From contig NZ_CP028811.1 of NCBI RefSeq assembly GCF_003055625.1, positions 3,224,001 to 3,288,000 on the forward strand: a stretch of DNA of 64,000 bases, read 5' to 3'. Position 1 is the first letter of the stretch. The number at the start of each line of letters is the position of its first letter. Of this stretch, positions 1 to 64,000 are shown piece by piece. The notes below the pieces were generated by a model, which was given only the letters and a program-made list of their open reading frames with translations, did not search any database and was not told the DNA's origin. Made by a program: the position numbers and the translations under genes. The stretch is from Flavobacterium magnum (lineage in GTDB: Bacteria > Bacteroidota > Bacteroidia > Flavobacteriales > Flavobacteriaceae).

Positions 1-119
1 GGCTTCACGCAATTGCTACTTTTCTTGTAAAATGAAACATCTTTTTCCATAACTTCGTCCTGTCCAGCCGAGAGTACTCAGTTGAAAATGCCGCAACTGA
101 CGTGAAGCCGCCGGACGTT
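1..119 (+). repeat. attC-like site 1 (cut by window edge)
   Basis: The left R'' box (AAC) lies outside the window. The rest matches the array repeat and ends in GCCGCCGGACGTT. It opens cassette 1 with the tag GTTATGCG. Confidence 0.85.
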
Positions 120-235
120 ATGCGTGATTTTTGTTGTGTTGAAAGTTGGAGCTCCGCTCCTATTTGGTTTTGGGTGATTGGCTTGTGACTACATACGTTT
201 ACGTTGTCTTGGGATCTATATTAAAACCAACGCAT
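120..235. other. Cassette 1: ORF-less 116-bp cassette, copy A
   Basis: No credible coding sequence. A 22-codon frame starting at the ATG of GTTATG exists, but it is broken by a one-base deletion in the copy at 17903. Three possible stems are visible: GGAGC-TCC-GCTCC (148-160), ACAtACG-TTTA-CGTTGT (191-207), and a closing 8-bp pair TTGGTTTT (164-171) with AAAACCAA (223-230). The cassette ends CGCATAAC, matching its start tag. It is identical to the copy at 24019. A structured RNA or a regulatory cassette are possible readings; neither is proven. Confidence 0.7.
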
Positions 236-360
236 AACAGCGGTTTCACGCAATTGCTGCTTCTCTTGTAAAATGAAACATCTTTTTCCATAACTTCGTT
301 CTGTCCAGCCGAGAATACTCAGTTCCAAAAGCCGCAACTGACGTGAAGCCGCCGGACGTT
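236..360 (+). repeat. attC-like site 2 (reference copy)
   Basis: 125 bp from R'' AAC to R' GTT. Left arm: AAC, one unpaired base, then GCGGTTTCACG and CAATTGC. Right arm: GCAACTG, one extra A, CGTGAAGCCGC, the unpaired CGGAC, then GTT. The arms pair as R''/R' and L''/L' stems with an asymmetric bubble and an extrahelical base, as in integron attC sites. The middle (about 75 bp) is not palindromic but is highly conserved in all copies, including TTGTAAAATG and CCATAACTTCG. It closes cassette 1 and opens cassette 2 (GTTACCTGCC). Confidence 0.9.
266..298 (+). promoter_or_regulatory. Candidate promoter inside the attC-like site (representative copy)
   Basis: TTG (266-268), 22 nt, then TAACTTCG (291-298). 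The Flavobacterium promoter consensus is TTG, 17-23 nt, TAnnTTTG, so this is one base off. The motif recurs in the sites: the TTG is intact in 34 of 41 and TAACTTCG in 39 of 41. The same octamer TAACTTCG lies upstream of fabV (40594-40601, minus strand). The inference is that each site may drive the gene to its right. Confidence 0.4.
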
Positions 361-402
361 ACCTGCCATTTTTTGAAGAACGGAATAACTAAAATTTAAA
401 GT

Positions 403-1248
403 ATGCGAAAAACGTTATTATTATTACAATTTCTCTCAGTTATAATTCATACTTCAGCACAAGATTTGAAATTTGATAAGAAATTTGTCCAGAGCGAAGA
501 CAAATGGGTAGCTTTTAAACCTGATAGCATTGGAAGTTATAACTTTGGATTTATATACATTGATGCTCAGGCTGGATTGACTCTTGACTATGCTGGTTCA
601 TTTACTATTGACAAAAATGGAGTTTTTCTCCCAAAAGCAAAAGAAATTCAAGGAGCTATGAAATATCGATTGGAACCTAACAATGTCTTAGTTGCCCATA
701 TCCCTGAATCTAAAATATCACAACTGAAAGTCTCCCTTATTCCAGATTTTCTAGCGGGGTATAAAGTTGGAGAAAATACTGTCGAACGTCTATATAAGTG
801 GGGATATATGTATAATGGTTGGGGAGAATGTAATAAAGCATTGGAATTCTTAGAGAAGGCAGCTAAATTGGATACCAATTATAAAGGTCTAGCTGTTGAA
901 CTTGCATATTCATATAACTGTCTCGAACAATATCAAAACGCTATTACAGTTTTGAAAACCGCCTTAAAGTCAAATCCAAAAGATTCGTACACCAACAAAG
1001 AATACATTTTTGCATTATCAAAAAACAATCAATTAGATGAAGCAAAAAAAATCTACAAAAAATCACTCGAAACAAGTAGCGATAAAACTTATCAAGTTGA
1101 AAATGCGTTTAATATTTTACAAGGTTATTTTTTAAAAAAAGACAATATAGAATTTCAAAATTGGCTAGCCGAAACAAAAGATCTGTATTCCTCAAATAGT
1201 CATATAAATGGAATCGTCGAAAAAATGAAAACGCAGATAAAAAATTAA
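403..1248 (+). CDS. Cassette 2: secreted TPR-repeat protein
   Basis: 281 aa. A signal peptide covers residues 1-19 (ends HTSAQ). The N-terminal half has no family I recognise. Residues about 130-240 hold tetratricopeptide-like helices (RLYKWGYMYNGWGECNKALE, then ALKSNPKDS and LDEAKKIYKKSLE), which usually bind partner proteins. It starts 45 nt after the R' box, typical of this array. The tags GTTACCTGCC and GGCAGGTAAC frame the cassette. Predicted periplasmic; function unknown. Confidence 0.8.
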   Translation: MRKTLLLLQFLSVIIHTSAQDLKFDKKFVQSEDKWVAFKPDSIGSYNFGFIYIDAQAGLTLDYAGSFTIDKNGVFLPKAKEIQGAMKYRLEPNNVLVAHIPESKISQLKVSLIPDFLAGYKVGENTVERLYKWGYMYNGWGECNKALEFLEKAAKLDTNYKGLAVELAYSYNCLEQYQNAITVLKTALKSNPKDSYTNKEYIFALSKNNQLDEAKKIYKKSLETSSDKTYQVENAFNILQGYFLKKDNIEFQNWLAETKDLYSSNSHINGIVEKMKTQIKN

Positions 1249-1258
1249 AACGGCAGGT

Positions 1259-1383
1259 AACAGCGGTTTCACGCAATTGCTCCTCCCCTTGTAAAATGCA
1301 CTGCTTTTTTCCATAACTTCGTTTTGTCCAGCCGAGGGTACTCAGTTCCATAAGCCGCAACTGACGTGAAGCCGCCGGACGTT
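1259..1383 (+). repeat. attC-like site 3
   Basis: 125 bp. Closes cassette 2 (GGCAGGTAAC) and opens cassette 3 (GTTATATGCC). Confidence 0.9.
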
Positions 1384-1428
1384 ATATGCCAGCTTATGCG
1401 CGATGTACCTAAAATCAACTTCCAAAAA

Positions 1429-1899
1429 ATGAAACGAAGAGTATTTTTCGTCGTTTCGCTTTTTATAGTTTCACTTTTTATAGTTGCTTCATGCACTGAA
1501 AAGAAAGTTGATTTAGGAATTATCAGAAAAACACATAAACCAAGTCCTAATCTTATTTCTTTCGATCTCAAATACAATTTATCCAAAGAAGACAGAACGA
1601 ACAGAAACTTTACGAAACTTAGTTCAAGAAAGTTCGATCTTGAAATTGACACGATAAAATATACTAGAGATGAGATTTACATTTCTTATTTATCGACAAT
1701 GACAGGCTGTATTGAGTATGCTGGTGATTTTGATATAAAAGGTGATTCGTTAAATCTAAAATTAATACAGTTGAATAATGTCGTGTGTCCAGAAGTTGAA
1801 GTAGCCAGAGTAATCTATAAAATTCGAAATCCTAAGAATATCCAATATAAAATTTCTAAACCTGAATTTGGTAAGTATGGCGAACCAAACCAAAAATAA
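1429..1899 (+). CDS. Cassette 3: lipoprotein, paralogue of the cassette 29 protein
   Basis: 156 aa from ATG 1429. The frame is open back into the repeat through a GTG (KPPDV...), but the lipoprotein signal MKRRVFF...FIVASC fixes this start. The lipobox Cys is residue 22. The segment DTIKYTRDEIYISYLSTM followed by YAGDFDIKGDSLNLKL aligns with DTIMYKKNELYISYLTFM and YRGDFKIKGDSLLLEI in the lipoprotein at 21712. The two cassettes therefore carry one family. Function unknown. Confidence 0.8.
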   Translation: MKRRVFFVVSLFIVSLFIVASCTEKKVDLGIIRKTHKPSPNLISFDLKYNLSKEDRTNRNFTKLSSRKFDLEIDTIKYTRDEIYISYLSTMTGCIEYAGDFDIKGDSLNLKLIQLNNVVCPEVEVARVIYKIRNPKNIQYKISKPEFGKYGEPNQK

Positions 1900-1910
1900 A
1901 GCCGGCATAT

Positions 1911-2035
1911 AACAGCGGTTTCACGCAATTGCTACTTTCTTTGTAAAATGTAGCCGCTTTTTCCATAACTTCGTTTCGTCCAGCCGAGAGTACTCAGTTC
2001 CAAAAGCCGCAACTGACGTGAAGCCGCCGGACGTT
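1911..2035 (+). repeat. attC-like site 4
   Basis: 125 bp. Closes cassette 3 (GGCATATAAC) and opens cassette 4 (GTTGTGTGCA). Confidence 0.9.
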
Positions 2036-2059
2036 GTGTGCAATCAATCCTAAAATGAT

Positions 2060-2647
2060 GTGAAAGATTATTCGTATATAAATGATATCTCAAAAGCAGA
2101 CGATTTACGTTTGTACGTAATCGAACATGCATTACATATTGAAAAATTAGCTTCTGAAACTATTGGTTATATACTTGGCATTGATTGGAAAAATTCAAAA
2201 TCATTTGGCAATGGATCAACTGCATTGTCTTTTAATCAGAAAATTCAAATTATCCAAGATTTAAAAGGTTTAGATAAAATCGACATTCAAAAATTTAGTG
2301 ACTTCATGGGAATTCGAAATAAATTCGCTCATGTATTATCTATTAAAACTTTTGATGATTTTTTCAATAGCGGTAAAAACGGAGCTGATGTCAAAAAAAA
2401 TCTAATCAAATATTACGGTTTCGAAAATTCGGAGATCGATGAAGGATTGAAAAACAAAATTTATTTCTATCGCTTATTTTCTGATTTGCTGCAAATCCTA
2501 ACTCAAAAGATAGCTAAGCACGAATTTGAAAGAGGAAAAAAGGCTTTTACTTCTGAATATTTACTTTCGGTTCTAAGTGAAGTTGGGAATTTAGAAAACG
2601 GAGATGATGTTCTTAAAAAAGCATTTAAAAAAGTTGATCCGAGGTAA
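2060..2647 (+). CDS. Cassette 4: HEPN/MltR-like soluble protein
   Basis: 195 aa, GTG start at 2060. The two ATGs just upstream are out of frame and the frame closes at a TAA at 2051. No signal peptide; mostly helical and charged. Residues about 88-95 read MGIRNKFAH, an R-x4-H motif inside a helix, as in HEPN ribonucleases and MltR-type proteins. HEPN proteins are common toxins or antiphage effectors, and toxin cassettes are frequent in large integrons. No antitoxin partner is visible in the cassette. The family call is tentative. Confidence 0.7.
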   Translation: MKDYSYINDISKADDLRLYVIEHALHIEKLASETIGYILGIDWKNSKSFGNGSTALSFNQKIQIIQDLKGLDKIDIQKFSDFMGIRNKFAHVLSIKTFDDFFNSGKNGADVKKNLIKYYGFENSEIDEGLKNKIYFYRLFSDLLQILTQKIAKHEFERGKKAFTSEYLLSVLSEVGNLENGDDVLKKAFKKVDPR

Positions 2648-2663
2648 AATTTTGACTGCACAC

Positions 2664-2788
2664 AACAGCGGTTTCACGCAATCGCTACTCACTTTGTAAA
2701 ATGAACGCGCTTTTTCCATAACTTCGTTTTGTCCAGCCGAGAGTACTCAGCTTCGAAAGCCGCAACTGACGTGAAGCCGCCGGACGTT
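2664..2788 (+). repeat. attC-like site 5
   Basis: 125 bp. Closes cassette 4 (TGCACACAAC) and opens cassette 5 (GTTAGCAGC). It has the CAGCTTCGAAAGCC variant in place of CAGTTCCAAAAGCC, and ATCGC in the left arm. Confidence 0.9.
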
Positions 2789-2814
2789 AGCAGCAACGCT
2801 AAAAAAACTAGACG

Positions 2815-3189
2815 ATGAAAAACATATTAATAGCATTATTTATTCTCTTTGTTGCTTCTATGAAAGCCCAAAATAAAATTAGCGCTAGTGATAAAGCGTT
2901 AGCCGCAATTGACGCAATTGAAAAGTTCGAAGCAGAAATAAAAATTCCAAACCGATTAGCATGTTTAACTCAAATCTTTCCCAAAGATGTAGATTTTAAT
3001 TATGTTGGTCAATGCTATAGACCAACTAAAGAAGAGTTACAATTATGGCGAGAATGGATTATAAAAAACAAAGAAAATTTAGAGTATGAGCAGGAAGAAC
3101 CTGAAGGAAAGTTTGATTTTATTTTCGGTGAATTCAATATAGTATTCAATGATAAAAAAGGTACAATTCGAAATTCATACTGCAATTAA
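2815..3189 (+). CDS. Cassette 5: small secreted protein of unknown function
   Basis: 124 aa. The signal peptide MKNILIALFILFVASMKAQ is cleaved after about residue 19. The mature part is acidic with three Cys (CLTQIF, GQCYRP, SYCN at the end) and a helical RPTKEELQLWREWI stretch. No family recognised. The stop lies 11 nt before the next site. Confidence 0.75.
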   Translation: MKNILIALFILFVASMKAQNKISASDKALAAIDAIEKFEAEIKIPNRLACLTQIFPKDVDFNYVGQCYRPTKEELQLWREWIIKNKENLEYEQEEPEGKFDFIFGEFNIVFNDKKGTIRNSYCN

Positions 3190-3200
3190 GCGCAGCTGCT

Positions 3201-3325
3201 AACAGCGGTTTCACGCAATTGCTGCTTCCCTTGTAAAATGTAACACCTTTTTCCATAACTTCGTTTGGTCCAGCCGAGAGTACTCAGTTCCAAAAGCCGC
3301 AACTGACGTAAAGCCGCCGGACGTT
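3201..3325 (+). repeat. attC-like site 6
   Basis: 125 bp. Closes cassette 5 (AGCTGCTAAC) and opens cassette 6 (GTTAGCAGAC). The right arm has GACGTAAAGCC instead of GACGTGAAGCC. Confidence 0.9.
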
Positions 3326-3348
3326 AGCAGACATTTTGCCCAACAACC

Positions 3349-3816
3349 ATGAACAAACTACCATTTATAATTTTACTATTAATTTTCATTGCAAGTTGCA
3401 AAGAAAAAGTTCCGAAAACTGTAGAATTTGACTTGCTTCCAATGAAGGTGCCTGCTGATACAACAAACGGCAAACAGTTTATTACTATCATTCCTTTTAA
3501 TGCAATTCATAAAATCAGTTTAACGAAAACTGAATTAAAAATATTGAATGAAAAATTAAATAAAAGTGTGATGATTTATAATAAAATCCATACAAAAAAA
3601 ATTGATCTGAAAAATTACAACAGACAATACTTTCCGTACATAAATGCAAAAGGTGAAAAACAAGTTGAAATAAATTGCTTTTGTCAATTCTTTGACAACG
3701 ATAACTGGAAATCTAAGCGCGTAGATGTTTCAGACGGTGGAGAATCTTATTTCAATTTGAATGTAAATTTAGACGACAATTCATTTTCGGATTTAAGTGT
3801 GAACGGTCGAGCGTAA
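3349..3816 (+). CDS. Cassette 6: lipoprotein of unknown function
   Basis: 155 aa. Lipoprotein signal MNKLPFIILLLIFIASCKEK with Cys at residue 17. The mature domain contains a CFCQFFDNDNWKSKRV stretch and probably beta structure. No family recognised. The end tags of this cassette do not match each other (start GTTAGCAGAC, end GGCATATAAC), unlike nearly all neighbours, so it may be a fusion of two cassettes. Confidence 0.75.
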   Translation: MNKLPFIILLLIFIASCKEKVPKTVEFDLLPMKVPADTTNGKQFITIIPFNAIHKISLTKTELKILNEKLNKSVMIYNKIHTKKIDLKNYNRQYFPYINAKGEKQVEINCFCQFFDNDNWKSKRVDVSDGGESYFNLNVNLDDNSFSDLSVNGRA

Positions 3817-3831
3817 TCAAAAACGGCATAT

Positions 3832-3956
3832 AACAGCGGTTTCACGCAATTGCTACTTCCGTTGTAAAATGAACCACCTTTTTCCATAACTTCGTTCTGT
3901 GTCGCCGAGAGCACTCAGTTCCAAAAGCCGCAACTGACGTGAAGCCGCCGGACGTT
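3832..3956 (+). repeat. attC-like site 7
   Basis: 125 bp. The left tag GGCATATAAC does not pair with the start of cassette 6. Opens cassette 7 (GTTATCTGAT). Central variant GTGTCGCCGAGAGCACTC. Confidence 0.88.
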
Positions 3957-3996
3957 ATCTGATATTTATGTTGCGAACGTGTAAAATCGTACTATT

Positions 3997-5049
3997 ATGA
4001 AATTTATTCATTTACTTTTATTTTTGGTTATATCGTTTAATATTGATGCACAAATTAACACCGATTTTGTCGTTTACAATGATCAAATATGGAGCTTAAC
4101 GAAAGATGGAAAAATTGACGTATTCGATTATAAAAATGAAACTAAAGTTGAAAACTTAATTTCATATTCAGATACAATTTATATAATAACTAAAGACAAA
4201 AATAATATTCCAATAATAATAGATAATAAAAACGCAATAAAGAAATATGATAATCAAACTAAATCTTGGAGTAAGATTTATAACTATATTAAAAAGCCTT
4301 TGGGAGTTTTGTTTGACAAAGAAAATAATTGTTACTCAATTACAGAAAAAGGAATAATAAATTTAAAAAGCGGCAAGACATATTTCTCAAATAAATCTCT
4401 AAATCACCAAATCCATTATAATGACAATTGGTCAAGACGTGCGCTAACTTTTTTTATGGATAAAGACGATAATATTTGGATTGGTTTTGGATATGGCGAA
4501 TGGGGTGGAGATATATTTATATTTAATACAAAAAGTAAAAAATTTATAGTTCCTGAACTTGGCAAATTTGAAATTGAATTGTATCCAGTGAAATCGTTTT
4601 TTGAAGACGAGAATTATGTTTATCTTTCTTCAGGTTTAGCACATATGTCAACAAGTGGTTGCATCGTTCAGTTTGATAAATTTCATGCTTCATTCTTTTT
4701 TAAAAGCGAATCAGAATGGCAAAAAGTAAGTGGTGATGAAAATAAGCCCAAGTATATCCCTGCACAATATATTGGACCGGCCACATTTAATAAATACAAC
4801 AATTCGATTTATTTTTATTCTCAAGATGGAATTTTCAAGGGTGATGTCAAAAAGAATCTTTCTGAATTGAAAGATTGGGAAAATATAATTAAGCCAAATT
4901 TGCAATGGAAAGTTGGACAACCTGACGCCGTTGGTTCGCCGATGAATGTTTCCAGGATTACAATTATTGCAAATGATAAATTTGTGATACAAACACAAAA
5001 CAATGGAGTTGGTTATTTTAATGGAAAGGAATTAATTCTAATAAATTAA
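3997..5049 (+). CDS. Cassette 7: secreted propeller-like protein
   Basis: 350 aa, the largest intact cassette gene. Signal peptide MKFIHLLLFLVISFNIDAQ. The mature part has repeated blades such as DKDDNIWIGFGYGEWGGD and FNKYNNSIYFYSQDGIF, resembling two-component-regulator propeller or NHL-type beta propellers. There is no kinase, membrane or sorting domain after the propeller, so a binding or scaffold role in the periplasm is the most that can be inferred. The cassette tags GTTATCTGAT and ATCAGATAAC match perfectly. Confidence 0.8.
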   Translation: MKFIHLLLFLVISFNIDAQINTDFVVYNDQIWSLTKDGKIDVFDYKNETKVENLISYSDTIYIITKDKNNIPIIIDNKNAIKKYDNQTKSWSKIYNYIKKPLGVLFDKENNCYSITEKGIINLKSGKTYFSNKSLNHQIHYNDNWSRRALTFFMDKDDNIWIGFGYGEWGGDIFIFNTKSKKFIVPELGKFEIELYPVKSFFEDENYVYLSSGLAHMSTSGCIVQFDKFHASFFFKSESEWQKVSGDENKPKYIPAQYIGPATFNKYNNSIYFYSQDGIFKGDVKKNLSELKDWENIIKPNLQWKVGQPDAVGSPMNVSRITIIANDKFVIQTQNNGVGYFNGKELILIN

Positions 5050-5058
5050 ACATCAGAT

Positions 5059-5183
5059 AACAGCGGTTTCACGCAATTGCTGCTTCCCTTGTAAAATGAA
5101 CCACCTTTTTCCATAACTTCGTTCTGTCCAGCCGAGAGTACTCAGTTCCAAATGCCGCAACTGACGTGAAGCCGCCGGACGTT
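5059..5183 (+). repeat. attC-like site 8
   Basis: 125 bp. Closes cassette 7 (ATCAGATAAC) and opens cassette 8 (GTTATCTACAGG). Confidence 0.9.
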
Positions 5184-5204
5184 ATCTACAGGCTTTGACC
5201 AACG

Positions 5205-5576
5205 ATGAAACCAATTATGACCGAAAAGCATGAAAATAAATATTCGATAGATTATTCAACATTTATAAAAAATGTTGAAAACATTACTGGCTTAAGTCCG
5301 GCGGATTTGCTTCATAGTTATGAAGAATTTATTTCCGGGTTAAATGAGTATGAAAATGTAGAAAACTATTCTGAATGGCAATATGAATTTGATTACGATG
5401 CTTACATCCGAATAGAAATTGAAAAAGTAGTTTCAAATGTTGAACTTTCAAATAATACTTTTTTAAAACAATTTAAAGATAAGGTTGAACTTTTGGATTC
5501 TCAATTTAAAAAGTTTCTTAAAAATGGAGACGATGACAAATGGTGGGAAACACCAAAAATCAAGTTCCAAAATTAA
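5205..5576 (+). CDS. Cassette 8: small acidic cytosolic protein
   Basis: 123 aa from ATG 5205; ATG 5217 (MTEKHENK) is an alternative. No signal peptide or membrane segment. Rich in Glu, Tyr and Asn, with a LSPADLLHSYEEFISGLNEY helix and a C-terminal WWETPKIKF. Size and composition resemble immunity or antitoxin-like proteins, but no family is recognised. The tags match with one mismatch (GTTATCTACAGG and CCTATAGATAAC). Confidence 0.75.
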   Translation: MKPIMTEKHENKYSIDYSTFIKNVENITGLSPADLLHSYEEFISGLNEYENVENYSEWQYEFDYDAYIRIEIEKVVSNVELSNNTFLKQFKDKVELLDSQFKKFLKNGDDDKWWETPKIKFQN

Positions 5577-5586
5577 GCCTATAGAT

Positions 5587-5711
5587 AACAGCGGTTTCAC
5601 GCAATTGCTGCTTGTCTTGTAAAATGAACCGCCTTTTTCCATAACTTCGTTTTGTCCAGCCGAGAGTACTCAGTTCCAAAAGCCGCAACTGACGTGAAGC
5701 CGCCGGACGTT
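5587..5711 (+). repeat. attC-like site 9
   Basis: 125 bp. Closes cassette 8 and opens cassette 9 (GTTGTGCGCA). Confidence 0.9.
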
Positions 5712-5749
5712 GTGCGCAACTTATACCAACCGTGTCGTAAAATATACAT

Positions 5750-6367
5750 ATGAAAAATTTTTATATACTTAGCTTTTTAGTATTAATATTAGGCTTAGTT
5801 TCATGTCAAGAAAAGATAAAGAAAGCTGAATTTCGTAAAAAAGAAGTTCATTTAATTGACAATAAAATCATAAATAATTTTTTAGAATATTGTTTTAAAA
5901 ATGATAGTGGAATCGTGAAAGGTTGTAAAGTTGTTTTAGATCATGATTTATCGCAAGCACCTTTAAGTGAAGAAGAGTTATTATCAGTAGATGGGTTGGA
6001 TTCAATATTCACTAAAGAAGACATTGATTATATACATAAACAGAATAAAATTAAAGACGATTTTAGATTGCAACAGCAATACTTTAAAAATTCTATCATT
6101 GTATCTGCTGATACAATTAGTTCAATGATAAAAAAGAGTAAAGATAAAGATGGTCGATCTACACTTTTCTGGGAGGAATTTTATAAAAAATATGGTGATG
6201 GATTTTGTACACTCAGCAAACCTTTATTCTCTAAAAATCATCAAATTGTAATTATCAGCAGTGGCTATCATTGTGGAGGATTATGTGGTGGCGGTGGAAC
6301 TTATATTTTAAAAAAAGTTGACTCCAATTGGAAAGTCATCGCTACAATCAGGAATTGGGTAAGTTAA
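5750..6367 (+). CDS. Cassette 9: lipoprotein, paralogue of the cassette 24 protein
   Basis: 205 aa. Lipobox LGLVSC with Cys at residue 20. The C-terminal half shares a pattern with the lipoprotein at 18177: LDSIFTKEDIDYIHKQ, then FWEEFYKKYGDGFC, KPLFSKNHQIVIISSG and a final NWVS. A Gly/Cys loop HCGGLCGGGG stands where the cassette 17 protein has SCCGCSY. It may be a fold for an envelope lipoprotein shared by several cassettes. Function unknown. Confidence 0.78.
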   Translation: MKNFYILSFLVLILGLVSCQEKIKKAEFRKKEVHLIDNKIINNFLEYCFKNDSGIVKGCKVVLDHDLSQAPLSEEELLSVDGLDSIFTKEDIDYIHKQNKIKDDFRLQQQYFKNSIIVSADTISSMIKKSKDKDGRSTLFWEEFYKKYGDGFCTLSKPLFSKNHQIVIISSGYHCGGLCGGGGTYILKKVDSNWKVIATIRNWVS

Positions 6368-6376
6368 GCTGCGCAC

Positions 6377-6501
6377 AACAGCGGTTTCACGCAATTGCTG
6401 CTTCCCTTGTAAAATGAACCGCCTTTTTCCATAACTTCGTCTTGTCCAGCCGAGAGTACTCAGCTTCGAAAGCCGCAACTGACGTGAAGCCGCCGGACGT
6501 T
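6377..6501 (+). repeat. attC-like site 10
   Basis: 125 bp. Closes cassette 9 (GCGCACAAC) and opens cassette 10 (GTTAGCTGCC). CAGCTTCGAAAGCC variant. Confidence 0.9.
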
Positions 6502-6528
6502 AGCTGCCATTGCAAACTCAAATCGCGC

Positions 6529-7071
6529 ATGAAAACGACATCTAAATTAAATAGATTTTTGATTCCCGCTTCATTACTCCTAACTGTTGTTGGCTTTGGA
6601 ATGATAATATTTATGCTTACTGTCACTGATGAAAAAGCAAAACAACTTCCTATTGGACCGTGGGTTTTTATCTGTCTGTTTTGCTCGGCGGCAATTTCAA
6701 CAGCACTGTTAGTAATGCTATTTTTAAAACACATAACCATTGACGAGAATTCAGTATCCGTAAAATATCTTTTCCGGAAGAAACTCGAATATTCCTTTGA
6801 AGAAATTACTGGTTATAATGAGTATGAAAACTTTTCTTCAACTGGTAATTATATGACATTTCATTTTAAAACCAATGACGACAAAATTCATATGTTTAGC
6901 ACGTTGGAATTTCGCAATTATTCACAAATAAGTTCAATGATCTCCCAAAAAACTACGATAATGAATATTGGAAAGTTTCATAACTTACTAAAAGGTGTAT
7001 CAATCTTATTGATTGTTATGGCTATTATTGGAACTTTAATAATATTTAAGCTTTCCAGCAACGGCAGCTAA
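6529..7071 (+). CDS. Cassette 10: membrane protein with PH-like domain
   Basis: 180 aa from ATG 6529; the longer open frame runs back into the repeat and is not used here. Two N-terminal membrane helices (FLIPASLLLTVVGFGMIIF and WVFICLFCSAAISTALLVML) are followed by a soluble beta-rich part (ITIDENSVSVKYLF... SFEEITGYNEYENF) like bacterial PH domains, then a last helix near residue 160. The stop TAA is part of the R'' box of the next site (CAGCTAAC). Confidence 0.75.
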   Translation: MKTTSKLNRFLIPASLLLTVVGFGMIIFMLTVTDEKAKQLPIGPWVFICLFCSAAISTALLVMLFLKHITIDENSVSVKYLFRKKLEYSFEEITGYNEYENFSSTGNYMTFHFKTNDDKIHMFSTLEFRNYSQISSMISQKTTIMNIGKFHNLLKGVSILLIVMAIIGTLIIFKLSSNGS

Positions 7072-7194
7072 CAGCGGTTTCACGCAATTGCTACTCCCAT
7101 TGTAAAATGAACTTCATTTTTCCATAACTTCGTTTTGTCCAGCCGAGAGTACTCAGTTCCAAAAGCCGCAACTGACGTGAAGCCGCCGGACGTT
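7070..7194 (+). repeat. attC-like site 11
   Basis: 125 bp. Closes cassette 10 (GGCAGCTAAC), overlapping its stop codon. Opens cassette 11 (GTTATGGGCA). Confidence 0.9.
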
Positions 7195-7229
7195 ATGGGC
7201 AACCAATTCGCCAAAATTACGCAACTGTT

Positions 7230-7517
7230 ATGTCGAAAATATTTGAAAAAATAACTGAAATTGTAGGCTGGCTGCAAATTGTAGCTTCTCCCCTTTTGAT
7301 ATGCGGTGCTATAGCTGCAGTAATTTATTTTTCAAGTCCAAGTTTTGAAAGATTATTGCTGGCCGCGATCATGGTTTTAATAGGACTGACTGTAGGAATA
7401 ATATTTGCAAACAAAATCATGCGGACAAAAGGTACTGTCTGGTTTATGTCAAGAATATCTGCGACGCCTGAATTGGATGAAAATGACATAAAGCCAAGAA
7501 AAAAAACTAAGAATTAA
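7230..7517 (+). CDS. Cassette 11: small membrane protein
   Basis: 95 aa. Two membrane helices (residues about 16-35 and 43-65) and a basic C-terminal tail (DIKPRKKTKN). No family recognised. It starts 38 nt after R'. Confidence 0.72.
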   Translation: MSKIFEKITEIVGWLQIVASPLLICGAIAAVIYFSSPSFERLLLAAIMVLIGLTVGIIFANKIMRTKGTVWFMSRISATPELDENDIKPRKKTKN

Positions 7518-7548
7518 GAGTTAAAAGAAAATATTTTTGGCTGCCCAT

Positions 7549-7674
7549 AACAGCGGTTTCACGCAATTGCTGCTTCCCTTGTAAAACGAACTTCTTTTTT
7601 CCATAACTTCGTTTGGTCCACGCCGAGAATACTCAGTTCCAAAAGCCGCAACTGACGTGAAGCCGCCGGACTTT
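7549..7674 (+). repeat. attC-like site 12, mutated R' box
   Basis: 126 bp, of the GTCCACGCCGAG subtype (one extra base). The R' box reads CGGACTTTAGC, so the G of GTT, the base next to the expected cleavage point, is changed to T. Left tag CTGCCCATAAC closes cassette 11. The mutation predicts that cassette 12 cannot be released normally through this edge. Confidence 0.88.
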
Positions 7675-7711
7675 AGCTGCAAGCCTTCCGCAGACTCAAA
7701 AAAACATAACT

Positions 7712-8155
7712 ATGAAAAAGCTCTCAATAATCCTTTGCATTCTGATTTCAATAAGTTTTGGAAAACCTCAAAACCAAGATTTTAAACTCGAAATCACAAA
7801 GATCGATTCGCGTAAATTTGATAACATAAAGGTTACCCTAAAGCTGAAAAATAACTCATCAAGAGATATTGAGTATTTTAATATGTCTTGTTCATATGAT
7901 ATATTGTACGTTACAGATAACCCTGAAGTTGAAATTATAGGTAAAGAGTGTGATAAAAATATAGCCGTAATTCGTAAAATTGCATCAAAGAATTCAGTTA
8001 AGATGAAAATTAATTTAAAGTGTAAAAATTTAAAAAAAAACAGTTTTAAAATAGGTTTTGAGTTAACGGAATTGCCGGAAAAAATTCAAATGCGAAGTGA
8101 TCATTCCGCGATTTTCACGCCAACAATAATCTGGACAGACAAGATCAACTTATAA
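7712..8155 (+). CDS. Cassette 12: secreted beta-rich protein
   Basis: 147 aa. Signal peptide MKKLSIILCILISISFGKPQ. The mature domain (FKLEITKIDSRKFDNIKVTL... LKNNSSRDIEYFNMSC... SVKMKINLKC) looks like an Ig-like sandwich of the kind that stabilises lipoproteins. Three Cys in the mature part. No specific family recognised. Confidence 0.74.
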   Translation: MKKLSIILCILISISFGKPQNQDFKLEITKIDSRKFDNIKVTLKLKNNSSRDIEYFNMSCSYDILYVTDNPEVEIIGKECDKNIAVIRKIASKNSVKMKINLKCKNLKKNSFKIGFELTELPEKIQMRSDHSAIFTPTIIWTDKINL

Positions 8156-8174
8156 TATCAATAGGCCAGCAGCT

Positions 8175-8299
8175 AACAGCGGTTTCACGCAATTGCTACT
8201 TTCCGTGTAAAATGTAACCGCTTTTTCCATAACTTCGTTTTGTCCAGCCGAGAGTACTCAGTTCCAAAAGCCGCAACTGACGTGAAGCCGCCGGACGTT
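8175..8299 (+). repeat. attC-like site 13
   Basis: 125 bp. Closes cassette 12 (AGCTAAC) and opens cassette 13 (GTTATGCG). Promoter-like TTG is GTG here. Confidence 0.9.
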
Positions 8300-8317
8300 A
8301 TGCGACAGCTAGCCGCC

Positions 8318-9407
8318 GATTCAGGAAACTAACGCAACACTTTTTAACCTAAATTAGTGTTGTATGAAAACAAAATTTACCCGTTTAAATCTTGCTGAAA
8401 GGATACAGATTGAGAAGCTTTTTGATAAGGGATTATCCGCCTCAGCTATCGCTGTTTTACTTGGGAGGCACAAGTCCACCATCACCCGAGAACTTAAGAA
8501 AACGCATTACAAAACCTATCTGGCAATCAATGCACATATCAGGTCCGTTAAGATATGCAGCGCCAAAAACTATGGACGGTCGAAGATCTCAGGCAACAAG
8601 AAATTGTATGATTATGTGGTGAAACACCTGCGCAAAAGATGGTCACCGGAGCAGATTTCATTATCTTTAAAAAAGAAATTCCCAAACCAGAAACACATGC
8701 AGACAAGCCACGAAACCATCTATTATTTTGTATACCTCCACAGCAAGAAATCACTCAAGGAGGAACTCATCAAACAGCTCCGGCAGCAGCGAAAAACACG
8801 CGGATCAAGGCATACCAAAGCCGTACGCGACGTAAAGATAACCGATCGGATAAGCGATGAGCGGCCTGAAGAAGTGAAGGGACGCCAGATCCCGGGGCAT
8901 TGGGAGGGCGACCTCATTGTCGGGAAGGAACACGGCTCATACATCGGTACACTGGTCGAAAGGTCATCACGCTATGTCATCCTGGTACACCTGCAGAACA
9001 AGGAGGCAGCCACAGTCCGAAAGGCATTCGAGCAGGAATTGGCAAAACTGCCGAAAATCATGCGAAAGAGCCTCACATACGATAATGGGACCGAGATGGC
9101 ACAACACAAATTACTCACCAAAACAACCAAAATGAAAGTCTATTTTACACACCCATACAGCCCATGGGAAAGGCCCACAAACGAAAATACGAACGGATTG
9201 CTCCGCGATTATTTCCCGAAGGGAACCGACCTGTCAGTGCACTCAAAAGCGCATCTGAAAAAAGTGCAGAAGGAACTCAATGAACGACCAAGGAAGGTCC
9301 TCGACGTGAGGTCACCAATCGAGGTTTTTAAAGAATTAATACTCGACAAAATTCCGCTTTGAATAATTTCATTATTTTTACTAAAAGTTGCGTTAGCAAT
9401 TTGAAAC
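8318..9407 (+). mobile_element. IS30-family element, copy 1
   Basis: 1090 bp. Imperfect terminal inverted repeats: the left begins GATTCAGGAAACTAACGCAA and the right ends GTTGCGTTAGCAATTTGAAA plus C. CGCC flanks both ends (8314-8317 and 9408-9411), a likely 4-bp target duplication. It lies exactly 21 nt from the G of the R' box. The interrupted cassette is a relative of the ORF-less cassette. Confidence 0.85.
8364..9362 (+). CDS. IS30-family transposase, copy 1
   Basis: 332 aa. An N-terminal helix-turn-helix (LSASAIAVLLGRHKSTITRE) is followed by a DDE domain: GHWEGDLIVGKEHGS (first Asp), TYDNGTEMAQH (second Asp) and PWERPTNENTNGLLRDYF (Glu). It lacks one Ile of the RISIDERP segment seen in the other copies, an in-frame 3-bp deletion. 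It is otherwise almost identical to copy 2. Confidence 0.92.
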   Translation: MKTKFTRLNLAERIQIEKLFDKGLSASAIAVLLGRHKSTITRELKKTHYKTYLAINAHIRSVKICSAKNYGRSKISGNKKLYDYVVKHLRKRWSPEQISLSLKKKFPNQKHMQTSHETIYYFVYLHSKKSLKEELIKQLRQQRKTRGSRHTKAVRDVKITDRISDERPEEVKGRQIPGHWEGDLIVGKEHGSYIGTLVERSSRYVILVHLQNKEAATVRKAFEQELAKLPKIMRKSLTYDNGTEMAQHKLLTKTTKMKVYFTHPYSPWERPTNENTNGLLRDYFPKGTDLSVHSKAHLKKVQKELNERPRKVLDVRSPIEVFKELILDKIPL

Positions 9408-9411
9408 CGCC

Positions 9412-9492
9412 AGCGGGCTGCGCTCCGCGCGGGTTTTGCGTGCTCGGCTTGTGACTGCAGAAACTATAAAAACTTTTTTTTAGCCGCCGCAT
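9412..9492. other. Cassette 13 remainder: diverged ORF-less cassette
   Basis: What is left of cassette 13 to the right of the IS has no ORF. The stretch GCGCTCCGC... GGTTTTGCGTG... GGCTTGTGACT parallels CTCCGCTCC... GGTTTTGGGTG... GGCTTGTGACT in the 116-bp ORF-less cassettes. End tag CGCATAAC matches the start tag GTTATGCG across the IS. This is a second lineage of the same noncoding cassette. Confidence 0.6.
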
Positions 9493-9618
9493 AACAGCGG
9501 TTTCACGCAATTGCTACTTTTCTTGTAAAATGTAACCGCTTTTTCCATAACTTCGTTTTGTCCACGCCGAGAATACTCAGTTCCAAATGCCGCAACTGAC
9601 GTGAAGCCGCCGGACGTT
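9493..9618 (+). repeat. attC-like site 14
   Basis: 126 bp, GTCCACGCCGAG subtype. Closes cassette 13 (CGCATAAC) and opens cassette 14 (GTTAGCACTA). Confidence 0.9.
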
Positions 9619-9639
9619 AGCACTAATACCACCGCCGAC

Positions 9640-10134
9640 ATGAGCGAATCCTTATATCATCAAAATAAGCCATTAGTGCATCTAATGATTTTAGGTATTC
9701 TTTGCTTCATTAGGATTTCATTTATTGATGATCCGGTTGAAACTTTTATTTTGATTGCATGGGCATTTTATTTTATGGGAATAGGCTTTGCTTTTTTGAC
9801 AATGAATTATCGAAGTAAAAAAACACCTCAAATATTATTGCATCTTATTTGTGCTTTTCTAACTAATTGTTTAGCGTTTTACTTTTTCACGATGAGTGAT
9901 AGCCAAAACTTTCTTCTCTTATTAGGCGCTTTTATTGGATCTTTATCATATAACATTTTTACTAAATTAATTTTTAAATTTTCTGTTTCATACAGAGAAA
10001 TCATATTTGTTGCTATTATTAGTTTAATTGCATTTCTTCCAGGACAATTATACTACTGGGACATTTTGGCAAAATGTATCAGCCTTTTTGCATGGACAAT
10101 AGTAAATGGTTATTTTGCGAAGAAAAGGTACTAG
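9640..10134 (+). CDS. Cassette 14: polytopic membrane protein
   Basis: 164 aa from ATG 9640 (MSESLYHQ). The open frame continues back into the repeat but that part is repeat-encoded. About five hydrophobic helices (LVHLMILGILCFIRISF, FILIAWAFYFMGIGFAFL, ILLHLICAFLTNCLAFYFF, and two more). No family recognised. Confidence 0.72.
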   Translation: MSESLYHQNKPLVHLMILGILCFIRISFIDDPVETFILIAWAFYFMGIGFAFLTMNYRSKKTPQILLHLICAFLTNCLAFYFFTMSDSQNFLLLLGAFIGSLSYNIFTKLIFKFSVSYREIIFVAIISLIAFLPGQLYYWDILAKCISLFAWTIVNGYFAKKRY

Positions 10135-10138
10135 TGCT

Positions 10139-10263
10139 AACAGCGGTTTCACGCAATTGCTGCTTTTCGTGTAAAATGAAAGACCTTTTTCCATAACTTC
10201 GTTCTGTTCAGCCGAGAGTACTCATTTCCAAATGTCGCAACTGACGTGAAGCCGCCGGACGTT
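10139..10263 (+). repeat. attC-like site 15
   Basis: 125 bp. Closes cassette 14 (TAGTGCTAAC) and opens cassette 15 (GTTAGCAGTA). Promoter-like TTG is GTG; right-arm entry is AATGTCGCAAC. Confidence 0.9.
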
Positions 10264-10305
10264 AGCAGTAATGCTGCCAGAAATGAACATAATACTAGCA
10301 TTTAC

Positions 10306-10708
10306 ATGACGGGAATTTACTTAATTTGCTTTGGCTTTGTTTTAATTTTTACTTCCGGTATACCAGCGACTCATCAAACTTTAAGACATTCAAAATCATA
10401 TAATGCATTTTTCATTCTTGCTGTATTTATAGCTCTTATATTTTTACTTACAATAAATTATCCGCTTTCAAATTCTGACAAAGTTCTTTCGTTGACAGTC
10501 TTTAGTCCCTTAACTTTTATGCTTTTCTATAAGCTATTTGACAAAATAATTGAGAGTCTATAAGCGCAATATTTACTTTACCAGGCAACATCCTATGGAC
10601 GATGAAGGCAATGAATCTAAATTTTTAGATGGTATATTTCAAATATTCCTTTTTTCAACTCCCTTTTTGTGGTTATATTTGGGAACAATAATTTTTAAGA
10701 GACATTAA
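10306..10708 (+). pseudogene. Cassette 15: membrane protein gene with probable frameshift
   Basis: The first frame (10306-10563, MTGIYLICFG...) encodes 85 aa with three hydrophobic helices and stops at a TAA. In the next frame the text continues naturally as YKRNIYFTRQHPMDDEGNES... with another membrane helix (FLFSTPFLWLYLGTIIF), stopping at 10708 just before the cassette end. One base change near 10550-10560 would join them into a protein of about 130 aa. If not a frameshift, the second frame is a separate 37-aa ORF at 10595-10708. Confidence 0.6.
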
Positions 10709-10720
10709 TGCACTACTGCT

Positions 10721-10846
10721 AACAGCGGTTTCACGCAATTGCTGCGTTCCTTGTAAAATAAACCACCTTTTTCCATAACTTCGTTTTGTCCACGCCGAGA
10801 ATACTCAGTTCCAAATGCCGCAACTGACGTGAAGCCGCCGGACGTT
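10721..10846 (+). repeat. attC-like site 16
   Basis: 126 bp, GTCCACGCCGAG subtype. Closes cassette 15 (TACTGCTAAC) and opens cassette 16 (GTTATGCG). Confidence 0.9.
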
Positions 10847-10864
10847 ATGCGACATGCTATCGCC

Positions 10865-11957
10865 GAATCAGGAAACTAACGCAACACTTTTTAACCTAAA
10901 TTAGTGTTGTATGAAAACAAAATTTACCCGTTTAAATCTTGCTGAAAGGATACAGATTGAGAAGCTTTTTGATAAGGGATTATCCGCCTCAGCTATCGCT
11001 GTTTTACTTGGGAGGCACAAGTCCACCATCACCCGAGAACTTAAGAAAACGCATTACAAAACCTATCTGGCAATCAATGCACATATCAGGTCCGTTAAGA
11101 TATGCAGCGCCAAAAACTATGGAAGGTCGAAGATCTCAGGCAACAAGAAATTGTATGATTATGTGGTGAAACACCTGCGCAAAAGATGGTCACCGGAGCA
11201 GATTTCATTATCTTTAAAAAAGAAATTCCCAAACCAGAAACACATGCAGACAAGCCACGAAACCATCTATTATTTTGTATACCTCCACAGCAAGAAATCA
11301 CTCAAGGAGGAACTCATCAAACAGCTCCGGCAGCAGCGAAAAACACGCGGATCAAGGCATACCAAAGCCGTACGCGACGTAAAGATAACCGATCGGATAA
11401 GCATCGATGAGCGGCCTGAAGAAGTGAAGGGACGCCAGATCCCGGGGCATTGGGAGGGCGACCTCATTGTCGGGAAGGAACACGGCTCATACATCGGTAC
11501 ACTGGTCGAAAGGTCATCACGCTATGTCATCCTGGTACACCTGCAGAACAAGGAGGCAGCCACAGTCCGAAAGGCATTCGAGCAGGAATTGGCAAAACTG
11601 CCGAAAATCATGCGAAAGAGCCTCACATACGATAATGGGACCGAGATGGCACAACACAAATTACTCACCAAAACAACCAAAATGAAAGTCTATTTTACAC
11701 ACCCATACAGCCCATGGGAAAGGCCCACAAACGAAAATACGAACGGATTGCTCCGCGATTATTTCCCGAAGGGAACCGACCTGTCAGTGCACTCAAAAGC
11801 GCATCTGAAAAAAGTGCAGAAGGAACTCAATGAACGACCAAGGAAGGTCCTCGACGTGAGGTCACCAATCGAGGTTTTTAAAGAATTAATACTCGACAAA
11901 ATTCCGCTTTGAATAATTTCATTATTTTTACTAAAAGTTGCGTTAGCAATTTGAAAC
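10865..11957 (+). mobile_element. IS30-family element, copy 2
   Basis: 1093 bp with the same ends as copy 1 and CGCC on both sides (10861-10864 and 11958-11961). Again 21 nt from the G of R'. The tags of the host cassette do not match (start GTTATGCG, end CTGCTAAC), so the two flanks probably come from different cassettes. Confidence 0.85.
10911..11912 (+). CDS. IS30-family transposase, copy 2
   Basis: 333 aa, with the full RISIDERP segment and the intact DDE neighbourhood (GHWEGDL, TYDNGTE, NENTNG). It has neither the deletion of copy 1 nor the DNETE substitution of copy 3, so it is the copy most likely to be active. Confidence 0.93.
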   Translation: MKTKFTRLNLAERIQIEKLFDKGLSASAIAVLLGRHKSTITRELKKTHYKTYLAINAHIRSVKICSAKNYGRSKISGNKKLYDYVVKHLRKRWSPEQISLSLKKKFPNQKHMQTSHETIYYFVYLHSKKSLKEELIKQLRQQRKTRGSRHTKAVRDVKITDRISIDERPEEVKGRQIPGHWEGDLIVGKEHGSYIGTLVERSSRYVILVHLQNKEAATVRKAFEQELAKLPKIMRKSLTYDNGTEMAQHKLLTKTTKMKVYFTHPYSPWERPTNENTNGLLRDYFPKGTDLSVHSKAHLKKVQKELNERPRKVLDVRSPIEVFKELILDKIPL

Positions 11958-11970
11958 CGCCTCGCGAAAC

Positions 11971-12582
11971 ATGCGTAAATTCAAGAACTTAATGCAACAA
12001 TATTTTAAATTAACCCCCGTTTTTGTTATCTCGATATTTATCATCGTAATTGGAATTCCATATGGGATATTCGGATTATCACAAACTGGTGGATCAAGTT
12101 TGGGTGGAGTTTTAATATTATGTGCTGTAGCGATTTCAGCATTAGTATTGTTCTTTGATCGATTACTCGTATCCACGATTTCTTCTAAAAAATTAAGTAT
12201 CGCAGAGTTTATAATTTTGGTAGTTATTACTTTTTTTTACTTCTATAGTGAAAGAAAAATAGAAATAAAAATAGATTCAAAAACAAGTTATTTTGTCTTG
12301 ATTGAGAATAACGGAAACTTTGTCGATTCAAATTTAAAATACAAATTCCCATTTGACAAAATACTTAATACAAAAAAAAAGCATGCAGTTATAAATTCAA
12401 TATCAAAAAACTATCAGAGAATTAATTTAGATATTGATAAAAGTTGGGGAAGTTTGGTAATGCGACCTGAGAAGATGCAAAATATAAATATTCAGTTTTA
12501 TTCTTTTGGAGATATTGATTTCAGTCAAAACAATATAGATTCGTTAGTAATCAAAGAAATTAATTTGCTGGAAAGAAAATAG
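11971..12582 (+). CDS. Cassette 16: membrane protein of unknown function
   Basis: 203 aa. Three hydrophobic helices (PVFVISIFIIVIGIPYGIF, GGVLILCAVAISALVLFF, AEFIILVVITFFYFY) are followed by a soluble C-terminal domain of about 110 residues. The start is only 9 nt past the CGCC that flanks IS30 copy 2, so any site-borne promoter is now separated from it by the IS. Confidence 0.72.
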   Translation: MRKFKNLMQQYFKLTPVFVISIFIIVIGIPYGIFGLSQTGGSSLGGVLILCAVAISALVLFFDRLLVSTISSKKLSIAEFIILVVITFFYFYSERKIEIKIDSKTSYFVLIENNGNFVDSNLKYKFPFDKILNTKKKHAVINSISKNYQRINLDIDKSWGSLVMRPEKMQNINIQFYSFGDIDFSQNNIDSLVIKEINLLERK

Positions 12583-12595
12583 CAAAACTGCTGCT

Positions 12596-12720
12596 AACAG
12601 CGGTTTCACGCAATTGCTGCTTCCCTTGTAAAATGAACTTCTTTTTTCCATAACTTCGTTCTGTCCAGCCGAGAGTACTCAGCTTCGAAAGCCGCAACTG
12701 ACGTGAAGCCGCCGGACGTT
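12596..12720 (+). repeat. attC-like site 17
   Basis: 125 bp. Left tag CTGCTGCTAAC does not pair with the start of cassette 16. Opens cassette 17 (GTTAGCAGTA). CAGCTTCGAAAGCC variant. Confidence 0.9.
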
Positions 12721-12743
12721 AGCAGTAATCTTCAATTCCATTC

Positions 12744-13448
12744 ATGATAAACAAATTTTCAATTTCGCTTCTATTAATATTCAATTACAGCTTTGGCCAA
12801 AAAACAAAAATTGACCGCTTTGTAAGCGATGCTGCTAAAGCGGTAATAAAACCGGAATTCAGATATTATAATTTAATAGATTCGAGTTTCATTGCAGAAA
12901 ATAACAAAATTTATTTAGATCGATTTGAGGAAGCGGAATTATCAGAAAATTATCCGGACTTACATATTGGCCAACTTTTTGAACATGATTCCGTCAACGC
13001 TTTAAATTGGAACGATTACAATATCCCAAGAGCAAAAGTCATCTCTCCGAAAGAGATACCAAAGTATCATTTAAATAGCAGAATTGTAGTAGTACGGTAT
13101 TCCGATACTCCCAAAGAAGAACTGGATCGTTTGGAAAAGGATAAGCCGTTTGGCAAAATCATAGTAATCATAGATAAAAATTGGAGTGAAGAAAGAAAAC
13201 AACGGGAAATAGACGAAAAGGTAGATGATTTTGAAAAACGCTTTGCTGAATATCAAAGTACTTTTGCTGAAGAAGATAAAATTTATTACAGTTTTTCAAC
13301 TCCTGTCTTCTCAGATGATAACAAGTATGCGTTAATGTCAATTCACGTGGATTCCAGAAAATCCAGTTGCTGTGGTTGTAGCTATCTCTTTAAATTTGAA
13401 AATGAAAGTTGGCAACAAATTTATATATTCAGGTGCATTATGAGGTGA
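12744..13448 (+). CDS. Cassette 17: secreted protein with Cys-rich loop
   Basis: 234 aa. Signal peptide MINKFSISLLLIFNYSFGQ. The middle is charged and helical (ERKQREIDEKVDDFEKRFAE). The C-terminus has STPVFSDDNKYALMSIHV, then SCCGCSYLFKF and ESWQQIYIF, a pattern also seen in the cassette 9 and 24 lipoproteins (SxPLFSKxxx... W at the end). Probably a distant member of that group. Function unknown. Confidence 0.76.
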   Translation: MINKFSISLLLIFNYSFGQKTKIDRFVSDAAKAVIKPEFRYYNLIDSSFIAENNKIYLDRFEEAELSENYPDLHIGQLFEHDSVNALNWNDYNIPRAKVISPKEIPKYHLNSRIVVVRYSDTPKEELDRLEKDKPFGKIIVIIDKNWSEERKQREIDEKVDDFEKRFAEYQSTFAEEDKIYYSFSTPVFSDDNKYALMSIHVDSRKSSCCGCSYLFKFENESWQQIYIFRCIMR

Positions 13449-13462
13449 GAAAGACTACTGCT

Positions 13463-13587
13463 AACAGCGGTTTCACGCAATTGCTGCTTCTCTTGTAAAA
13501 TGAACCGCCTTTTTCCCTAACTTCGTTCTGTCCAGCCGAGAGAACTCAGTTCCAAAAGCCGCAACTGACGTGAAGCCGCCGGACGTT
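13463..13587 (+). repeat. attC-like site 18
   Basis: 125 bp. Closes cassette 17 (TACTGCTAAC) and opens cassette 18 (GTTATCAGCC). Central variant CCCTAACTTCG and GAGAACTCAG. Confidence 0.9.
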
Positions 13588-13610
13588 ATCAGCCATTACA
13601 CGACAAAACT

Positions 13611-14036
13611 ATGCTTGAAATAGAATTTGAAAACCCGAACATCAGCGTATGCGAATGCTGCGGAGGAAATACAACTCGACTAACTCGGTTTGTTCACAAA
13701 GACGGAAATGCATTCGCAATTTATTATTTAACCTTTACTGATAATCATCCTGATAAATCAATCATTGGCATAATCAGTATTGGAGACTGGGGAAGTGACG
13801 GTCCTCCGAAAAACAGAAAATCGTTTCCTTTTAAAATTTGGACAAATGAAAAAAATTACCAAATTGGTTTGATCGACAAAATTGAATCGCCATGGCAAGA
13901 TGCTTTATTAGGAGAAATATTGAACAGAAATGAAGCGCTAAAACATAATTGGATTAAAGATGTATTTCACATTACCGACCATATCGTCGCAGAGGACATA
14001 CTCGCAATTGAGTATTTAAATCAAAGTAACGGCTGA
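13611..14036 (+). CDS. Cassette 18: cytosolic protein with CxCC motif, first copy
   Basis: 141 aa, no signal peptide. N-terminal SVCECCGGNTTRLTRF looks like a metal-binding knuckle. The rest (IGIISIGDWGSDGPPKNRKS, IESPWQDALLGEILNRNEAL) is a compact alpha/beta domain of unknown family. The stop TGA is inside the end tag GGCTGATAAC. An almost identical copy occupies cassette 22 (two residue changes: N/K and T/S near positions 20 and 41). Confidence 0.82.
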   Translation: MLEIEFENPNISVCECCGGNTTRLTRFVHKDGNAFAIYYLTFTDNHPDKSIIGIISIGDWGSDGPPKNRKSFPFKIWTNEKNYQIGLIDKIESPWQDALLGEILNRNEALKHNWIKDVFHITDHIVAEDILAIEYLNQSNG

Positions 14037-14037
14037 T

Positions 14038-14162
14038 AACAGCGGTTTCACGCAATTGCTGCGTTCCTTGTAAAATGCACTTCTTTTTTCCATAACTTCG
14101 TTCTGTCCAGCCGAGAATACTCAGTTCCAAAAGCCGCAACTGACGTGAAGCCGCCGGACGTT
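14038..14162 (+). repeat. attC-like site 19
   Basis: 125 bp. Closes cassette 18 (GGCTGATAAC) and opens cassette 19 (GTTAGCAGC). Confidence 0.9.
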
Positions 14163-14207
14163 AGCAGCAAGCTTCGAAAAAATCGCGTTCAATCAACAAA
14201 GGTCGAA

Positions 14208-14744
14208 ATGGAAAACGAACTAATTCAACAAGCAATTCTGAAAAGAAAAATACAGTTATCTACTTCCGAAAAGCTAACTTATTACAGATCTGTATTTTTT
14301 TTGATGACTGTTACGGCATTGTGCTTTTTTGATTTTTTCAGAAATACAAAATTAGATTTAAATGACAGTTCTTTGAAATGGGGTTTAACTCTGTTCATTT
14401 TCAGTGTAATTGTTTTTGTCAATCAGAATTCAAAACTCAAATTAAAAAGTATTGCAGCAAAAAATTGCATAGATAATTTATCTGAAAAAATTACTGAGAT
14501 TGCCAGACTCAACAATTGGAAAATAGAGTTTTCGAATAGAAATACTTTCATATTGACTAACTCTCGACCGTTCTCCAGCGGTCGCTATACATTTTCCAAA
14601 AGTATGGGTGAAAAAATTTATATATTTAAAGAATCAAATGAGATTTTATTTAGGAGTATTTATGACATGGAGCAAAATAATGGAATTGTAATTGGTGGTG
14701 GTGAAAACCAGGAAAATGAGAGGAAAATTAAAGCCTGCTGCTAA
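14208..14744 (+). CDS. Cassette 19: membrane-anchored protein
   Basis: 178 aa from ATG 14208 (MENELIQQ). Two membrane helices (SVFFLMTVTALCFFDFF and WGLTLFIFSVIVFVN) are followed by a soluble domain (KITEIARLNNWKIEFSNRNTFI... SSGRYTFSKS). The product ends KACC and its TAA stop forms part of the next R'' box. No family recognised. Confidence 0.75.
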   Translation: MENELIQQAILKRKIQLSTSEKLTYYRSVFFLMTVTALCFFDFFRNTKLDLNDSSLKWGLTLFIFSVIVFVNQNSKLKLKSIAAKNCIDNLSEKITEIARLNNWKIEFSNRNTFILTNSRPFSSGRYTFSKSMGEKIYIFKESNEILFRSIYDMEQNNGIVIGGGENQENERKIKACC

Positions 14745-14867
14745 CAGCGGTTTCACGCAATTGCTACTTTCCTTGTAAAATGAACTTCTTTTTTCCATAA
14801 CTTCGTTTTGTCCAGCCGAGAGTACTCAGTTCCAAAAGCCGCAACTGACGTGAAGCCGCCGGACGTT
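14743..14867 (+). repeat. attC-like site 20
   Basis: 125 bp. Closes cassette 19 (CTGCTGCTAAC) and opens cassette 20 (GTTACCTGCA). Confidence 0.9.
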
Positions 14868-14885
14868 ACCTGCAATAACCACGCC

Positions 14886-15978
14886 GGTTCAGGAAACTAA
14901 CGCAACACTTTTTAACCTAAATTAGTGTTGTATGAAAACAAAATTTACCCGTTTAAATCTTGCTGAAAGGATACAGATTGAGAAGCTTTTTGATAAGGGA
15001 TTATCCGCCTCAGCTATCGCTGTTTTACTTGGAAGGCACAAGTCCACCATCACCCGAGAACTTAAGAAAACGCATTACAAAACCTATCTGGCAATCAATG
15101 CACATATCAGGTCCGTTAAGATATGCAGCGCCAAAAACTATGGAAGGTCGAAGATCTCAGGCAACAAGAAATTGTATGATTATGTGGTGAAACACCTGCG
15201 CAAAAGATGGTCACCGGAGCAGATTTCATTATCTTTAAAAAAGAAATTCCCAAACCAGAAACACATGCAGACAAGCCACGAAACCATCTACTATTTTGTA
15301 TACCTCCACAGCAAGAAATCACTCAAGGAGGAACTCATCAAGCAGCTACGGCAGCAGCGAAAAACACGCGGATCAAGGCATACCAAGGCAGTACGCGACG
15401 TAAAGATACCCGACAGGACCAGCATCGATGAGCGGCCTGAAGAAGTGAAGGGACGCCAGATCCCGGGGCATTGGGAGGGCGACCTCATTGTCGGGAAGGA
15501 GCACGGCTCATACATCGGGACACTGGTCGAGAGATCATCACGCTATGTCATCCTGGTACACCTGCAGAACAAGGAGGCAGCCACGGTCCGAAAGGCATTC
15601 GAGCAGGAATTGGCAAAACTGCCGAAAATCATGCGAAAGAGCCTCACATACGATAATGAGACCGAGATGGCACAACACAAATTACTCACCAAAACAACAA
15701 AAATGAAAGTCTACTTTACCCACCCATACAGCCCGTGGGAAAGGCCCACAAACGAAAATACGAACGGATTGCTCCGCGATTATTTCCCGAAGGGAACCGA
15801 CCTGTCGGTGCACTCAAAAGCACACCTGAAAAAAGTGCAGAAGGAGCTCAATGAACGACCAAGGAAGGTTCTCGACGTGAGGTCCCCAGTCGAGGTTTTT
15901 AAAGAATTAATACTCGACAAAATTCCGCTTTGAATAATTTCATTATTTTTACTAAAAGTTGCGTTAGCAATTTGAAAC
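14886..15978 (+). mobile_element. IS30-family element, copy 3
   Basis: 1093 bp, CGCC on both sides (14882-14885 and 15979-15982), 21 nt from the G of R'. The host cassette tags still match across it (GTTACCTGCA and TGCAGGTAAC), so this is a simple insertion. It differs from copies 1 and 2 at scattered bases. Confidence 0.86.
14932..15933 (+). CDS. IS30-family transposase, copy 3
   Basis: 333 aa. Same architecture as the other copies, but the second catalytic block reads TYDNETEMAQ instead of TYDNGTEMAQ. A Gly to Glu change next to the catalytic Asp may reduce activity. Also carries PDRTSIDERP in place of TDRISIDERP. Confidence 0.92.
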   Translation: MKTKFTRLNLAERIQIEKLFDKGLSASAIAVLLGRHKSTITRELKKTHYKTYLAINAHIRSVKICSAKNYGRSKISGNKKLYDYVVKHLRKRWSPEQISLSLKKKFPNQKHMQTSHETIYYFVYLHSKKSLKEELIKQLRQQRKTRGSRHTKAVRDVKIPDRTSIDERPEEVKGRQIPGHWEGDLIVGKEHGSYIGTLVERSSRYVILVHLQNKEAATVRKAFEQELAKLPKIMRKSLTYDNETEMAQHKLLTKTTKMKVYFTHPYSPWERPTNENTNGLLRDYFPKGTDLSVHSKAHLKKVQKELNERPRKVLDVRSPVEVFKELILDKIPL

Positions 15979-15993
15979 CGCCCCAAGCGAATC

Positions 15994-16593
15994 GTGAAAA
16001 AATTACTCCTCTTATCGTTTTTCAGCATTTTAAGTTGTAAGTCAAAAGATGAAGTGGCTATTATTGAAATGATGTCTTATGAATATGAAACACAGAATGC
16101 AAAATGGTTTGTTCACTCATATCTTTACACTTCAATCGATGAAAATGGATTTTCTAAAAATATTGAGGAAATAGATTCGCTAAAAAGCAAAATCTATTCT
16201 TCACAAATTAATAAACAATTAATAACACAAATTATAGATAAAACCAGTGCTGAAAAAGAATCATATTACAGATTTAAGCGGACTCCTGGCGGCTGCTATT
16301 TTGGACCAATTTTTCGATTCAGGATTACATATGAAAATGGAAAGCAAATGTCTTTTATTTTTAGAAACAGGAATTATAAAAATGATTCAAAATACATTTT
16401 ATTCAAATCGCTTTATGATCAAATAATCAAACCAACAAAAAAAGTAGATTTAGATAATCAAGAATTCAAACAACTCAACTCAAAGTTTGAAAAATATAAA
16501 GCTTTTGTATATCACAAAGATACTTTGGAACTTCCGTTACCACCACCACCACCGCCAGCTCCAAAAATAGATGAAGTGAAATTTACCCAATAA
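15994..16593 (+). CDS. Cassette 20: lipoprotein with proline-rich tail
   Basis: 199 aa, GTG start at 15994 directly before the lipoprotein signal KKLLLLSFFSILSC (Cys 15). The mature domain includes a TPGGCYFGPIFRFRITYENG stretch. The C-terminus has an unbroken run of prolines (LPLPPPPPPAPK), probably an extended surface linker. It lies just right of IS30 copy 3, which separates it from attC-like site 20. Function unknown. Confidence 0.76.
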   Translation: MKKLLLLSFFSILSCKSKDEVAIIEMMSYEYETQNAKWFVHSYLYTSIDENGFSKNIEEIDSLKSKIYSSQINKQLITQIIDKTSAEKESYYRFKRTPGGCYFGPIFRFRITYENGKQMSFIFRNRNYKNDSKYILFKSLYDQIIKPTKKVDLDNQEFKQLNSKFEKYKAFVYHKDTLELPLPPPPPPAPKIDEVKFTQ

Positions 16594-16607
16594 TTGTTAC
16601 TGCAGGT

Positions 16608-16732
16608 AACAGCGGTTTCACGCAATTGCTGCTTTCCTTGTAAAATGAACTTCTTTTTTCCATAACTTCGTTCTGTCCAGCCGAGAGTACTCAGTTCCAA
16701 AAGCCGCAACTGACGTGAAGCCGCCGGACGTT
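16608..16732 (+). repeat. attC-like site 21
   Basis: 125 bp. Closes cassette 20 (TGCAGGTAAC) and opens cassette 21 (GTTATAAGCC). Confidence 0.9.
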
Positions 16733-16788
16733 ATAAGCCATTTTTCGTCGCACGTATCAAATTGGAATCAATAAATTTAAATTTAGAA

Positions 16789-17184
16789 ATGAAATATTTA
16801 ATTGCACTTTTTATAATTTGCTTTTCAAAAAGTTATTGTCAAAGCGAACTGAACAATCAAGATTTTCAGCAGGCAAAAAAATTATACATAGAAATGGTAC
16901 ACACTTATGACTATAATGAAATGGTGCGTTTTCTGGATGAATTTAAATCAAAATTGCCTATTGAAATTAGAGATGTAAACTTCACAACTCAGGAAGAGTT
17001 CAGGAAGTACATTTTTAACAACATTGAAAAAAGTTTTTTCGATGATAAAGAGCAAGCTGAAAAATACATCTTATATAGAGACGAAGTTATTTCAAAAGTG
17101 ATTAAGAACAACTCGGAGTTCTACGAGCTATTTAAAAAATGTAGTCCAGAACAACTTTTAGAAATAATGAAAAATAGTCCTTAA
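16789..17184 (+). CDS. Cassette 21: small secreted helical protein
   Basis: 131 aa from ATG 16789, chosen because the signal peptide MKYLIALFIICFSKSYCQ begins there; an upstream TTG at 16762 would add nine polar residues. The mature part is helical and charged (LYIEMVHTYDYNEMVRFLDE... SPEQLLEIMKNSP). No family recognised. Confidence 0.74.
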   Translation: MKYLIALFIICFSKSYCQSELNNQDFQQAKKLYIEMVHTYDYNEMVRFLDEFKSKLPIEIRDVNFTTQEEFRKYIFNNIEKSFFDDKEQAEKYILYRDEVISKVIKNNSEFYELFKKCSPEQLLEIMKNSP

Positions 17185-17202
17185 CAAGATAAAACGGCTT
17201 AT

Positions 17203-17327
17203 AACAGCGGTTTCACGCAATTGCTGCTTTCCTTGTAAAATGTAACTGCTTTTTCCATAACTTCGTTCTGTCCAGCCGAGAGTACTCAGTTCCAAAAGCC
17301 GCAACTGACGTGAAGCCGCCGGACGTT
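17203..17327 (+). repeat. attC-like site 22
   Basis: 125 bp. Closes cassette 21 (GGCTTATAAC) and opens cassette 22 (GTTATCAGCC). Confidence 0.9.
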
Positions 17328-17350
17328 ATCAGCCATTACACGACAAAACT

Positions 17351-17776
17351 ATGCTTGAAATAGAATTTGAAAACCCGAACATCAGCGTATGCGAATGCTG
17401 CGGAGGAAAAACAACTCGACTAACTCGGTTTGTTCACAAAGACGGAAATGCATTCGCAATTTATTATTTAAGCTTTACTGATAATCATCCTGATAAATCA
17501 ATCATTGGCATAATCAGTATTGGAGACTGGGGAAGTGACGGTCCTCCGAAAAACAGAAAATCATTTCCTTTTAAAATTTGGACAAATGAAAAAAATTACC
17601 AAATTGGTTTGATCGACAAAATTGAATCGCCATGGCAAGATGCTTTATTAGGAGAAATATTGAACAGAAATGAAGCGCTAAAACATAATTGGATTAAAGA
17701 TGTATTTCACATTACCGACCATATCGTCGCAGAGGACATACTCGCAATTGAGTATTTAAATCAAAGTAACGGCTGA
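17351..17776 (+). CDS. Cassette 22: second copy of the CxCC-motif protein
   Basis: 141 aa, near-identical to the product of cassette 18, 3.7 kb to the left, including the leader and the end tag. The site repeats on either side differ in detail from those around cassette 18, so this looks like a second capture or a copy of the cassette rather than a tandem duplication of the block. Confidence 0.82.
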   Translation: MLEIEFENPNISVCECCGGKTTRLTRFVHKDGNAFAIYYLSFTDNHPDKSIIGIISIGDWGSDGPPKNRKSFPFKIWTNEKNYQIGLIDKIESPWQDALLGEILNRNEALKHNWIKDVFHITDHIVAEDILAIEYLNQSNG

Positions 17777-17777
17777 T

Positions 17778-17902
17778 AACAGCGGTTTCACGCAATTGCT
17801 ACTTTCCGTGTAAAATGAACGACCTTTTTCCATAATTTCGTTCTGTCCAGCCGAGAGTACTCAGCTTCGAAAGCCGCAACTGACGTGAAGCCGCCGGACG
17901 TT
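17778..17902 (+). repeat. attC-like site 23
   Basis: 125 bp. Closes cassette 22 (GGCTGATAAC) and opens cassette 23 (GTTATGCG). Promoter-like motif weakened: GTG and TAATTTCG. CAGCTTCGAAAGCC variant. Confidence 0.9.
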
Positions 17903-18017
17903 ATGCGTGATTTTGTTGTGTTGAAAGTTGGAGCTCCGCTCCTATTTGGTTTTGGGTGATTGGCTTGTGACTACATACGTTTACGTTGTCTTGGGATCAA
18001 TATTAAAACCAACGCAT
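17903..18017. other. Cassette 23: ORF-less cassette, copy B
   Basis: 115 bp, one T shorter than copy A in the GATTTT run, which destroys the only plus-strand small frame while leaving all three stem elements intact. Has ATCAATATT where copy A has ATCTATATT. Confidence 0.7.
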
Positions 18018-18142
18018 AACAGCGGTTTCACGCAATTGCTCCTCCTCTTGTAAAATGTAACCGCTTTTTCCATAACTTCGTTCTGTCCAGCCGAGAATAC
18101 TCAGCTTCGAAAGCCGCAACTGACGTGAAGCCGCCGGACGTT
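18018..18142 (+). repeat. attC-like site 24
   Basis: 125 bp. Closes cassette 23 (CGCATAAC) and opens cassette 24 (GTTAGCCGTA). CAGCTTCGAAAGCC variant. Confidence 0.9.
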
Positions 18143-18176
18143 AGCCGTAACCAATCCAAAAGTCGCGTATAACCAA

Positions 18177-18746
18177 ATGAGAAAATTTTTATTTATTCTA
18201 GCTTTATCGAGCTTATCGTGCAATAAAGAAGTAAAAAATACGGAATCTGAAAATGGAGTAATTTCTGAAAGTGATTTGTATAGTGTTATCAACTCATTAC
18301 AAAATTGTGCCCTGAAAGGCACAATTTATTATTCTGAAAATGATACACCATATGATAAAAACTTCATCGAGACGTATAAACTGGATTCAATATTCAGCAC
18401 TGAAGATGTGGACTTTTTCAGAAAACAAATGAAAAAAGCCACCGATTTTAAGTTAGATATACGAAAGACTAAATGCGACAGAATAATAACCAAGCACAAC
18501 ATAAACAAAATGCGTTTAGAAAGTAAAACTGACGAAATTTTTTGGGAAAAGATTCGGATGAAATATGGTCCGTTAACATGTTTAGCTTACATAAAACTTC
18601 CGATATTCTCAAAGGACAAAAATTATGTGATTTTTTCCAGCAACTATTCAACTGGTCCGCACTCGTTAGGTGGATCTATAGAAATATACAAGAAAATAAA
18701 TAATAAATGGAAACGCTTTCATTCATTATCGGGATGGGTGAGCTAA
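18177..18746 (+). CDS. Cassette 24: lipoprotein, paralogue of the cassette 9 protein
   Basis: 189 aa. Lipobox LSSLSC with Cys 15. Shares with the cassette 9 product the blocks LDSIFSTEDVDFFRKQ, FWEKIRMKYGP, LPIFSKDKNYVIFSSNYS and a terminal GWVS. The glycine/cysteine loop is replaced by GPHSLGGS. The two proteins are clearly diverged, so they were probably captured separately. Function unknown. Confidence 0.78.
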   Translation: MRKFLFILALSSLSCNKEVKNTESENGVISESDLYSVINSLQNCALKGTIYYSENDTPYDKNFIETYKLDSIFSTEDVDFFRKQMKKATDFKLDIRKTKCDRIITKHNINKMRLESKTDEIFWEKIRMKYGPLTCLAYIKLPIFSKDKNYVIFSSNYSTGPHSLGGSIEIYKKINNKWKRFHSLSGWVS

Positions 18747-18759
18747 TTTGGCTACGGCT

Positions 18760-18884
18760 AACAGCGGTTTCACGCAATTGCTACTCCCTTTGTAAAATGT
18801 AATCGCTTTTTCCATAACTTCGTTCTGTCCAGCCGAGAGTACTCAGTTCCAAAAGCCGCAACTGACGTGAAGCCGCCGGACGTT
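18760..18884 (+). repeat. attC-like site 25
   Basis: 125 bp. Closes cassette 24 (TACGGCTAAC) and opens cassette 25 (GTTACCTGCA). Confidence 0.9.
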
Positions 18885-18903
18885 ACCTGCAAGCTCAACC
18901 AAA

Positions 18904-19398
18904 ATGACGCAAAAGCCTAGAATGAAATCACTTACTAGATATTCGAAAGAACAGTATGAACTTGTGAAAGATTCAAGAAATGTACTTTTTGACTATTGTA
19001 AGACAATTTCTGCTGAAGACTTCATAAATCAGAATAGTTCATTCGGTCGCGGTGGTAGTATGAGAAATCTTTTAGTCCATATTGCTAACACTTACCAATA
19101 TTGGATTGCAAACGTTTCTCTGAGAAAAAATATAGCTTACGATGAATATGAAACTGTAAAAAATATATCTGACACAATCATGTTGTTCAACGTTGTTGAT
19201 GAATTTATGAGTGACTTCTTCGAAAGAATGGATTCGCTCACCGAGATTCAATACGAGATTAGCGGGGTAAAAAAAGTTAGTGACAGCTTTAAGATATTTA
19301 CACACGTCATTACACACGAATTCCATCACAAGGGACAAGTTTTATCGATAAGCAGACATTTGGGATACGTTCCAATTGATACAGATATTATGCGATAG
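18904..19398 (+). CDS. Cassette 25: DinB-like four-helix protein
   Basis: 164 aa, no signal peptide. Pattern of the DinB/YfiT-like putative metalloenzymes: helix 1 with NVLFDYCKTISAEDF, then MRNLLVHIANTYQYWI with the first His, and ITHEFHHKGQVLSISRHLGY carrying the other His residues that bind metal in this fold. Related proteins include thiol transferases and detoxification enzymes. It is one of the few cassette genes with a recognisable enzyme fold. Tags GTTACCTGCA and CCTGCAGGTAAC match. Confidence 0.8.
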   Translation: MTQKPRMKSLTRYSKEQYELVKDSRNVLFDYCKTISAEDFINQNSSFGRGGSMRNLLVHIANTYQYWIANVSLRKNIAYDEYETVKNISDTIMLFNVVDEFMSDFFERMDSLTEIQYEISGVKKVSDSFKIFTHVITHEFHHKGQVLSISRHLGYVPIDTDIMR

Positions 19399-19409
19399 AG
19401 CCTGCAGGT

Positions 19410-19534
19410 AACAGCGGCTTCACGCAATTGCTGCTTCCCTTGTAAAATGAACGACCTTTTTCCATAACTTCGTTTTGTACAGCCGAGAATACTCAGTTCC
19501 AAAAGCCGCAACTGACGTGAAGCCGCCGGACGTT
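19410..19534 (+). repeat. attC-like site 26
   Basis: 125 bp. Closes cassette 25 and opens cassette 26 (GTTGTGCGAC). Left arm GCGGCTTCACG pairs perfectly with the right arm, unlike the usual GCGGTTTCACG. Confidence 0.9.
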
Positions 19535-19571
19535 GTGCGACAGTTTACCCAAAATGAACGCAAGGAGAAAT

Positions 19572-20051
19572 ATGAAAAATTTATTAACAGCTATTCTATT
19601 AATATTTGCACTAATGAATTTTAGCTGTTCTCCAGTAAAACAAATTGAAAAAAAAATTTCTACAATTGACAAACAAATAAAAAACAAACCTTTTAGAATG
19701 TCCTTCAATTTCGATGACCAGTTAGAAACTAAAATGTTTGAAAATGAAAACGGAATTACAAAAATGAATATTGAAGTAATGTTCCACCGCCCTTTTGTGA
19801 TAGGCAAATTTCAAATATATTTTGAAAATGACATTTCTTTTTTCATAGCCGAAAAAGTTGAAGGTGATTATACAGCAAATTCAAATGATAAAAAGTATCA
19901 CGTTTCGGAGGACAACAAAATTTACATTAACAATTGGGAGACATTTGATGTCAAAGTAGTTGGTAGCGATAGAAGCTACTTAGATAAAACAGGCTATATG
20001 AAATTGATTGACAATGCATTAAAAGACATCACAGAGTCTGAAAAAAAATAA
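19572..20051 (+). CDS. Cassette 26: lipoprotein of unknown function
   Basis: 159 aa from ATG 19572; ATG 19554 would add MNARRN. Lipobox LMNFSC with Cys 19. A helical stretch (VKQIEKKISTIDKQIKNK) is followed by a beta-rich domain ending in DNALKDITESEKK. No family recognised. Confidence 0.75.
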   Translation: MKNLLTAILLIFALMNFSCSPVKQIEKKISTIDKQIKNKPFRMSFNFDDQLETKMFENENGITKMNIEVMFHRPFVIGKFQIYFENDISFFIAEKVEGDYTANSNDKKYHVSEDNKIYINNWETFDVKVVGSDRSYLDKTGYMKLIDNALKDITESEKK

Positions 20052-20062
20052 AACCGTCGCAC

Positions 20063-20187
20063 AACAGCGGTTTCACGCAATTGCTACTTTCCGTGTAAAA
20101 TGAACTTCTTTTTTCCATAACTTCGTTCTGTCCAGCCGAGAGTACTCAGTTCCGAAAGCCGCAACTGACGTGAAGCCGCCGGACGTT
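20063..20187 (+). repeat. attC-like site 27
   Basis: 125 bp. Closes cassette 26 (CGTCGCACAAC) and opens cassette 27 (GTTATGGGCAATGC). Promoter-like TTG is GTG. Confidence 0.9.
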
Positions 20188-20194
20188 ATGGGCA

Positions 20195-20776
20195 ATGCTA
20201 AACCAAAATTGCGTAAAAAAAAGCTTGAAATATCTCTTTATATGGCTTTGCATGACATTTGCAAACTTGGGTTACTCGCAGGAGCAAATGTTGCCTGTAG
20301 GATCAAACGCAGATGAAATTGCAAAACGAATTCAGCAGAGGGATAGCAGTAAAATTGGAACAAGGCTGCCTACATTTGTTGCAGGCGAATTGGACGACTC
20401 GATATTCTATAGTGCTGATACAACAAGAATCACCTTTTATTATTTTTGGTATGATTGCGGCGAAGCTTGCTTCGGTCAAATTGATGCCTTGAATGAATTA
20501 CAAAAAAAATATAGCGGGAATGTAGACTTTATATCGGTTACTAATTTAAATAAAACAAGACTGTTAGAAGTGATTGAAAAAAAATCCTTCAATTTCAAAC
20601 ATTGCATGATAACGCAGGAAGAAATAAATAATTTAGGATTCGCAAACGGTTACCCTTTGACATTAATTACTGTCGATGGAGTTATTAAATTATGCAAATC
20701 CGGTGGACCTATAACTCATGAAGCAATTGAAAAGTGGAAAGACGAATACATGAAAGTTTTGAACACATATTTATGA
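20195..20776 (+). CDS. Cassette 27: secreted thioredoxin-fold protein
   Basis: 193 aa from ATG 20195. That ATG is only 10 nt from the R' box while others are 22-59 nt away, so TTG 20225, which gives the signal peptide LKYLFIWLCMTFANLGYSQ, may be the true start. The thioredoxin-like core has RITFYYFWYDCGEACFGQID followed by LNELQKKYSGNVDFISVTN and a YPLTLITVDG strand with cis-Pro. The Cys pair is spaced CGEAC, not the CxxC of redox-active TlpA proteins, so activity is uncertain. Tags match over 14 bases with one mismatch. Confidence 0.78.
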   Translation: MLNQNCVKKSLKYLFIWLCMTFANLGYSQEQMLPVGSNADEIAKRIQQRDSSKIGTRLPTFVAGELDDSIFYSADTTRITFYYFWYDCGEACFGQIDALNELQKKYSGNVDFISVTNLNKTRLLEVIEKKSFNFKHCMITQEEINNLGFANGYPLTLITVDGVIKLCKSGGPITHEAIEKWKDEYMKVLNTYL

Positions 20777-20792
20777 TACAAGCACTGCCCAT

Positions 20793-20917
20793 AACAGCGG
20801 TTTCACGCAATTGCTGCTTTCCTTGTAAAATCAACTTCTTTTTTCCATAACTTCGTCTTGTCCAGCCGAGAATACTCAGTTCCAAAAGCCGCAACTGACG
20901 TGAAGCCGCCGGACGTT
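20793..20917 (+). repeat. attC-like site 28
   Basis: 125 bp. Closes cassette 27 (GCCCATAAC) and opens cassette 28 (GTTATATGCC). Confidence 0.9.
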
Positions 20918-20958
20918 ATATGCCATTGATACGCACCGTCAACGAAAACAACGCAAAA

Positions 20959-21531
20959 ATGTTAATCCTTTTCATATTATTTTTCTTAGTAGTTTTTGTC
21001 ATTATTCCAATTGGGCTCGGAATTTCAATTTATAAATTACTGAGAAGAAATAACAAACAAAAATCAGCGAATTATTTTGCAATCATTTACACTTCAGTTT
21101 TAATTTTAGTTGCAATCAATCTAATTTTTGAAGATGAGTTATTTACTAAAAGTGACGCCGAAAACTTAGTGACTGAGCAGCATATTTTTTTGAAAGATGA
21201 CTTTAAATTAACTGAAAACAAGTCTATGTCAGCAGTCGGTGATTATTATCATACTTTCACTTTGGAAATTTCCACCGGGGATAAAGAAAGAGCGATAAAT
21301 AAAATCAAGACTTCAAGTGGCTTTAAAATTCAAGGCGAAAAAATTACAGACTACCTTTACGAAAATGTAAATCGATATAAAGGGCCAACGAAAATCCAAA
21401 ATTATGAAACCAAGGATTCTTTTGTGAGGGAATATTTTAAACCTAACGGGAAAGGTTATGCTCCAACCTTTCGAAGAATTTCTATTGATAAATTAAAGAA
21501 TCAATTAGTTTTTGAAGATATGGACGAATAA
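20959..21531 (+). CDS. Cassette 28: membrane protein with soluble C-terminal domain
   Basis: 190 aa from ATG 20959 (MLILFILFF), 44 nt after R'. An ATG at 20920 within the tag would add 13 polar residues and is less likely. Two membrane helices, then a domain with YHTFTLEISTGDKERAINKI and YENVNRYKGPTKIQNYETKD. No family recognised. Confidence 0.74.
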   Translation: MLILFILFFLVVFVIIPIGLGISIYKLLRRNNKQKSANYFAIIYTSVLILVAINLIFEDELFTKSDAENLVTEQHIFLKDDFKLTENKSMSAVGDYYHTFTLEISTGDKERAINKIKTSSGFKIQGEKITDYLYENVNRYKGPTKIQNYETKDSFVREYFKPNGKGYAPTFRRISIDKLKNQLVFEDMDE

Positions 21532-21545
21532 TTTCAACGGCATAT

Positions 21546-21671
21546 AACAGCGGTTTCACGCAATTGCTGCTTCCCTTGTAAAATGAACTTCTTTTTTCCA
21601 TAACTTCGTTTTGTCCACGCCGAGAGTACTCAGTTCCAAATGCCGCAACTGACGTGAAGCCGCCGGACGTT
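21546..21671 (+). repeat. attC-like site 29
   Basis: 126 bp, GTCCACGCCGAG subtype. Closes cassette 28 (GGCATATAAC) and opens cassette 29 (GTTGTGCGCA). Confidence 0.9.
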
Positions 21672-21711
21672 GTGCGCAAGCAGTACTCACCGGACTTGAA
21701 ATTAGCCGACC

Positions 21712-22134
21712 ATGAAAAAGTATATTCTTTTATCGACACTAGCTCTGTTTATATCTTGTCGAAAAACGGCGGAGGAAAATGCTATAGAATTTCAACCTAA
21801 TAAAAATCTGATTGATTTTAAAATCACTCATGGTTTGAATGAAGACGAAGTTTATAAATTAAATGATGATCAATTACAATATTTAAATTCCGAGAAATTC
21901 AATCCCAAAACCGACACTATAATGTATAAGAAAAACGAATTATATATATCTTATTTGACATTTATGACAAGCGGGCCAGAATACAGAGGTGATTTTAAAA
22001 TCAAAGGTGATTCGCTTTTATTAGAAATAATTCCTTTTGCGGATTATGCGTTAACAGAACAAATGGCAGATCGAATTGTATTTAAAATTGCTAACAATGA
22101 AAACAAAAAGTTCAAAATTAAAAAAGGAATCTAA
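21712..22134 (+). CDS. Cassette 29: lipoprotein, paralogue of the cassette 3 protein
   Basis: 140 aa. Signal MKKYILLSTLALFISC with Cys 16. The shared block is FKITHGLNEDEVYKLN... DTIMYKKNELYISYLTFM... YRGDFKIKGDSLLLEI... RIVFKI. Compared with cassette 3 it lacks the two Cys of the mature domain. Function unknown. Confidence 0.8.
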   Translation: MKKYILLSTLALFISCRKTAEENAIEFQPNKNLIDFKITHGLNEDEVYKLNDDQLQYLNSEKFNPKTDTIMYKKNELYISYLTFMTSGPEYRGDFKIKGDSLLLEIIPFADYALTEQMADRIVFKIANNENKKFKIKKGI

Positions 22135-22149
22135 ATTCTGCCAGCGCAC

Positions 22150-22274
22150 AACAGCGGTTTCACGCAATTGCTGCTCCCCTTGTAAAATGAAACACCTTTT
22201 TCCATAACTTCGTTCAGTCCAGCCGAGAGTACTCAGTTCCAAATGCCGCAACTGACGTGAAGCCGCCGGACGTT
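22150..22274 (+). repeat. attC-like site 30
   Basis: 125 bp. Closes cassette 29 (GCGCACAAC) and opens cassette 30 (GTTATGCG). Confidence 0.9.
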
Positions 22275-22390
22275 ATGCGTGATTTTTGTTGTGTTGAAAG
22301 TTGGAGCTCCGCTCCTATTTGGTTTTGGGTGATTGGCTTGTGACTACATACGTTTACGTTGTCATGGGATCAATATTAAAACCAACGCAT
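22275..22390. other. Cassette 30: ORF-less cassette, copy C
   Basis: 116 bp. Differs from copy A at GTCATGGGATCAATATT (two substitutions, both outside the three stem elements). No ORF. Confidence 0.7.
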
Positions 22391-22515
22391 AACAGCGGTT
22401 TCACGCAATTGCTGCTTCCTTTGTAAAATGAACTTCTTTTTTCCATAACTTCGTTCTGTCCAGCCAAGAGTACTCAGTTCCAAAAGCCGCAACTGACGTG
22501 AAGCCGCCGGACGTT
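22391..22515 (+). repeat. attC-like site 31
   Basis: 125 bp. Closes cassette 30 and opens cassette 31 (GTTAGCTGT). Central CCAGCCAAGAG variant. Confidence 0.9.
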
Positions 22516-22563
22516 AGCTGTAACCCAACCAAAAATGACGACAAATCGAGCTATCAATAGTTA

Positions 22564-23016
22564 TTAGCTGTGCTTCAATAGATAGCTTTCTATTTCCATG
22601 TAATCAAAAATGTTCTCTTCGAATACCATCTGCTTAAATATTTCCACTTGAATTTCTGCGTCGAGTTCATCTTCATTCGTAGACTGATCGGCAATATAAA
22701 ATTCCCATCCAATGAGGTCTATTTTATTTTGATGATCGTACAATAATTGCGCAAGTTCCAATTCCGCAGGTGTAGCTTTTAATAGCGATGCCCATTTATC
22801 AAAGTTTGCGATTTTTGCGATGACATGCTGGGCATTCATAAGGCTGAAATTATCTTCGTCGATGCCAAATTCCGCAATAATCATTTCAACGTCAAAATAC
22901 CTAGGACTGTATTCGTATAAAAAAGCATTGGTGGTTTTGTCCAAAACCGTAGTTTTCGTTTTAAAATCTCTGAGTAGATTTTTTGCTTGAAGTTTGAAGT
23001 AGTCAATAGTGTTCAT
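22564..23016 (-). CDS. Cassette 31: reverse-oriented cytosolic protein
   Basis: 150 aa on the minus strand, the only cassette gene facing left. Starts MNTIDYFKLQAKNLLRDFKT; further FDVEMIIAEFGIDEDNFSLM and KIANFDKWASLLKATPAELE. This resembles a small Bacteroidetes family I remember only as hypothetical, with a KxxAKxLxxDFK start. It has its own promoter-like element 150 bp upstream. The tags GTTAGCTGT and AACAGCTAAC show that it is a normal cassette whose gene is inverted; in integrons such cassettes are often toxin-antitoxin genes, but no pair is visible. Confidence 0.8.
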   Translation of the reverse strand: MNTIDYFKLQAKNLLRDFKTKTTVLDKTTNAFLYEYSPRYFDVEMIIAEFGIDEDNFSLMNAQHVIAKIANFDKWASLLKATPAELELAQLLYDHQNKIDLIGWEFYIADQSTNEDELDAEIQVEIFKQMVFEENIFDYMEIESYLLKHS

Positions 23017-23164
23017 AATATAATCCTTTATTTCAAAGATTATTATCCTGGAGATTTTGCGTTCGTATACTTTGGTCGGATAATAAGCTCTGAAGGTTAT
23101 ATTATCTTGTTATTGGTTGATAAAATCTTTGCACGAACGAGCAGGCATACCAAAACACCTTATG

Positions 23165-23172
23165 CAAATATA
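23165..23172 (-). promoter_or_regulatory. -7 element for the inverted cassette 31 gene
   Basis: Reads TATATTTG on the minus strand, a full match to TAnnTTTG, 149 nt upstream of the start codon at 23016. No clear TTG at the usual distance. It suggests this cassette carries its own promoter. Confidence 0.4.
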
Positions 23173-23241
23173 AAAATTTTATTAAACATCTTTTACTAAT
23201 TTTAAATTTCCTCACTTGTTTAATACGAATGGGCAACAGCT

Positions 23242-23367
23242 AACAGCGGTTTCACGCAATTGCTGCTCACTTTGTAAAATGAACCGCCTTTTTCCATAAC
23301 TTCGTTTTGTCCACGCCGAGAGTACTCAGTTCCAAAAGCCGCAACTGACGTGAAGCCGCCGGACGTT
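23242..23367 (+). repeat. attC-like site 32
   Basis: 126 bp, GTCCACGCCGAG subtype. Closes cassette 31 (AACAGCTAAC) and opens cassette 32 (GTTAGCTGTC). Confidence 0.9.
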
Positions 23368-23405
23368 AGCTGTCAGTTTTCGGCGAACCTAGAAAAATCA
23401 CGTAA

Positions 23406-23882
23406 ATGAGTAAAATCTATTTCATTTTATCGGTTATACTTTTGTTAGTTTTCGTTAGCTGTAAAAACGAAACGCAAAAATATATTCCTAATAAGTTTGA
23501 AAGAATATGGTACTCAATAGATGGGCGCTTAAAAATTGATTCTTCGCATGCTTTTGAGTATGTTAAGTATACTTGTGTCTCTCAATCAATCTCAAAAGGG
23601 AAATGGAATATAGTCAATGACACTATATTTCTCAATAGTTTTTCTCCATATGGATGCTATTTTGAAGAAGAATTTGGAATTCCACCATCAGCTGACACAA
23701 CTCAGTTTACACCACTTAAAACGACCGAAAAGAATTGCGAACCAAATAGCGGTTATGTAAATTTTAGAAATGAAAAATTCTATATAAAAGATTCGATACT
23801 CATATCGAAAAAATCTACCTATTATAAAAATGGGGAATTTAATCTTCATACCAACTTTAAAATGAAAAACTACTACGAATAA
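23406..23882 (+). CDS. Cassette 32: lipoprotein of unknown function
   Basis: 158 aa. Signal MSKIYFILSVILLLVFVSC with Cys 19. The mature domain begins with a strand pattern (FERIWYSIDGRLKIDSSHAF) and KGKWNIVNDTIFLNS, like small barrel lipoproteins that read as W-x-x-D-T strands. Three further Cys. No named family. Confidence 0.76.
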   Translation: MSKIYFILSVILLLVFVSCKNETQKYIPNKFERIWYSIDGRLKIDSSHAFEYVKYTCVSQSISKGKWNIVNDTIFLNSFSPYGCYFEEEFGIPPSADTTQFTPLKTTEKNCEPNSGYVNFRNEKFYIKDSILISKKSTYYKNGEFNLHTNFKMKNYYE

Positions 23883-23893
23883 AACCGTCAGCT

Positions 23894-24018
23894 AACAGCG
23901 GTTTCACGCAATTGCTGCTTCCTTTGTAAAATGAACGACCTTTTTCCATAACTTCGTTCTGTCCAGCCGAGAGTACTCAGTTCCAAATAACGCAACTGAC
24001 GTGAAGCCGCCGGACGTT
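23894..24018 (+). repeat. attC-like site 33
   Basis: 125 bp. Closes cassette 32 (CAGCTAAC) and opens cassette 33 (GTTATGCG). Right-arm entry is AATAACGCAAC. Confidence 0.9.
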
Positions 24019-24134
24019 ATGCGTGATTTTTGTTGTGTTGAAAGTTGGAGCTCCGCTCCTATTTGGTTTTGGGTGATTGGCTTGTGACTACATACGTTTA
24101 CGTTGTCTTGGGATCTATATTAAAACCAACGCAT
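24019..24134. other. Cassette 33: ORF-less cassette, copy D
   Basis: 116 bp, identical to copy A at position 120. Adjacent to a further copy (cassette 34) with only one site between them. Confidence 0.7.
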
Positions 24135-24258
24135 AACAGCGGTTTCACGCAATTGCTACTTTCCTGTAAAATGAACCACCTTTTTCCATAACTTCGTTTT
24201 GTCCAGCCGAGAGTACTCAGTTCCAAAAGCCGCAACTGACGTGAAGCCGCCGGACGTT
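24135..24258 (+). repeat. attC-like site 34
   Basis: 124 bp, one base shorter (TTTCCTGTAAAA; promoter-like TTG is CTG). Lies between two ORF-less cassettes. Confidence 0.9.
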
Positions 24259-24374
24259 ATGCGTGATTTTTGTTGCGTTGAAAGTTGGAGCTCCGCTCCT
24301 ATTTGGTTTTGGGTGATTGGCTTGTGACTACATACGTTTACGTTGTCATGGGATCAATATTAAAACCAACGCAT
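24259..24374. other. Cassette 34: ORF-less cassette, copy E
   Basis: 116 bp. Like copy C (GTCATGGGATCAATATT) with one further change (TTGCGTTG for TTGTGTTG). Not identical to neighbouring copy D, so the tandem pair is not a fresh duplication. Confidence 0.7.
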
Positions 24375-24499
24375 AACAGCGGTTTCACGCAATTGCTGCT
24401 CCCCTTGTAAAATGAACCGCCTTTTTCCATAACTTCGTTTTGTCCAGCCGAGAGTACTCAGTTCCAAATGCCGCAACTGACGTGAAGCCGCCGGACGTT
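24375..24499 (+). repeat. attC-like site 35
   Basis: 125 bp. Closes cassette 34 (CGCATAAC) and opens cassette 35 (GTTATATGCC). Confidence 0.9.
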
Positions 24500-24529
24500 A
24501 TATGCCATTTTTAACGAATCGAACGTAAA

Positions 24530-25048
24530 ATGACCAGCCGAATTATATGCGTTGTCTTTATTGTGCTACTTACAAGTTGTAAGTCGAAAACACCAATGGA
24601 GCAAGTTCTTGCTGACACGAATAAAAAGAATTCTTTCTTTGACTTGTACTATTTATCCGGCAGTAATTTCTACATTACTACAAAATTCAGCGAGTGCGGT
24701 GAATGGGGCGGTCATAAAGAAGGAATGAAAATCTTTTCTGATACAAAAAGAAAACAATATAAACTTGACTATTACAAACTGTCTTTTGACTGCGAAAACG
24801 TGCAAAACGCAAACATCGATACTTTAGTTCATAAAACAATCTTGTTAAATAGCCATATCCAAAACGCAATAAATAAATACTTGCAAGAATTAGTAATTGC
24901 GAAAGTCAGGTCAAAATTTCCGGGTCATTCCGGCAATTATTTTACCGCTGCGAGTGCTGATTCGACATTTCGCATTGAGCTTTATGATGCTGACAAAAGG
25001 AATTTAAAAAGCTATAGTCATCTGTTGAAAAAATTGCGCCTGAATTAA
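24530..25048 (+). CDS. Cassette 35: lipoprotein of unknown function
   Basis: 172 aa. Signal MTSRIICVVFIVLLTSC with Cys 17. The mature part has KFSECGEWGGHKEGMKIFSD and FRIELYDADKRNLKSYSHLL. No family recognised. The tags GTTATATGCC and GGCATATAAC match exactly. Confidence 0.76.
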   Translation: MTSRIICVVFIVLLTSCKSKTPMEQVLADTNKKNSFFDLYYLSGSNFYITTKFSECGEWGGHKEGMKIFSDTKRKQYKLDYYKLSFDCENVQNANIDTLVHKTILLNSHIQNAINKYLQELVIAKVRSKFPGHSGNYFTAASADSTFRIELYDADKRNLKSYSHLLKKLRLN

Positions 25049-25058
25049 AACGGCATAT

Positions 25059-25183
25059 AACAGCGGTTTCACGCAATTGCTGCTTCCCTTGTAAAATGTA
25101 ACCGCTTTTTCCATAACTTCGTTTTGTCCAGCCGAGAATACTCAGTTCCAAAAGCCGCAACTGACTTGAAGCCGCCGGACGTT
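25059..25183 (+). repeat. attC-like site 36
   Basis: 125 bp. Closes cassette 35 (GGCATATAAC) and opens cassette 36 (GTTAGCTGAG). Right arm GACTTGAAGCC instead of GACGTGAAGCC. Confidence 0.9.
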
Positions 25184-25253
25184 AGCTGAGAGCCTACAAA
25201 TGCAAAATCCTGAAATAGGTTGACAAAAAATCAACAACTATTTACAGGACAAT

Positions 25254-25679
25254 ATGAAAGCAAAGAAACATCCCTGTCAGAAAAAATGCGTGGGATTTGA
25301 CTTAAAACTAAAAATCATTGATGAAGTTTGCAACGGACAGATTTCCGTCAACCACGCATCGGTAAAATACCAGGTCGGGCGCAATGCGATCTATTATTGG
25401 TTGCAAAAATTTGCTACTTTAGAGCAAAAACAAAAAGGAATGTCAAATAAGGACGAAATAAAAAAACTAAAGGAAAAGATTCAGGAACTGGAATTCATTA
25501 AAGACTTCCAACAGATGATAATTGCCGAAGCAGAGATTGATACCGGGAACGATTACGCAAAAAAGTCGCTGCCCGAATCATTGGCCAAAGAAGTGGAACT
25601 AAAGAAAAAAGCCATTTTAAAATCAAATGGATCTGCCAGTGCTTCGGGATATCAAGACAAGCCTTCTACAAAAAAATGA
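25254..25679 (+). CDS. IS3-family transposase OrfA
   Basis: 141 aa. Helix-turn-helix LKLKIIDEVCNGQISVNHAS with YYWLQKF, then a coiled-coil/leucine-zipper region (KDEIKKLKEKIQELEFI). It ends in a run of seven A (25670-25676) overlapping the ATG of orfB, the usual slippery site for -1 frameshifting to make OrfAB. Confidence 0.9.
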   Translation: MKAKKHPCQKKCVGFDLKLKIIDEVCNGQISVNHASVKYQVGRNAIYYWLQKFATLEQKQKGMSNKDEIKKLKEKIQELEFIKDFQQMIIAEAEIDTGNDYAKKSLPESLAKEVELKKKAILKSNGSASASGYQDKPSTKK

Positions 25680-26496
25680 ACCTTTGCAAAAAACAAAAAT
25701 CCGATAATCAAAAACTCGTAAAAATGGTCGTCGATAAAAGGGCTGAAATCAACCAGGCAACCCTAGGCCGTAAGCTATACCAGCTTTTAAAGCAGGACAT
25801 GAACCGACACAATATCAAGATGGGACGCGACAATTTCTTTGGATTTCTAAGGGCTCATACCCTACTGGTGGCCAAACAACGAAACTTTACGCGAACCACT
25901 AACTCCAATCATCTCTTCAGGAAATTTAAAAACCTGGTGCAAAACAAAGTACCTGATCAACCCGAGGAACTTTGGGTCAGCGATATTACTTATCTAAGAT
26001 TAAATGGGAAAAATGCCTATTTAGCTTTAGTAACCGATGCCTATTCCAAAAAAATAATGGGCTATCACCTGGCAACAAATATGAAAGCTTCATTATCGAT
26101 AGAAGCATTAAAAATGGCCCTAAAAAACAGAAAGTATCCAAATAGAAAACTAATACATCACTCCGATAGAGGATTACATTACTGTTGGCCGGAATACGTC
26201 AAAATCCTGCAGGAAAACGACATCCTGATAAGTATGACAGAACAATATGATCCATATGAAAATGCCATCGCTGAACGAATGAACAAACCATGAAATATGA
26301 ATTTGGACTCAATCAGACTATCCCAAACAAAACAATAGCTTTGAAGATGGTCAGGCGCGCTGTAAGGATTTATAACACTTTAAGGCCGCACGACAGCTTA
26401 AAAGGTAAAACGCCAGTTAGCGTGCATCTAAACGCAGATATGCCCTATAAATCATATCGTAGGAATAAAGAAATTATTTATCTAAATTTGAATTGA
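25676..26496 (+). pseudogene. IS3-family transposase OrfB, frameshifted
   Basis: The integrase core is visible: WVSDITYLRLNGKNAYLALV (first Asp), LIHHSDRGLHYCWPEY (second Asp), ENAIAERMN (Glu). The frame breaks near 26290, right after the Glu, and continues in another frame as KYEFGLNQTIPNKTIAL to 26496. The catalytic core is split from its C-terminus, so the element is probably unable to move on its own. Confidence 0.88.
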
Positions 26497-26558
26497 AAAC
26501 AGAGTAAAAATCTGTCAACCTATTTCAGGACGTTACACCTCAAGAACCGTAATCGAAC

Positions 26559-26981
26559 ATGAAAAAAATCATATTTGTTTTTCTCTTAATTTTCATGTCG
26601 TGTAAAACAACTAATGAAATCCGATACGTAAATCAATATGATTGCTCTTTAGAATATCTCGATTCTAAATTTGAATTCAAATTTGAGCTAATTGAATTTC
26701 ATGAAAATTTCGCGTATTGTGCGACTGAAGGCATTCCGTATGCTTTATTAATTGGAAAAACTGACGATCCAAGACTGCCTAAAAAAATCTCTGTATTTTC
26801 CCAGTGTAATAATAACCATTACACTGTAGGTGAAAAAATGATAATCGTTCCGAAAGAAAATCCAACAAAAAGCACGTCACTTAAACCAATATATTTCACA
26901 AAAGACACCATTGTGAATTCCGTCAAGTTCAGAAAGATAATTGGTTGCGAAAATAAAATTATTTGGGGAAATCCAAAATAA
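26559..26981 (+). CDS. Cassette 36: lipoprotein of unknown function
   Basis: 140 aa. Signal MKKIIFVFLLIFMSC with Cys 15. The mature domain has four more Cys (YDCSLEY, YCATEG, SQCNNNHY, GCENK). It lies 28 nt right of the IS3-type element. No family recognised. Confidence 0.76.
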   Translation: MKKIIFVFLLIFMSCKTTNEIRYVNQYDCSLEYLDSKFEFKFELIEFHENFAYCATEGIPYALLIGKTDDPRLPKKISVFSQCNNNHYTVGEKMIIVPKENPTKSTSLKPIYFTKDTIVNSVKFRKIIGCENKIIWGNPK

Positions 26982-26990
26982 ACGTCGCAC

Positions 26991-27115
26991 AACAGCGGTT
27001 TCACGCAATTGCTACTTTCCTTGTAAAATGAACCGCCTTTTTCCATAACTTCGTTCTGTCCAGCCGAGAGTACTCAGTTCCAAATGCCGCAAATGACGTG
27101 AAGCCGCCGGACGTT
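26991..27115 (+). repeat. attC-like site 37
   Basis: 125 bp. Left tag CGTCGCACAAC does not pair with the start of cassette 36. Opens cassette 37 (GTTAGCTGTG). Right arm GCAAATGACG. Confidence 0.9.
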
Positions 27116-27186
27116 AGCTGTGATTTTGGCGTGACGACCAAACTATTACGTTCCATCAGCAGCAGAATCCTTTTAAAAATAATCCG

Positions 27187-27194
27187 TATATTTG
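27187..27194 (+). promoter_or_regulatory. -7 element in front of the cassette 37 gene
   Basis: TATATTTG, a full match to TAnnTTTG, ends 4 nt before the GTG at 27199. Transcription would begin at about the start codon, so the message would be leaderless or the true start lies a little further on. No clear TTG upstream. Confidence 0.4.
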
Positions 27195-27198
27195 CTTT

Positions 27199-27831
27199 GT
27201 GCAAAACAGTATTAAAAATGACTTACGAAATATCTTTTCAGGAAAGAGCGAAATTAGGTTTGGAGCAACTATCCAAGCAATCGCCGGTTACCTTAACAAT
27301 GGCACGCAAGCAAGCAAAGAAATTGCAGACTCAAAGTACTTCAAAAAACAAGAAGCAGAGAAGTTAGATTCTTACATCTCTGAAAATAATCTTTGGAAGG
27401 AGATTGACTTTTCACAGTACGTAAGTGAAGGCGCTGAACAGAAAGTTTATCTTAAGGATTCAGAACATGTAATCAAACTTAATGATGCTATTTATTATGC
27501 TTGTTGGAAAGATTATTTTCTAAATTTATTACTCCATAATTATTTCTTTCCCGACACAGCTTACAATTTGCTTGGGTTTACAAAATCTGAAAATGTCATT
27601 TATGCTGTTGTTGAGCAATCGTACGTTGCAATCACCGGTCCAACAGACTTAAATGTGGTCAGGAAATTCTTGGAGCAAAATGGTTTTCAAAATAATCGTA
27701 ACAATGATTATTACAATCCTGAATTAGGAATAATTATTGAAGATCTTCACGATGAAAATGTATTGACGCGAAATGAAATTCTTTATTTTATTGACACAGT
27801 ATTTTTCGTTACAGACGAGTTTCTGAGCTAA
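27199..27831 (+). CDS. Cassette 37: kinase-like protein of the polyvalent-protein type
   Basis: 210 aa, GTG start. The N-terminus SGKSEIRFGATIQAIAGYL and the core WKEIDFSQYVSEGAEQKVYL, VIKLNDAIYYACWKDYFLNL match what I know of the Ser/Thr/Tyr kinase-like domain found in polyvalent phage proteins. A VIKL strand would hold the ATP lysine and IEDLHDENVL is an HRD-like catalytic loop (D-x-H-x-x-N). Typically found on phages and mobile elements. The cassette seems to have its own promoter. Substrate unknown; a role in phage conflict is inference. Confidence 0.72.
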   Translation: MQNSIKNDLRNIFSGKSEIRFGATIQAIAGYLNNGTQASKEIADSKYFKKQEAEKLDSYISENNLWKEIDFSQYVSEGAEQKVYLKDSEHVIKLNDAIYYACWKDYFLNLLLHNYFFPDTAYNLLGFTKSENVIYAVVEQSYVAITGPTDLNVVRKFLEQNGFQNNRNNDYYNPELGIIIEDLHDENVLTRNEILYFIDTVFFVTDEFLS

Positions 27832-27847
27832 AATTAAAACCACAGCT

Positions 27848-27972
27848 AACAGCGGTTTCACGCAATTGCTGCTTACCTTGTAAAATGTAACCGCTTTTTC
27901 CATAACTTCGTTCTGTCCAGCCGAGAATACTCAGCTTCGAAAGCCGCAACTGACGTGAAGCCGCCGGATGTT
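27848..27972 (+). repeat. attC-like site 38
   Basis: 125 bp. Closes cassette 37 (CACAGCTAAC) and opens cassette 38 (GTTATAGGCA). The bubble reads CGGATGTT instead of CGGACGTT. CAGCTTCGAAAGCC variant. Confidence 0.9.
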
Positions 27973-28011
27973 ATAGGCAAGTTTATCAGCAATCGAACTA
28001 AAAGTAAACTC

Positions 28012-28458
28012 ATGAAATTTACAATTTACCTTTTTGTTTTCTTTTCCTCAATATACGGATTTGCACAAAATCAACGAGAAATTTTACTTGTCAGCACTAG
28101 TTTTTATAATCAAAAATGCAAAAATGTAGCGTTTAGAGTTAATCAAAAACAAATTCAAATAGATAATTGTTATGATTCTGAAACAAACGAATTTAACATT
28201 ACCACAACCATAGATATAAAATCAGAGAAAGTAGTTCAGCAGATTTATAAAATGAGTACGGAAGATTTGAAATATTATGAATCGCAAATCGATTCTACTA
28301 AAAATTGTGATGCAATCAAACCAATTAAAATCTTTGTATTTGAAAGAGGAGTTAAAACTGAAATAGAATGGAGTGGAATACAAAATTGTTATCCTAAATC
28401 CGTGAAAAAAATTGTTGAATCTCTTGAACAACTTTTTATCAAGTACAAATTAGAGTAA
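28012..28458 (+). CDS. Cassette 38: small secreted protein
   Basis: 148 aa from ATG 28012. Signal peptide MKFTIYLFVFFSSIYGFAQ. Four Cys in the mature part (QKCKN, DNCYDS, KNCDAI, QNCYPK) could form two disulfides. Ends in a helix VKKIVESLEQLFIKYKLE. No family recognised. Confidence 0.75.
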   Translation: MKFTIYLFVFFSSIYGFAQNQREILLVSTSFYNQKCKNVAFRVNQKQIQIDNCYDSETNEFNITTTIDIKSEKVVQQIYKMSTEDLKYYESQIDSTKNCDAIKPIKIFVFERGVKTEIEWSGIQNCYPKSVKKIVESLEQLFIKYKLE

Positions 28459-28483
28459 AGTATGAGTAATCAAGCCTGCCTAT

Positions 28484-28608
28484 AACAGCGGTTTCACGCA
28501 ATTGCTTCTTCGATTGTAAAATGAAACACCTTTTTCCATAACTTCGTTTGGTCCAGCCGAGAATACTCAGTTCCAAAAGCCGCAACTGACGTGAAGCCGC
28601 CGGACGTT
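28484..28608 (+). repeat. attC-like site 39
   Basis: 125 bp. Closes cassette 38 and opens cassette 39, which carry the same tag (GTTATAGGCA / TGCCTATAAC). Last fully formed site of the array. Confidence 0.9.
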
Positions 28609-28631
28609 ATAGGCAAGCTTTAAAAAACTAT

Positions 28632-29048
28632 ATGAAACGAATAATCCTGCTTCTGATATTGGGTTTTTCAAGTTGTGGAACAACAAAAGAGAATCGACAA
28701 ATGAAAGATATTTATATTCAAGAATTCAAGACAGTGTATTTTAAAAGTCTACTAAGAAAAGGCTTTAATAATAGCAAAGGTTATAATGATGCCGTGAAAA
28801 TTGACAATAGTCATTTTGTCGAACCAATTTTAAGTTCTGAAGATTATAAATATATTGATAGCTTGACCACAATTGGTAATAAATTCATGGCTACTGATTC
28901 TCTTGAGAGTTTTGGGCGAAGAGCAGAAGGTGCAGCAGGGAAAAGAGTTTTTTATTATGCGTTAGAAAAATATAACAGTAAATGGCTTGACAGTATCTGC
29001 AAGAAACGGTTGGAAAGATATTGGAAAGCGGAAAGAAGTTTGCGTTAA
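28632..29048 (+). CDS. Cassette 39: small lipoprotein
   Basis: 138 aa. Signal MKRIILLLILGFSSC with Cys 15. The mature part is helical and basic (VYFKSLLRKGFNNSKGYNDA... RRAEGAAGKRVFYYALEKYN... ERYWKAERSLR). No family recognised. Confidence 0.75.
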   Translation: MKRIILLLILGFSSCGTTKENRQMKDIYIQEFKTVYFKSLLRKGFNNSKGYNDAVKIDNSHFVEPILSSEDYKYIDSLTTIGNKFMATDSLESFGRRAEGAAGKRVFYYALEKYNSKWLDSICKKRLERYWKAERSLR

Positions 29049-29062
29049 AAAAGCCTGCCTAT

Positions 29063-29212
29063 AACAACGGCTTCACGCAATTGCTACTTTCCGTGTAAAA
29101 TGAACTTATTTTTTCCATAACTTCGTTTTGTCCAGCCGAGAGTCCAGTTCAAAATGCCGCAACCGACGTGAGCTCGGTAAAGCGAACAACCGAAGGAAGC
29201 CGTCGGACATAT
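29063..29212 (+). repeat. attC-like site 40, degenerate
   Basis: The left half is normal (closing cassette 39 with CTGCCTATAAC). The right arm is broken: CCGACGTGA is followed by a 25-base insertion (AGCTCGGTAAAGCGAACAAC and more), then AAGCCGTCGGACATA, with no GTT. The R' cleavage site is therefore lost. Confidence 0.75.
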
Positions 29213-29228
29213 ATTGAAAACTGAGCAA

Positions 29229-30182
29229 ATGAAGATCGATCTAAAAAACAGGGTTCAAAAAAAATGGTTTGCTGTTATAACTACAGTTGTTATAGCTGAG
29301 CTATTTACTTTGTGGGGAATTTACGGTATTAAAGAATATGGAGTATTTTTGTTCTTTCTGATTCCATTTTTCATTGGAGCAGGATCAGTTTTACTGTTCG
29401 GCTTCAAAAACCAGGTGACTTTGAAAGAAGCTTGTAAAATTGGACTTGTAAGTGTGAGTATGTATGCGCTGTGCCTTATATGTTTCGCAATCGAAGGCCT
29501 CATTTGTATCCTAATGGCGTTCCCAATTGCGGCAATTTTCACATCAATTGGCGCAGTAATTGCTCATAATTTTACCAACAGGAGTACCATGAACGCATCT
29601 TCTACATTCTTAATTTTGGTCGCAGCATTGCCAGCATTGTCATTTCTCGAAAGAGACTCCACCCCTGATTTGACCTCGGTTGTCTCGTCAATTGAAATTA
29701 ATGCCTCTCCGGAAACAGTCTGGAAGAACGTTGTTGAATTTCCGAAATTGAAAGAGCCTAAAGAATTTATTTTTAGAACAGGTATTGCCTATCCTGTAAA
29801 CGCCGAAATCAAAGGTCGGGGGATTGGTGCCATAAGATATTGCAATTTCACAACCGGAAAATTTATTGAGCCGGTAACTGTATGGGACGAACCGAATCTC
29901 TTAAAATTTAGTGTTGCGGAACAACCTGCGCCACTCAAAGAAATTAGTTTTTGGGACATTGATGCTCCGCATTTACATGACTATTTCGTTTCGAAACAAG
30001 GTCAATTCAAACTTATTCGACTATCAAATGGCAATACGAAATTAGAGGGAACAACCTGGTACTATCACGACATAAAACCTGCTTTCTATTGGAAGATTTG
30101 GAGTAATTATATTGTTCACAAAATTCATTACAGGGTTTTGAATCACATTAAAACCCGTTCCGAAAAACGAAAGGTAACATAA
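29229..30182 (+). CDS. Cassette 40: membrane protein with SRPBCC-like C-terminal domain
   Basis: 317 aa from ATG 29229 (a TTG at 29214 would add five residues). Four membrane helices in residues 15-145 are followed by a START/SRPBCC-type polyketide cyclase-like domain (VVSSIEINASPETVWKNVVE, GRGIGAIRYCNFTTGKFIEP, TKLEGTTWYYHDIKPAFYW). This type binds hydrophobic ligands. It is better conserved in composition than the array genes and sits between the two decayed sites, so it may be a trapped former cassette. Its stop TAA overlaps the degenerate R'' box. Confidence 0.78.
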   Translation: MKIDLKNRVQKKWFAVITTVVIAELFTLWGIYGIKEYGVFLFFLIPFFIGAGSVLLFGFKNQVTLKEACKIGLVSVSMYALCLICFAIEGLICILMAFPIAAIFTSIGAVIAHNFTNRSTMNASSTFLILVAALPALSFLERDSTPDLTSVVSSIEINASPETVWKNVVEFPKLKEPKEFIFRTGIAYPVNAEIKGRGIGAIRYCNFTTGKFIEPVTVWDEPNLLKFSVAEQPAPLKEISFWDIDAPHLHDYFVSKQGQFKLIRLSNGNTKLEGTTWYYHDIKPAFYWKIWSNYIVHKIHYRVLNHIKTRSEKRKVT

Positions 30183-30362
30183 CAGTGGCTTCGCGCACCC
30201 GATCGATAGCGAATGGAGCGAAGCTGATTGCCGATTTCCGTGTAAAATCAACTTCTTTCTTCCATAAATTAGTTTAAGCTACGCTTCCGATCGGCCTTCG
30301 CAATTGTTTCTACAACCGAAAAACACTCAGGTCCAAAAACCGCATCCGGCTGCGCCGGATAA
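30181..30362 (+). repeat. attC-like site 41, heavily degenerate
   Basis: Still recognisable: AACAGTGGCTTCGCGCA at the left, CCGTGTAAAATCAACTTCTT in the middle, and ACTCAGGTCCAAAAACCGCA near the right end, with extra segments between. It marks the right edge of the array. There is no GTT core and no usable right arm. Confidence 0.65.
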
Positions 30363-30465
30363 TAAATGAACTCGGCAGGTAATTTAACCGATCAAAGGGA
30401 TAGGATGCCCCGGAGTATACAAATTCTATAGTGAAATGTTGAGAAAATTACAATCCCAAGAAATA

Positions 30466-30473
30466 GTATATTT
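30466..30473 (+). promoter_or_regulatory. -7 element upstream of the secreted protein gene at 30513
   Basis: TATATTTG, a full TAnnTTTG match, 40 nt before the start codon. The nearest upstream TTG (30438-30440) is 25 nt away, slightly outside the usual 17-23. Confidence 0.45.
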
Positions 30474-30512
30474 GAATTGTTGGATTAATTCAACAACCCA
30501 AGTAAAAGTAGT

Positions 30513-31451
30513 ATGGCAAGATTTTATTACCATCTTTTCTTATTTTTAAACTCAGGCTTGCTTTTTTGTCAGGCATTTATACCTGTCGATGCAGATACCA
30601 ATGAGTTTATCGAAGACGTTGACTTTTCCCTTTTTAAAAAAGGTGTAACGATGTATTCAGGGATTACATCGGCAAATGGTGTAACTGAGATTAATACAGG
30701 AATTGATTTTGATTCTATCAGCTTCACACGGGTTGACTATAATACACTGGGCATTTCGAGGCAACATCTTGATTCAGTTGTTTTCCTCTCGAAGAAGACG
30801 ATATACCTTGACGAAGTCGTGGTATCTTACAAAAAGGACAAACAACTGGTACTGGGGGAATCTAACCGCTTTATAAAAAAACAGTCCAGGACAATGGCGA
30901 AAGATTTGTTATATGGCATGGTCTTAAATAATGATTTCGACAAAAAGCTGAGTGTCGAAAAAATTATTTTCTATGTTGAGGAAGTGAAATTAAAAACAGC
31001 ATACAAATTAAATTTCTATTACATTGAGGAATCGATTCCAAACCGCGGAACACAGATTGCTAATATTGGTGAAAAAATGTTTTCTACTGATGTACTTTAT
31101 CTCATGCCCAATCAAAAAGGTAAAATTGAAATAGATACGAGAAGTTACGGCTTAGAATTTCCTAAAGGTTCACTGTTTCTTTCCTGTCAACTTATTGATT
31201 ACTATGATCAGGACATGAAAATAATCGCCCCCTCCATCGATCAACAAACCAGACTCAAATTTCAAATTTCATACAAGACAAACTTTTATTCCAGAGGGAT
31301 AAATTACATCAGTAAAGAATTAACACCAGAATTATTGAATATAAATTTTATGATTAACTATGATTTCGCAAATCAATTTTACAAAAAGCCTCCTAAAAGT
31401 ATACGTGCAACTCCGGCAATAATACTTTGCGAATCAGAAATTGAAGAATAG
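30513..31451 (+). CDS. Secreted protein with carboxypeptidase-regulatory-like domain
   Basis: 312 aa. Signal peptide to about residue 20 (NSGLLFCQ). Residues 22-95 (VDADTNEFIEDVDFSLFKKG, SANGVTEINTGIDFDSISFT, LDEVVV) have the layout of the CarboxypepD_reg-like beta sandwich common in Bacteroidetes outer-membrane proteins. The remaining 200 residues are an unassigned beta-rich domain. It lies just outside the array. Own promoter likely. Role unknown. Confidence 0.75.
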   Translation: MARFYYHLFLFLNSGLLFCQAFIPVDADTNEFIEDVDFSLFKKGVTMYSGITSANGVTEINTGIDFDSISFTRVDYNTLGISRQHLDSVVFLSKKTIYLDEVVVSYKKDKQLVLGESNRFIKKQSRTMAKDLLYGMVLNNDFDKKLSVEKIIFYVEEVKLKTAYKLNFYYIEESIPNRGTQIANIGEKMFSTDVLYLMPNQKGKIEIDTRSYGLEFPKGSLFLSCQLIDYYDQDMKIIAPSIDQQTRLKFQISYKTNFYSRGINYISKELTPELLNINFMINYDFANQFYKKPPKSIRATPAIILCESEIEE

Positions 31452-32030
31452 TTTACGTAGACAGTCAACATTTAAATAATCAAAAAAGGTAAGCCTGCGA
31501 TGCACAAACGAGCACTCTGATTCGAAAATCAGATGCACAAATACAAAATAAACAGGAAATTAATAACTAAAATTACCTAATATGGAAAGTTCAACTATTT
31601 CTGAACTGGAAAATTGAATGTCCGAAACTGGAATTGAAGATACTTATACTCCGAAAAACAGTTTCGTATTAGATGACCTCCCGGATTCCAACATGATGCA
31701 GCACAATTTGTCTATGAGTATTTAATATACAGCAAACCTCATTGTGGCGAATAGTAAAATAAAACCAGGAATTATAGGGAACTGAGGTCGAAGAATTAAG
31801 ATGTTTTTCAATAGCGGTTCACCGCATAGCATCTCAATGAATTATAACTCAGGTGGGCGCTACAGGATAACGCTGGATAAATTCCTATAAGTCATCTTCG
31901 TTTTTCCAAAAATCCCGACCAATTACAAATAGTTTTCACAATAACTCAACCAGGAATATCGGTCGAACGCGAACATTCCCCAGACATATCAAACCGCGGC
32001 AGGTGTCAGGCGTAACGAGACAATTTCCGC
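31452..32030. other. Gene-poor stretch, 579 bp
   Basis: No convincing gene. A 35-codon frame at 31618-31725 (MSETGIEDTYTPKNSFVLDD...) overlaps a 12-codon frame before it and could be a remnant. No repeat of the array type is recognisable here. Confidence 0.5.
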
Positions 32031-32492
32031 TCAGCCGTGTCTGCTGTAAAAACGCCAATCACTACTCATCTCAATAATCCGATGCCGGGTTCCGTCCTTT
32101 TCGGTGGCTGAGTCTAAGTCAAGGTGGCGGTGCGTCTTGTCTTCAAATATCCTGATGAATGCCGCAATAATCTCGTCCGTATGTGTGCTGACATCAACAG
32201 GACTGAAGATAGAATGATTTACACTAACGCTTGCGTACACACAATCATGATATTCGGCAATGTCTTTGTTCAGGTAATGCATACCCTTACGGTCGGCCTG
32301 GTAGCCGATGTACTCAATCGAAAATTCACCAGCCCTGACCAGTTCCAGAACGGTGTCCATAATACCCTGCCTGAATCTCTCGCGGCTTCTTTCAGGAGGC
32401 GTTTCGATGGTGCCGCAGATTTTTAAGGTGAGTGTAAGGGTATTTGGATGTGGTAGAGGTATTTGCGTATAATCGGCATCAGGCTTCTTCAT
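32031..32492 (-). CDS. Conserved-looking protein of unknown function
   Basis: 153 aa from the ATG at 32492 (MKKPDADYTQIPLPHPNTLT); the open frame extends 24 residues further but with poor composition. No signal peptide. Contains PPERSRERFRQGIMDTVLEL, a His-rich THRHLDLDSATEKDGTRHRI and a C-terminal SDWRFYSRHG. Compact alpha/beta pattern, family not recognised. Isolated, no operon partner. Confidence 0.65.
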   Translation of the reverse strand: MKKPDADYTQIPLPHPNTLTLTLKICGTIETPPERSRERFRQGIMDTVLELVRAGEFSIEYIGYQADRKGMHYLNKDIAEYHDCVYASVSVNHSIFSPVDVSTHTDEIIAAFIRIFEDKTHRHLDLDSATEKDGTRHRIIEMSSDWRFYSRHG

Positions 32493-32881
32493 AGACTTAA
32501 ATATTAAGTATCGTATCACAAAGTGACGCAATTGAATAACGTTTAGTTTATACAATCCTCGCAAATGTTTATAAATATAACGTAGTCGTTGTCTTTCACT
32601 GGCAGATTGAGCCAGTCCATAAGTTTTAAGGATTGTTTAATGTAAGATTCCTTGCTTTAGTCGTCTTGAGGTGCATGGCCTGCTAACCGGCTTAGTTGAT
32701 TTTTCCGACTTAGCCTGAATTTACAATCAGCTTGCTAATGGCAGTCACAACTAACTCACTGGCCCGTAATAATTTATCAAAATATCTCAAAAAAAGCGCA
32801 TTAATCGTTAAAAGACGCACGCGATAAAAGAAACTTTTTTATATTTACCAAGACAATTTTTGACCAAATTGAAAATTTTAC
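32493..32881. other. Intergenic region, 389 bp
   Basis: Lies between a leftward and a rightward gene and so probably holds both promoters. No clear TTG/TAnnTTTG pair was found; an AT-rich TATATTTA sits about 40 nt before 32882. Nothing else seen. Confidence 0.4.
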
Positions 32882-33334
32882 ATGAAATTAAACAGAGAAA
32901 AAGTTCATATCATATTTACTGATGACGACATGGACGATTGCAACATGTTTGCAGATGCATTGACGGAGGTGGGGATCAACCACAGTCTGAATTTATTTCA
33001 CGATGGTAAAGATTTACTTGCCTATCTCAACAAGGAAGACACCAAGGTACCGGACATATTGTTCCTGGATTTGAATATGCCTTTTACAAACGGTCTGGAC
33101 AGTTTGAAGCAGATCAGGTCTAATAAAAAGTACCGCGACCTCACTATTGCGATTTATTCGACCTCTTCTTCAGAAAAAGATCAGGAAGAAACTTTTATAG
33201 CCGGGGCGAATGTTTACATACGCAAGCCAAACGAATTTTCAACGCTGAAACGAGTGTTAAAGGATGTTTTGGAAATCAATTGGCAGTATTACTCTTCAAA
33301 CTTAAATAAGGATACTTTTTTCCTGACGCTATAG
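32882..33334 (+). CDS. Single-domain response regulator
   Basis: 150 aa, a CheY-like receiver with no output domain. Acidic pocket in IIFTDDDMDDCNMFADAL, phospho-Asp in DILFLDLNMPFTNGLDSL, Thr/Ser switch in IAIYSTSSSEKD and the conserved Lys in VYIRKPNEF. Single receivers of this type in Bacteroidetes usually pair with hybrid kinases; none is nearby. Followed by a strong hairpin terminator. Confidence 0.88.
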   Translation: MKLNREKVHIIFTDDDMDDCNMFADALTEVGINHSLNLFHDGKDLLAYLNKEDTKVPDILFLDLNMPFTNGLDSLKQIRSNKKYRDLTIAIYSTSSSEKDQEETFIAGANVYIRKPNEFSTLKRVLKDVLEINWQYYSSNLNKDTFFLTL

Positions 33335-33356
33335 TCAAATATCTTCTAATAAAGAA

Positions 33357-33384
33357 AACCAGTGACAGCCTCACTGGTTTTTTT
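33357..33384 (+). terminator. Rho-independent terminator of the response regulator
   Basis: AACCAGTGA, loop CAGCC, TCACTGGTT, then a run of T, 22 nt after the stop codon at 33334. Confidence 0.85.
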
Positions 33385-33500
33385 ATTCAATTGAAATCGG
33401 CCGACTTCTGTTTTACATATGGCAATTGCTGCCGGTAACGATAACTTTGTGCCATAAACATCAGTCCCTGGCAACGATCAAAAGTGAATCATCTATAACA

Positions 33501-33530
33501 AAAAAACTCCGGAGCGAGTCCGGAGTTTTT
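33501..33530 (-). terminator. Terminator of the type IX secreted protein gene
   Basis: ACTCCGGA, loop GCGAG, TCCGGAGT, with A-run on one side and T-run on the other, so it can work on both strands. It lies 20 nt past the stop of the 910-aa gene. Confidence 0.82.
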
Positions 33531-33549
33531 ATTCTTAAACGATACCTGT

Positions 33550-36282
33550 TTATTGCTTAATTACCTTCACGGTTTTGGCACCGTCAACTGTATTTACAAT
33601 AACAAAATAAGCACCTGCTGAAATACCTGACATATCGATCTGTCCGATATTCGCATTTACCTTTTTAGACATTACCTGTTGACCCAGTAGATTGAACACA
33701 GTGACATCAGTAATGTTTTGTGCGTATGACAAGTTCAGGATGTTCTTCACAGGGTTTGGATAGGCAGCAAACTGACTCTTATCTACACCGGTAACGCCCA
33801 GCATAGACTCATCGTAAGCTGTTAACCCGAAACCTCCGGCATTATCATTATTGTACTCGTAAATCCTCAGATACAGCATATCTCCCGGTGTTTGACCGGT
33901 TACAGTCACTTTAGAGTAATTTCCGGTATCCGCACCGTCGTCATCACAAGCGATTTGGGTAAGATTTCCACAAGTTCCTGTATAAACAGTTACAACCGTA
34001 TCAACACCCGTTTCTCCTGAAGAAGAATTCGCTGTTTCAATAACAACATTTCCTGAAGGAGGAACTGCCAGGGTATACCAAACATCACCTCCTGAATATC
34101 CGAAACATGTAGTAGGTGTAGCTTCAGGCGAGGCAGTAGCGCCAACGTTTGTCAAATCGTTGATGATTTCATTTACAGCTGACCCCGCAAAAACCTGGAT
34201 TGCAGCGTCGCACTCATCGTTAGAAGGAGGACAGGCAACCTGATTCTGGATCGGGCTGGTCAGTGTACAGGCTGCATTCTGGTCGTTAGCGATTGTAAAT
34301 ACTACCGGAGTGTTATTTGCAAACGGTCCGAAAGAGTATGTTCCAGAAGCACTAACAGACTGTGAAGCGCTTCCCTGATCGTCACTTATCGTGAGTGATG
34401 CGGCAGAACCTAAATCGTTTACAATGACTGTGGCATAGAATTGCTCACCATTGGCACAGTCAGAAACTACATCATATTCCACAGCTGCGTTCGTACAGTC
34501 AAGATACCATCCGCAAAGGCTCCAGGCACCGATTCCGTCGTTACCGTAATCCCACATCCTGTAGTAATAGGTCTCGCCAACATTCAATCCGGTATATGAC
34601 TTGGTTGCAGTGTTACCGCAGTTACCGATTTCAGTTAAGTTACCAGGGGTTCCAGAGTACAGTGCGGTAGAAACCGAGAATATATTTCCTGTAATATCAG
34701 ATGTATTTAAAGTAACATCGCTTGATGGCGCAACAAAATAGAACCAAAGATCGCCATTACCGTTTGACGGGTTATATTGATCGATACAGGTAGGATCTAC
34801 CTCAGAGTCAGAACCGGATGTCGAAGCATTCGAGATGTCTGTAATCTTGTTCGGGCCACATGAAGTACCTAAATCCAAAGTCAACTCAACGGCACCGGCA
34901 GCCTCGTCGTTAGCTGGAGGGCACTGAATCAGGTTCTGAACCGGGCTTGTGAAAACACAAGTGGCGTCGTTGTCATTTGCAATAGTAAAGATTACATTGG
35001 TGTTGTTAGGGTAAGGACCGAAGGTGAACACTCCGGTAGCCCCGGTCTGCTGCGTAGCACTTCCCTGGTCGTCAGAGATTGTAACAGACGTTGCAGTTCC
35101 CATATCGGTAATATTTACTTCTACATAAAACTGCTCATTGCCGTTCGGGCAGTCAGAAACAAGATTGTAAGTAGCTGCACCATTGTAGCAGGTCGGCGGA
35201 CATTTAATCTTGAATGTGGCCGTTTTTGCGCTTGTACCTTCACCATCAAGCAGGAACAGGTACTGAACACCGGCGTTAAGGGTTCCGATCAGGTCAGTGC
35301 CCGGGCCGTTATTGTCATCAATACAAGTCCAACCGGTTTGGTCACAGCTTCCTGAGGCTTCCTTCCAGAAATAATCGATGTAACCTCCAGACGCCGCCGT
35401 GACTTCAAGACTGTATTCACCTGTCTCGGCAGGGGTAAATGAGTAAACGAGCTCTGTACCCGGAGTGTTAAAACCACAAGTTAGCGGATTCCAGGCACCT
35501 TCACCCTCTACCAATGTCGCAGAGATTTCGTCCCCACAATTGGCGATAGGCGTCGCTGCTGCACAATCAGGAGGACAAGTCGCCTGTGTAAGCGTATTCG
35601 ACGTTTGGGTACAATCTCCATCCTGATCATTCGCTATAGTGAAAATTACAGGGGTGGCATTAGGATACGGACCAAAAGTCAGTAGTCCGGTAGCCGATAC
35701 GTTTTGCGTATTGCCCTGATCATCGGACACCGTAACCGAAGTCGCGGAACCAAGGCTCGTAATATCAACATCAATCAAAAACTGCTCTCCATTGGCGCAA
35801 TCCGATACCACTGAATAAGTTGCCGTTGCGTTAGTACAGGCCACCACGGACCATTCCAGCGTAAAAGCGCCGCTGCTAAAACTGTAACCGTCCTGAACCC
35901 AGTAAACGGTTTGATCGCTTCCGGTATCATTTGCCCAGACAACTGTTTGCAAATCGTCATCGTCAAAACATCTGATCTCTGTAGGGTTGGTACAATCACC
36001 GTAGAACACTACGACGGTGGAATCGTACTCATTTGCACTCTGACCGATGGTCAGGGTCGAGCCCGCCGGCACCAAAATGTAAAAGTACTGATCAGGAGAG
36101 TTGTTGGTATTAGCCGTCCCATCGTTGAAACAGCTGATCAGGTTATCATCGGCGCTCGTGGATGTATCTCCATCATAGGGCGATGTCAGTGTGGCTAAAT
36201 CTACTGCTGTGTCGCACGTTTCCTGGGCCTTCGCCTGGAAACACAGAAATAGCACCATTAATAATAAGTAAGATTTTTTCAT
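33550..36282 (-). CDS. Large secreted protein with type IX sorting domain (A)
   Basis: 910 aa. Signal peptide MKKSYLLLMVLFLCFQAKAQ. Contains several copies of a module with VSDCANGEQF... SDDQGNTQ... TFGPYPN... ANDQDGDCT, plus modules with DPTCIDQYNPSNGNGDLWFY, and a C-terminal domain YPNPVKNILNLSY... ITDVTVFNLLGQQVMSKKVN... GAYFVIVNTVDG typical of type A T9SS cargo (VxNxxGQxV). Probably a surface or released adhesin-like protein. Paralogue of the next gene. Confidence 0.88.
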   Translation of the reverse strand: MKKSYLLLMVLFLCFQAKAQETCDTAVDLATLTSPYDGDTSTSADDNLISCFNDGTANTNNSPDQYFYILVPAGSTLTIGQSANEYDSTVVVFYGDCTNPTEIRCFDDDDLQTVVWANDTGSDQTVYWVQDGYSFSSGAFTLEWSVVACTNATATYSVVSDCANGEQFLIDVDITSLGSATSVTVSDDQGNTQNVSATGLLTFGPYPNATPVIFTIANDQDGDCTQTSNTLTQATCPPDCAAATPIANCGDEISATLVEGEGAWNPLTCGFNTPGTELVYSFTPAETGEYSLEVTAASGGYIDYFWKEASGSCDQTGWTCIDDNNGPGTDLIGTLNAGVQYLFLLDGEGTSAKTATFKIKCPPTCYNGAATYNLVSDCPNGNEQFYVEVNITDMGTATSVTISDDQGSATQQTGATGVFTFGPYPNNTNVIFTIANDNDATCVFTSPVQNLIQCPPANDEAAGAVELTLDLGTSCGPNKITDISNASTSGSDSEVDPTCIDQYNPSNGNGDLWFYFVAPSSDVTLNTSDITGNIFSVSTALYSGTPGNLTEIGNCGNTATKSYTGLNVGETYYYRMWDYGNDGIGAWSLCGWYLDCTNAAVEYDVVSDCANGEQFYATVIVNDLGSAASLTISDDQGSASQSVSASGTYSFGPFANNTPVVFTIANDQNAACTLTSPIQNQVACPPSNDECDAAIQVFAGSAVNEIINDLTNVGATASPEATPTTCFGYSGGDVWYTLAVPPSGNVVIETANSSSGETGVDTVVTVYTGTCGNLTQIACDDDGADTGNYSKVTVTGQTPGDMLYLRIYEYNNDNAGGFGLTAYDESMLGVTGVDKSQFAAYPNPVKNILNLSYAQNITDVTVFNLLGQQVMSKKVNANIGQIDMSGISAGAYFVIVNTVDGAKTVKVIKQ

Positions 36283-36450
36283 AAAACGTAGTTAGTGTTA
36301 ATAAGGCCGTAATTTAGTCAAAATACTTGTTTTAATAAACAATTTTCAAAATTAATTTACATATTTCTTTGTAAGACAGCGGAATCATCAGACAATACTT
36401 GATCTGATTGGTCTTCAAAGAATTTGAAAGACATTGCGAGTCGTATCAGC

Positions 36451-36485
36451 AAAAAAAAACTCCGGTATCGCTACCGGAGTTTATT
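36451..36485 (-). terminator. Terminator of the second type IX secreted protein gene
   Basis: ACTCCGGTA, loop TCGC, TACCGGAGT, with A/T runs on both sides. It lies 18 nt beyond the stop of the 898-aa gene. Confidence 0.82.
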
Positions 36486-36503
36486 ATAGTAAAAAAAAGG
36501 CGA

Positions 36504-39200
36504 TTATTGCTTAACCACCTTAATGGTTTTAACCTGATTTTCAGCAGAAACTTTTACAAAGTAAGTGCCGGAAGCAAGGTGCGTCATATCAATCTGGCTT
36601 TCGTTTGAATTAACAACTTTTGCCATCATCTGTTGTCCCAGCATATTGAAAACCGAAACGCCTGAGATATTCCTGGTTCCTGAAAGGTTCAAAATGTTTT
36701 TCACCGGGTTAGGATACACAGAAAGCGATTCGAAGGCGCTGTCTTCAACGCCAAGCGTCGGACATACGATACTAAACGTCACGTCTTTTGGGTTTACGTT
36801 TTCGCTGTCCAGCAGGATCAGGTATTGTGTTCCCGCAGTAAGCGTTCCAATATTATTGGTTTCAGGCAATGTTGCATCGCCGATACAGGACCATCCCGTG
36901 GCATCGCAGGTACCTGACGCTTCTTTGTAGAAATAATCCACATAGCCTCCGGTCGAAGCGGTGATGGTTAGTTTGTGCAATCCTGTTACTGTTGGCGTAA
37001 ACGAATACAATTTCTCTGCACCATTGGTCTGGAAACCACAGGTGGTGATGTTCCAGGCACCTGCGCCGGAAAAACTTGCCGTGACCGCGTCTCCGCAGTT
37101 TGCAATCACTTCTGCAGCAGCACAATCCTGAGGACAGGCTCCCTGTGTCTGCGCTGTACTTGTAATCATACAAGCAGCACTTTGGTCATTCTGTAAGGTG
37201 AAAATTACCGATGTGCCGTTCGCAAAAGGTCCGAATGTGTACGTTCCTGTCGCACCGGCAGTTTGTGACGTACTTCCCTGATTGTCTGAAATGGTCAGAG
37301 AAGTTGCTGATCCCATTCCGGTAACGTTGACATCAACAAGGAACTGATCCCCATTGGCACAATCAGAAACCACCGTGTAAGTAGCGGTAGGATTCTCGCA
37401 ATCAAGATACCAGCCACAGATGCTGAACGTACCTATACCGTCATTGGCGTAATCCCAAACCCTGAAATAGTAAGTATCACCTACTGTCAGTCCGGTATAA
37501 TTCTTTGTAGCGGCGTTACCGCAGGCACCCACCTCGGTGAAGTTACCCGGAGTTCCTGAGTAAAGCACGCTGGATACGGTAAAGATGCCGCCTGTAATGT
37601 CAGAAATATTCAATGAGAGCGTTGGGGCAGGCGCTACAAAATAGTACCAAAGATCGCCATTCCCGTTTGATGGATTGTACTGGTCAATACATGACGGATC
37701 CACTTCCGCGTCAGAACCTGTTGTCGCCGCATTTGAAATGCCAGTGATCTTGTTTGGCCCACAGGCAGCACCAAGATCCAATGTCAATTCGATCGCGCCG
37801 GCAGGATCGTCATTTACGGGAGGACAAGCGCTTTGCAGCGTGCCACTCGTGATGGTACAGAAATCGCTCTGGTCGTTGGCAACAGTAATCACTACTGATG
37901 TGCCTTCTGCATAAGGACCAAAACTGTACACCCCAGTACCATTAGCTGTTTGGCTGGCATTGCCTTGGTCATCTGAAATCGTCAGGGAGGTAGCGGTACC
38001 CATATCGGTCACTTCCACTTCAACATTAAACTGCGCGCTGGCACAATCAAATACCGGAGTGTAGGTGGCTGTCGGGTTTTCGCAGTCGATGTACCATCCG
38101 CAAAGGCTGAAAGTACCGATTCCGTCGTTGGCATAATCCCAAACCCTTAAATAATAAGTGTCCCCGATAACCAGATTGCTGTACGTCTTGGTACCGGCAT
38201 TACCGCAGGTTCCGGTTTCTGTAAGGTTACCCGGCGTTCCCGAATACAAAGCACTTGAAACAGTAATAATCTGACCTGTAATATCAGATACGTTAATGGT
38301 AAAACTTGATGCGGGTGCCTGGATGGCATACCACATATCTCCGTTTCCAAACGAAGGGTCGTATTGATCCATACAGGTCGGGTCCACCTCTGCCGAAGGC
38401 GTGGTGTTGGCATTGGAAATGCCGGTAATCTTGTTAGGACCGCATGCCGTTCCGATATCCAGTGTCAAAGTGATGGCACCCGTAGCGTCGTCATTAACAG
38501 GTGGTGGCCCAAGGGTGGTAAAATCTGTCCCTACCCACGTACTTACATCGCCGCCGCCACAATTCGCACGTACCCAGAAATAATACTGTGTCAGTTCGCT
38601 CAAAGCGGTGAAATCAACTGTCAGGGTTCCTGCCGGAAGTGTCGCATCGGGCGTTGAAGACGCGTCCGGGGCGGTGCTGTCCTGGGTAAGGATATAGTCG
38701 TAACCGTTCGCCGGATTGGTGTTTGAAGCATTCCAGCCCAGGCTGGCAGAATCCAAACCAACAGCCGCAACATCCACACCACTTGCAGGCATACAACTTG
38801 GCGGCGTACCGCAGATCACGTTTCTGAAACGCGTTGTAAAGCCCTCACCGGCGCAGGTATTGTCTTTGTGTGTGTAAAAACGAACCACACCTGACACGTC
38901 TGACACCCAAAGCACATAAGCATTTTCGCCGTAAGCCAGGACGTTGGTTCCCGCCTCATCTGAAATGGTAATGACATCGGTAGGATTTGAACTCGAAAAT
39001 TGATAAGTCTCTCCGGCCACGACATTGATTTTCGAATATTCGTTGGCATATCCACCACCGGTGGCGGTGTTTACGGTAAATCCGTCACACGTCAGTGGCG
39101 TGTACGTGGCAGTTGGCCACTGTCCGGTCGCGGTAAGGCATTGCGCCGATACAAACGACGAAAAGCACACCATTAAAGTTAATAAAGTAATTTTTCTCAT
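36504..39200 (-). CDS. Large secreted protein with type IX sorting domain (B)
   Basis: 898 aa. Signal peptide MRKITLLTLMVCFSSFVSAQ. After an N-terminal domain, residues about 140-235 read as a fibronectin type III domain (LDSASLGWNASN... TQYYFWVRANCGGG). Two GDLWYYF/GDMWYAI modules and two VSDCANGDQF-type modules follow, then the T9SS domain (YPNPVKNILNLSGTRNISGV... VFNMLGQQMMAKVV... SGTYFVKVS). It has its own promoter and terminator, so it is expressed separately from protein A. Confidence 0.88.
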   Translation of the reverse strand: MRKITLLTLMVCFSSFVSAQCLTATGQWPTATYTPLTCDGFTVNTATGGGYANEYSKINVVAGETYQFSSSNPTDVITISDEAGTNVLAYGENAYVLWVSDVSGVVRFYTHKDNTCAGEGFTTRFRNVICGTPPSCMPASGVDVAAVGLDSASLGWNASNTNPANGYDYILTQDSTAPDASSTPDATLPAGTLTVDFTALSELTQYYFWVRANCGGGDVSTWVGTDFTTLGPPPVNDDATGAITLTLDIGTACGPNKITGISNANTTPSAEVDPTCMDQYDPSFGNGDMWYAIQAPASSFTINVSDITGQIITVSSALYSGTPGNLTETGTCGNAGTKTYSNLVIGDTYYLRVWDYANDGIGTFSLCGWYIDCENPTATYTPVFDCASAQFNVEVEVTDMGTATSLTISDDQGNASQTANGTGVYSFGPYAEGTSVVITVANDQSDFCTITSGTLQSACPPVNDDPAGAIELTLDLGAACGPNKITGISNAATTGSDAEVDPSCIDQYNPSNGNGDLWYYFVAPAPTLSLNISDITGGIFTVSSVLYSGTPGNFTEVGACGNAATKNYTGLTVGDTYYFRVWDYANDGIGTFSICGWYLDCENPTATYTVVSDCANGDQFLVDVNVTGMGSATSLTISDNQGSTSQTAGATGTYTFGPFANGTSVIFTLQNDQSAACMITSTAQTQGACPQDCAAAEVIANCGDAVTASFSGAGAWNITTCGFQTNGAEKLYSFTPTVTGLHKLTITASTGGYVDYFYKEASGTCDATGWSCIGDATLPETNNIGTLTAGTQYLILLDSENVNPKDVTFSIVCPTLGVEDSAFESLSVYPNPVKNILNLSGTRNISGVSVFNMLGQQMMAKVVNSNESQIDMTHLASGTYFVKVSAENQVKTIKVVKQ

Positions 39201-39225
39201 AAAAAAGTTTTAGATTAAGGTTGCT

Positions 39226-39254
39226 AAAATATATAATAACCTCTTAACACACAA
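39226..39254 (-). promoter_or_regulatory. Promoter of secreted protein B gene
   Basis: On the minus strand TTG (39254-39252), 18 nt, then TATATTTT (39233-39226), about 25 nt before the start codon. One base from the TAnnTTTG consensus. Confidence 0.5.
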
Positions 39255-39305
39255 TTAACAATCACGCAAAAGTGATGGCATAAACGTTAAAGTTATACTT
39301 TTAAC

Positions 39306-39340
39306 AAAAAAAAAACGGCCCATCACCGGGCCGCTTTATC
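39306..39340 (-). terminator. Terminator after fabV
   Basis: CGGCCC, short loop, GGGCCG hairpin flanked by an A-run (T-run when read from the minus strand), 15 nt after the fabV stop. Confidence 0.78.
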
Positions 39341-39354
39341 TTATCATAAGTTTC

Positions 39355-40548
39355 TTAAGAATGTATGCTGTCAATCTGAACCATTTCATTGGCATCTGCC
39401 TTGTAATCGACACCGGCGAATTCAAACCCGAATAAGTTCAGGAAATCATTACGATAACCCGCTAGGTCACCGATTTCCGGCAGGGTTTCCGTAGTGGACT
39501 GCTCCCACAGCGCCGCCACTTTTTCCTGCACATCGTCGCGCATTTCCCAATCGTCAATCCGTATGCGGCCCTGCTCATCGGTCGGGATGCCGCCCTCTGC
39601 ATACAGCCTGTCACGAAACAGCCTATCTATCTGCTCTATACAACCTTCGTGAATTCCTTTCTCCTTCATGATTTTATACAACAGCGAAATGTAAAGCGGG
39701 ATAACCGGAATCGCAGAACTCGCCTGAGTCACCAGTGCCTTGTTCACCGATACGTAGGCTTTTCCATCAATATCGCTAAGGCTGTCCGTAATCGAAAATG
39801 CCGTCGCCTCGAGGTGGTCTTTTGCACGGCCTATCGTACCTTTCCTGTAAACGGCCTCCGTCACTGCCGGACCGATATAGGAATAGGCAATCGTCATCGT
39901 CCCCTGTGCCAGAAGGCCTTCACGCTTCAGCGCATCAATCCACATCACCCAGTCCTCACCGCCCATCACCTTCACGGTGTTCGCGATTTCCTCTTCATTC
40001 GCGGGGTCAATACTCACCTGCGTGACGTTTCCGGTATGAAAGTCCACCGTCTTATTTGTAAAGGTATTGCCAATCGGCTTAAGCGTCGAACGATGCAGGA
40101 TGCCCGTTTTCGGATCGGTACGCACCGGAGACGCCAGGCTGTAAATTACCAGGTCCACCTGCCCTAAATCCGCTTTGATCAGGTCAATAGTCTGCTGCTT
40201 GATCTCATCCGAAAAGGCGTCACCATTAATGCTTTTGGCATACAGGCCGGCACTTTTCGCTTCCTTTTCAAATGCGGCCGAATTGTACCAGCCCGGTGAA
40301 GCGGTTTTTCCTTCCAATGGCGGCTTCTCAAAAAACACGCCGATTGTCGCCGCACCTGACCCGAACGCACTGGTAATCCGCGACGCAAGCCCGAATCCGG
40401 TTGACGCCCCAATTACAAGCACTTTTTTGGCGCCGTCAATGCTGCCTTTCGATTTTACATAGTCAATTTGATTCTTTACGCTTCTCGCACAGCCGTCCGG
40501 GTGCGCCGTAAGGCAGATAAATCCGCGCATTCTAGGCTCTATAATCAT
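39355..40548 (-). CDS. fabV: Enoyl-ACP reductase, FabV type
   Basis: 397 aa, the normal length. Catalyses NADH-dependent reduction of enoyl-ACP in fatty acid synthesis. Visible marks: N-terminal PRMRGFICLTAHPDGC, dinucleotide-binding loop VLVIGASTGFGLASR (43-57), and the catalytic Tyr234-x8-Lys243 (AYSYIGPAVTEAVYRKGTIG). FabV enzymes are insensitive or weakly sensitive to triclosan compared with FabI. It has its own upstream region containing TAACTTCG (40594-40601, minus strand). Confidence 0.95.
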   Translation of the reverse strand: MIIEPRMRGFICLTAHPDGCARSVKNQIDYVKSKGSIDGAKKVLVIGASTGFGLASRITSAFGSGAATIGVFFEKPPLEGKTASPGWYNSAAFEKEAKSAGLYAKSINGDAFSDEIKQQTIDLIKADLGQVDLVIYSLASPVRTDPKTGILHRSTLKPIGNTFTNKTVDFHTGNVTQVSIDPANEEEIANTVKVMGGEDWVMWIDALKREGLLAQGTMTIAYSYIGPAVTEAVYRKGTIGRAKDHLEATAFSITDSLSDIDGKAYVSVNKALVTQASSAIPVIPLYISLLYKIMKEKGIHEGCIEQIDRLFRDRLYAEGGIPTDEQGRIRIDDWEMRDDVQEKVAALWEQSTTETLPEIGDLAGYRNDFLNLFGFEFAGVDYKADANEMVQIDSIHS

Positions 40549-40635
40549 AAAATGATATTATTTCAGGTTATTGATGTTATTTAAAAAACAGCACGAAGTT
40601 AACAAAAAATCGGATTACTGCCTAAAATGCACTGG

Positions 40636-40738
40636 GCGCGCTGCCGATTTACAGGGCGTGTCCCTGCGGGCCGGGCTATCCGCTCTAGCTTTGCGCTGCG
40701 CCGCAAAGGCTGCCGCTGCTATCCCTCACGCGGCGCCG
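40636..40738 (-). repeat. REP-like interspersed repeat, copy 1
   Basis: GC-rich element directly after the recN stop. Read on the minus strand: GAGGGATAGCAGCGGCAGCC, TTTGCGGCGCAGCGCAAAG, then AGCGGATAGCCCGGCCCGCA. It is built like the copies at 53453 and 58551: AGCGGCA-CC, T-run or hairpin, then A-run and AGCGGAtAGC. Such repeats are widespread in Flavobacterium genomes as I remember them. Confidence 0.65.
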
Positions 40739-40740
40739 GT

Positions 40741-42393
40741 TCATTCGAGCAGCGCCTTCGCGTGGTTGACGGCAGACTCCGAGATGTCTTTCCCCGAAAG
40801 CATTTCCGCGATTTCCGTGATGCGTTCGTCCTGGGAAAGCCGCTTCAGGTCGGATTGCGTCTGCTCATCGGCAACCGATTTGAATACCTTGAAATGGTCG
40901 TTGCCTTTGGCTGCAATCTGTGGCAGGTGCGTAATCGCAAAAACCTGCATGTCATGGCTCATGGCTTTCATGATTTCACCCATCTTGTTGGCTATCTCCC
41001 CGGACACCCCGGTATCGATTTCGTCGAAGATTATGGCAGGGAGTTTGGAATATTTTGCCAATATTGCCTTTACAGCAAGCATGATGCGCGACATTTCCCC
41101 GCCTGACGCCACTTTCTTCAACAGCCCGAAATCCGAACCCTTATTCGCTGAAAACAGGAATTGCAGCACATCTTTCCCATTCGCGTAGTAATTTGGCGAA
41201 GCGGTCAATTGCATTTGGAAACGGGCGTCGGGCATGCCCAGCTGTGACAATATGGCTGTAAGCTGCGCTGCCAATCCCGGGATGGCTTCACTCCGCCGCT
41301 TGTGGATCAGTTCCGCCCTTGCATCCAGCGCTTCCGCGCTCTTCCCTATCTGCTGCTGCAAATCCGAAATCGCCGTTTCAAGATGATCGGCAGCGATGAC
41401 TTTGGTTTCAAGCTGTTCCCGGATGTCCATCAATGCCTCTACCGAATCCACCTGATGTTTTTTCTGCAAATTGTAAATGGCCTGTAATTGCTGGCTTATC
41501 AGGTTAAGCTGCACCGGATCATCGACGAGCTTTTCTGCATGCCGGCTGATCTCTGACACCACATCGTCAATATCAATCAGTGCGCTCCCGATGCGTTCCG
41601 TAAGGGTCTCATAATCTTTTGACACTCCAGCAATTTTCTGAAGCGCGGTTTTTATTTCCTTCAGGTTCTGTATTACCCCAAACGACTCGTTATCGGCAAG
41701 CGAAACCGCCCTGGCAAACGATTCCTTGATATTTTCGACATTGCCAAGCTGTTCCTGCTGACTTTCAAGCTCCTGCTGCAAACCGGGCCTGAGCACGATG
41801 GCAGACAACTCTTCCAGTAAAAATGCATTGTAATCCTGCTCCTTGTTGGCATCATGGAGTTTGGCAGTAAGCTCTGAAAGCTGTTGCCTGAGCTCTTTGT
41901 GTTCTTTCAGCAACGCCGCGAATGCCGCGACCTGTTCCTGATTTCCTGCGATGGCATCAATGATCCGGAACTGGATCTGCTCATCTGAAAGCTCCTGTGT
42001 CTGGTGCTGTGAATGGATGTCGATCAGGAAATGACCCAATTCCTGCAGCTCAGGCAGGTTTACCGGACTGTCGTTTACAAAGGCGCGCGATTTTCCGGTG
42101 GGAAGGATTTCACGACGCAATATCGTAACGTCTTCATAGTCGAGGTCGTTTTCTGCAAAAAAATCCTGCAGATCATACGCAGCGACGTCAAAATGGGCTT
42201 CAACGACGCATTTCTCATCTTTTCGCCGCAACGATGACAAATCGGCCCGTTTGCCCAGCACCAGTCCCAAAGCGCCGAGCAATATCGACTTTCCGGCGCC
42301 GGTTTCGCCTGTAATAACAGAAAATCCACCGGAAAAATCGATGGATAATTTTTCAATCAGCGCAAAATTTCGGATGGAAAGGGAAATGAGCAT
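40741..42393 (-). CDS. recN: DNA repair protein RecN
   Basis: 550 aa. SMC-like ATPase acting in double-strand break repair. Walker A GETGAGKS at residues 29-36, long coiled-coil arms in the middle, then VASGGEMSRIMLAVKAILAK (signature) and LPAIIFDEIDTGVSGEIANK (Walker B and D loop). 67 nt downstream of porD; probably transcribed at the end of the same cluster or from a weak TTG-N20-TAATATTG promoter in the gap. Confidence 0.95.
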   Translation of the reverse strand: MLISLSIRNFALIEKLSIDFSGGFSVITGETGAGKSILLGALGLVLGKRADLSSLRRKDEKCVVEAHFDVAAYDLQDFFAENDLDYEDVTILRREILPTGKSRAFVNDSPVNLPELQELGHFLIDIHSQHQTQELSDEQIQFRIIDAIAGNQEQVAAFAALLKEHKELRQQLSELTAKLHDANKEQDYNAFLLEELSAIVLRPGLQQELESQQEQLGNVENIKESFARAVSLADNESFGVIQNLKEIKTALQKIAGVSKDYETLTERIGSALIDIDDVVSEISRHAEKLVDDPVQLNLISQQLQAIYNLQKKHQVDSVEALMDIREQLETKVIAADHLETAISDLQQQIGKSAEALDARAELIHKRRSEAIPGLAAQLTAILSQLGMPDARFQMQLTASPNYYANGKDVLQFLFSANKGSDFGLLKKVASGGEMSRIMLAVKAILAKYSKLPAIIFDEIDTGVSGEIANKMGEIMKAMSHDMQVFAITHLPQIAAKGNDHFKVFKSVADEQTQSDLKRLSQDERITEIAEMLSGKDISESAVNHAKALLE

Positions 42394-42459
42394 TGTATGG
42401 CTTTTAAGTGAATTACAATATTAAGCATTCATCCGGCAAAAACCAACAATCCTAAGATG

Positions 42460-43344
42460 CTAAAATTTGATCGAGGACCACTTGCTCGAATTGAGCGGCG
42501 ACAGTTTATTAAGTACTTCGGTAAGGTCTGAAATATTTATTGACGGCCCGGCTGAAAAAATCGAAAGGATCTCATCTGCCTTGGCATCAAAAAATACACG
42601 TGTCAAAAAAGCGTTCGGCCTCAGGTCGTATACTTTTTGCAATGACAGCAATGTGGTCTTGATTTTCTCCTTACCGGCCTTGGTGTTCTCACCGAAAGTG
42701 TCGAGCGCACCCAAATGGTAATCATACATCGCCTCGCGGATCGGGGTGAAAGTATTCGAAAGTAAATCGTTAATCAGGAAAAAGCGGTTCTGGTTGCCGT
42801 CCTGCTGGCTCCAGCCTTTGTATCCACCCTGCTGCGCCGTGCTCGCGATGGATTGCGCAGCCGTGAAATAATCAGTGCCGCCCAGCGGGGAATACGTATC
42901 GGCATCCATCCCGATGATGATATTGGCATAAAACGCCATCACCGAAACCAGGTTGGAATCGAAACTGTTCGGGTTAAAGAACAGGTTCTCAAATTCAACA
43001 TATTTAAAATTGAAATCTTTGTCATTGAAATTGAAAACGGGCGTACTATAGGTAGAATTATACACCGGACGCGACGACTGTATCTGGAGTGTCGCCGAAA
43101 ACTGGTCGCCGCTGTATGAGGCTACATTGATGAACATGGTACAATCGATACGCTCCTTGGATCGGTACTCACGTTCGGACCATTTGGTTTTGTTTACAAA
43201 TTCATTCAGCGATTTTTCAAGCGTCCGGAAGATTTGCTGATTGGTGGCTCCAAGACGGTCAGAATTGACCCTGACCTCGCAATTGAGTTCCTGTGCATTC
43301 GCGAAACCGGTAACGAGCAATAAAAGACAGATGATTCTACGCAT
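42460..43344 (-). CDS. porD: PorD-like protein of the type IX secretion system (DUF4835)
   Basis: 294 aa. Signal peptide MRRIICLLLLVTGFANAQ. The family pattern is clear: ELNCEVRVNSDRLGATNQQI, NEFVNKTKWSEREY, RIDCTMFINV, QIQSSRPVYNSTYSTPVFNF. This family is conserved in gliding and T9SS Bacteroidetes and has been linked to T9SS function. Its start overlaps the coaBC stop by 8 nt, so the two are translated from one message. Confidence 0.88.
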   Translation of the reverse strand: MRRIICLLLLVTGFANAQELNCEVRVNSDRLGATNQQIFRTLEKSLNEFVNKTKWSEREYRSKERIDCTMFINVASYSGDQFSATLQIQSSRPVYNSTYSTPVFNFNDKDFNFKYVEFENLFFNPNSFDSNLVSVMAFYANIIIGMDADTYSPLGGTDYFTAAQSIASTAQQGGYKGWSQQDGNQNRFFLINDLLSNTFTPIREAMYDYHLGALDTFGENTKAGKEKIKTTLLSLQKVYDLRPNAFLTRVFFDAKADEILSIFSAGPSINISDLTEVLNKLSPLNSSKWSSIKF

Positions 43345-44548
43345 GGAAGTGTGTTATTACTTTATTGAGGATGTCTTCAGCCACCGCTTCTTTTGATTTA
43401 AGATCCATCGGCTCAATATTAAAATGTTTGTCTATAAAGGTAATCTTATTGGTCGGTTTTCCAAAACCCGCCCCTTCATCCCGAAGTGAGTTGAGCACAA
43501 TCAGGTCGAGGTTCTTTTTGGTAATCTTCAGTTTTGCGTTTTCCAGTTCATTTTCAGTTTCAAGCGCGAAGCCCACGAGAAATTGCTTTTTCTTCAGCTG
43601 TCCCATCGAAGCAAGAATGTCCTGCGTCTTTTCCATCTCAATCGTAAATGCCTCAGCACTTTTCTTTATTTTTTCCCCGGCAATAACCTTTGGCCTGTAA
43701 TCTGCAACGGCAGCAGCGGCGATGGCTGCGTCCACATCAGCGTACACGTCGTGGCAGGCGTTATACATCTGTTGTGCCGAGACGACACGCACGGTATCGA
43801 TATTCGGATTTTTCGCCGAAAGGTGCGTTGGGCCTGTGATCAGTATGACTGAAGCACCCGAACGCGCCGCCGATTCCGCAAGGTCAAACCCCATCTTACC
43901 CGAAGAATGGTTCCCTATAAAACGCACGGGATCTATCGCTTCGTATGTCGGGCCCGCAGTAATCAGTATTTTTTTTCCTTTTAACGGCAATTTGGATTCG
44001 ATATCGCTTTCTATAAATGCAACGATGTTCTCAGGTTCGGCCATGCGCCCTTCGCCGGAGAGTCCGCTCGCAAGCTCCCCTGATTCCGCCGGGATCATGA
44101 TGTTCCCGAATTGTTTCAATGCATTAAAATTCTGAAGCGTGGATTGGTGTTTGTACATGTCGAGATCCATTGCCGGAGCAAAATAGACCGGGCATTTCGC
44201 AGAAAGATAAGCAGCCATTAGCAGGTTATCACAAGCGCCCGAGGCCATTTTGGACAAGGTATTCGCGGTTGCGGGCGCAATGAGCATCAGGTCAGCCCAA
44301 AGCGCTAAATCGACGTGATTATTCCAGACGGCGTCTTCACTGTCTTCATTATAGAATGTGGAATGCACGGGACTTTTGGAGAGGGTGGACAGTGTCAGCG
44401 GCGTGACAAAATCCTTTGAAGCAGGCGTCATGATCACCTGGACCTGTGCGCCTGCTTTAATAAAAAGCCTTACTAAACCTGCAGTCTTATACGCGGCAAT
44501 GCCACCAGAAACACCCAGTAATATTTTCTTACCGCTTAAAATTGACAT
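43337..44548 (-). CDS. coaBC: Bifunctional phosphopantothenoylcysteine synthetase/decarboxylase
   Basis: 403 aa. Two steps of coenzyme A synthesis. N-terminal flavin decarboxylase: GVSGGIAAYKTAGLVRLF, NNHVDLALWADLMLIAPATA with the active His, and PAMDLDMY (PxMNxxMW-type motif with Asp for Asn). C-terminal synthetase: ILITAGPTYEAIDPVRFIGN, SSGKMG, AAAVADYRP and the KK of KIKKS. Third gene of the bamD-rpoZ-coaBC-porD cluster. Confidence 0.94.
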   Translation of the reverse strand: MSILSGKKILLGVSGGIAAYKTAGLVRLFIKAGAQVQVIMTPASKDFVTPLTLSTLSKSPVHSTFYNEDSEDAVWNNHVDLALWADLMLIAPATANTLSKMASGACDNLLMAAYLSAKCPVYFAPAMDLDMYKHQSTLQNFNALKQFGNIMIPAESGELASGLSGEGRMAEPENIVAFIESDIESKLPLKGKKILITAGPTYEAIDPVRFIGNHSSGKMGFDLAESAARSGASVILITGPTHLSAKNPNIDTVRVVSAQQMYNACHDVYADVDAAIAAAAVADYRPKVIAGEKIKKSAEAFTIEMEKTQDILASMGQLKKKQFLVGFALETENELENAKLKITKKNLDLIVLNSLRDEGAGFGKPTNKITFIDKHFNIEPMDLKSKEAVAEDILNKVITHFHA

Positions 44549-44555
44549 TTAGGAA

Positions 44556-44873
44556 TTATTTAGAGGAATCTTTATGGTAGATCTTGTTGTCAAGCCATTC
44601 CTGTACTGCAAGTGCATGCGGCTTTGGAAGTTTTTCGTAAAATTTAGACACTTCGATTTGCTCCTTATTTTCGAAGATTTCTTCCAGACTGTCGTTGTAA
44701 GTGGCAAATTCTTCCAGTTTCTCGGTCAGCTCCTTCTTGATTTCGGAATTGATCTGGTTTGCCCGTTTAGCCATAATTGTGATTGCCTCATACACATTTC
44801 CGGTTGGTTCCTCAATCTGGCTTTTGTTGTAAGTGATTGTGTTTACCGGCGCATTCGTCTTTTTTAAATCCAT
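44556..44873 (-). CDS. rpoZ: RNA polymerase omega subunit
   Basis: 105 aa. The Bacteroidetes form of omega: NTITYNKSQIEEPTGNVYEA, ITIMAKRANQINSEIKKELT. It stabilises the beta' subunit. Lies 7 nt from both neighbours, in the usual place between bamD and coaBC. Confidence 0.9.
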   Translation of the reverse strand: MDLKKTNAPVNTITYNKSQIEEPTGNVYEAITIMAKRANQINSEIKKELTEKLEEFATYNDSLEEIFENKEQIEVSKFYEKLPKPHALAVQEWLDNKIYHKDSSK

Positions 44874-44880
44874 GACTTTT

Positions 44881-45675
44881 TTATTTAGAAAATTGTTTTA
44901 AATCCGTTTCAATACGTGCAAGCATGTCGTCCGCCTTGCTTTTGTATTCCGTTGAGGCATTGAATTTGATCAGGCTCGTATACGCATTCTTAGCCGTGAT
45001 CAGCCTCTCTTCCATTTTCGCCTGCACACTGTTAATTGCGAGGTTGTAAGCCGAATCGAGCTTGTAATACAGTGCTTTTTCCTTGTAGGGCGTGCCGGGA
45101 AAATCGGCGATAAAATTATCGAGCGCAATCAGAGCCGATTTATAGTCGGCAATCGTATTGTATTGCTTCGCGATTTCGAAATTCTTCTTTTCGATCTTTT
45201 CCCTCAATTCCTTTGCGATGCGGTTGGCCTCAGGCAGGAATTGCGAATTGGGATAGTTGTTGATGAACGTCTGCAGTTTATCGATCGCCTTGAAAGTATC
45301 GACCTGGTCGAGGCTGTAACGCGGTGACAGCTTGGAAAAACTGTAAGCCCCAAGGTAGGCCGCTTCTTCGGCTTTTTCACTTCTGGGGTAGGTGGAAGCA
45401 AATCTTTCGAATTGGTAACCCGCAGGATAATATTGCTCCTCAGCGTAATATGATTTGGCATACATGTAAAACAACTTTTCTGCCTGAGGCTTTCCCTGAT
45501 ACGAGGGCGCTATCTGCTCGAAAAGCCGCAGTGCCTTACCGAATTTGCCTTTTTCGTACATTTTGGTTCCCACTTCATATTTCTTGGCAGTGTCGTCATT
45601 CTTGAGCGCTTTTTGGTATTCGCTGCACGAACTCAATACTAAAAGGACAAAAAACAGCGCAATAAATTTCTTCAT
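44881..45675 (-). CDS. bamD: Outer membrane assembly lipoprotein BamD
   Basis: 264 aa. Lipoprotein signal MKKFIALFFVLLVLSSC (Cys 17), then TPR repeats (YEKGKFGKALRLFEQIAPSY, AEEQYYPAGYQFERFASTYP, DYKSALIALDNFIADFPGTP). Part of the BAM complex that inserts beta-barrel proteins. First gene after the promoter at 45740-45768. Confidence 0.93.
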   Translation of the reverse strand: MKKFIALFFVLLVLSSCSEYQKALKNDDTAKKYEVGTKMYEKGKFGKALRLFEQIAPSYQGKPQAEKLFYMYAKSYYAEEQYYPAGYQFERFASTYPRSEKAEEAAYLGAYSFSKLSPRYSLDQVDTFKAIDKLQTFINNYPNSQFLPEANRIAKELREKIEKKNFEIAKQYNTIADYKSALIALDNFIADFPGTPYKEKALYYKLDSAYNLAINSVQAKMEERLITAKNAYTSLIKFNASTEYKSKADDMLARIETDLKQFSK

Positions 45676-45739
45676 TAATTTTTTAATTTTAAGATATTCT
45701 GCCCGAAATCAGTTTCGATATTCGCTGAAAATCAAGCTG

Positions 45740-45768
45740 CAAATTTAGTTATTAATTGCAGACTACAA
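45740..45768 (-). promoter_or_regulatory. Promoter of bamD-rpoZ-coaBC-porD
   Basis: On the minus strand TTG (45768-45766), 18 nt, TAAATTTG (45747-45740), a full match to the Flavobacterium consensus. The start codon of bamD is 65 nt further on. Confidence 0.75.
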
Positions 45769-45812
45769 AACATTTTTTCTGAAGTCGGCAAGGTGTAATC
45801 AATCCTGTTGTG

Positions 45813-46694
45813 TTAATACCCGAGTGCCCGGACAAAACGGTCTATCCTGCCCGCAAGATCGGCATTGACCTCAACCAACGGCAAACGGACCGTATTTTCA
45901 GAGAGGCCCATCGCCTGATGGATTTGCTTAATCCCTCCCGGATTGCCCTGCTCGAAAATCAGGTCGATCGAATCGGCGATTTTGTAATGGAGCGCATAAG
46001 CCTCATCGGTTTTACGCTGCAATCCCAGGCGGATCATTTCAGAAAATTCTTTCGGAAAGCCTTCGCCAATAACGGAAATCACCCCGGCGCCACCGGCCAG
46101 TACCATAGGGAGTGCAATCATGTCATCCCCTGAAATTACCAGAAAATCCTTTGGTTTGTGCTGGATGATCTTCATGGCCTGCACCATATCCCCTGCCGCC
46201 TCTTTCACGCCTATGATATTCGTATGGTCATTTGCGAGCCTCTGGATCGTCGACGGCAACATATTGCTTCCTGTCCTTGCCGGCACATTGTAAAGAATCA
46301 CCGGGACCGGGGAAGCTTCGGCCACAGCACTGAAATGGCGGTAAATGCCTTCCTGCGTGGGCTTGTTGTAATATGGTGAAACCGAAAGGATGGCGGCAAA
46401 CGGCGACAAGTCGCGCGTTTTCAGTTCGTCGACCACATCGGCAGTGTTGTTGCCGCCAACGCCCAGGACCAGCGGCAGCCTGCCGTTATTCGCTTTCTTA
46501 ACGGTAGCAATAACCAATTCTTTTTCATCATCCGTGAGCGTGGCCGGCTCGCCTGTCGTGCCCAGTACAACGAGGTATTCCACCCCGCCTGCTATCACGT
46601 GGTTGACAATCCTTGCGAGGGCTTCCGTATCGACGGAAAAATCTTTTTTGAATGGAGTGACCAGCGCGACACCGGTACCAGTGAATGGTTGCAT
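45813..46694 (-). CDS. dapA: 4-hydroxy-tetrahydrodipicolinate synthase
   Basis: 293 aa, TIM-barrel aldolase. Condenses pyruvate and aspartate semialdehyde in lysine and diaminopimelate synthesis. Schiff-base Lys164 in [11 protein letters not shown], Tyr135 in [10 protein letters not shown], and GTTGE at 45-49. It follows the DUF6913 gene with a 2-nt gap, so both are likely cotranscribed. Confidence 0.95.
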
Positions 46695-46696
46695 AC

Positions 46697-47215
46697 TTAG
46701 ATTTTGTTTAATATTATAAGGTAACGGAACAGTTCGGAGGTAAAAATTTCGAAATTTTCCGCTACCGTGTTGATCATAAAATGGTTGAGACGTTTGTCAA
46801 TAGTTGAAAAACCGGCTTTAAAAGCCGCTTTGGATTTTTGTGTCACCAATAAAAGGGGCGCCTTTTCAATATCATAATAACTTATAAGCAAATCGAACGG
46901 CGCATCAGCAAAGCGGCTTACAGCGTCATTTTGGAAAACCCCGTCCCAATCGATGTCCCTTATCGTAAAAACATCGTGGTCAAACTGTTCGTTTTTCCTG
47001 ATCTTGTCTTTAAACGCGAGGATACTGATGTCTTCAGGCTTAATGCCGTTGCGCAACAATTCGGCGACAAGGCCTTCTCGGTTCGTGAAATAGCTTTCGT
47101 CTATCAGCAAACCTACCGTTTTTATTTTTTCGGTACCAAAATGATTCTTAACGTTGGAAAGGCTATTTTTTAACTTTCTTTTTAATAAAAAATGCTTAAC
47201 GAACTTTAAAAACAT
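46697..47215 (-). CDS. DUF6913-type protein
   Basis: 172 aa, soluble, basic N-terminus ([16 protein letters not shown]). Core [77 protein letters not shown] conserved Flavobacteriia protein usually placed in front of dapA. Biochemical role unknown. The short gap to the divergent gene at 47266 holds TAAATTTG on the minus strand (47242-47235). Confidence 0.8.
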
Positions 47216-47265
47216 AGTACTTTTACTTGGTTTACAAATTTACTCAAAATAGTGGTTAAAATTCG

Positions 47266-48045
47266 ATGGTAAATCTAAAAAACTATCACGTTACGGTAAG
47301 GCATTTTGTTTTATTCTTAACATTTCTCTGTTTGGGCTGTGCCCAGCAGAAACAGTACGTCACCCGCATCGAAGGCCGTCAGGTCGGGATTACTTCAGCG
47401 CAACCGCAAACGCCCGGGATTGACACCTTTATAAAACCGTATCGCGAGCATATCAATGAAGACCTCAGTACCGTGCTCGCCTATTCGCCGGAAACCCTTG
47501 AGAAATCCAAAGGCGAATGGCAAACGAACATCGGGAATTTCATGGCCGATGTGACCCTCGCAAAAGCCCGGACCGTGTTTGACCCGCGCGAGCAAAAACA
47601 AGTTGATATCTGCCTGCTGAATCATGGCGGCATCCGCGCAATCATTCCCAAAGGCAATGTGACGGCGCGGACAGCCTATGAAGTGATGCCGTTTGAAAAC
47701 AGCCTCATTGTCCTGGCGCTCAAAGGGGAGCAATTATTGGAAATCGCTGCCTATATCATCAAGGAAAAAAAACCACATCCATTATCTGGAATGTCTTTTA
47801 CAATTGGCAAAGACGGCAATCCCAAGAATATTACGGTGAACGGAAAACCGCTCGTCCCTGCAGATACTTATTACGTCGCGACCTCGGATTACCTGTCTAA
47901 CGGTGGGGACAATATGGTGTTCTTCAAAAAAGCAACGGCATCGTTTGATATGGACTACAAGTTGCGCAATATACTGATCGATTATTTTAAGGAAACCGAT
48001 ACGCTGGTGGTGAATCACGACGAGCGGATATCGATTGAGCGATAA
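47266..48045 (+). CDS. Lipoprotein 5'-nucleotidase, C-terminal domain only
   Basis: 259 aa. Lipoprotein-type signal (LTFLCLGCAQQK). Carries only the substrate-binding half of 5'-nucleotidases: WQTNIGNFMADVTLAKARTV, LNHGGIRAIIPKGNVTARTA, YEVMPFENSLIVLALKGEQL, YYVATSDYLSNGGDNMVFFK. The metallophosphatase half is encoded by the next gene, 125 nt downstream. The two products probably form one enzyme in the periplasm. Confidence 0.88.
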   Translation: MVNLKNYHVTVRHFVLFLTFLCLGCAQQKQYVTRIEGRQVGITSAQPQTPGIDTFIKPYREHINEDLSTVLAYSPETLEKSKGEWQTNIGNFMADVTLAKARTVFDPREQKQVDICLLNHGGIRAIIPKGNVTARTAYEVMPFENSLIVLALKGEQLLEIAAYIIKEKKPHPLSGMSFTIGKDGNPKNITVNGKPLVPADTYYVATSDYLSNGGDNMVFFKKATASFDMDYKLRNILIDYFKETDTLVVNHDERISIER

Positions 48046-48170
48046 ATTATTGCCCCATGCAGCGATATCTTCACAATGACTCGTCAGATATAGGGGACTC
48101 ACTGCTGATCACTGCATGTTTTGGCCCAGTTACAAAGAAAAGCCGGACCGCGTCTTAAAAATTTAGAAAA

Positions 48171-49079
48171 ATGAAAAGAAGGGATTTTATACAAAAAACA
48201 GCTGCAGGCACCGCGTTTCTGGCGTTGCCCGCGCCATTGATGTCGTTTGCGGCCGATGTGAAACATATTGTGGTGTTGCATACCAATGATGTACACAGCC
48301 ATATCGATCCGTTTCCACCCGATGATCCCCGGAATGCCAATATGGGCGGGGTGTCCCGGCGTGCATCACTGATTGAAAGCGTCCGGAAGGAAAATCCGAA
48401 CGTCCTTCTGCTGGATGCGGGCGACGTGTTCCAGGGTACGCCATACTTCAACTATTACGGTGGCGAGCTCGAACTGAAATTGATGAGCATGATGCGCTAC
48501 GATCTGGCTACGATGGGAAATCATGATTTTGATAACGGCATTGAGGGATTTTACAAGCAGCTGCCGCATGCCCAATTCGACTTCGTATCGGCGAATTACA
48601 ACTTTAAGAATACGGTCCTTGATACGATCGTAAAACCATATAAGGTATTCGACAAGGACGGCATCAAGGTTGGCGTTTTCGGCTTGGGTGTCGAATTGCA
48701 GGGTTTGGTCGACAAAAAGAACTACAAAGAAACTGTCTACCTTAATCCTGTGGAGGTAGCTACAGACGTGGTGAAAGTGCTGAAAGAAAAAGAAAAATGT
48801 GCGCTGATCATCTGCCTTTCCCATTTGGGATATGCCTACAAAGACGATCCGGAAAAAATCAGCGACCTGAAGCTCGCGGCGCAAACAAGGGACATTGACC
48901 TGATTATTGGCGGCCATACCCACACGTTCCTCGACAAACCAACCGTCGTAAAAAACCTGGATGACAAGGAGGTTTTGGTGAATCAGGTGGGGTGCTATGG
49001 CATTAACCTCGGGAGAATCGATTTTTATTTTGAACACGACAGGCAGAAAGCGGGTGGTTCAAAGGTCATTACCGTCTGA
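48171..49079 (+). CDS. Tat-exported metallophosphatase, 5'-nucleotidase N-terminal domain
   Basis: 302 aa. Twin-arginine signal MKRRDFIQKTAAGTAFLALP. Metal site motifs of calcineurin-like phosphatases in order: LHTNDVHSHIDPF, DAGDVFQGTPYFNYYG, MGNHDFDNG, IICLSHLGY, IGGHTHTFLDK. It complements the C-terminal domain protein before it. Its stop abuts the stop of the convergent gene at 49080. Confidence 0.92.
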   Translation: MKRRDFIQKTAAGTAFLALPAPLMSFAADVKHIVVLHTNDVHSHIDPFPPDDPRNANMGGVSRRASLIESVRKENPNVLLLDAGDVFQGTPYFNYYGGELELKLMSMMRYDLATMGNHDFDNGIEGFYKQLPHAQFDFVSANYNFKNTVLDTIVKPYKVFDKDGIKVGVFGLGVELQGLVDKKNYKETVYLNPVEVATDVVKVLKEKEKCALIICLSHLGYAYKDDPEKISDLKLAAQTRDIDLIIGGHTHTFLDKPTVVKNLDDKEVLVNQVGCYGINLGRIDFYFEHDRQKAGGSKVITV

Positions 49080-52171
<3,092 letters not shown>

Positions 52172-52891
52172 ATGCAAGAAGAAAACATCATTGACGCCGG
52201 TTTGGTTATCCAGAAACTTAAGAAAGCGCTAAAAATCAAGCGCGACATCCAGTTATCACAAATCCTCGACATCAGGCCCAATACGATATCCACCTGGAAA
52301 AAAAGAAATACGCTCGACTACCCTGCGGTCATTGCCGTTTGCAAAACGTATGATCTCGACCTCAACGACATCTTGCTCGAGAAAAGAGTCCGTAAGTCAA
52401 GCGACCTTGACAATCCCGGGGAGACCAAGCTGGTAAGCCGTGAAATGCAGTTCCAGTATTGTATGGGCGCAGATGACCTCGTGGACAAACTCCCGAAGTA
52501 CAATTTTCCGTTCATAAAAGGGGACAACACCAGGGCATTTCAGGTATTGAGCAACAACATGTTCCCGATGATCGAAGAAAATTCGTTTGTAATCTGTGAA
52601 GAAACCAGCCTTCACGAGATTCCGGACAATAGCCTGGCGGTAATCATCAGCAGGACAAAAGGGTTATTTATCAACAGGATCCAGCGCATTGCGGAAAAAC
52701 GCGACATGTATTTGCTGACCAGCGAGAACACTTTTTTTAATGAGGTGAATATGAAGGCAGAGGACATCAACGAAATCTGGATCATCAAAGCCGCACTGTC
52801 TTACAACATGAACGTAGAAAACAAATTCAAATTCATTAATGACAGCATCAAGGTAATCGACCGTGCGCTGCTCGATTTTAAGAGTTCATAA
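52172..52891 (+). CDS. LexA/CI-type regulator with probably inactive S24 domain
   Basis: 239 aa. N-terminal helix-turn-helix (IKRDIQLSQILDIRPNTIST, WKKRNTLDYPAVIAVCKTYD). C-terminal S24-like fold: FQVLSNNMFPMIEENSFVIC, IPDNSLAVIIS. In LexA-like proteases the motif is GDSM with catalytic Ser; here it is SNNM, and the Lys partner is not evident, so self-cleavage is unlikely. It may sense a ligand or simply dimerise. Its 3' end overlaps the convergent gene by 14 nt. Confidence 0.85.
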   Translation: MQEENIIDAGLVIQKLKKALKIKRDIQLSQILDIRPNTISTWKKRNTLDYPAVIAVCKTYDLDLNDILLEKRVRKSSDLDNPGETKLVSREMQFQYCMGADDLVDKLPKYNFPFIKGDNTRAFQVLSNNMFPMIEENSFVICEETSLHEIPDNSLAVIISRTKGLFINRIQRIAEKRDMYLLTSENTFFNEVNMKAEDINEIWIIKAALSYNMNVENKFKFINDSIKVIDRALLDFKSS

Positions 52892-53351
52892 CCGATTTGA
52901 TCTGCAGGTACAGCGCTCCGTCACTCAGGAATGCGCCTTGTTTTATCAGCTCAAACAGTGAATTATTGCGATCGGCATCAAAGTTTTTGGTGCCGATTTT
53001 CATTTCAATGTGGTCTGTGAACATATGATCACCCAACCATTGGAGGCCGTCCTTTGTGAGAAAATCAACCGTGTTGTCAAGTGACTTCAGGACGATCGAA
53101 TGAATCTGCGCTTCGCCGCAATGAAACAGGAAAATGTGGTTTCTGGAAAAATGCTCGAGGTATTCTGCCCGCGTCAGGACACCTTCCCAGATCAAATCTG
53201 AAAATACGTCGAGCTCCTGCTCGGCGACCTGTGGATTCTCAGACTTTATTTTGTCCCATTCCGCCTTGTCGATAGATTGTGTGGCGAGAAAGTTTACGAA
53301 TTCCGGGTGGAGTTCTTCAAATTGTTCTTTGGTGAGGCGTGCGTATTTCAT
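52878..53351 (-). CDS. DUF6495-type protein
   Basis: 157 aa from the ATG at 53351; the frame is open 32 residues further upstream but without good start context. Begins MKYARLTKEQFEELHPEFVN, then IDKAEWDKIKSENPQVAEQE, DVFSDLIWEGVLTRAEYLEH, FLFHCGEAQIHSIVLKS. Common in Flavobacteriia, no known function. Confidence 0.82.
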   Translation of the reverse strand: MKYARLTKEQFEELHPEFVNFLATQSIDKAEWDKIKSENPQVAEQELDVFSDLIWEGVLTRAEYLEHFSRNHIFLFHCGEAQIHSIVLKSLDNTVDFLTKDGLQWLGDHMFTDHIEMKIGTKNFDADRNNSLFELIKQGAFLSDGALYLQIKSVMNS

Positions 53352-53452
53352 GATGTTACTGAATTGCTGGGTTGCAAAGTTACAGATTTTGAAACTTTGG
53401 AATTCAAAATTGGCCGTCCGGTTGACAAAATTTTGGATACCGAACATGGATG

Positions 53453-53529
53453 CCTAGCCCCGATGGAAGCGGCATCCTTTTTACCGGAACGCAGTGGAGG
53501 GAAAAAGATATAGCGGACAGCGGGATCAG
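53453..53529 (+). repeat. REP-like interspersed repeat, copy 2
   Basis: TAGCCCCGATGGAAGCGGCA, TCCTTTTT, a variable loop, AAAAAGATATAGCGGACAGC, GGGAT. The two halves are partly complementary, so a transcript would fold into a hairpin. Same family as 58551-58622 and, inverted, 40636-40738. Confidence 0.7.
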
Positions 53530-53560
53530 CTTCACCCTAAAAAATGCGAACCGGCGAAGC

Positions 53561-53590
53561 AAAAAAAAATCCCGAAATAAATCGGGATTT
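53561..53590 (-). terminator. Terminator of the rpsF-rpsR-rplI operon
   Basis: AATCCCGA, loop AATAAA, TCGGGATT, followed by nine T on the minus strand, 40 nt past the rplI stop. Confidence 0.85.
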
Positions 53591-53630
53591 CTATTCTCAG
53601 ACGCTGAGGCACCTGGCACCCAGTCGCTTT

Positions 53631-54071
53631 TTACTTCTCAGCTACGATTTCGTAAGGAAGGTCAACTACCACATCTCTGTGCAAACGCACTGTAGCGTTG
53701 TATTTTCCTGTACGCTTAACGACACCGCTTGTGATGAATTTACGGTCAATCTCGTGTCCTGCCTTAGCCAAAGCTTCAGCCAGGTCGATGTTGGTGATCG
53801 AACCGAATAATTTCTCACCACCTGCTTTTGCGGTAAGCTTGATATCCAATGATTTCAGGGTTTCAGCCAAAGCTTTTGCATCGTTAACGATTTTAGCTTC
53901 TTTGTGTGCCCTTTGTTTCAGGTTTTCAGCCAAAACTTTTTTAGCTGAAGGCGTTGCCATGTGCGCAAATCCTTGAGGGATCAGGTAATTACGTCCGTAA
54001 CCTGCTTTCACCGTTACGACATCGTCTTTAAAACCTAAATTCTGAACGTCTTGTTTTAAGATCAATTCCAT
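53631..54071 (-). CDS. rplI: 50S ribosomal protein L9
   Basis: 146 aa. N-terminal MELILKQDVQNLGFKDDVVT VKAGYGRNYLIPQG is the L9 signature, with a long central helix and C-terminal domain (LFGSITNIDLAEAL). Last gene of the operon. Confidence 0.96.
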   Translation of the reverse strand: MELILKQDVQNLGFKDDVVTVKAGYGRNYLIPQGFAHMATPSAKKVLAENLKQRAHKEAKIVNDAKALAETLKSLDIKLTAKAGGEKLFGSITNIDLAEALAKAGHEIDRKFITSGVVKRTGKYNATVRLHRDVVVDLPYEIVAEK

Positions 54072-54132
54072 GTTGTTGTCCTTGTTAGAGAAGTTAGGTT
54101 CCGAAAACGGAAACCAACAACTGTGTTTTTAA

Positions 54133-54429
54133 TTATTTCAATAAATCGGCCACGTATGGCATTAAGGCCAGGTGACGTGCGCGTTTTACGGCCACAGACA
54201 CTTTCCTTTGGTATTTCAGTGAAGTCCCTGTCAAACGGCGTGGAAGGATTTTCCCTTGCTCGTTCACGAATTTCAACAAGAAATCAGGATCCTTATAATC
54301 TACATATTTGATTCCGGATTTCTTGAAACGGCAATACTTCTTAGTCTTGTTGGTTTCAATGTTCAAAGGCGTAAGATATCTGATATCCCCGTCTTTTTTT
54401 CCTTTTGCTGATTGCTCTATCGTAGACAT
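54133..54429 (-). CDS. rpsR: 30S ribosomal protein S18
   Basis: 98 aa. [57 protein letters not shown]. Two nt after rpsF. Confidence 0.96.
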
Positions 54430-54431
54430 AA

Positions 54432-54770
54432 TTATGCTTTTGTTTTGTTTTTAGCTCTTCTTCTCTCAGCCCATGAAATGGCGTGCTTGTCAAGTGTAAC
54501 GGTAAGGAAACGCATTACTCTTTCGTCACGTCTGAATTCGGTTTCGAAAGCAATCAGGTGCTCGCCTGCTACCTTGAATTCAAATAAATGGTAAAAACCA
54601 CTTTTTTTGTTCTGGATTTCGTAAGCCATTTTTTTCAGGCCCCAATCCTCTTTTGATACCATCTCTGCTCCTCTGCTCGTAAGAAAATCTTCGAATTTGC
54701 TTACTGTTTCCTTTACCTGAACTTCAGATAAAACGGGATTTAAGATGAAAACAGTTTCATAATGATTCAT
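54432..54770 (-). CDS. rpsF: 30S ribosomal protein S6
   Basis: 112 aa. [60 protein letters not shown]. First gene of rpsF-rpsR-rplI; ssb, which sits between these genes in many other bacteria, is absent as is normal in Bacteroidetes. Confidence 0.96.
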
Positions 54771-54793
54771 AAAAAATTATTTTAAATTGGGTG

Positions 54794-54823
54794 CAAAAGT
54801 AATCATTTAATTTAAATGCACAA
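54794..54823 (-). promoter_or_regulatory. Promoter of rpsF-rpsR-rplI
   Basis: On the minus strand TTG (54823-54821), 19 nt, TACTTTTG (54801-54794): an exact match to the Flavobacterium consensus, 23 nt before the rpsF start. Confidence 0.82.
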
Positions 54824-54931
54824 GCACAACGGCATTATTATCGATGAAAGGCAATTTTTGACTTTAAAAATTAGTTTGTTTAAAAAATTTGATATACTTT
54901 TAAAATTCCCAAAATTTAAGAACAGAGATCT

Positions 54932-55630
54932 ATGAAGTTGAATTGTGTAATTGTAGATGACAGCTCTATACAAAGAATGATTGTCGGAAAACTGGTCAGC
55001 AATCATCTCAACCTGAATTTAGTCGGCGAGTTTTCAAACGCACTTGAAGCGAAGAACTTTATGTCCTACACGGCGATTGACCTGCTTTTCCTGGACGTGG
55101 AAATGCCTATTGTCAGTGGATTTGACCTGCTTGATGGGCTTAAGGTAAAACCCCAGGTGATCTTCATTACATCCAAACCCGAATATGCCGTTAAGGCCTT
55201 CGACTACGACGCAACCGATTATCTGCAAAAACCGATCACGAATGCCCGTTTCGAATCTGCAATCAAACGTGCCATGAACCTCTACAATATGCAGAAGGAC
55301 GCCAATGATGAAGAGGGCGACCATATTTTCATCAAGAGCAAACTGAAGAAACTTAAGATATTTACCGCCAAGATCAAATGGATCGAAGCCTATGGCGATT
55401 ATGTGAAAGTGGTGACCGAAGACGAAAACCACCTCGTGCTTTCCACAATGAAATCTTTTGAGAACGACCTGCCCTCGGATCGCTTTGTGCGCGTACACAA
55501 ATCCTACATTGTCAATATCGATAAGGTAGATAAATTCAACAGCAAGTTTGCCGAAATCGGTCCGACGAAAATTCCGCTCAGCCGGAACAAAAAGGAAGAT
55601 CTTAAAAAGGCACTCGAGGTGACTTCCTAA
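54932..55630 (+). CDS. LytTR-family response regulator
   Basis: 232 aa. Receiver domain 1-118 with phospho-Asp in LLFLDVEMPIVSGFDLL and Lys in DYLQKPITN; DNA-binding LytTR domain from about 140 (KIKWIEAYGDYVKVVTEDEN, FVRVHKSYIVNIDKVD, LSRNKKEDLKKAL). No kinase is adjacent. Stop overlaps the priA stop (CTAA). Confidence 0.92.
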   Translation: MKLNCVIVDDSSIQRMIVGKLVSNHLNLNLVGEFSNALEAKNFMSYTAIDLLFLDVEMPIVSGFDLLDGLKVKPQVIFITSKPEYAVKAFDYDATDYLQKPITNARFESAIKRAMNLYNMQKDANDEEGDHIFIKSKLKKLKIFTAKIKWIEAYGDYVKVVTEDENHLVLSTMKSFENDLPSDRFVRVHKSYIVNIDKVDKFNSKFAEIGPTKIPLSRNKKEDLKKALEVTS

Positions 55631-58071
55631 AAATCCACATTCACTATTACCTTGATTGCCCTGTAAGGCGCGATGGTCTCAAAGCTGTTGAGCACCTTTC
55701 TTATACGTTTTTTAGTTTGCCCCAAAGCCTTTTCCTGTGGCATCTTCACCATTATTGTCCGAATGTACTCATTGCGTATGCGGCTCACCGACGGCTCTTC
55801 AGGACCTAAAACAGGAATGTCGAGATTTTGCCTCAACACCTCATAAAGCCAGGACGCACCTTCCCTGAGCTTTTCGAAATCGCGGTGCTTCAACGTAAGC
55901 CGTATCAATCGGAAATACGGCGGGTATTTGTAAATATGCCTTTCATAAAGCTGCTCCTTAAACATGCCTTCATAATCGTTGCGTGTGACCTGCTGGATGG
56001 TGTTGTGCATCGGGTTAAAGGTCTGGATGACGACTTTACCCTGTTTGTGCGAACGGCCGGACCTTCCCGACACCTGCACCATCATCTGGAAACTGCGTTC
56101 AAACGCCCTGAAATCGGGGTAATACAACATATTGTCGGCGTTCATGATCCCGACTAAAGAAACGTTGTCAAAATCGAGGCCTTTGGCCAGCATCTGGGTG
56201 CCGACCAGGATATCGATCTCCCGGTTCTTGAAACTGTCGATGAGTTTCTCAAAACTGTATTTGCCACGCGTGGTGTCCTGATCCATGCGCGCCGTTTTGG
56301 CATTCGGGAACAACAGCGCCAGTTCCTGCTCGATTTGCTCCGTGCCGAACCCCTTGGTGGTCAGATCGGGACTGCCGCACTGATGGCAGTTGACCGGCAT
56401 GGCAATATGGTGGCCGCAATAATGGCACCGAAGTTGTCCCTTGAACTTATGGTAGGTGAGGCTAACATCACATTGGGGGCATTGCGGCACGTGCCCGCAG
56501 GTCAGGCATTCCACTACAGGCGAATAACCGCGTCGGTTCTGAAATAAGATCACCTGCTCATTCACCGACAATGCGGCTTCAATGTGGCCAATCAGGGTAT
56601 CGCTGAAATGCCCCGTCATCCGTTTGCGGAAATATTTGTCCTTGATATCCACAAGCTCGATCTCAGGCATCAGCACATTCCCGAAACGCTCTGTAATTTC
56701 TGCCAGGCCATATTTTCCTGACGTGGCGTTATAATAAGTTTCCAATGAAGGCGTGGCCGATCCGAGCAACACTTTGGCCTGATGGTATGATGCCAGGACG
56801 ATGGCCGCATCGCGCGCATGATAGCGTGGTGCGGGATCCTGCTGTTTGAAAGTCTGCTCGTGTTCTTCGTCAATAATAACCAGCCCCAATTGCCGGAATG
56901 GCAGGAACAGCGCCGACCGTGCGCCTATGACAATCTGGGCTTTTTCCGCATTATCGAGCACGCGGTTCCACGTTTCGACGCGCTCATTGTTGCTGTATTT
57001 GGAATGAAATACCGAAACCCTGTTTCCGAAATGCTTCTGGAGCCGGCCGACAAGCTGTGTGGTCAACGCAATTTCAGGCAATAAATACAGTACCTGTTGG
57101 CCTTCTTTAATGTACTTTTCTATGAGCCGGAAGTACATTTCGGTTTTCCCCGATGCCGTGACACCGTGAAGCAGGCAGACGTCTTTTTTCTCCAGCGCAG
57201 ACACTATGTTATCCAGCGTGCTTTGCTGTGCTTTGCTCAGCAGTAACCTATCATCTCCCCTATCGTCACCAAAATCAACCCTGTCTTCTCGGATGTGGTA
57301 TTCCTCGAAAATGCCTTTCTCCACCAAGCCTTTTATTACGGCAGCCGTAACGCCCGAAGTTTCGGTGAGGCGTTTGACGGCAATCGGCTTTTTCTCGGCG
57401 TTAAGCTGGAAATATCCCAGCAAGGCTTCTTTTTGTTTTTTGGCGGATTTCAGCACTTCGAGCAACGCCTGTAAGTCGGAAGCCGCATCATAATCCCGAT
57501 GCAGGCGGATGTATTTCACGAGTTTTGGCGTGTACATGTCCTGTACTTCCTCGCGTATCGAAATGATGTTGTTTTCCATCATTTTCCTGATGATGGGAAA
57601 TACATTCTTGCGGTTGAGCAACGGCATGACTTCGGAGACCCTCAGTGATGACTGCTGCAGCAACGCGCTGTATACAAGCAATTCCTGGTCGCTGAGCTGT
57701 TCCGGGTCACAGTTTGCGTCAGGTTTCAACGAGATCATGGTTTCACTTTCCAGCAGCAGCGCCGATGGCATCGCCCCGCGGAACACATCGCCCGGGCTGC
57801 ACATATAATAGGAGGCAATCCAAAGCCAATGTGCCAGCTGGATTTCCGTCACTATAGGCTTTTCATCGAGGATCTGGCCGATGGGCCTGGCTTCGTACAA
57901 TGAGGGTTCACGATCATGCAATTCTGTCACAAGGCCCGTATAAATCTTGTTTTTCCCAAATGGAACGGCAACGCGCATGCCTCTTTGCAGGAGGTTCCGT
58001 TCTTCAGCGGTGACGCTGTATGTGAAGGTCCGCGGAAGGTTTAACGGGAGGATGATTTCTGCAAAAAACAT
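55627..58071 (-). CDS. priA: Primosomal protein N', replication restart helicase
   Basis: 814 aa. Restarts stalled forks by loading the replicative helicase. Walker A LLHGVTASGKTEMYFR, DEEH box VIIDEEHEQTFKQQ, zinc-binding Cys pairs in CLTCGHVPQCPQCDVS and CHYCGHHIAMPVNCHQCG, motif V/VI region LAKGLDFDNVSLVGIMNAD and QVSGRSGRSHKQG. The N-terminal 3'-binding domain is present. Confidence 0.95.
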   Translation of the reverse strand: MFFAEIILPLNLPRTFTYSVTAEERNLLQRGMRVAVPFGKNKIYTGLVTELHDREPSLYEARPIGQILDEKPIVTEIQLAHWLWIASYYMCSPGDVFRGAMPSALLLESETMISLKPDANCDPEQLSDQELLVYSALLQQSSLRVSEVMPLLNRKNVFPIIRKMMENNIISIREEVQDMYTPKLVKYIRLHRDYDAASDLQALLEVLKSAKKQKEALLGYFQLNAEKKPIAVKRLTETSGVTAAVIKGLVEKGIFEEYHIREDRVDFGDDRGDDRLLLSKAQQSTLDNIVSALEKKDVCLLHGVTASGKTEMYFRLIEKYIKEGQQVLYLLPEIALTTQLVGRLQKHFGNRVSVFHSKYSNNERVETWNRVLDNAEKAQIVIGARSALFLPFRQLGLVIIDEEHEQTFKQQDPAPRYHARDAAIVLASYHQAKVLLGSATPSLETYYNATSGKYGLAEITERFGNVLMPEIELVDIKDKYFRKRMTGHFSDTLIGHIEAALSVNEQVILFQNRRGYSPVVECLTCGHVPQCPQCDVSLTYHKFKGQLRCHYCGHHIAMPVNCHQCGSPDLTTKGFGTEQIEQELALLFPNAKTARMDQDTTRGKYSFEKLIDSFKNREIDILVGTQMLAKGLDFDNVSLVGIMNADNMLYYPDFRAFERSFQMMVQVSGRSGRSHKQGKVVIQTFNPMHNTIQQVTRNDYEGMFKEQLYERHIYKYPPYFRLIRLTLKHRDFEKLREGASWLYEVLRQNLDIPVLGPEEPSVSRIRNEYIRTIMVKMPQEKALGQTKKRIRKVLNSFETIAPYRAIKVIVNVDF

Positions 58072-58110
58072 GATTCTGGGTGGCTTTTACTGATATTAGG
58101 TAACAAAAAA

Positions 58111-58539
58111 TTATGGCTTCACGCGATGCCAGTACTGTGTTCTTCCGAACAGCGAAATCCCGATGTAACCGCGCACCTTGAGTTTGTCCTTGTTTTCGAG
58201 GTTGATGTAGCATTTGTAAAGCTTGCCGCTTTTGGGATCAAGGATTTTCCCGCCGTTGTATTCCTCGCCGTCCTTTTTGAGCCCTTTTATGATCGTCAGC
58301 CCGAGAATGGGCTTGTCCCGGTCATCGCCGGAGCAGTTGGCACAGGTCTTATTCCTGTCTTTCGGATTCAGGATTTCGAGCACGCGACCGTAAACCTTGC
58401 CGTTTTTCTCGTAAATTTCAACTACGCCGAGCGCCTTGCCGGTTTCATCGTCGATGGTTTTCCATTTCCCCGTCACCGATTGCGCAAAGAGCAACGGCGC
58501 AAAGAGCAAGGTGATAATAATGCACGATAGTTTATTCAT
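58111..58539 (-). CDS. Secreted DUF2147-family protein
   Basis: 142 aa. Signal peptide MNKLSCIIITLLFAPLLFAQ. GKWKTIDDETGKALGVVEIY, then CANCSGDDRDKPILGLTIIK, ILDPKSGKLYKCYINLENKD, KVRGYIGISLFGRTQYWHRV: the full DUF2147 barrel pattern. A periplasmic lipocalin-like protein of unknown ligand. Confidence 0.9.
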   Translation of the reverse strand: MNKLSCIIITLLFAPLLFAQSVTGKWKTIDDETGKALGVVEIYEKNGKVYGRVLEILNPKDRNKTCANCSGDDRDKPILGLTIIKGLKKDGEEYNGGKILDPKSGKLYKCYINLENKDKLKVRGYIGISLFGRTQYWHRVKP

Positions 58540-58550
58540 TGACGCGTGTT

Positions 58551-58622
58551 TAGCCCTGATGGAAGCGGCATCCTTTTTATTTCTTCTTTAAAAATAAAAA
58601 GATACAGCGGACAGCAGGATCA
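58551..58622 (+). repeat. REP-like interspersed repeat, copy 3
   Basis: TAGCCCTGATGGAAGCGGCA, TCCTTTTTATT, loop, AAAAAGATACAGCGGACAGC, AGGAT. Sits between the end of the YihY gene and the start of the DUF2147 gene. Confidence 0.7.
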
Positions 58623-58627
58623 TGCTC

Positions 58628-59500
58628 CTAAAGCATCTTATTTTTCTTTTTGATACGGTTGATGGTCACATTCAGTTCAAAGCCAAGCAACAGGATCAGG
58701 CAATTGATCCAAATATAAAACATTACGATGAGAAGCGTCCCAATCGAACCATACAATTCGTTATATTTTGAAAATTTAACGACCCAGATCCCGAAAAAAT
58801 AAGATGACAGGATAATCAGCGCGGTGGTAAACACGGACCCGACAGAAATGAATGCGCGTTTTGCCGTGCGTTTGGTCCCGAATTTAAACAGTATCGACAC
58901 CCCGATCAGGATCATCAGCATTACAAAAATGTACCGGCTGATAACGATCAGCGGGATGTTGTCGCTGATCACATCCGGAATATTGGTGCTTTGGATAAAG
59001 ACTTCGAATATCACGATGATGGCAACAGTAAGGATCAGTACGAACGTCAGCAGCAACGACATCGCGAGTGCCACCAGGTACTGCTTCAGGAAGGTGCGTT
59101 TGGCTTCTACGTGCTGTGATTTCTGGAAACCGACGAGCACCGCGTTGAGTCCGTTGGCCTGCAGGAAAATCGACAGCAGGAATCCCGATGATAACAGCCC
59201 CTGGTAGCTGTTGTGCATGATGTCGTTGATGATGGCCGCAATCGCATCATAGGTATTGGGCGGCACGCCCTCTTCGACGAATTTAAGGAAGTCTTCCTGG
59301 AATCCGGAAATGGGTATATACGGGATCAGGTTGAGGATGAACAGCAAAAACGGAAACAACGCCATGAAGAAACTGAAGGCAATGGCACTACAGCGATAAG
59401 GCAGCGCCCCTTCCCCTATCCCGGTAATGTAGAGCTCGAGCAGGTCATACAATGTAAATCCGTGCAGCCAGGGCAGCTTGATGCGCTGGGTGACATGCAT
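58628..59500 (-). CDS. YihY/BrkB-type membrane protein
   Basis: 290 aa as annotated from the only standard start (ATG at 59500). Six membrane helices with the family landmarks KLPWLHGFTLYDLLELYITG, GEGALPYRCSAIAFSFFMAL, LLSSGFLLSIFLQANGLNAV, GTLLIVMFYIWINCLILLLG. The frame is open upstream and reads SRIEKIPILRNL, which looks like family sequence, so the true start may be a non-ATG codon up to 80 nt further left of the gene, near the nadC stop. Transport substrate unknown. Confidence 0.85.
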   Translation of the reverse strand: MHVTQRIKLPWLHGFTLYDLLELYITGIGEGALPYRCSAIAFSFFMALFPFLLFILNLIPYIPISGFQEDFLKFVEEGVPPNTYDAIAAIINDIMHNSYQGLLSSGFLLSIFLQANGLNAVLVGFQKSQHVEAKRTFLKQYLVALAMSLLLTFVLILTVAIIVIFEVFIQSTNIPDVISDNIPLIVISRYIFVMLMILIGVSILFKFGTKRTAKRAFISVGSVFTTALIILSSYFFGIWVVKFSKYNELYGSIGTLLIVMFYIWINCLILLLGFELNVTINRIKKKNKML

Positions 59501-59580
59501 GAGATTCCGGAGGATTGGGATTTTCTCGATACGGGACGATATCTGGGGTTCGGTGTTCAGGGTAATTCCAGGTTTATTTT

Positions 59581-60438
59581 TTAAAACGCTTTCAGGCTCA
59601 GGTCCATATTATAAACCGAATGCGTCAAGGCACCCGAAGAGATATAATCCACACCACAATCAGCATATTGCCGTATGGTATTCTCATTGATGTTTCCCGA
59701 AGATTCGGTCTGGCATTTCGATCCGATTAGCGCCACCGCCGTTCTCGTGTCCTCGAAATTGAAATTGTCAATCAGTATGCGGTGCACGCCCTCATTCAGG
59801 AGTATTTCACGAATTTCGTCCAGCGTACGGGCTTCTACGATAATCTTTAAATCGAGTCGGTTTTCCTGTAGGTAATTTTTCGTTTTCGTAATTGCCGCGG
59901 TAATTCCGCCCGCAAAATCGTTGTGGTTGTCCTTAAGCATGATCATGTCGTACAACGCAAAACGATGGTTTTCGCCGCCGCCGATAGTTACTGCCCACTT
60001 CTCTGCCGCCCTGAATCCCGGCGTAGTTTTTCGGGTATCGAGTATTTTGGTGCCGGTGCCCGAAAGCAGTTGGACGTATTGGTTGGTCTTTGTGGCAATG
60101 GCACTCATACGCTGCATCGAGTTGAGCACGACGCGCTCTGATTTCAGGATGGACTGCGAGCTGCCCGACACGTGGAAAACCACATCGCCGTATTTTACAG
60201 GCTCCCCGTCTTTAATGAATACTTCCAACTTCAACGACGGATCGACGTAGTTGAAAATCATTTCCGCGAAAGCGACACCGGCAATAATACCGTCCTGCTT
60301 CACAAGCAGCTTTGCTTTACCTTCTGCGGCAGCGGGAATGCATGCGAGCGAACTGTAATCGCCCGGCCCCACGTCTTCACGGATGGCATTTTCGATGATC
60401 AATCGTAATTCATTGTTGAACTGCGCTGGTGGAATCAT
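59581..60438 (-). CDS. nadC: Nicotinate-nucleotide pyrophosphorylase
   Basis: 285 aa from the ATG at 60438. Converts quinolinate and PRPP to nicotinate mononucleotide in NAD synthesis. IIENAIREDVGPGDYSSLAC, NSMQRMSAIATKTNQYVQLL, ILDTRKTTPGFRAAEKWAVT, GGGENHRFALYDMIMLKDNH, and GVDYISSGALTHSV are the known substrate-binding blocks. Followed by the YihY gene in the same direction. Confidence 0.95.
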   Translation of the reverse strand: MIPPAQFNNELRLIIENAIREDVGPGDYSSLACIPAAAEGKAKLLVKQDGIIAGVAFAEMIFNYVDPSLKLEVFIKDGEPVKYGDVVFHVSGSSQSILKSERVVLNSMQRMSAIATKTNQYVQLLSGTGTKILDTRKTTPGFRAAEKWAVTIGGGENHRFALYDMIMLKDNHNDFAGGITAAITKTKNYLQENRLDLKIIVEARTLDEIREILLNEGVHRILIDNFNFEDTRTAVALIGSKCQTESSGNINENTIRQYADCGVDYISSGALTHSVYNMDLSLKAF

Positions 60439-60576
60439 GGATTTAGATTTTGTCGGGCTAAAATACGAGATAATTGGATAATGTGTCAATTAGATAACGA
60501 CATTGTGAAGCGATAAATATGATATTCCCAATTTTCTGATTTTAGAATTATGTATACATTCGTAAAAAAAACACTC

Positions 60577-61191
60577 ATGGAATACGATCCGCGCATCGAC
60601 GAATACATTGAGAAGGCGCAGCCGTTTGCCCAACCCATCTTGGAGCACCTGCGCGCACTCGTGCATAAAGCCGTTCCCGAAGTGCAGGAAACCATCAAGT
60701 GGGGATTCGCGTCATTCGATTACAAGGGCCCATTCGTGACCATGGCCTCGTTTAAGAAACACGCGGTTCTTGGGTTTTGGAAATCGGCACTGCTGCAGGA
60801 TCCACACGGGTATTTGGATGAAAATTCGAATAATGGCGGCGAAGCGATGGGAAACCTTGGCCGGATATGCTCGTTGAATAATCTACCGCCTGACGCCGTG
60901 ATTATTGATTTCATCCGACAGGCAAAGAAACTCAATGATGACGGCATTAAGGTTCCGGCCAAACCAAAAACGCCGCAACTTCAAGCCGAGGCGCCGGATT
61001 ATTTCATTGAAGTATTGAAAGCGAATCCGAAGGCATTTGAAATATTTGAGAACTGGTCGCCCGGAAAAAGAAAGGAGTATATTGTCTGGATTACCGAGGC
61101 CAAAACTGAAAAAACCCGCAATGAGCGGATGGCTACTGCTGTGGAATGGATCAGTGAAGGTAAAATCAGGAATTGGAAATACGTAAAGTAG
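60577..61191 (+). CDS. YdeI/DUF1801-type protein
   Basis: 204 aa from ATG 60577; an ATG at 60550 would add nine residues, but a promoter-like TATACATTCG overlaps it. DUF1801 part: MEYDPRIDEYIEKAQPFAQP, VQETIKWGFASFDYKGPFVT. C-terminal part with YFIEVLKANPKAFEIFENWS, RKEYIVWITEAKTEKTRNER is the YdeI/OmpD-associated motif. Soluble; role unknown. Confidence 0.86.
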   Translation: MEYDPRIDEYIEKAQPFAQPILEHLRALVHKAVPEVQETIKWGFASFDYKGPFVTMASFKKHAVLGFWKSALLQDPHGYLDENSNNGGEAMGNLGRICSLNNLPPDAVIIDFIRQAKKLNDDGIKVPAKPKTPQLQAEAPDYFIEVLKANPKAFEIFENWSPGKRKEYIVWITEAKTEKTRNERMATAVEWISEGKIRNWKYVK

Positions 61192-61209
61192 ACGGATGTC
61201 CGTGCGAAA

Positions 61210-61473
61210 CTATTCGTAAATCCTTGCACTCATCAAAATATCGGCGAAGATTTTCCAGGAAGCCTCCTCGGCATTCATTTGGGGTTGCGTGTTGGCGTAA
61301 AACCCGTCAATGCCTTCCGCACAGTCTGCCAAAGCGCTGAGGAAATTTTCGAGATTATTATTTTCCCATTCTGGGCCGTTTGCCCTGTACTCTAGCAACA
61401 ATTCATTCAGAAAGACGATGAAATCCTGCCTGGTTCTGATGTTTTTGGTCGCTTCTATCCTGGTGTCCATCAT
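61210..61473 (-). CDS. Small DUF7660-like protein
   Basis: 87 aa. RTRQDFIVFLNELLLEYRAN, PEWENNNLENFLSALADCAE, EEASWKIFADILMSARIYE: an E-WEN-x-L-x-x-FL / W-x-x-FA-x-x-L-x-A-x-x-YE pattern seen in small immunity-like proteins. No toxin partner is nearby. Confidence 0.78.
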   Translation of the reverse strand: MMDTRIEATKNIRTRQDFIVFLNELLLEYRANGPEWENNNLENFLSALADCAEGIDGFYANTQPQMNAEEASWKIFADILMSARIYE

Positions 61474-61485
61474 ATCACAACTATT

Positions 61486-61854
61486 TCATTTATCAAAAAA
61501 CTCTCCGAAATGCCATAGTACCCCCGAAGGGTCATGCAAAAAACATTCCCTTCCCCAGGGTTCCTCACGCACCGGGATCAACTTTACGCCCTCGTATTTT
61601 GCCGGGAGGTTTAGTGCCAGCAATTCGTTGAAGACCTTTGCCGTATCTTCCACTTCCATGAACAGCATCGTGTTGTCGATCCAGTCTTTTACATAGGCGT
61701 TCTGAAGGTAGAAACTGAAATCCTGCAGGCGGAATACCGACATTTGGGGACCCAGTGCTGTCTCTTCAAAACCGAGATCACGGTAAAATGAACGGGAGAG
61801 ATTAAAATCTTTGGCGCCGATAAAAGGGCGCAGCGAATATACTTTTGTTTGCAT
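61486..61854 (-). CDS. VOC-family (glyoxalase-like) protein
   Basis: 122 aa. Two beta-alpha-beta-beta-beta modules: YSLRPFIGAKDFNLSRSFYR DLGFEE, then NTMLFMEVEDTAKVFNELLA and ECFLHDPSGVLWHFGEF. Probably a dimeric metal-dependent or antibiotic-binding protein; substrate unknown. Seven nt after the SRPBCC gene, same direction. Confidence 0.86.
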   Translation of the reverse strand: MQTKVYSLRPFIGAKDFNLSRSFYRDLGFEETALGPQMSVFRLQDFSFYLQNAYVKDWIDNTMLFMEVEDTAKVFNELLALNLPAKYEGVKLIPVREEPWGRECFLHDPSGVLWHFGEFFDK

Positions 61855-61861
61855 GATCTGA

Positions 61862-62323
61862 TTATTGGTGGGCCATTATTTCCAGTTCCTTCTGCAGCCT
61901 GTCAAAATTCTCTTCATTCTTGTCGACCACGAATTTTTTCAGCTTGTCACACTCAGCCGCAGCGTCAAAAACCATCTTAAAAGTGAGCCTGGTCCTGTCA
62001 TCCTGAAGTGCCTCGAACGTCGCCTGCACGTTAAACAGCGGCTGCGAATGCCGTTTCCAGGCAATGAGTCTGGGCTCCTCAATCCGGAGAAACTCGACGA
62101 CATTGTGGTAATTCCCTTTTTCAGGGCCATGCATCGTGAAGTCCCACATGCCGCCTTCGCTGAAATCAAAAGCATGGAAGGTGTTGGTAAAACCCTCAGG
62201 GCCCCACCATTTTTTCAGGTGGTCCGGCTCACGCCACGCTTTAAAAACCAGCGAGTCCGCGAATTCAAAAATCCTTGTGGTGACAATCTCACAGTCGGGC
62301 GTGGTCTCGAAGAAATTTCTCAT
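61862..62323 (-). CDS. SRPBCC/AHSA1-type protein
   Basis: 153 aa. START-like fold of the activator of Hsp90 type: FEFADSLVFKAWREPDHLKK WWGPEGFT, EGGMWDFTMHGPEKGNYHNV, TRLTFKMVFDAAAECDKLKK. Commonly paired with a VOC or DUF1801-type gene, as here. Confidence 0.87.
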   Translation of the reverse strand: MRNFFETTPDCEIVTTRIFEFADSLVFKAWREPDHLKKWWGPEGFTNTFHAFDFSEGGMWDFTMHGPEKGNYHNVVEFLRIEEPRLIAWKRHSQPLFNVQATFEALQDDRTRLTFKMVFDAAAECDKLKKFVVDKNEENFDRLQKELEIMAHQ

Positions 62324-62575
62324 GGTACAACTTAAATAACTTAGTGTATTGGGCGGCGAAGCGTTGGCTGTCTGATTTACTTATCGAACATCCCTGCCCT
62401 GCTTACAAATTAAACAATAAATACTTTACGAAAAAAGTCGGGGAAAAGCTATTTCAACCCCGGGCGGCTTTTCTTAATTCTTCCCTAAAAAGCAATCGCA
62501 ATTCATAAATTAATGTAAATTCGCAGGGATTTAGCAAACGCGTACCAAATCCGGCGCATGTGTAATTAATTGCCA

Positions 62576-63574
62576 ATGAATAAAGACGATATTAAGGGCA
62601 TCCGTCAGTTGCTTACCTCCCCAAAAAGGATTGCGATTATTCCGCACCGAAGCCCCGATGGAGACGCGATGGGATCGACCCTGGGCCTGTACCATTTCCT
62701 GCTTAAACTCGGACACAATCCGTTTGTCATTGCCCCGAACGAATTCCCGGATTTCCTGGCGTGGCTGCCGGGCTCCGAAAAAGTATCGGTATTCGAGAAA
62801 GATAAGGAAACGGGCATACGAATGCTGCAGGAAGCGGATATCGTCTTTACGCTCGATTTCAATGCGTTGCACCGTACCGGCGAAATGGAACACACGCTCG
62901 TGACGTTGAAAGTGCCGTTCGTGATGATCGACCACCACCAGAAACCTGACAGCTACGCCACGTTCATGTACTCCGACACCACTTTTGGTTCGACATGCGA
63001 GATGCTGTATAATTTCATACGAGAGATGGACGGGGAACACTTGATTGACCGTACCATCGCCACGTGTATCTACACAGGCATTGTGACCGATTCGGGATCA
63101 TTCCGCTACCCGTCCACCACAAGCGCCACGCACCGCATTGTAGCCAACCTGATTGAACTCGGGATTGATAACAGTGAAGTCCACACGCTGTTGTTTGACA
63201 ACAATTCGTTTGATCGACTGCAGCTCATGGGACAGGCGTTACAGAACATGAAGGTTTTTCCTGAACATAAAACCGCGTACATTACGCTGTCGCAGAAGGA
63301 ACTCGACCAGCATCATTACGTGAAAGGCGACACGGAGGGCCTCGTGAACTACGGATTATCGATTAAAGGCATTATTTTTGCTGCAATCTTTATAGAACAC
63401 AGGGAAGAAAACATCATCAAGATTTCGTTTCGTTCTCAGGGTAATTTCGACGTGAACCAGTTTGCCCGGGACCATTTCAACGGCGGCGGACACATCAACG
63501 CGGCAGGTGGGAAATCATACCAAAACATGCGCGACACCATCAAGAAATTTGAAAACATCATCAAAAGCCTGTAA
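62576..63574 (+). CDS. DHH/DHHA1 phosphoesterase, NrnA type
   Basis: 332 aa from ATG 62576. Hydrolyses short oligoribonucleotides or phosphoadenosine phosphate in known relatives. Motifs: IAIIPHRSPDGDAMGSTLGL (DxD), DIVFTLDFNALHR, VMIDHHQKPDSYA (DHH), CIYTGIVTDSGSFRY, and the DHHA1 glycine-rich end FNGGGHINAAGGKS. Two nt before gldI, so probably one operon. A TAAATTCG sits 52 nt upstream. Confidence 0.92.
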   Translation: MNKDDIKGIRQLLTSPKRIAIIPHRSPDGDAMGSTLGLYHFLLKLGHNPFVIAPNEFPDFLAWLPGSEKVSVFEKDKETGIRMLQEADIVFTLDFNALHRTGEMEHTLVTLKVPFVMIDHHQKPDSYATFMYSDTTFGSTCEMLYNFIREMDGEHLIDRTIATCIYTGIVTDSGSFRYPSTTSATHRIVANLIELGIDNSEVHTLLFDNNSFDRLQLMGQALQNMKVFPEHKTAYITLSQKELDQHHYVKGDTEGLVNYGLSIKGIIFAAIFIEHREENIIKISFRSQGNFDVNQFARDHFNGGGHINAAGGKSYQNMRDTIKKFENIIKSL

Positions 63575-63575
63575 T

Positions 63576-64000
63576 ATGAATTGGAAACAAATAATGACAA
63601 TGACATTGGGCATACTCGCGGCAGGATGTTCCCAGCAACAGGCCAGAAAACCTGTTTCGCACACCGGCGGAACTTTCATGAAGGAATCGGTGGTGCGCAA
63701 CAAGAAACTCATCGCCGGCGAGGAGGCCGTTATCGATTCGATCATCAAGAGCGACACCGTAAACAAATACATCGCATCAAAAAAAGGCTATTGGTATTAC
63801 TACGTGAACCAAAATACCAAAGACACGCTGCATCCTAAAAAAGGGGATGTCGCTTATTTTGACTACGAGCTCAATGACATTAAGGGTAACGTCATTTACT
63901 CTGAGGTGGAATTGCGTCCGCAGGTGTATCACGTCGACAAGCAGAACATCATGATGGGCATGCGGGACGGCATCAAACTAATGAAGAAAAATGAAAAGGT
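63576..64000 (+). CDS. gldI: GldI, gliding motility lipoprotein (partial, runs off the window)
   Basis: First 141 codons. Lipoprotein signal MNWKQIMTMTLGILAAGC (Cys 18), linker, then the FKBP-type peptidyl-prolyl isomerase N-terminal part (HPKKGDVAYFDYELNDIKGN, QVYHVDKQNIMMGMRDGIKL). GldI is needed for gliding in Flavobacterium and is linked to the type IX secretion system; its place next to a DHH gene is normal. Confidence 0.9.
   Translation, partial: MNWKQIMTMTLGILAAGCSQQQARKPVSHTGGTFMKESVVRNKKLIAGEEAVIDSIIKSDTVNKYIASKKGYWYYYVNQNTKDTLHPKKGDVAYFDYELNDIKGNVIYSEVELRPQVYHVDKQNIMMGMRDGIKLMKKNEK

Follow-up and report, generated by a model that had tools for sequence, protein, structure and literature searches.

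Integrons are the best known of the bacterial systems for gene capture. Is the long series of gene cassettes at the start of this Flavobacterium magnum stretch one of them, and which recombinase would serve it? The window is the whole stretch of 64,000 nt that was analysed (GCF_003055625.1, contig NZ_CP028811.1, 3,224,001 to 3,288,000, forward strand). Its first-pass annotation described an integron-like cassette array with no integrase in view.

A 179-kb cassette array

Our recount of positions 1-30362 gave 39 paired and 2 degenerate sites, reproducing the 41 sites of 124-126 bp (first partial, last two degenerate) that had been reported. No integrase was in view because the window edge cuts the array off from its head. 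The array reaches 148 kb further left, to genome position 3,075,586, and its head adjoins a tyrosine-recombinase gene, P0001 (3,074,332-3,075,381, +). The full array contains 253 paired sites on one strand (+), the strand of P0001, and spans 179 kb, or 5.2% of the chromosome. Judged from their sequence, positions 1-30362 very probably belong to a sedentary chromosomal element of integron type in Flavobacterium, one of very large size, and form its distal part. The features are:

1..30362, +, distal part of the cassette array, continuing leftward to genome 3,075,586, downstream of P0001
1..119, +, attC-like site, starting 6 bases left of the window
236..360, +, attC-like site, AAC to GTT, the same pattern as in the next 37 paired sites
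1259..28608, +, 37 further paired attC-like sites of 124-126 nt each, starting at 1259, 1911, 2664, 3201, 3832, 5059, 5587, 6377, 7070, 7549, 8175, 9493, 10139, 10721, 12596, 13463, 14038, 14743, 16608, 17203, 17778, 18018, 18760, 19410, 20063, 20793, 21546, 22150, 22391, 23242, 23894, 24135, 24375, 25059, 26991, 27848 and 28484
29055..29186, +, degenerate site (site 29063), 38 bits with site model R1
30181..30362, +, last site, strongly degenerate (5 mismatches in the left motif, no R1 match, end as in the first-pass annotation)
403..30182, nearly all +, cassette ORFs, with examples in the next five lines
403-1248, +, cassette ORF, TPR
13611-14036 and 17351-17776, +, near-identical cassette ORFs
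18904-19398, +, cassette ORF, DinB
27199-27831, +, cassette ORF, Kinase-PolyVal
22564-23016, -, the single cassette ORF on the opposite strand
17903..18017, +, short cassette without ORF, flanked by sites 17778-17902 and 18018-18142
8364..9362, +, transposase inserted in the array, HTH_38 and rve domains
10911-11912 and 14932-15933, two more near-identical transposase copies

The cassettes mostly contain one gene each, some have no ORF, and each closes with an attC-like site; one ORF-less cassette of about 122 nt is present in 21 copies over the whole array. The cargo includes strong matches to the anti-phage defence families AbiU, HEC-01A and PDC-S15. An Rfam search of the window at gathering scores returned only two Flavo-1 RNAs, and none at the repeats.

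Cassette ends and site folding

The two ends of a cassette match each other. A perfect complementary run of at least 7 nt was found in 34 of the 38 window cassettes between paired sites, and also in the cassette ending at degenerate site 29063, in close agreement with the 36 of 40 counted originally. Over the whole array such runs occur within 241 of 252 cassettes, against 27 of 253 when the comparison is made across one and the same site; shuffling of the cassette-end partners (200 times) gave a mean of 20.6 and a maximum of 35. No perfect run is longer than 10 nt. At position 11, 243/253 cassettes have an A facing a C on the top strand (T facing G on the bottom strand). With this wobble allowed, the median stem has 15 pairs, which fits the 7-14 nt of complementarity first described. 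Changes in the tag are matched as well: 22 of the 31 differing tag positions are compensated. Different species share near-identical cassettes whose boundaries lie exactly at G/TT. For instance, loci L094 and L105 have a 1303-nt cassette in common (95% identity); the identity begins at GTT after unlike upstream sites and ends at the GTT of the cassette's own site.

The R' boxes had been called looser than GTTRRRY. Looser they are, but they obey a rule of their own, GTT-A-NNN-G-NN-A, in which A, G and A are conserved at 91%, 96% and 98% over 253 sites. The predicted fold of the bottom strand is more stable than that of the top strand in 252/252 sites. As in an integron, the cassettes of this array are delimited by palindromic attC-like sites with bottom-strand folding, and conserved asymmetries point to a folding bottom strand, the state known from attC. 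One structure count used 45 sites selected for stem pairing and is therefore biased towards structure. An excess of L-stem wobbles on the bottom over the top strand (51 vs 32, p 0.048) was too weak to use.

The recombinase at the array head

A genome-wide PF00589 search matched three genes. For two of them the best NCBIfam models were XerD and XerC; the third is P0001, which lacks the IntI-specific domain. TIGR02249 gave no match in this genome at E <= 1e-60. With these two models, no tyrosine recombinase with the IntI-specific domain, the target of the search that had been suggested, was found in this genome. P0001 retains the catalytic residues. Only 58 residues lie between R237 and H296, leaving P0001 without the additional domain that marks IntI. 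The corresponding spacing is 100 in 21/21 IntI proteins. Of 65 related loci, 60 have 58-59 residues there and the remaining 5 have 66. The predicted structure likewise shows no insert at the position of the IntI-specific domain. Against TIGR02249, P0001 scored 182 bits in two stretches, below the cut-off of 265, and in a phylogenetic tree the IntI sequences form one clade with P0001 outside. Nor could P0001 be assigned to the Xer proteins: it scored 194 of 220 bits with NF040815, 185 of 335 with XerC and 161 of 330 with XerD, and the XerCD sequences form a separate clade (100/94).

The structural model predicts an extra N-terminal alpha/beta domain at residues 4-56, outside residues 69-341, the span of the P0001 model covered by the VIA list. 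In Pfam this domain matched nothing above cut-off, with weak DUF5710 matches in 2/8 (best E 0.0043). The absence of an IntI-like recombinase from the genome or its relatives had been named as grounds against an integron-like array. Half of this is literally the case; the cassette-system reading is nonetheless strengthened, because another recombinase family occupies the place of IntI.

An attI-like junction lies about 200 nt behind the P0001 stop codon. Of 28 loci examined, 21 have the junction 44-222 nt past the stop, and 9-10 of the 10 positions of its tag match the first cassette's end. In 3/28 the match is found beyond a site end at a distance of 0.8-3.6 kb, and in 4/28 it covers 7-8 of 10 positions; the poor first-cassette match in L058 reflects its doubtful first site call. 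As far as sequence can tell, an attI site beside the recombinase gene, a hallmark of integrons, is thus found here as well. Together with the matched ends and the cassette shared between species, the junction supports an integron-like array in a Flavobacteriaceae chromosome. Of 39 related recombinase loci, 28 have attC-like sites downstream on the strand of the gene. The remaining 11, without a strict site downstream on their own strand, count against an integron-type reading, and only 3 of them end at a contig edge within 400 nt. Among alphaproteobacterial homologs, the loci tried contained no R1 site, and four loci no array-like repeats.

Distribution of sites and recombinase

Model R1 was trained on 45 of 46 candidate sites (one left out), to which several genomes of Flavobacterium contributed along with five named loci. 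It found sites in 226/249 Flavobacterium genomes, in 146/296 genomes across the phylum and in 0/14 outside it. The large surveys scored no more than 13 or 11 candidates in each genome, and their site numbers are therefore lower bounds. Arrays and P0001-type recombinases occur together in many genomes: within Flavobacterium, at least 10 sites were present in 117/150 genomes with the recombinase vs 27/99 without (p 1.8e-15). Other results point the opposite way: sites are present in 78 of the 99 genomes that lack a recombinase match at E <= 1e-50, and of 18 site-rich ones among these that were re-searched, 13 gave only matches as weak as those of Xer proteins. R1 also scored weakly on true IntI sites (best 25 bits). 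True IntI (TIGR02249) occurs in 85/296 sampled genomes of the phylum. Since 34 of the 146 site-bearing genomes also have an IntI match (counted by eye), some of the phylum's sites may be IntI attC.

True IntI cassettes have matched ends too, in 14/16 cassettes (L211 and L214, with L213 left out; in L211 the matching is independent of the sense in which the sites are read). At ten IntI loci a classic-attC scanner gave no signal above that of shuffled controls, and the IntI sites were read from repeat families instead; their alignment was poor at the right end.

Discussion

The array is best read as an integron-type cassette system with a recombinase lineage other than IntI, integron-like in its working but not an IntI integron. 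P0001 would be the acting enzyme. It would recognise the folded bottom strand, made up of an R stem, a bubble of 1 and 5 nt, and an L stem holding conserved non-Watson-Crick positions, and would cut beside G/TT. Through single-strand exchange, cassettes would be freed as circles, with both ends of one cassette fully paired, and the circles would be inserted at attI or at other sites. The system may be active today.

The array might instead be a classical integron that lost its IntI, that is, an orphan attC cluster next to an unrelated recombinase. True IntI integrons do exist elsewhere in the phylum, and their cassettes share the end matching and, by eye, a similar site geometry. We consider this improbable: no sampled genome from its genus, family or order has an IntI match at E <= 1e-60, yet 226/249 Flavobacterium genomes have sites; arrays recur with P0001-type recombinases; and the attI-like junction directly adjoins the P0001-type gene. 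Moreover, end pairing runs past position 11 in 11/16 IntI cassettes vs 0/253 here. Slightly less probable still is mobilisation by the host XerC/XerD pair, with another role for the neighbouring recombinase. The genome has Xer-like genes, and the 13 of 18 site-rich genomes that lack close homologs of P0001 and give only Xer-level matches suit this idea, but orphan site clusters are described as common in IntI systems too in an excerpt of PMC9668308, and a distinct recombinase upstream of same-strand sites, with a junction behind it, is left unexplained. A plain array of structural or transposon-derived repeats, its units spread by homologous recombination, is very improbable: the repeats are strongly conserved within the genome, middle part included, and could recombine, but this explains neither the matched ends and compensated tags, nor the G/TT boundaries behind unlike upstream repeats, nor the junction beside the recombinase.

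Read as an integron-type system, the array resembles the Vibrio superintegron (IntIA, VCR) in its recombinase, adjacent attI-like junction and long one-orientation array of mostly one-gene cassettes, in its palindromic sites with a better-folding bottom strand and crossover at G/TT, and in its ends matched within cassettes and dispersed duplicate cassettes. It differs in that P0001 lacks the IntI-specific domain and lies outside the IntI clade, and in the R box rule and the A.C at position 11. Integron integrase genes are usually divergent from their cassettes, with exceptions; the Flavobacterium gene runs in the cassette direction, which, like the missing domain, speaks against the integron-type reading. 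At 253 cassettes the array exceeds that of Vibrio vulnificus, given as 217 in an excerpt of PMC8946536. A survey tool based on the IntI domain would report no integrase here, as for a CALIN (an attC cluster without integron integrase), although this array, unlike a CALIN, has a recombinase and an attI-like junction. P0001 differs from XerA and other simple tyrosine recombinases by its predicted N-terminal domain and its link to cassette arrays.

The IntI-specific domain is called essential for integron function in an excerpt of PMC8138268, which describes an integron-like tyrosine-recombinase subgroup and, in that excerpt, makes no link to Bacteroidota cassette arrays. We found no description of the system in the open-licence PMC literature; an earlier one is possible in subscription papers and preprints, which lie outside that scope. 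We lean towards the view that folded-strand cassette capture arose or persists in a second recombinase lineage apart from IntI, as a major Bacteroidota gene-capture platform, working without the IntI domain, perhaps by means of the N-terminal domain, and keeping cassette ends matched. A cassette system of 226/249 Flavobacterium genomes would then be under-counted, because surveys based on the IntI domain miss it as a complete integron. Because that domain is absent, the part of the protein that recognises folded attC sites becomes testable, as does the question of cassette exchange between the IntI and P0001 lineages. Finally, because their cargo includes matches to AbiU, HEC-01A and PDC-S15, the arrays may serve to store genes for defence.

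Extent and composition of the array

All 41 attC-like sites that the first-pass annotation had placed in the window were confirmed, 39 as paired and two as degenerate sites, and a covariance model of such sites (R1, built from 45 sites) matched 40 of the 41, all on the + strand. In this complete, 3.46 Mb chromosome the window covers genome positions 3,224,001–3,288,000, and the sequence to its left revealed that it takes in just the distal portion of the array. The whole array contains 253 paired sites, all on the + strand and 124–127 nt each, 230 of which have a perfect left motif. Its limits, from the paired-site search, and the gene that heads it are:

Genome 3,074,332–3,075,381, + strand: P0001, tyrosine-recombinase gene
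Genome 3,075,980, + strand: first paired site
Genome 3,252,608, + strand: end of last paired site

With the first cassette and degenerate end counted in, it is 178,777 bp long and makes up 5.2% of the chromosome; its GC content is 35.1%, versus 49.7% in the left flank and 45.9% in the right flank. The middle of the site (e.g. window 260–320) contains TTG-N22-TAACTTCG, which may resemble the Flavobacterium promoter consensus; expression of a cassette might thus be driven by the site in front of it.

Of the 253 cassettes (including that at attI), 221 have their longest ORF on the + strand, 4 have it on the - strand and 28 have no ORF of at least 60 aa. Similar cassettes form 27 clusters scattered across the array, including an ORF-less cassette of ~122 nt in 21 copies. 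One five-member cluster was rejected as true copies, as its members share an inserted transposase. Three near-identical transposase genes (HTH_38, rve) lie within cassettes, the first encoding one residue fewer than the others, and a second insertion-sequence type inside the array appears in the ORF list as three separate frames; two Flavo-1 RNAs (Rfam RF01705) lie outside the array:

Window 8364–9362, 10911–11912 and 14932–15933: transposase genes
Window 25254–26496: second insertion-sequence type, reading frames 25254–25679, 25676–26293 and 26290–26496
Window 53452–53531: Flavo-1 RNA, 62.6 bits
Window 58548–58625: Flavo-1 RNA, 75.3 bits

The cargo scan covered 149 of the 201 listed cassette proteins and found 49 Pfam families in total, most in a single protein. 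The PADLOC matches, taken as the best 25 of 96 families with one protein each, include AbiU (1e-170), HEC-01A (1e-137), PDC-S15 (2e-94) and PD-Lambda-2_B (1e-44).

Matched cassette ends and strand polarity

In 241 of 252 cassettes, complementarity between the two ends runs to 7 nt or more; the same comparison made across a site gives 27 of 253, and shuffling the partners gives a mean of 20.6. The perfect run is at most 10 nt in every cassette, and position 11 has, on the top strand, an A facing a C in 243 of 253. This A·C pairs on the bottom strand only; allowing the wobble there gives a median end stem of 15 pairs. Between homologous cassettes with unlike tags (the bases at the cassette ends), 22 of 31 differing positions were altered at both ends with pairing kept, and compensation was full in 6 of the 14 distinct contrasts that made up this count (a further 311 pairs did not differ in their tags, and 2 were left out).

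Folding of the bottom strand was a check proposed in the first-pass annotation, and predicted energy favours this strand in every one of 252 sites. In 244 of 252, predicted stability is higher for the circle form than for the array form. Among 105 distinct arm pairs from relatives, 69 have T·G on the top strand at L-stem pair 5, which makes that pair a mismatch on the bottom strand. The bottom strand is also described as the one used by IntI, the integron integrase, with polarity set by unpaired bases (PMC3053210, PMC8946536).

The array lies at genome 3.08–3.25 Mb and dnaA at 1150. If the origin is beside dnaA, the bottom strand of the sites would be the lagging-strand template. This would be opposite to the arrangement described as usual for large Vibrio integrons (PMC8946536), despite the 253 cassettes.

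The recombinase is distinct from IntI

PF00589 matches three genes in the genome. Two have XerD and XerC as best NCBIfam models; the third is P0001 (349 aa), which ends ~200 nt before the first cassette and whose nearest named homologs, at 71 and 68% identity, come from Flavobacterium. P0001 is below the cut-off of all its best NCBIfam models: XerA-type (194 of 220 bits), XerC (185 of 335) and integron integrase (182 of 265, split over two stretches). Residues R207, K232, H296, R299, H322 and Y331, to which catalytic roles are assigned in the family, are invariant in 58 homologs. The R237–H296 interval has 58 residues in P0001, 58–59 in 60 of 65 related loci and 66 in the other five; the matching interval has 100 in IntI (21 of 21). 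The AlphaFold model (mean pLDDT 83, pTM 0.55) predicts helix 243–256 followed by helix 273–287 with no insert between them, as well as an N-terminal alpha/beta domain; XerA and IntI4 rank equally as the nearest solved structures. IntI formed one clade excluding P0001 in both trees (133 rows; 62 rows with bootstraps). Support was 97/94 for the P0001 group and 91/90 for another group, made up mainly of Bacteroidota homologs, and the trees give no firm order of these two relative to IntI.

Linkage of recombinase and sites

In a strict-geometry scan of 39 recombinase loci (40 stretches), 28 had one or more sites downstream of the gene and on its strand, for example 18 in 20 kb in genome G209, 25 in G128 and 14 in G119, against 0–1 in shuffled copies. 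No such site was found at the other 11 (L042, L044 with L045, L053, L055, L056, L057, L060, L089, L090, L091, L101); in three of these the contig runs out within 400 nt, while sites on the opposite strand occur in L044, L090 and L101. R1 gave 51 matches at E ≤ 0.1 in 30 of 80 named loci, and 49 of these matches share the strand of the recombinase; L139 and L159 had contributed sites to the training of R1. Fourteen of the 30 reach E ≤ 0.01 and come from Flavobacteriaceae, Cyclobacteriaceae, Hymenobacteraceae, Marinilabiliaceae and unplaced Bacteroidota.

At 21 of 28 loci examined, a junction lies 44–222 nt behind the recombinase stop and opens the first cassette, whose tag matches its own end at 9–10 of 10 positions. 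In three others the match lies 0.8–3.6 kb away behind a site end, and in four it reaches 7–8 of 10. Judged by sequence, the junction behind the gene has the look of an attI.

Cassettes shared between arrays

Loci L094 and L105, with recombinases ~40 and 62% identical to P0001, have in common a 1303-nt cassette at 95% identity. Identity begins at the GTT closing two unlike upstream sites and falls off past the GTT of the site that belongs to the cassette itself; a single tag base differs, and its pairing partner changed too. Full-length cassettes are also shared between L086 and F. magnum (96.5% over 722 nt) and between L100 and L102 (90.6%, with differing upstream sites). One window cassette protein has homologs in 8 other Flavobacterium genomes (249 searched), flanked on both sides by R1 sites in three and near them in a fourth. 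The site arms of L142 18176–18316 (Flavobacterium aciduliphilum) and L148 13863–14003 (Algoriphagus ornithinivorans) are near-identical, which suggests cross-family exchange.

Distribution

R1 matches 226 of 249 Flavobacterium genomes (E ≤ 1e-3), 146 of 296 phylum genomes in 83 of 139 genera (E ≤ 1e-4), and 0 of 14 genomes outside the phylum (E ≤ 0.01). An IntI match is also present in 34 of the 146. Counting the best 13 sites per genome, Flavobacterium genomes with the recombinase (E ≤ 1e-50) have sites in 148 of 150 and at least 10 in 117; those without it at that threshold have sites in 78 of 99 and at least 10 in 27. Profile re-search of 18 of these 27 gave matches at Xer-protein level only in 13, broken or partial recombinase copies in four (G208, contig C84; G152, C1; G154, C2; G126, C7) and an unbroken piece in one (G079). 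Listed sites lie within ~20 kb of the copies on C84, C2 and C7, and these arrays may therefore have lost their enzyme.

Among 16 phylum genomes picked for re-search, seven (G437, G331, G282, G325, G463, G455, G288) have a listed site 2 to 35 kb downstream of a recombinase on the same strand; in G282, a separate contig carries a true IntI as well. The listed sites of G381, G534 and part of G331 are far from any such gene.

Behind a distant homolog (35%) in the gut Bacteroidaceae Mediterranea sp. An20 (L163, about 11415–17822) lie short repeats of ~59 nt, TAAC...ACATTAG, attC-like in look with ATTA replacing GTTA; they are possibly a further variant of the system. In L128 9054–14649 (Rufibacter tibetensis plasmid 1) and L134, a plasmid homolog is followed by small genes in the same direction and, by loose scanning, short sites of ~60 nt (R1 matches the plasmid weakly, E 0.03). 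Plasmid-borne versions may therefore exist.

Relation to IntI integrons

IntegronFinder 2.0 is reported to give one complete integron in Bacteroidetes proper, Salinibacter ruber M1, and also lists Chlorobi and Ignavibacteriae cases (PMC9024848). A tyrosine-recombinase classification describes the IntI insertion as essential for integron function and as incompletely conserved in an integron-like subgroup (PMC8138268). In true IntI arrays of other classes, 14 of 16 cassettes have matched ends, and pairing goes beyond position 11 in 11 of 16, whereas it does so in 0 of 253 in the Flavobacterium array; by visual inspection, the geometry of the sites is similar. With end matching and geometry alike and the recombinase distinct, the site type is therefore common to both systems and the enzyme is not. 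We class the Flavobacterium system as integron-like in its working rather than as an IntI integron.
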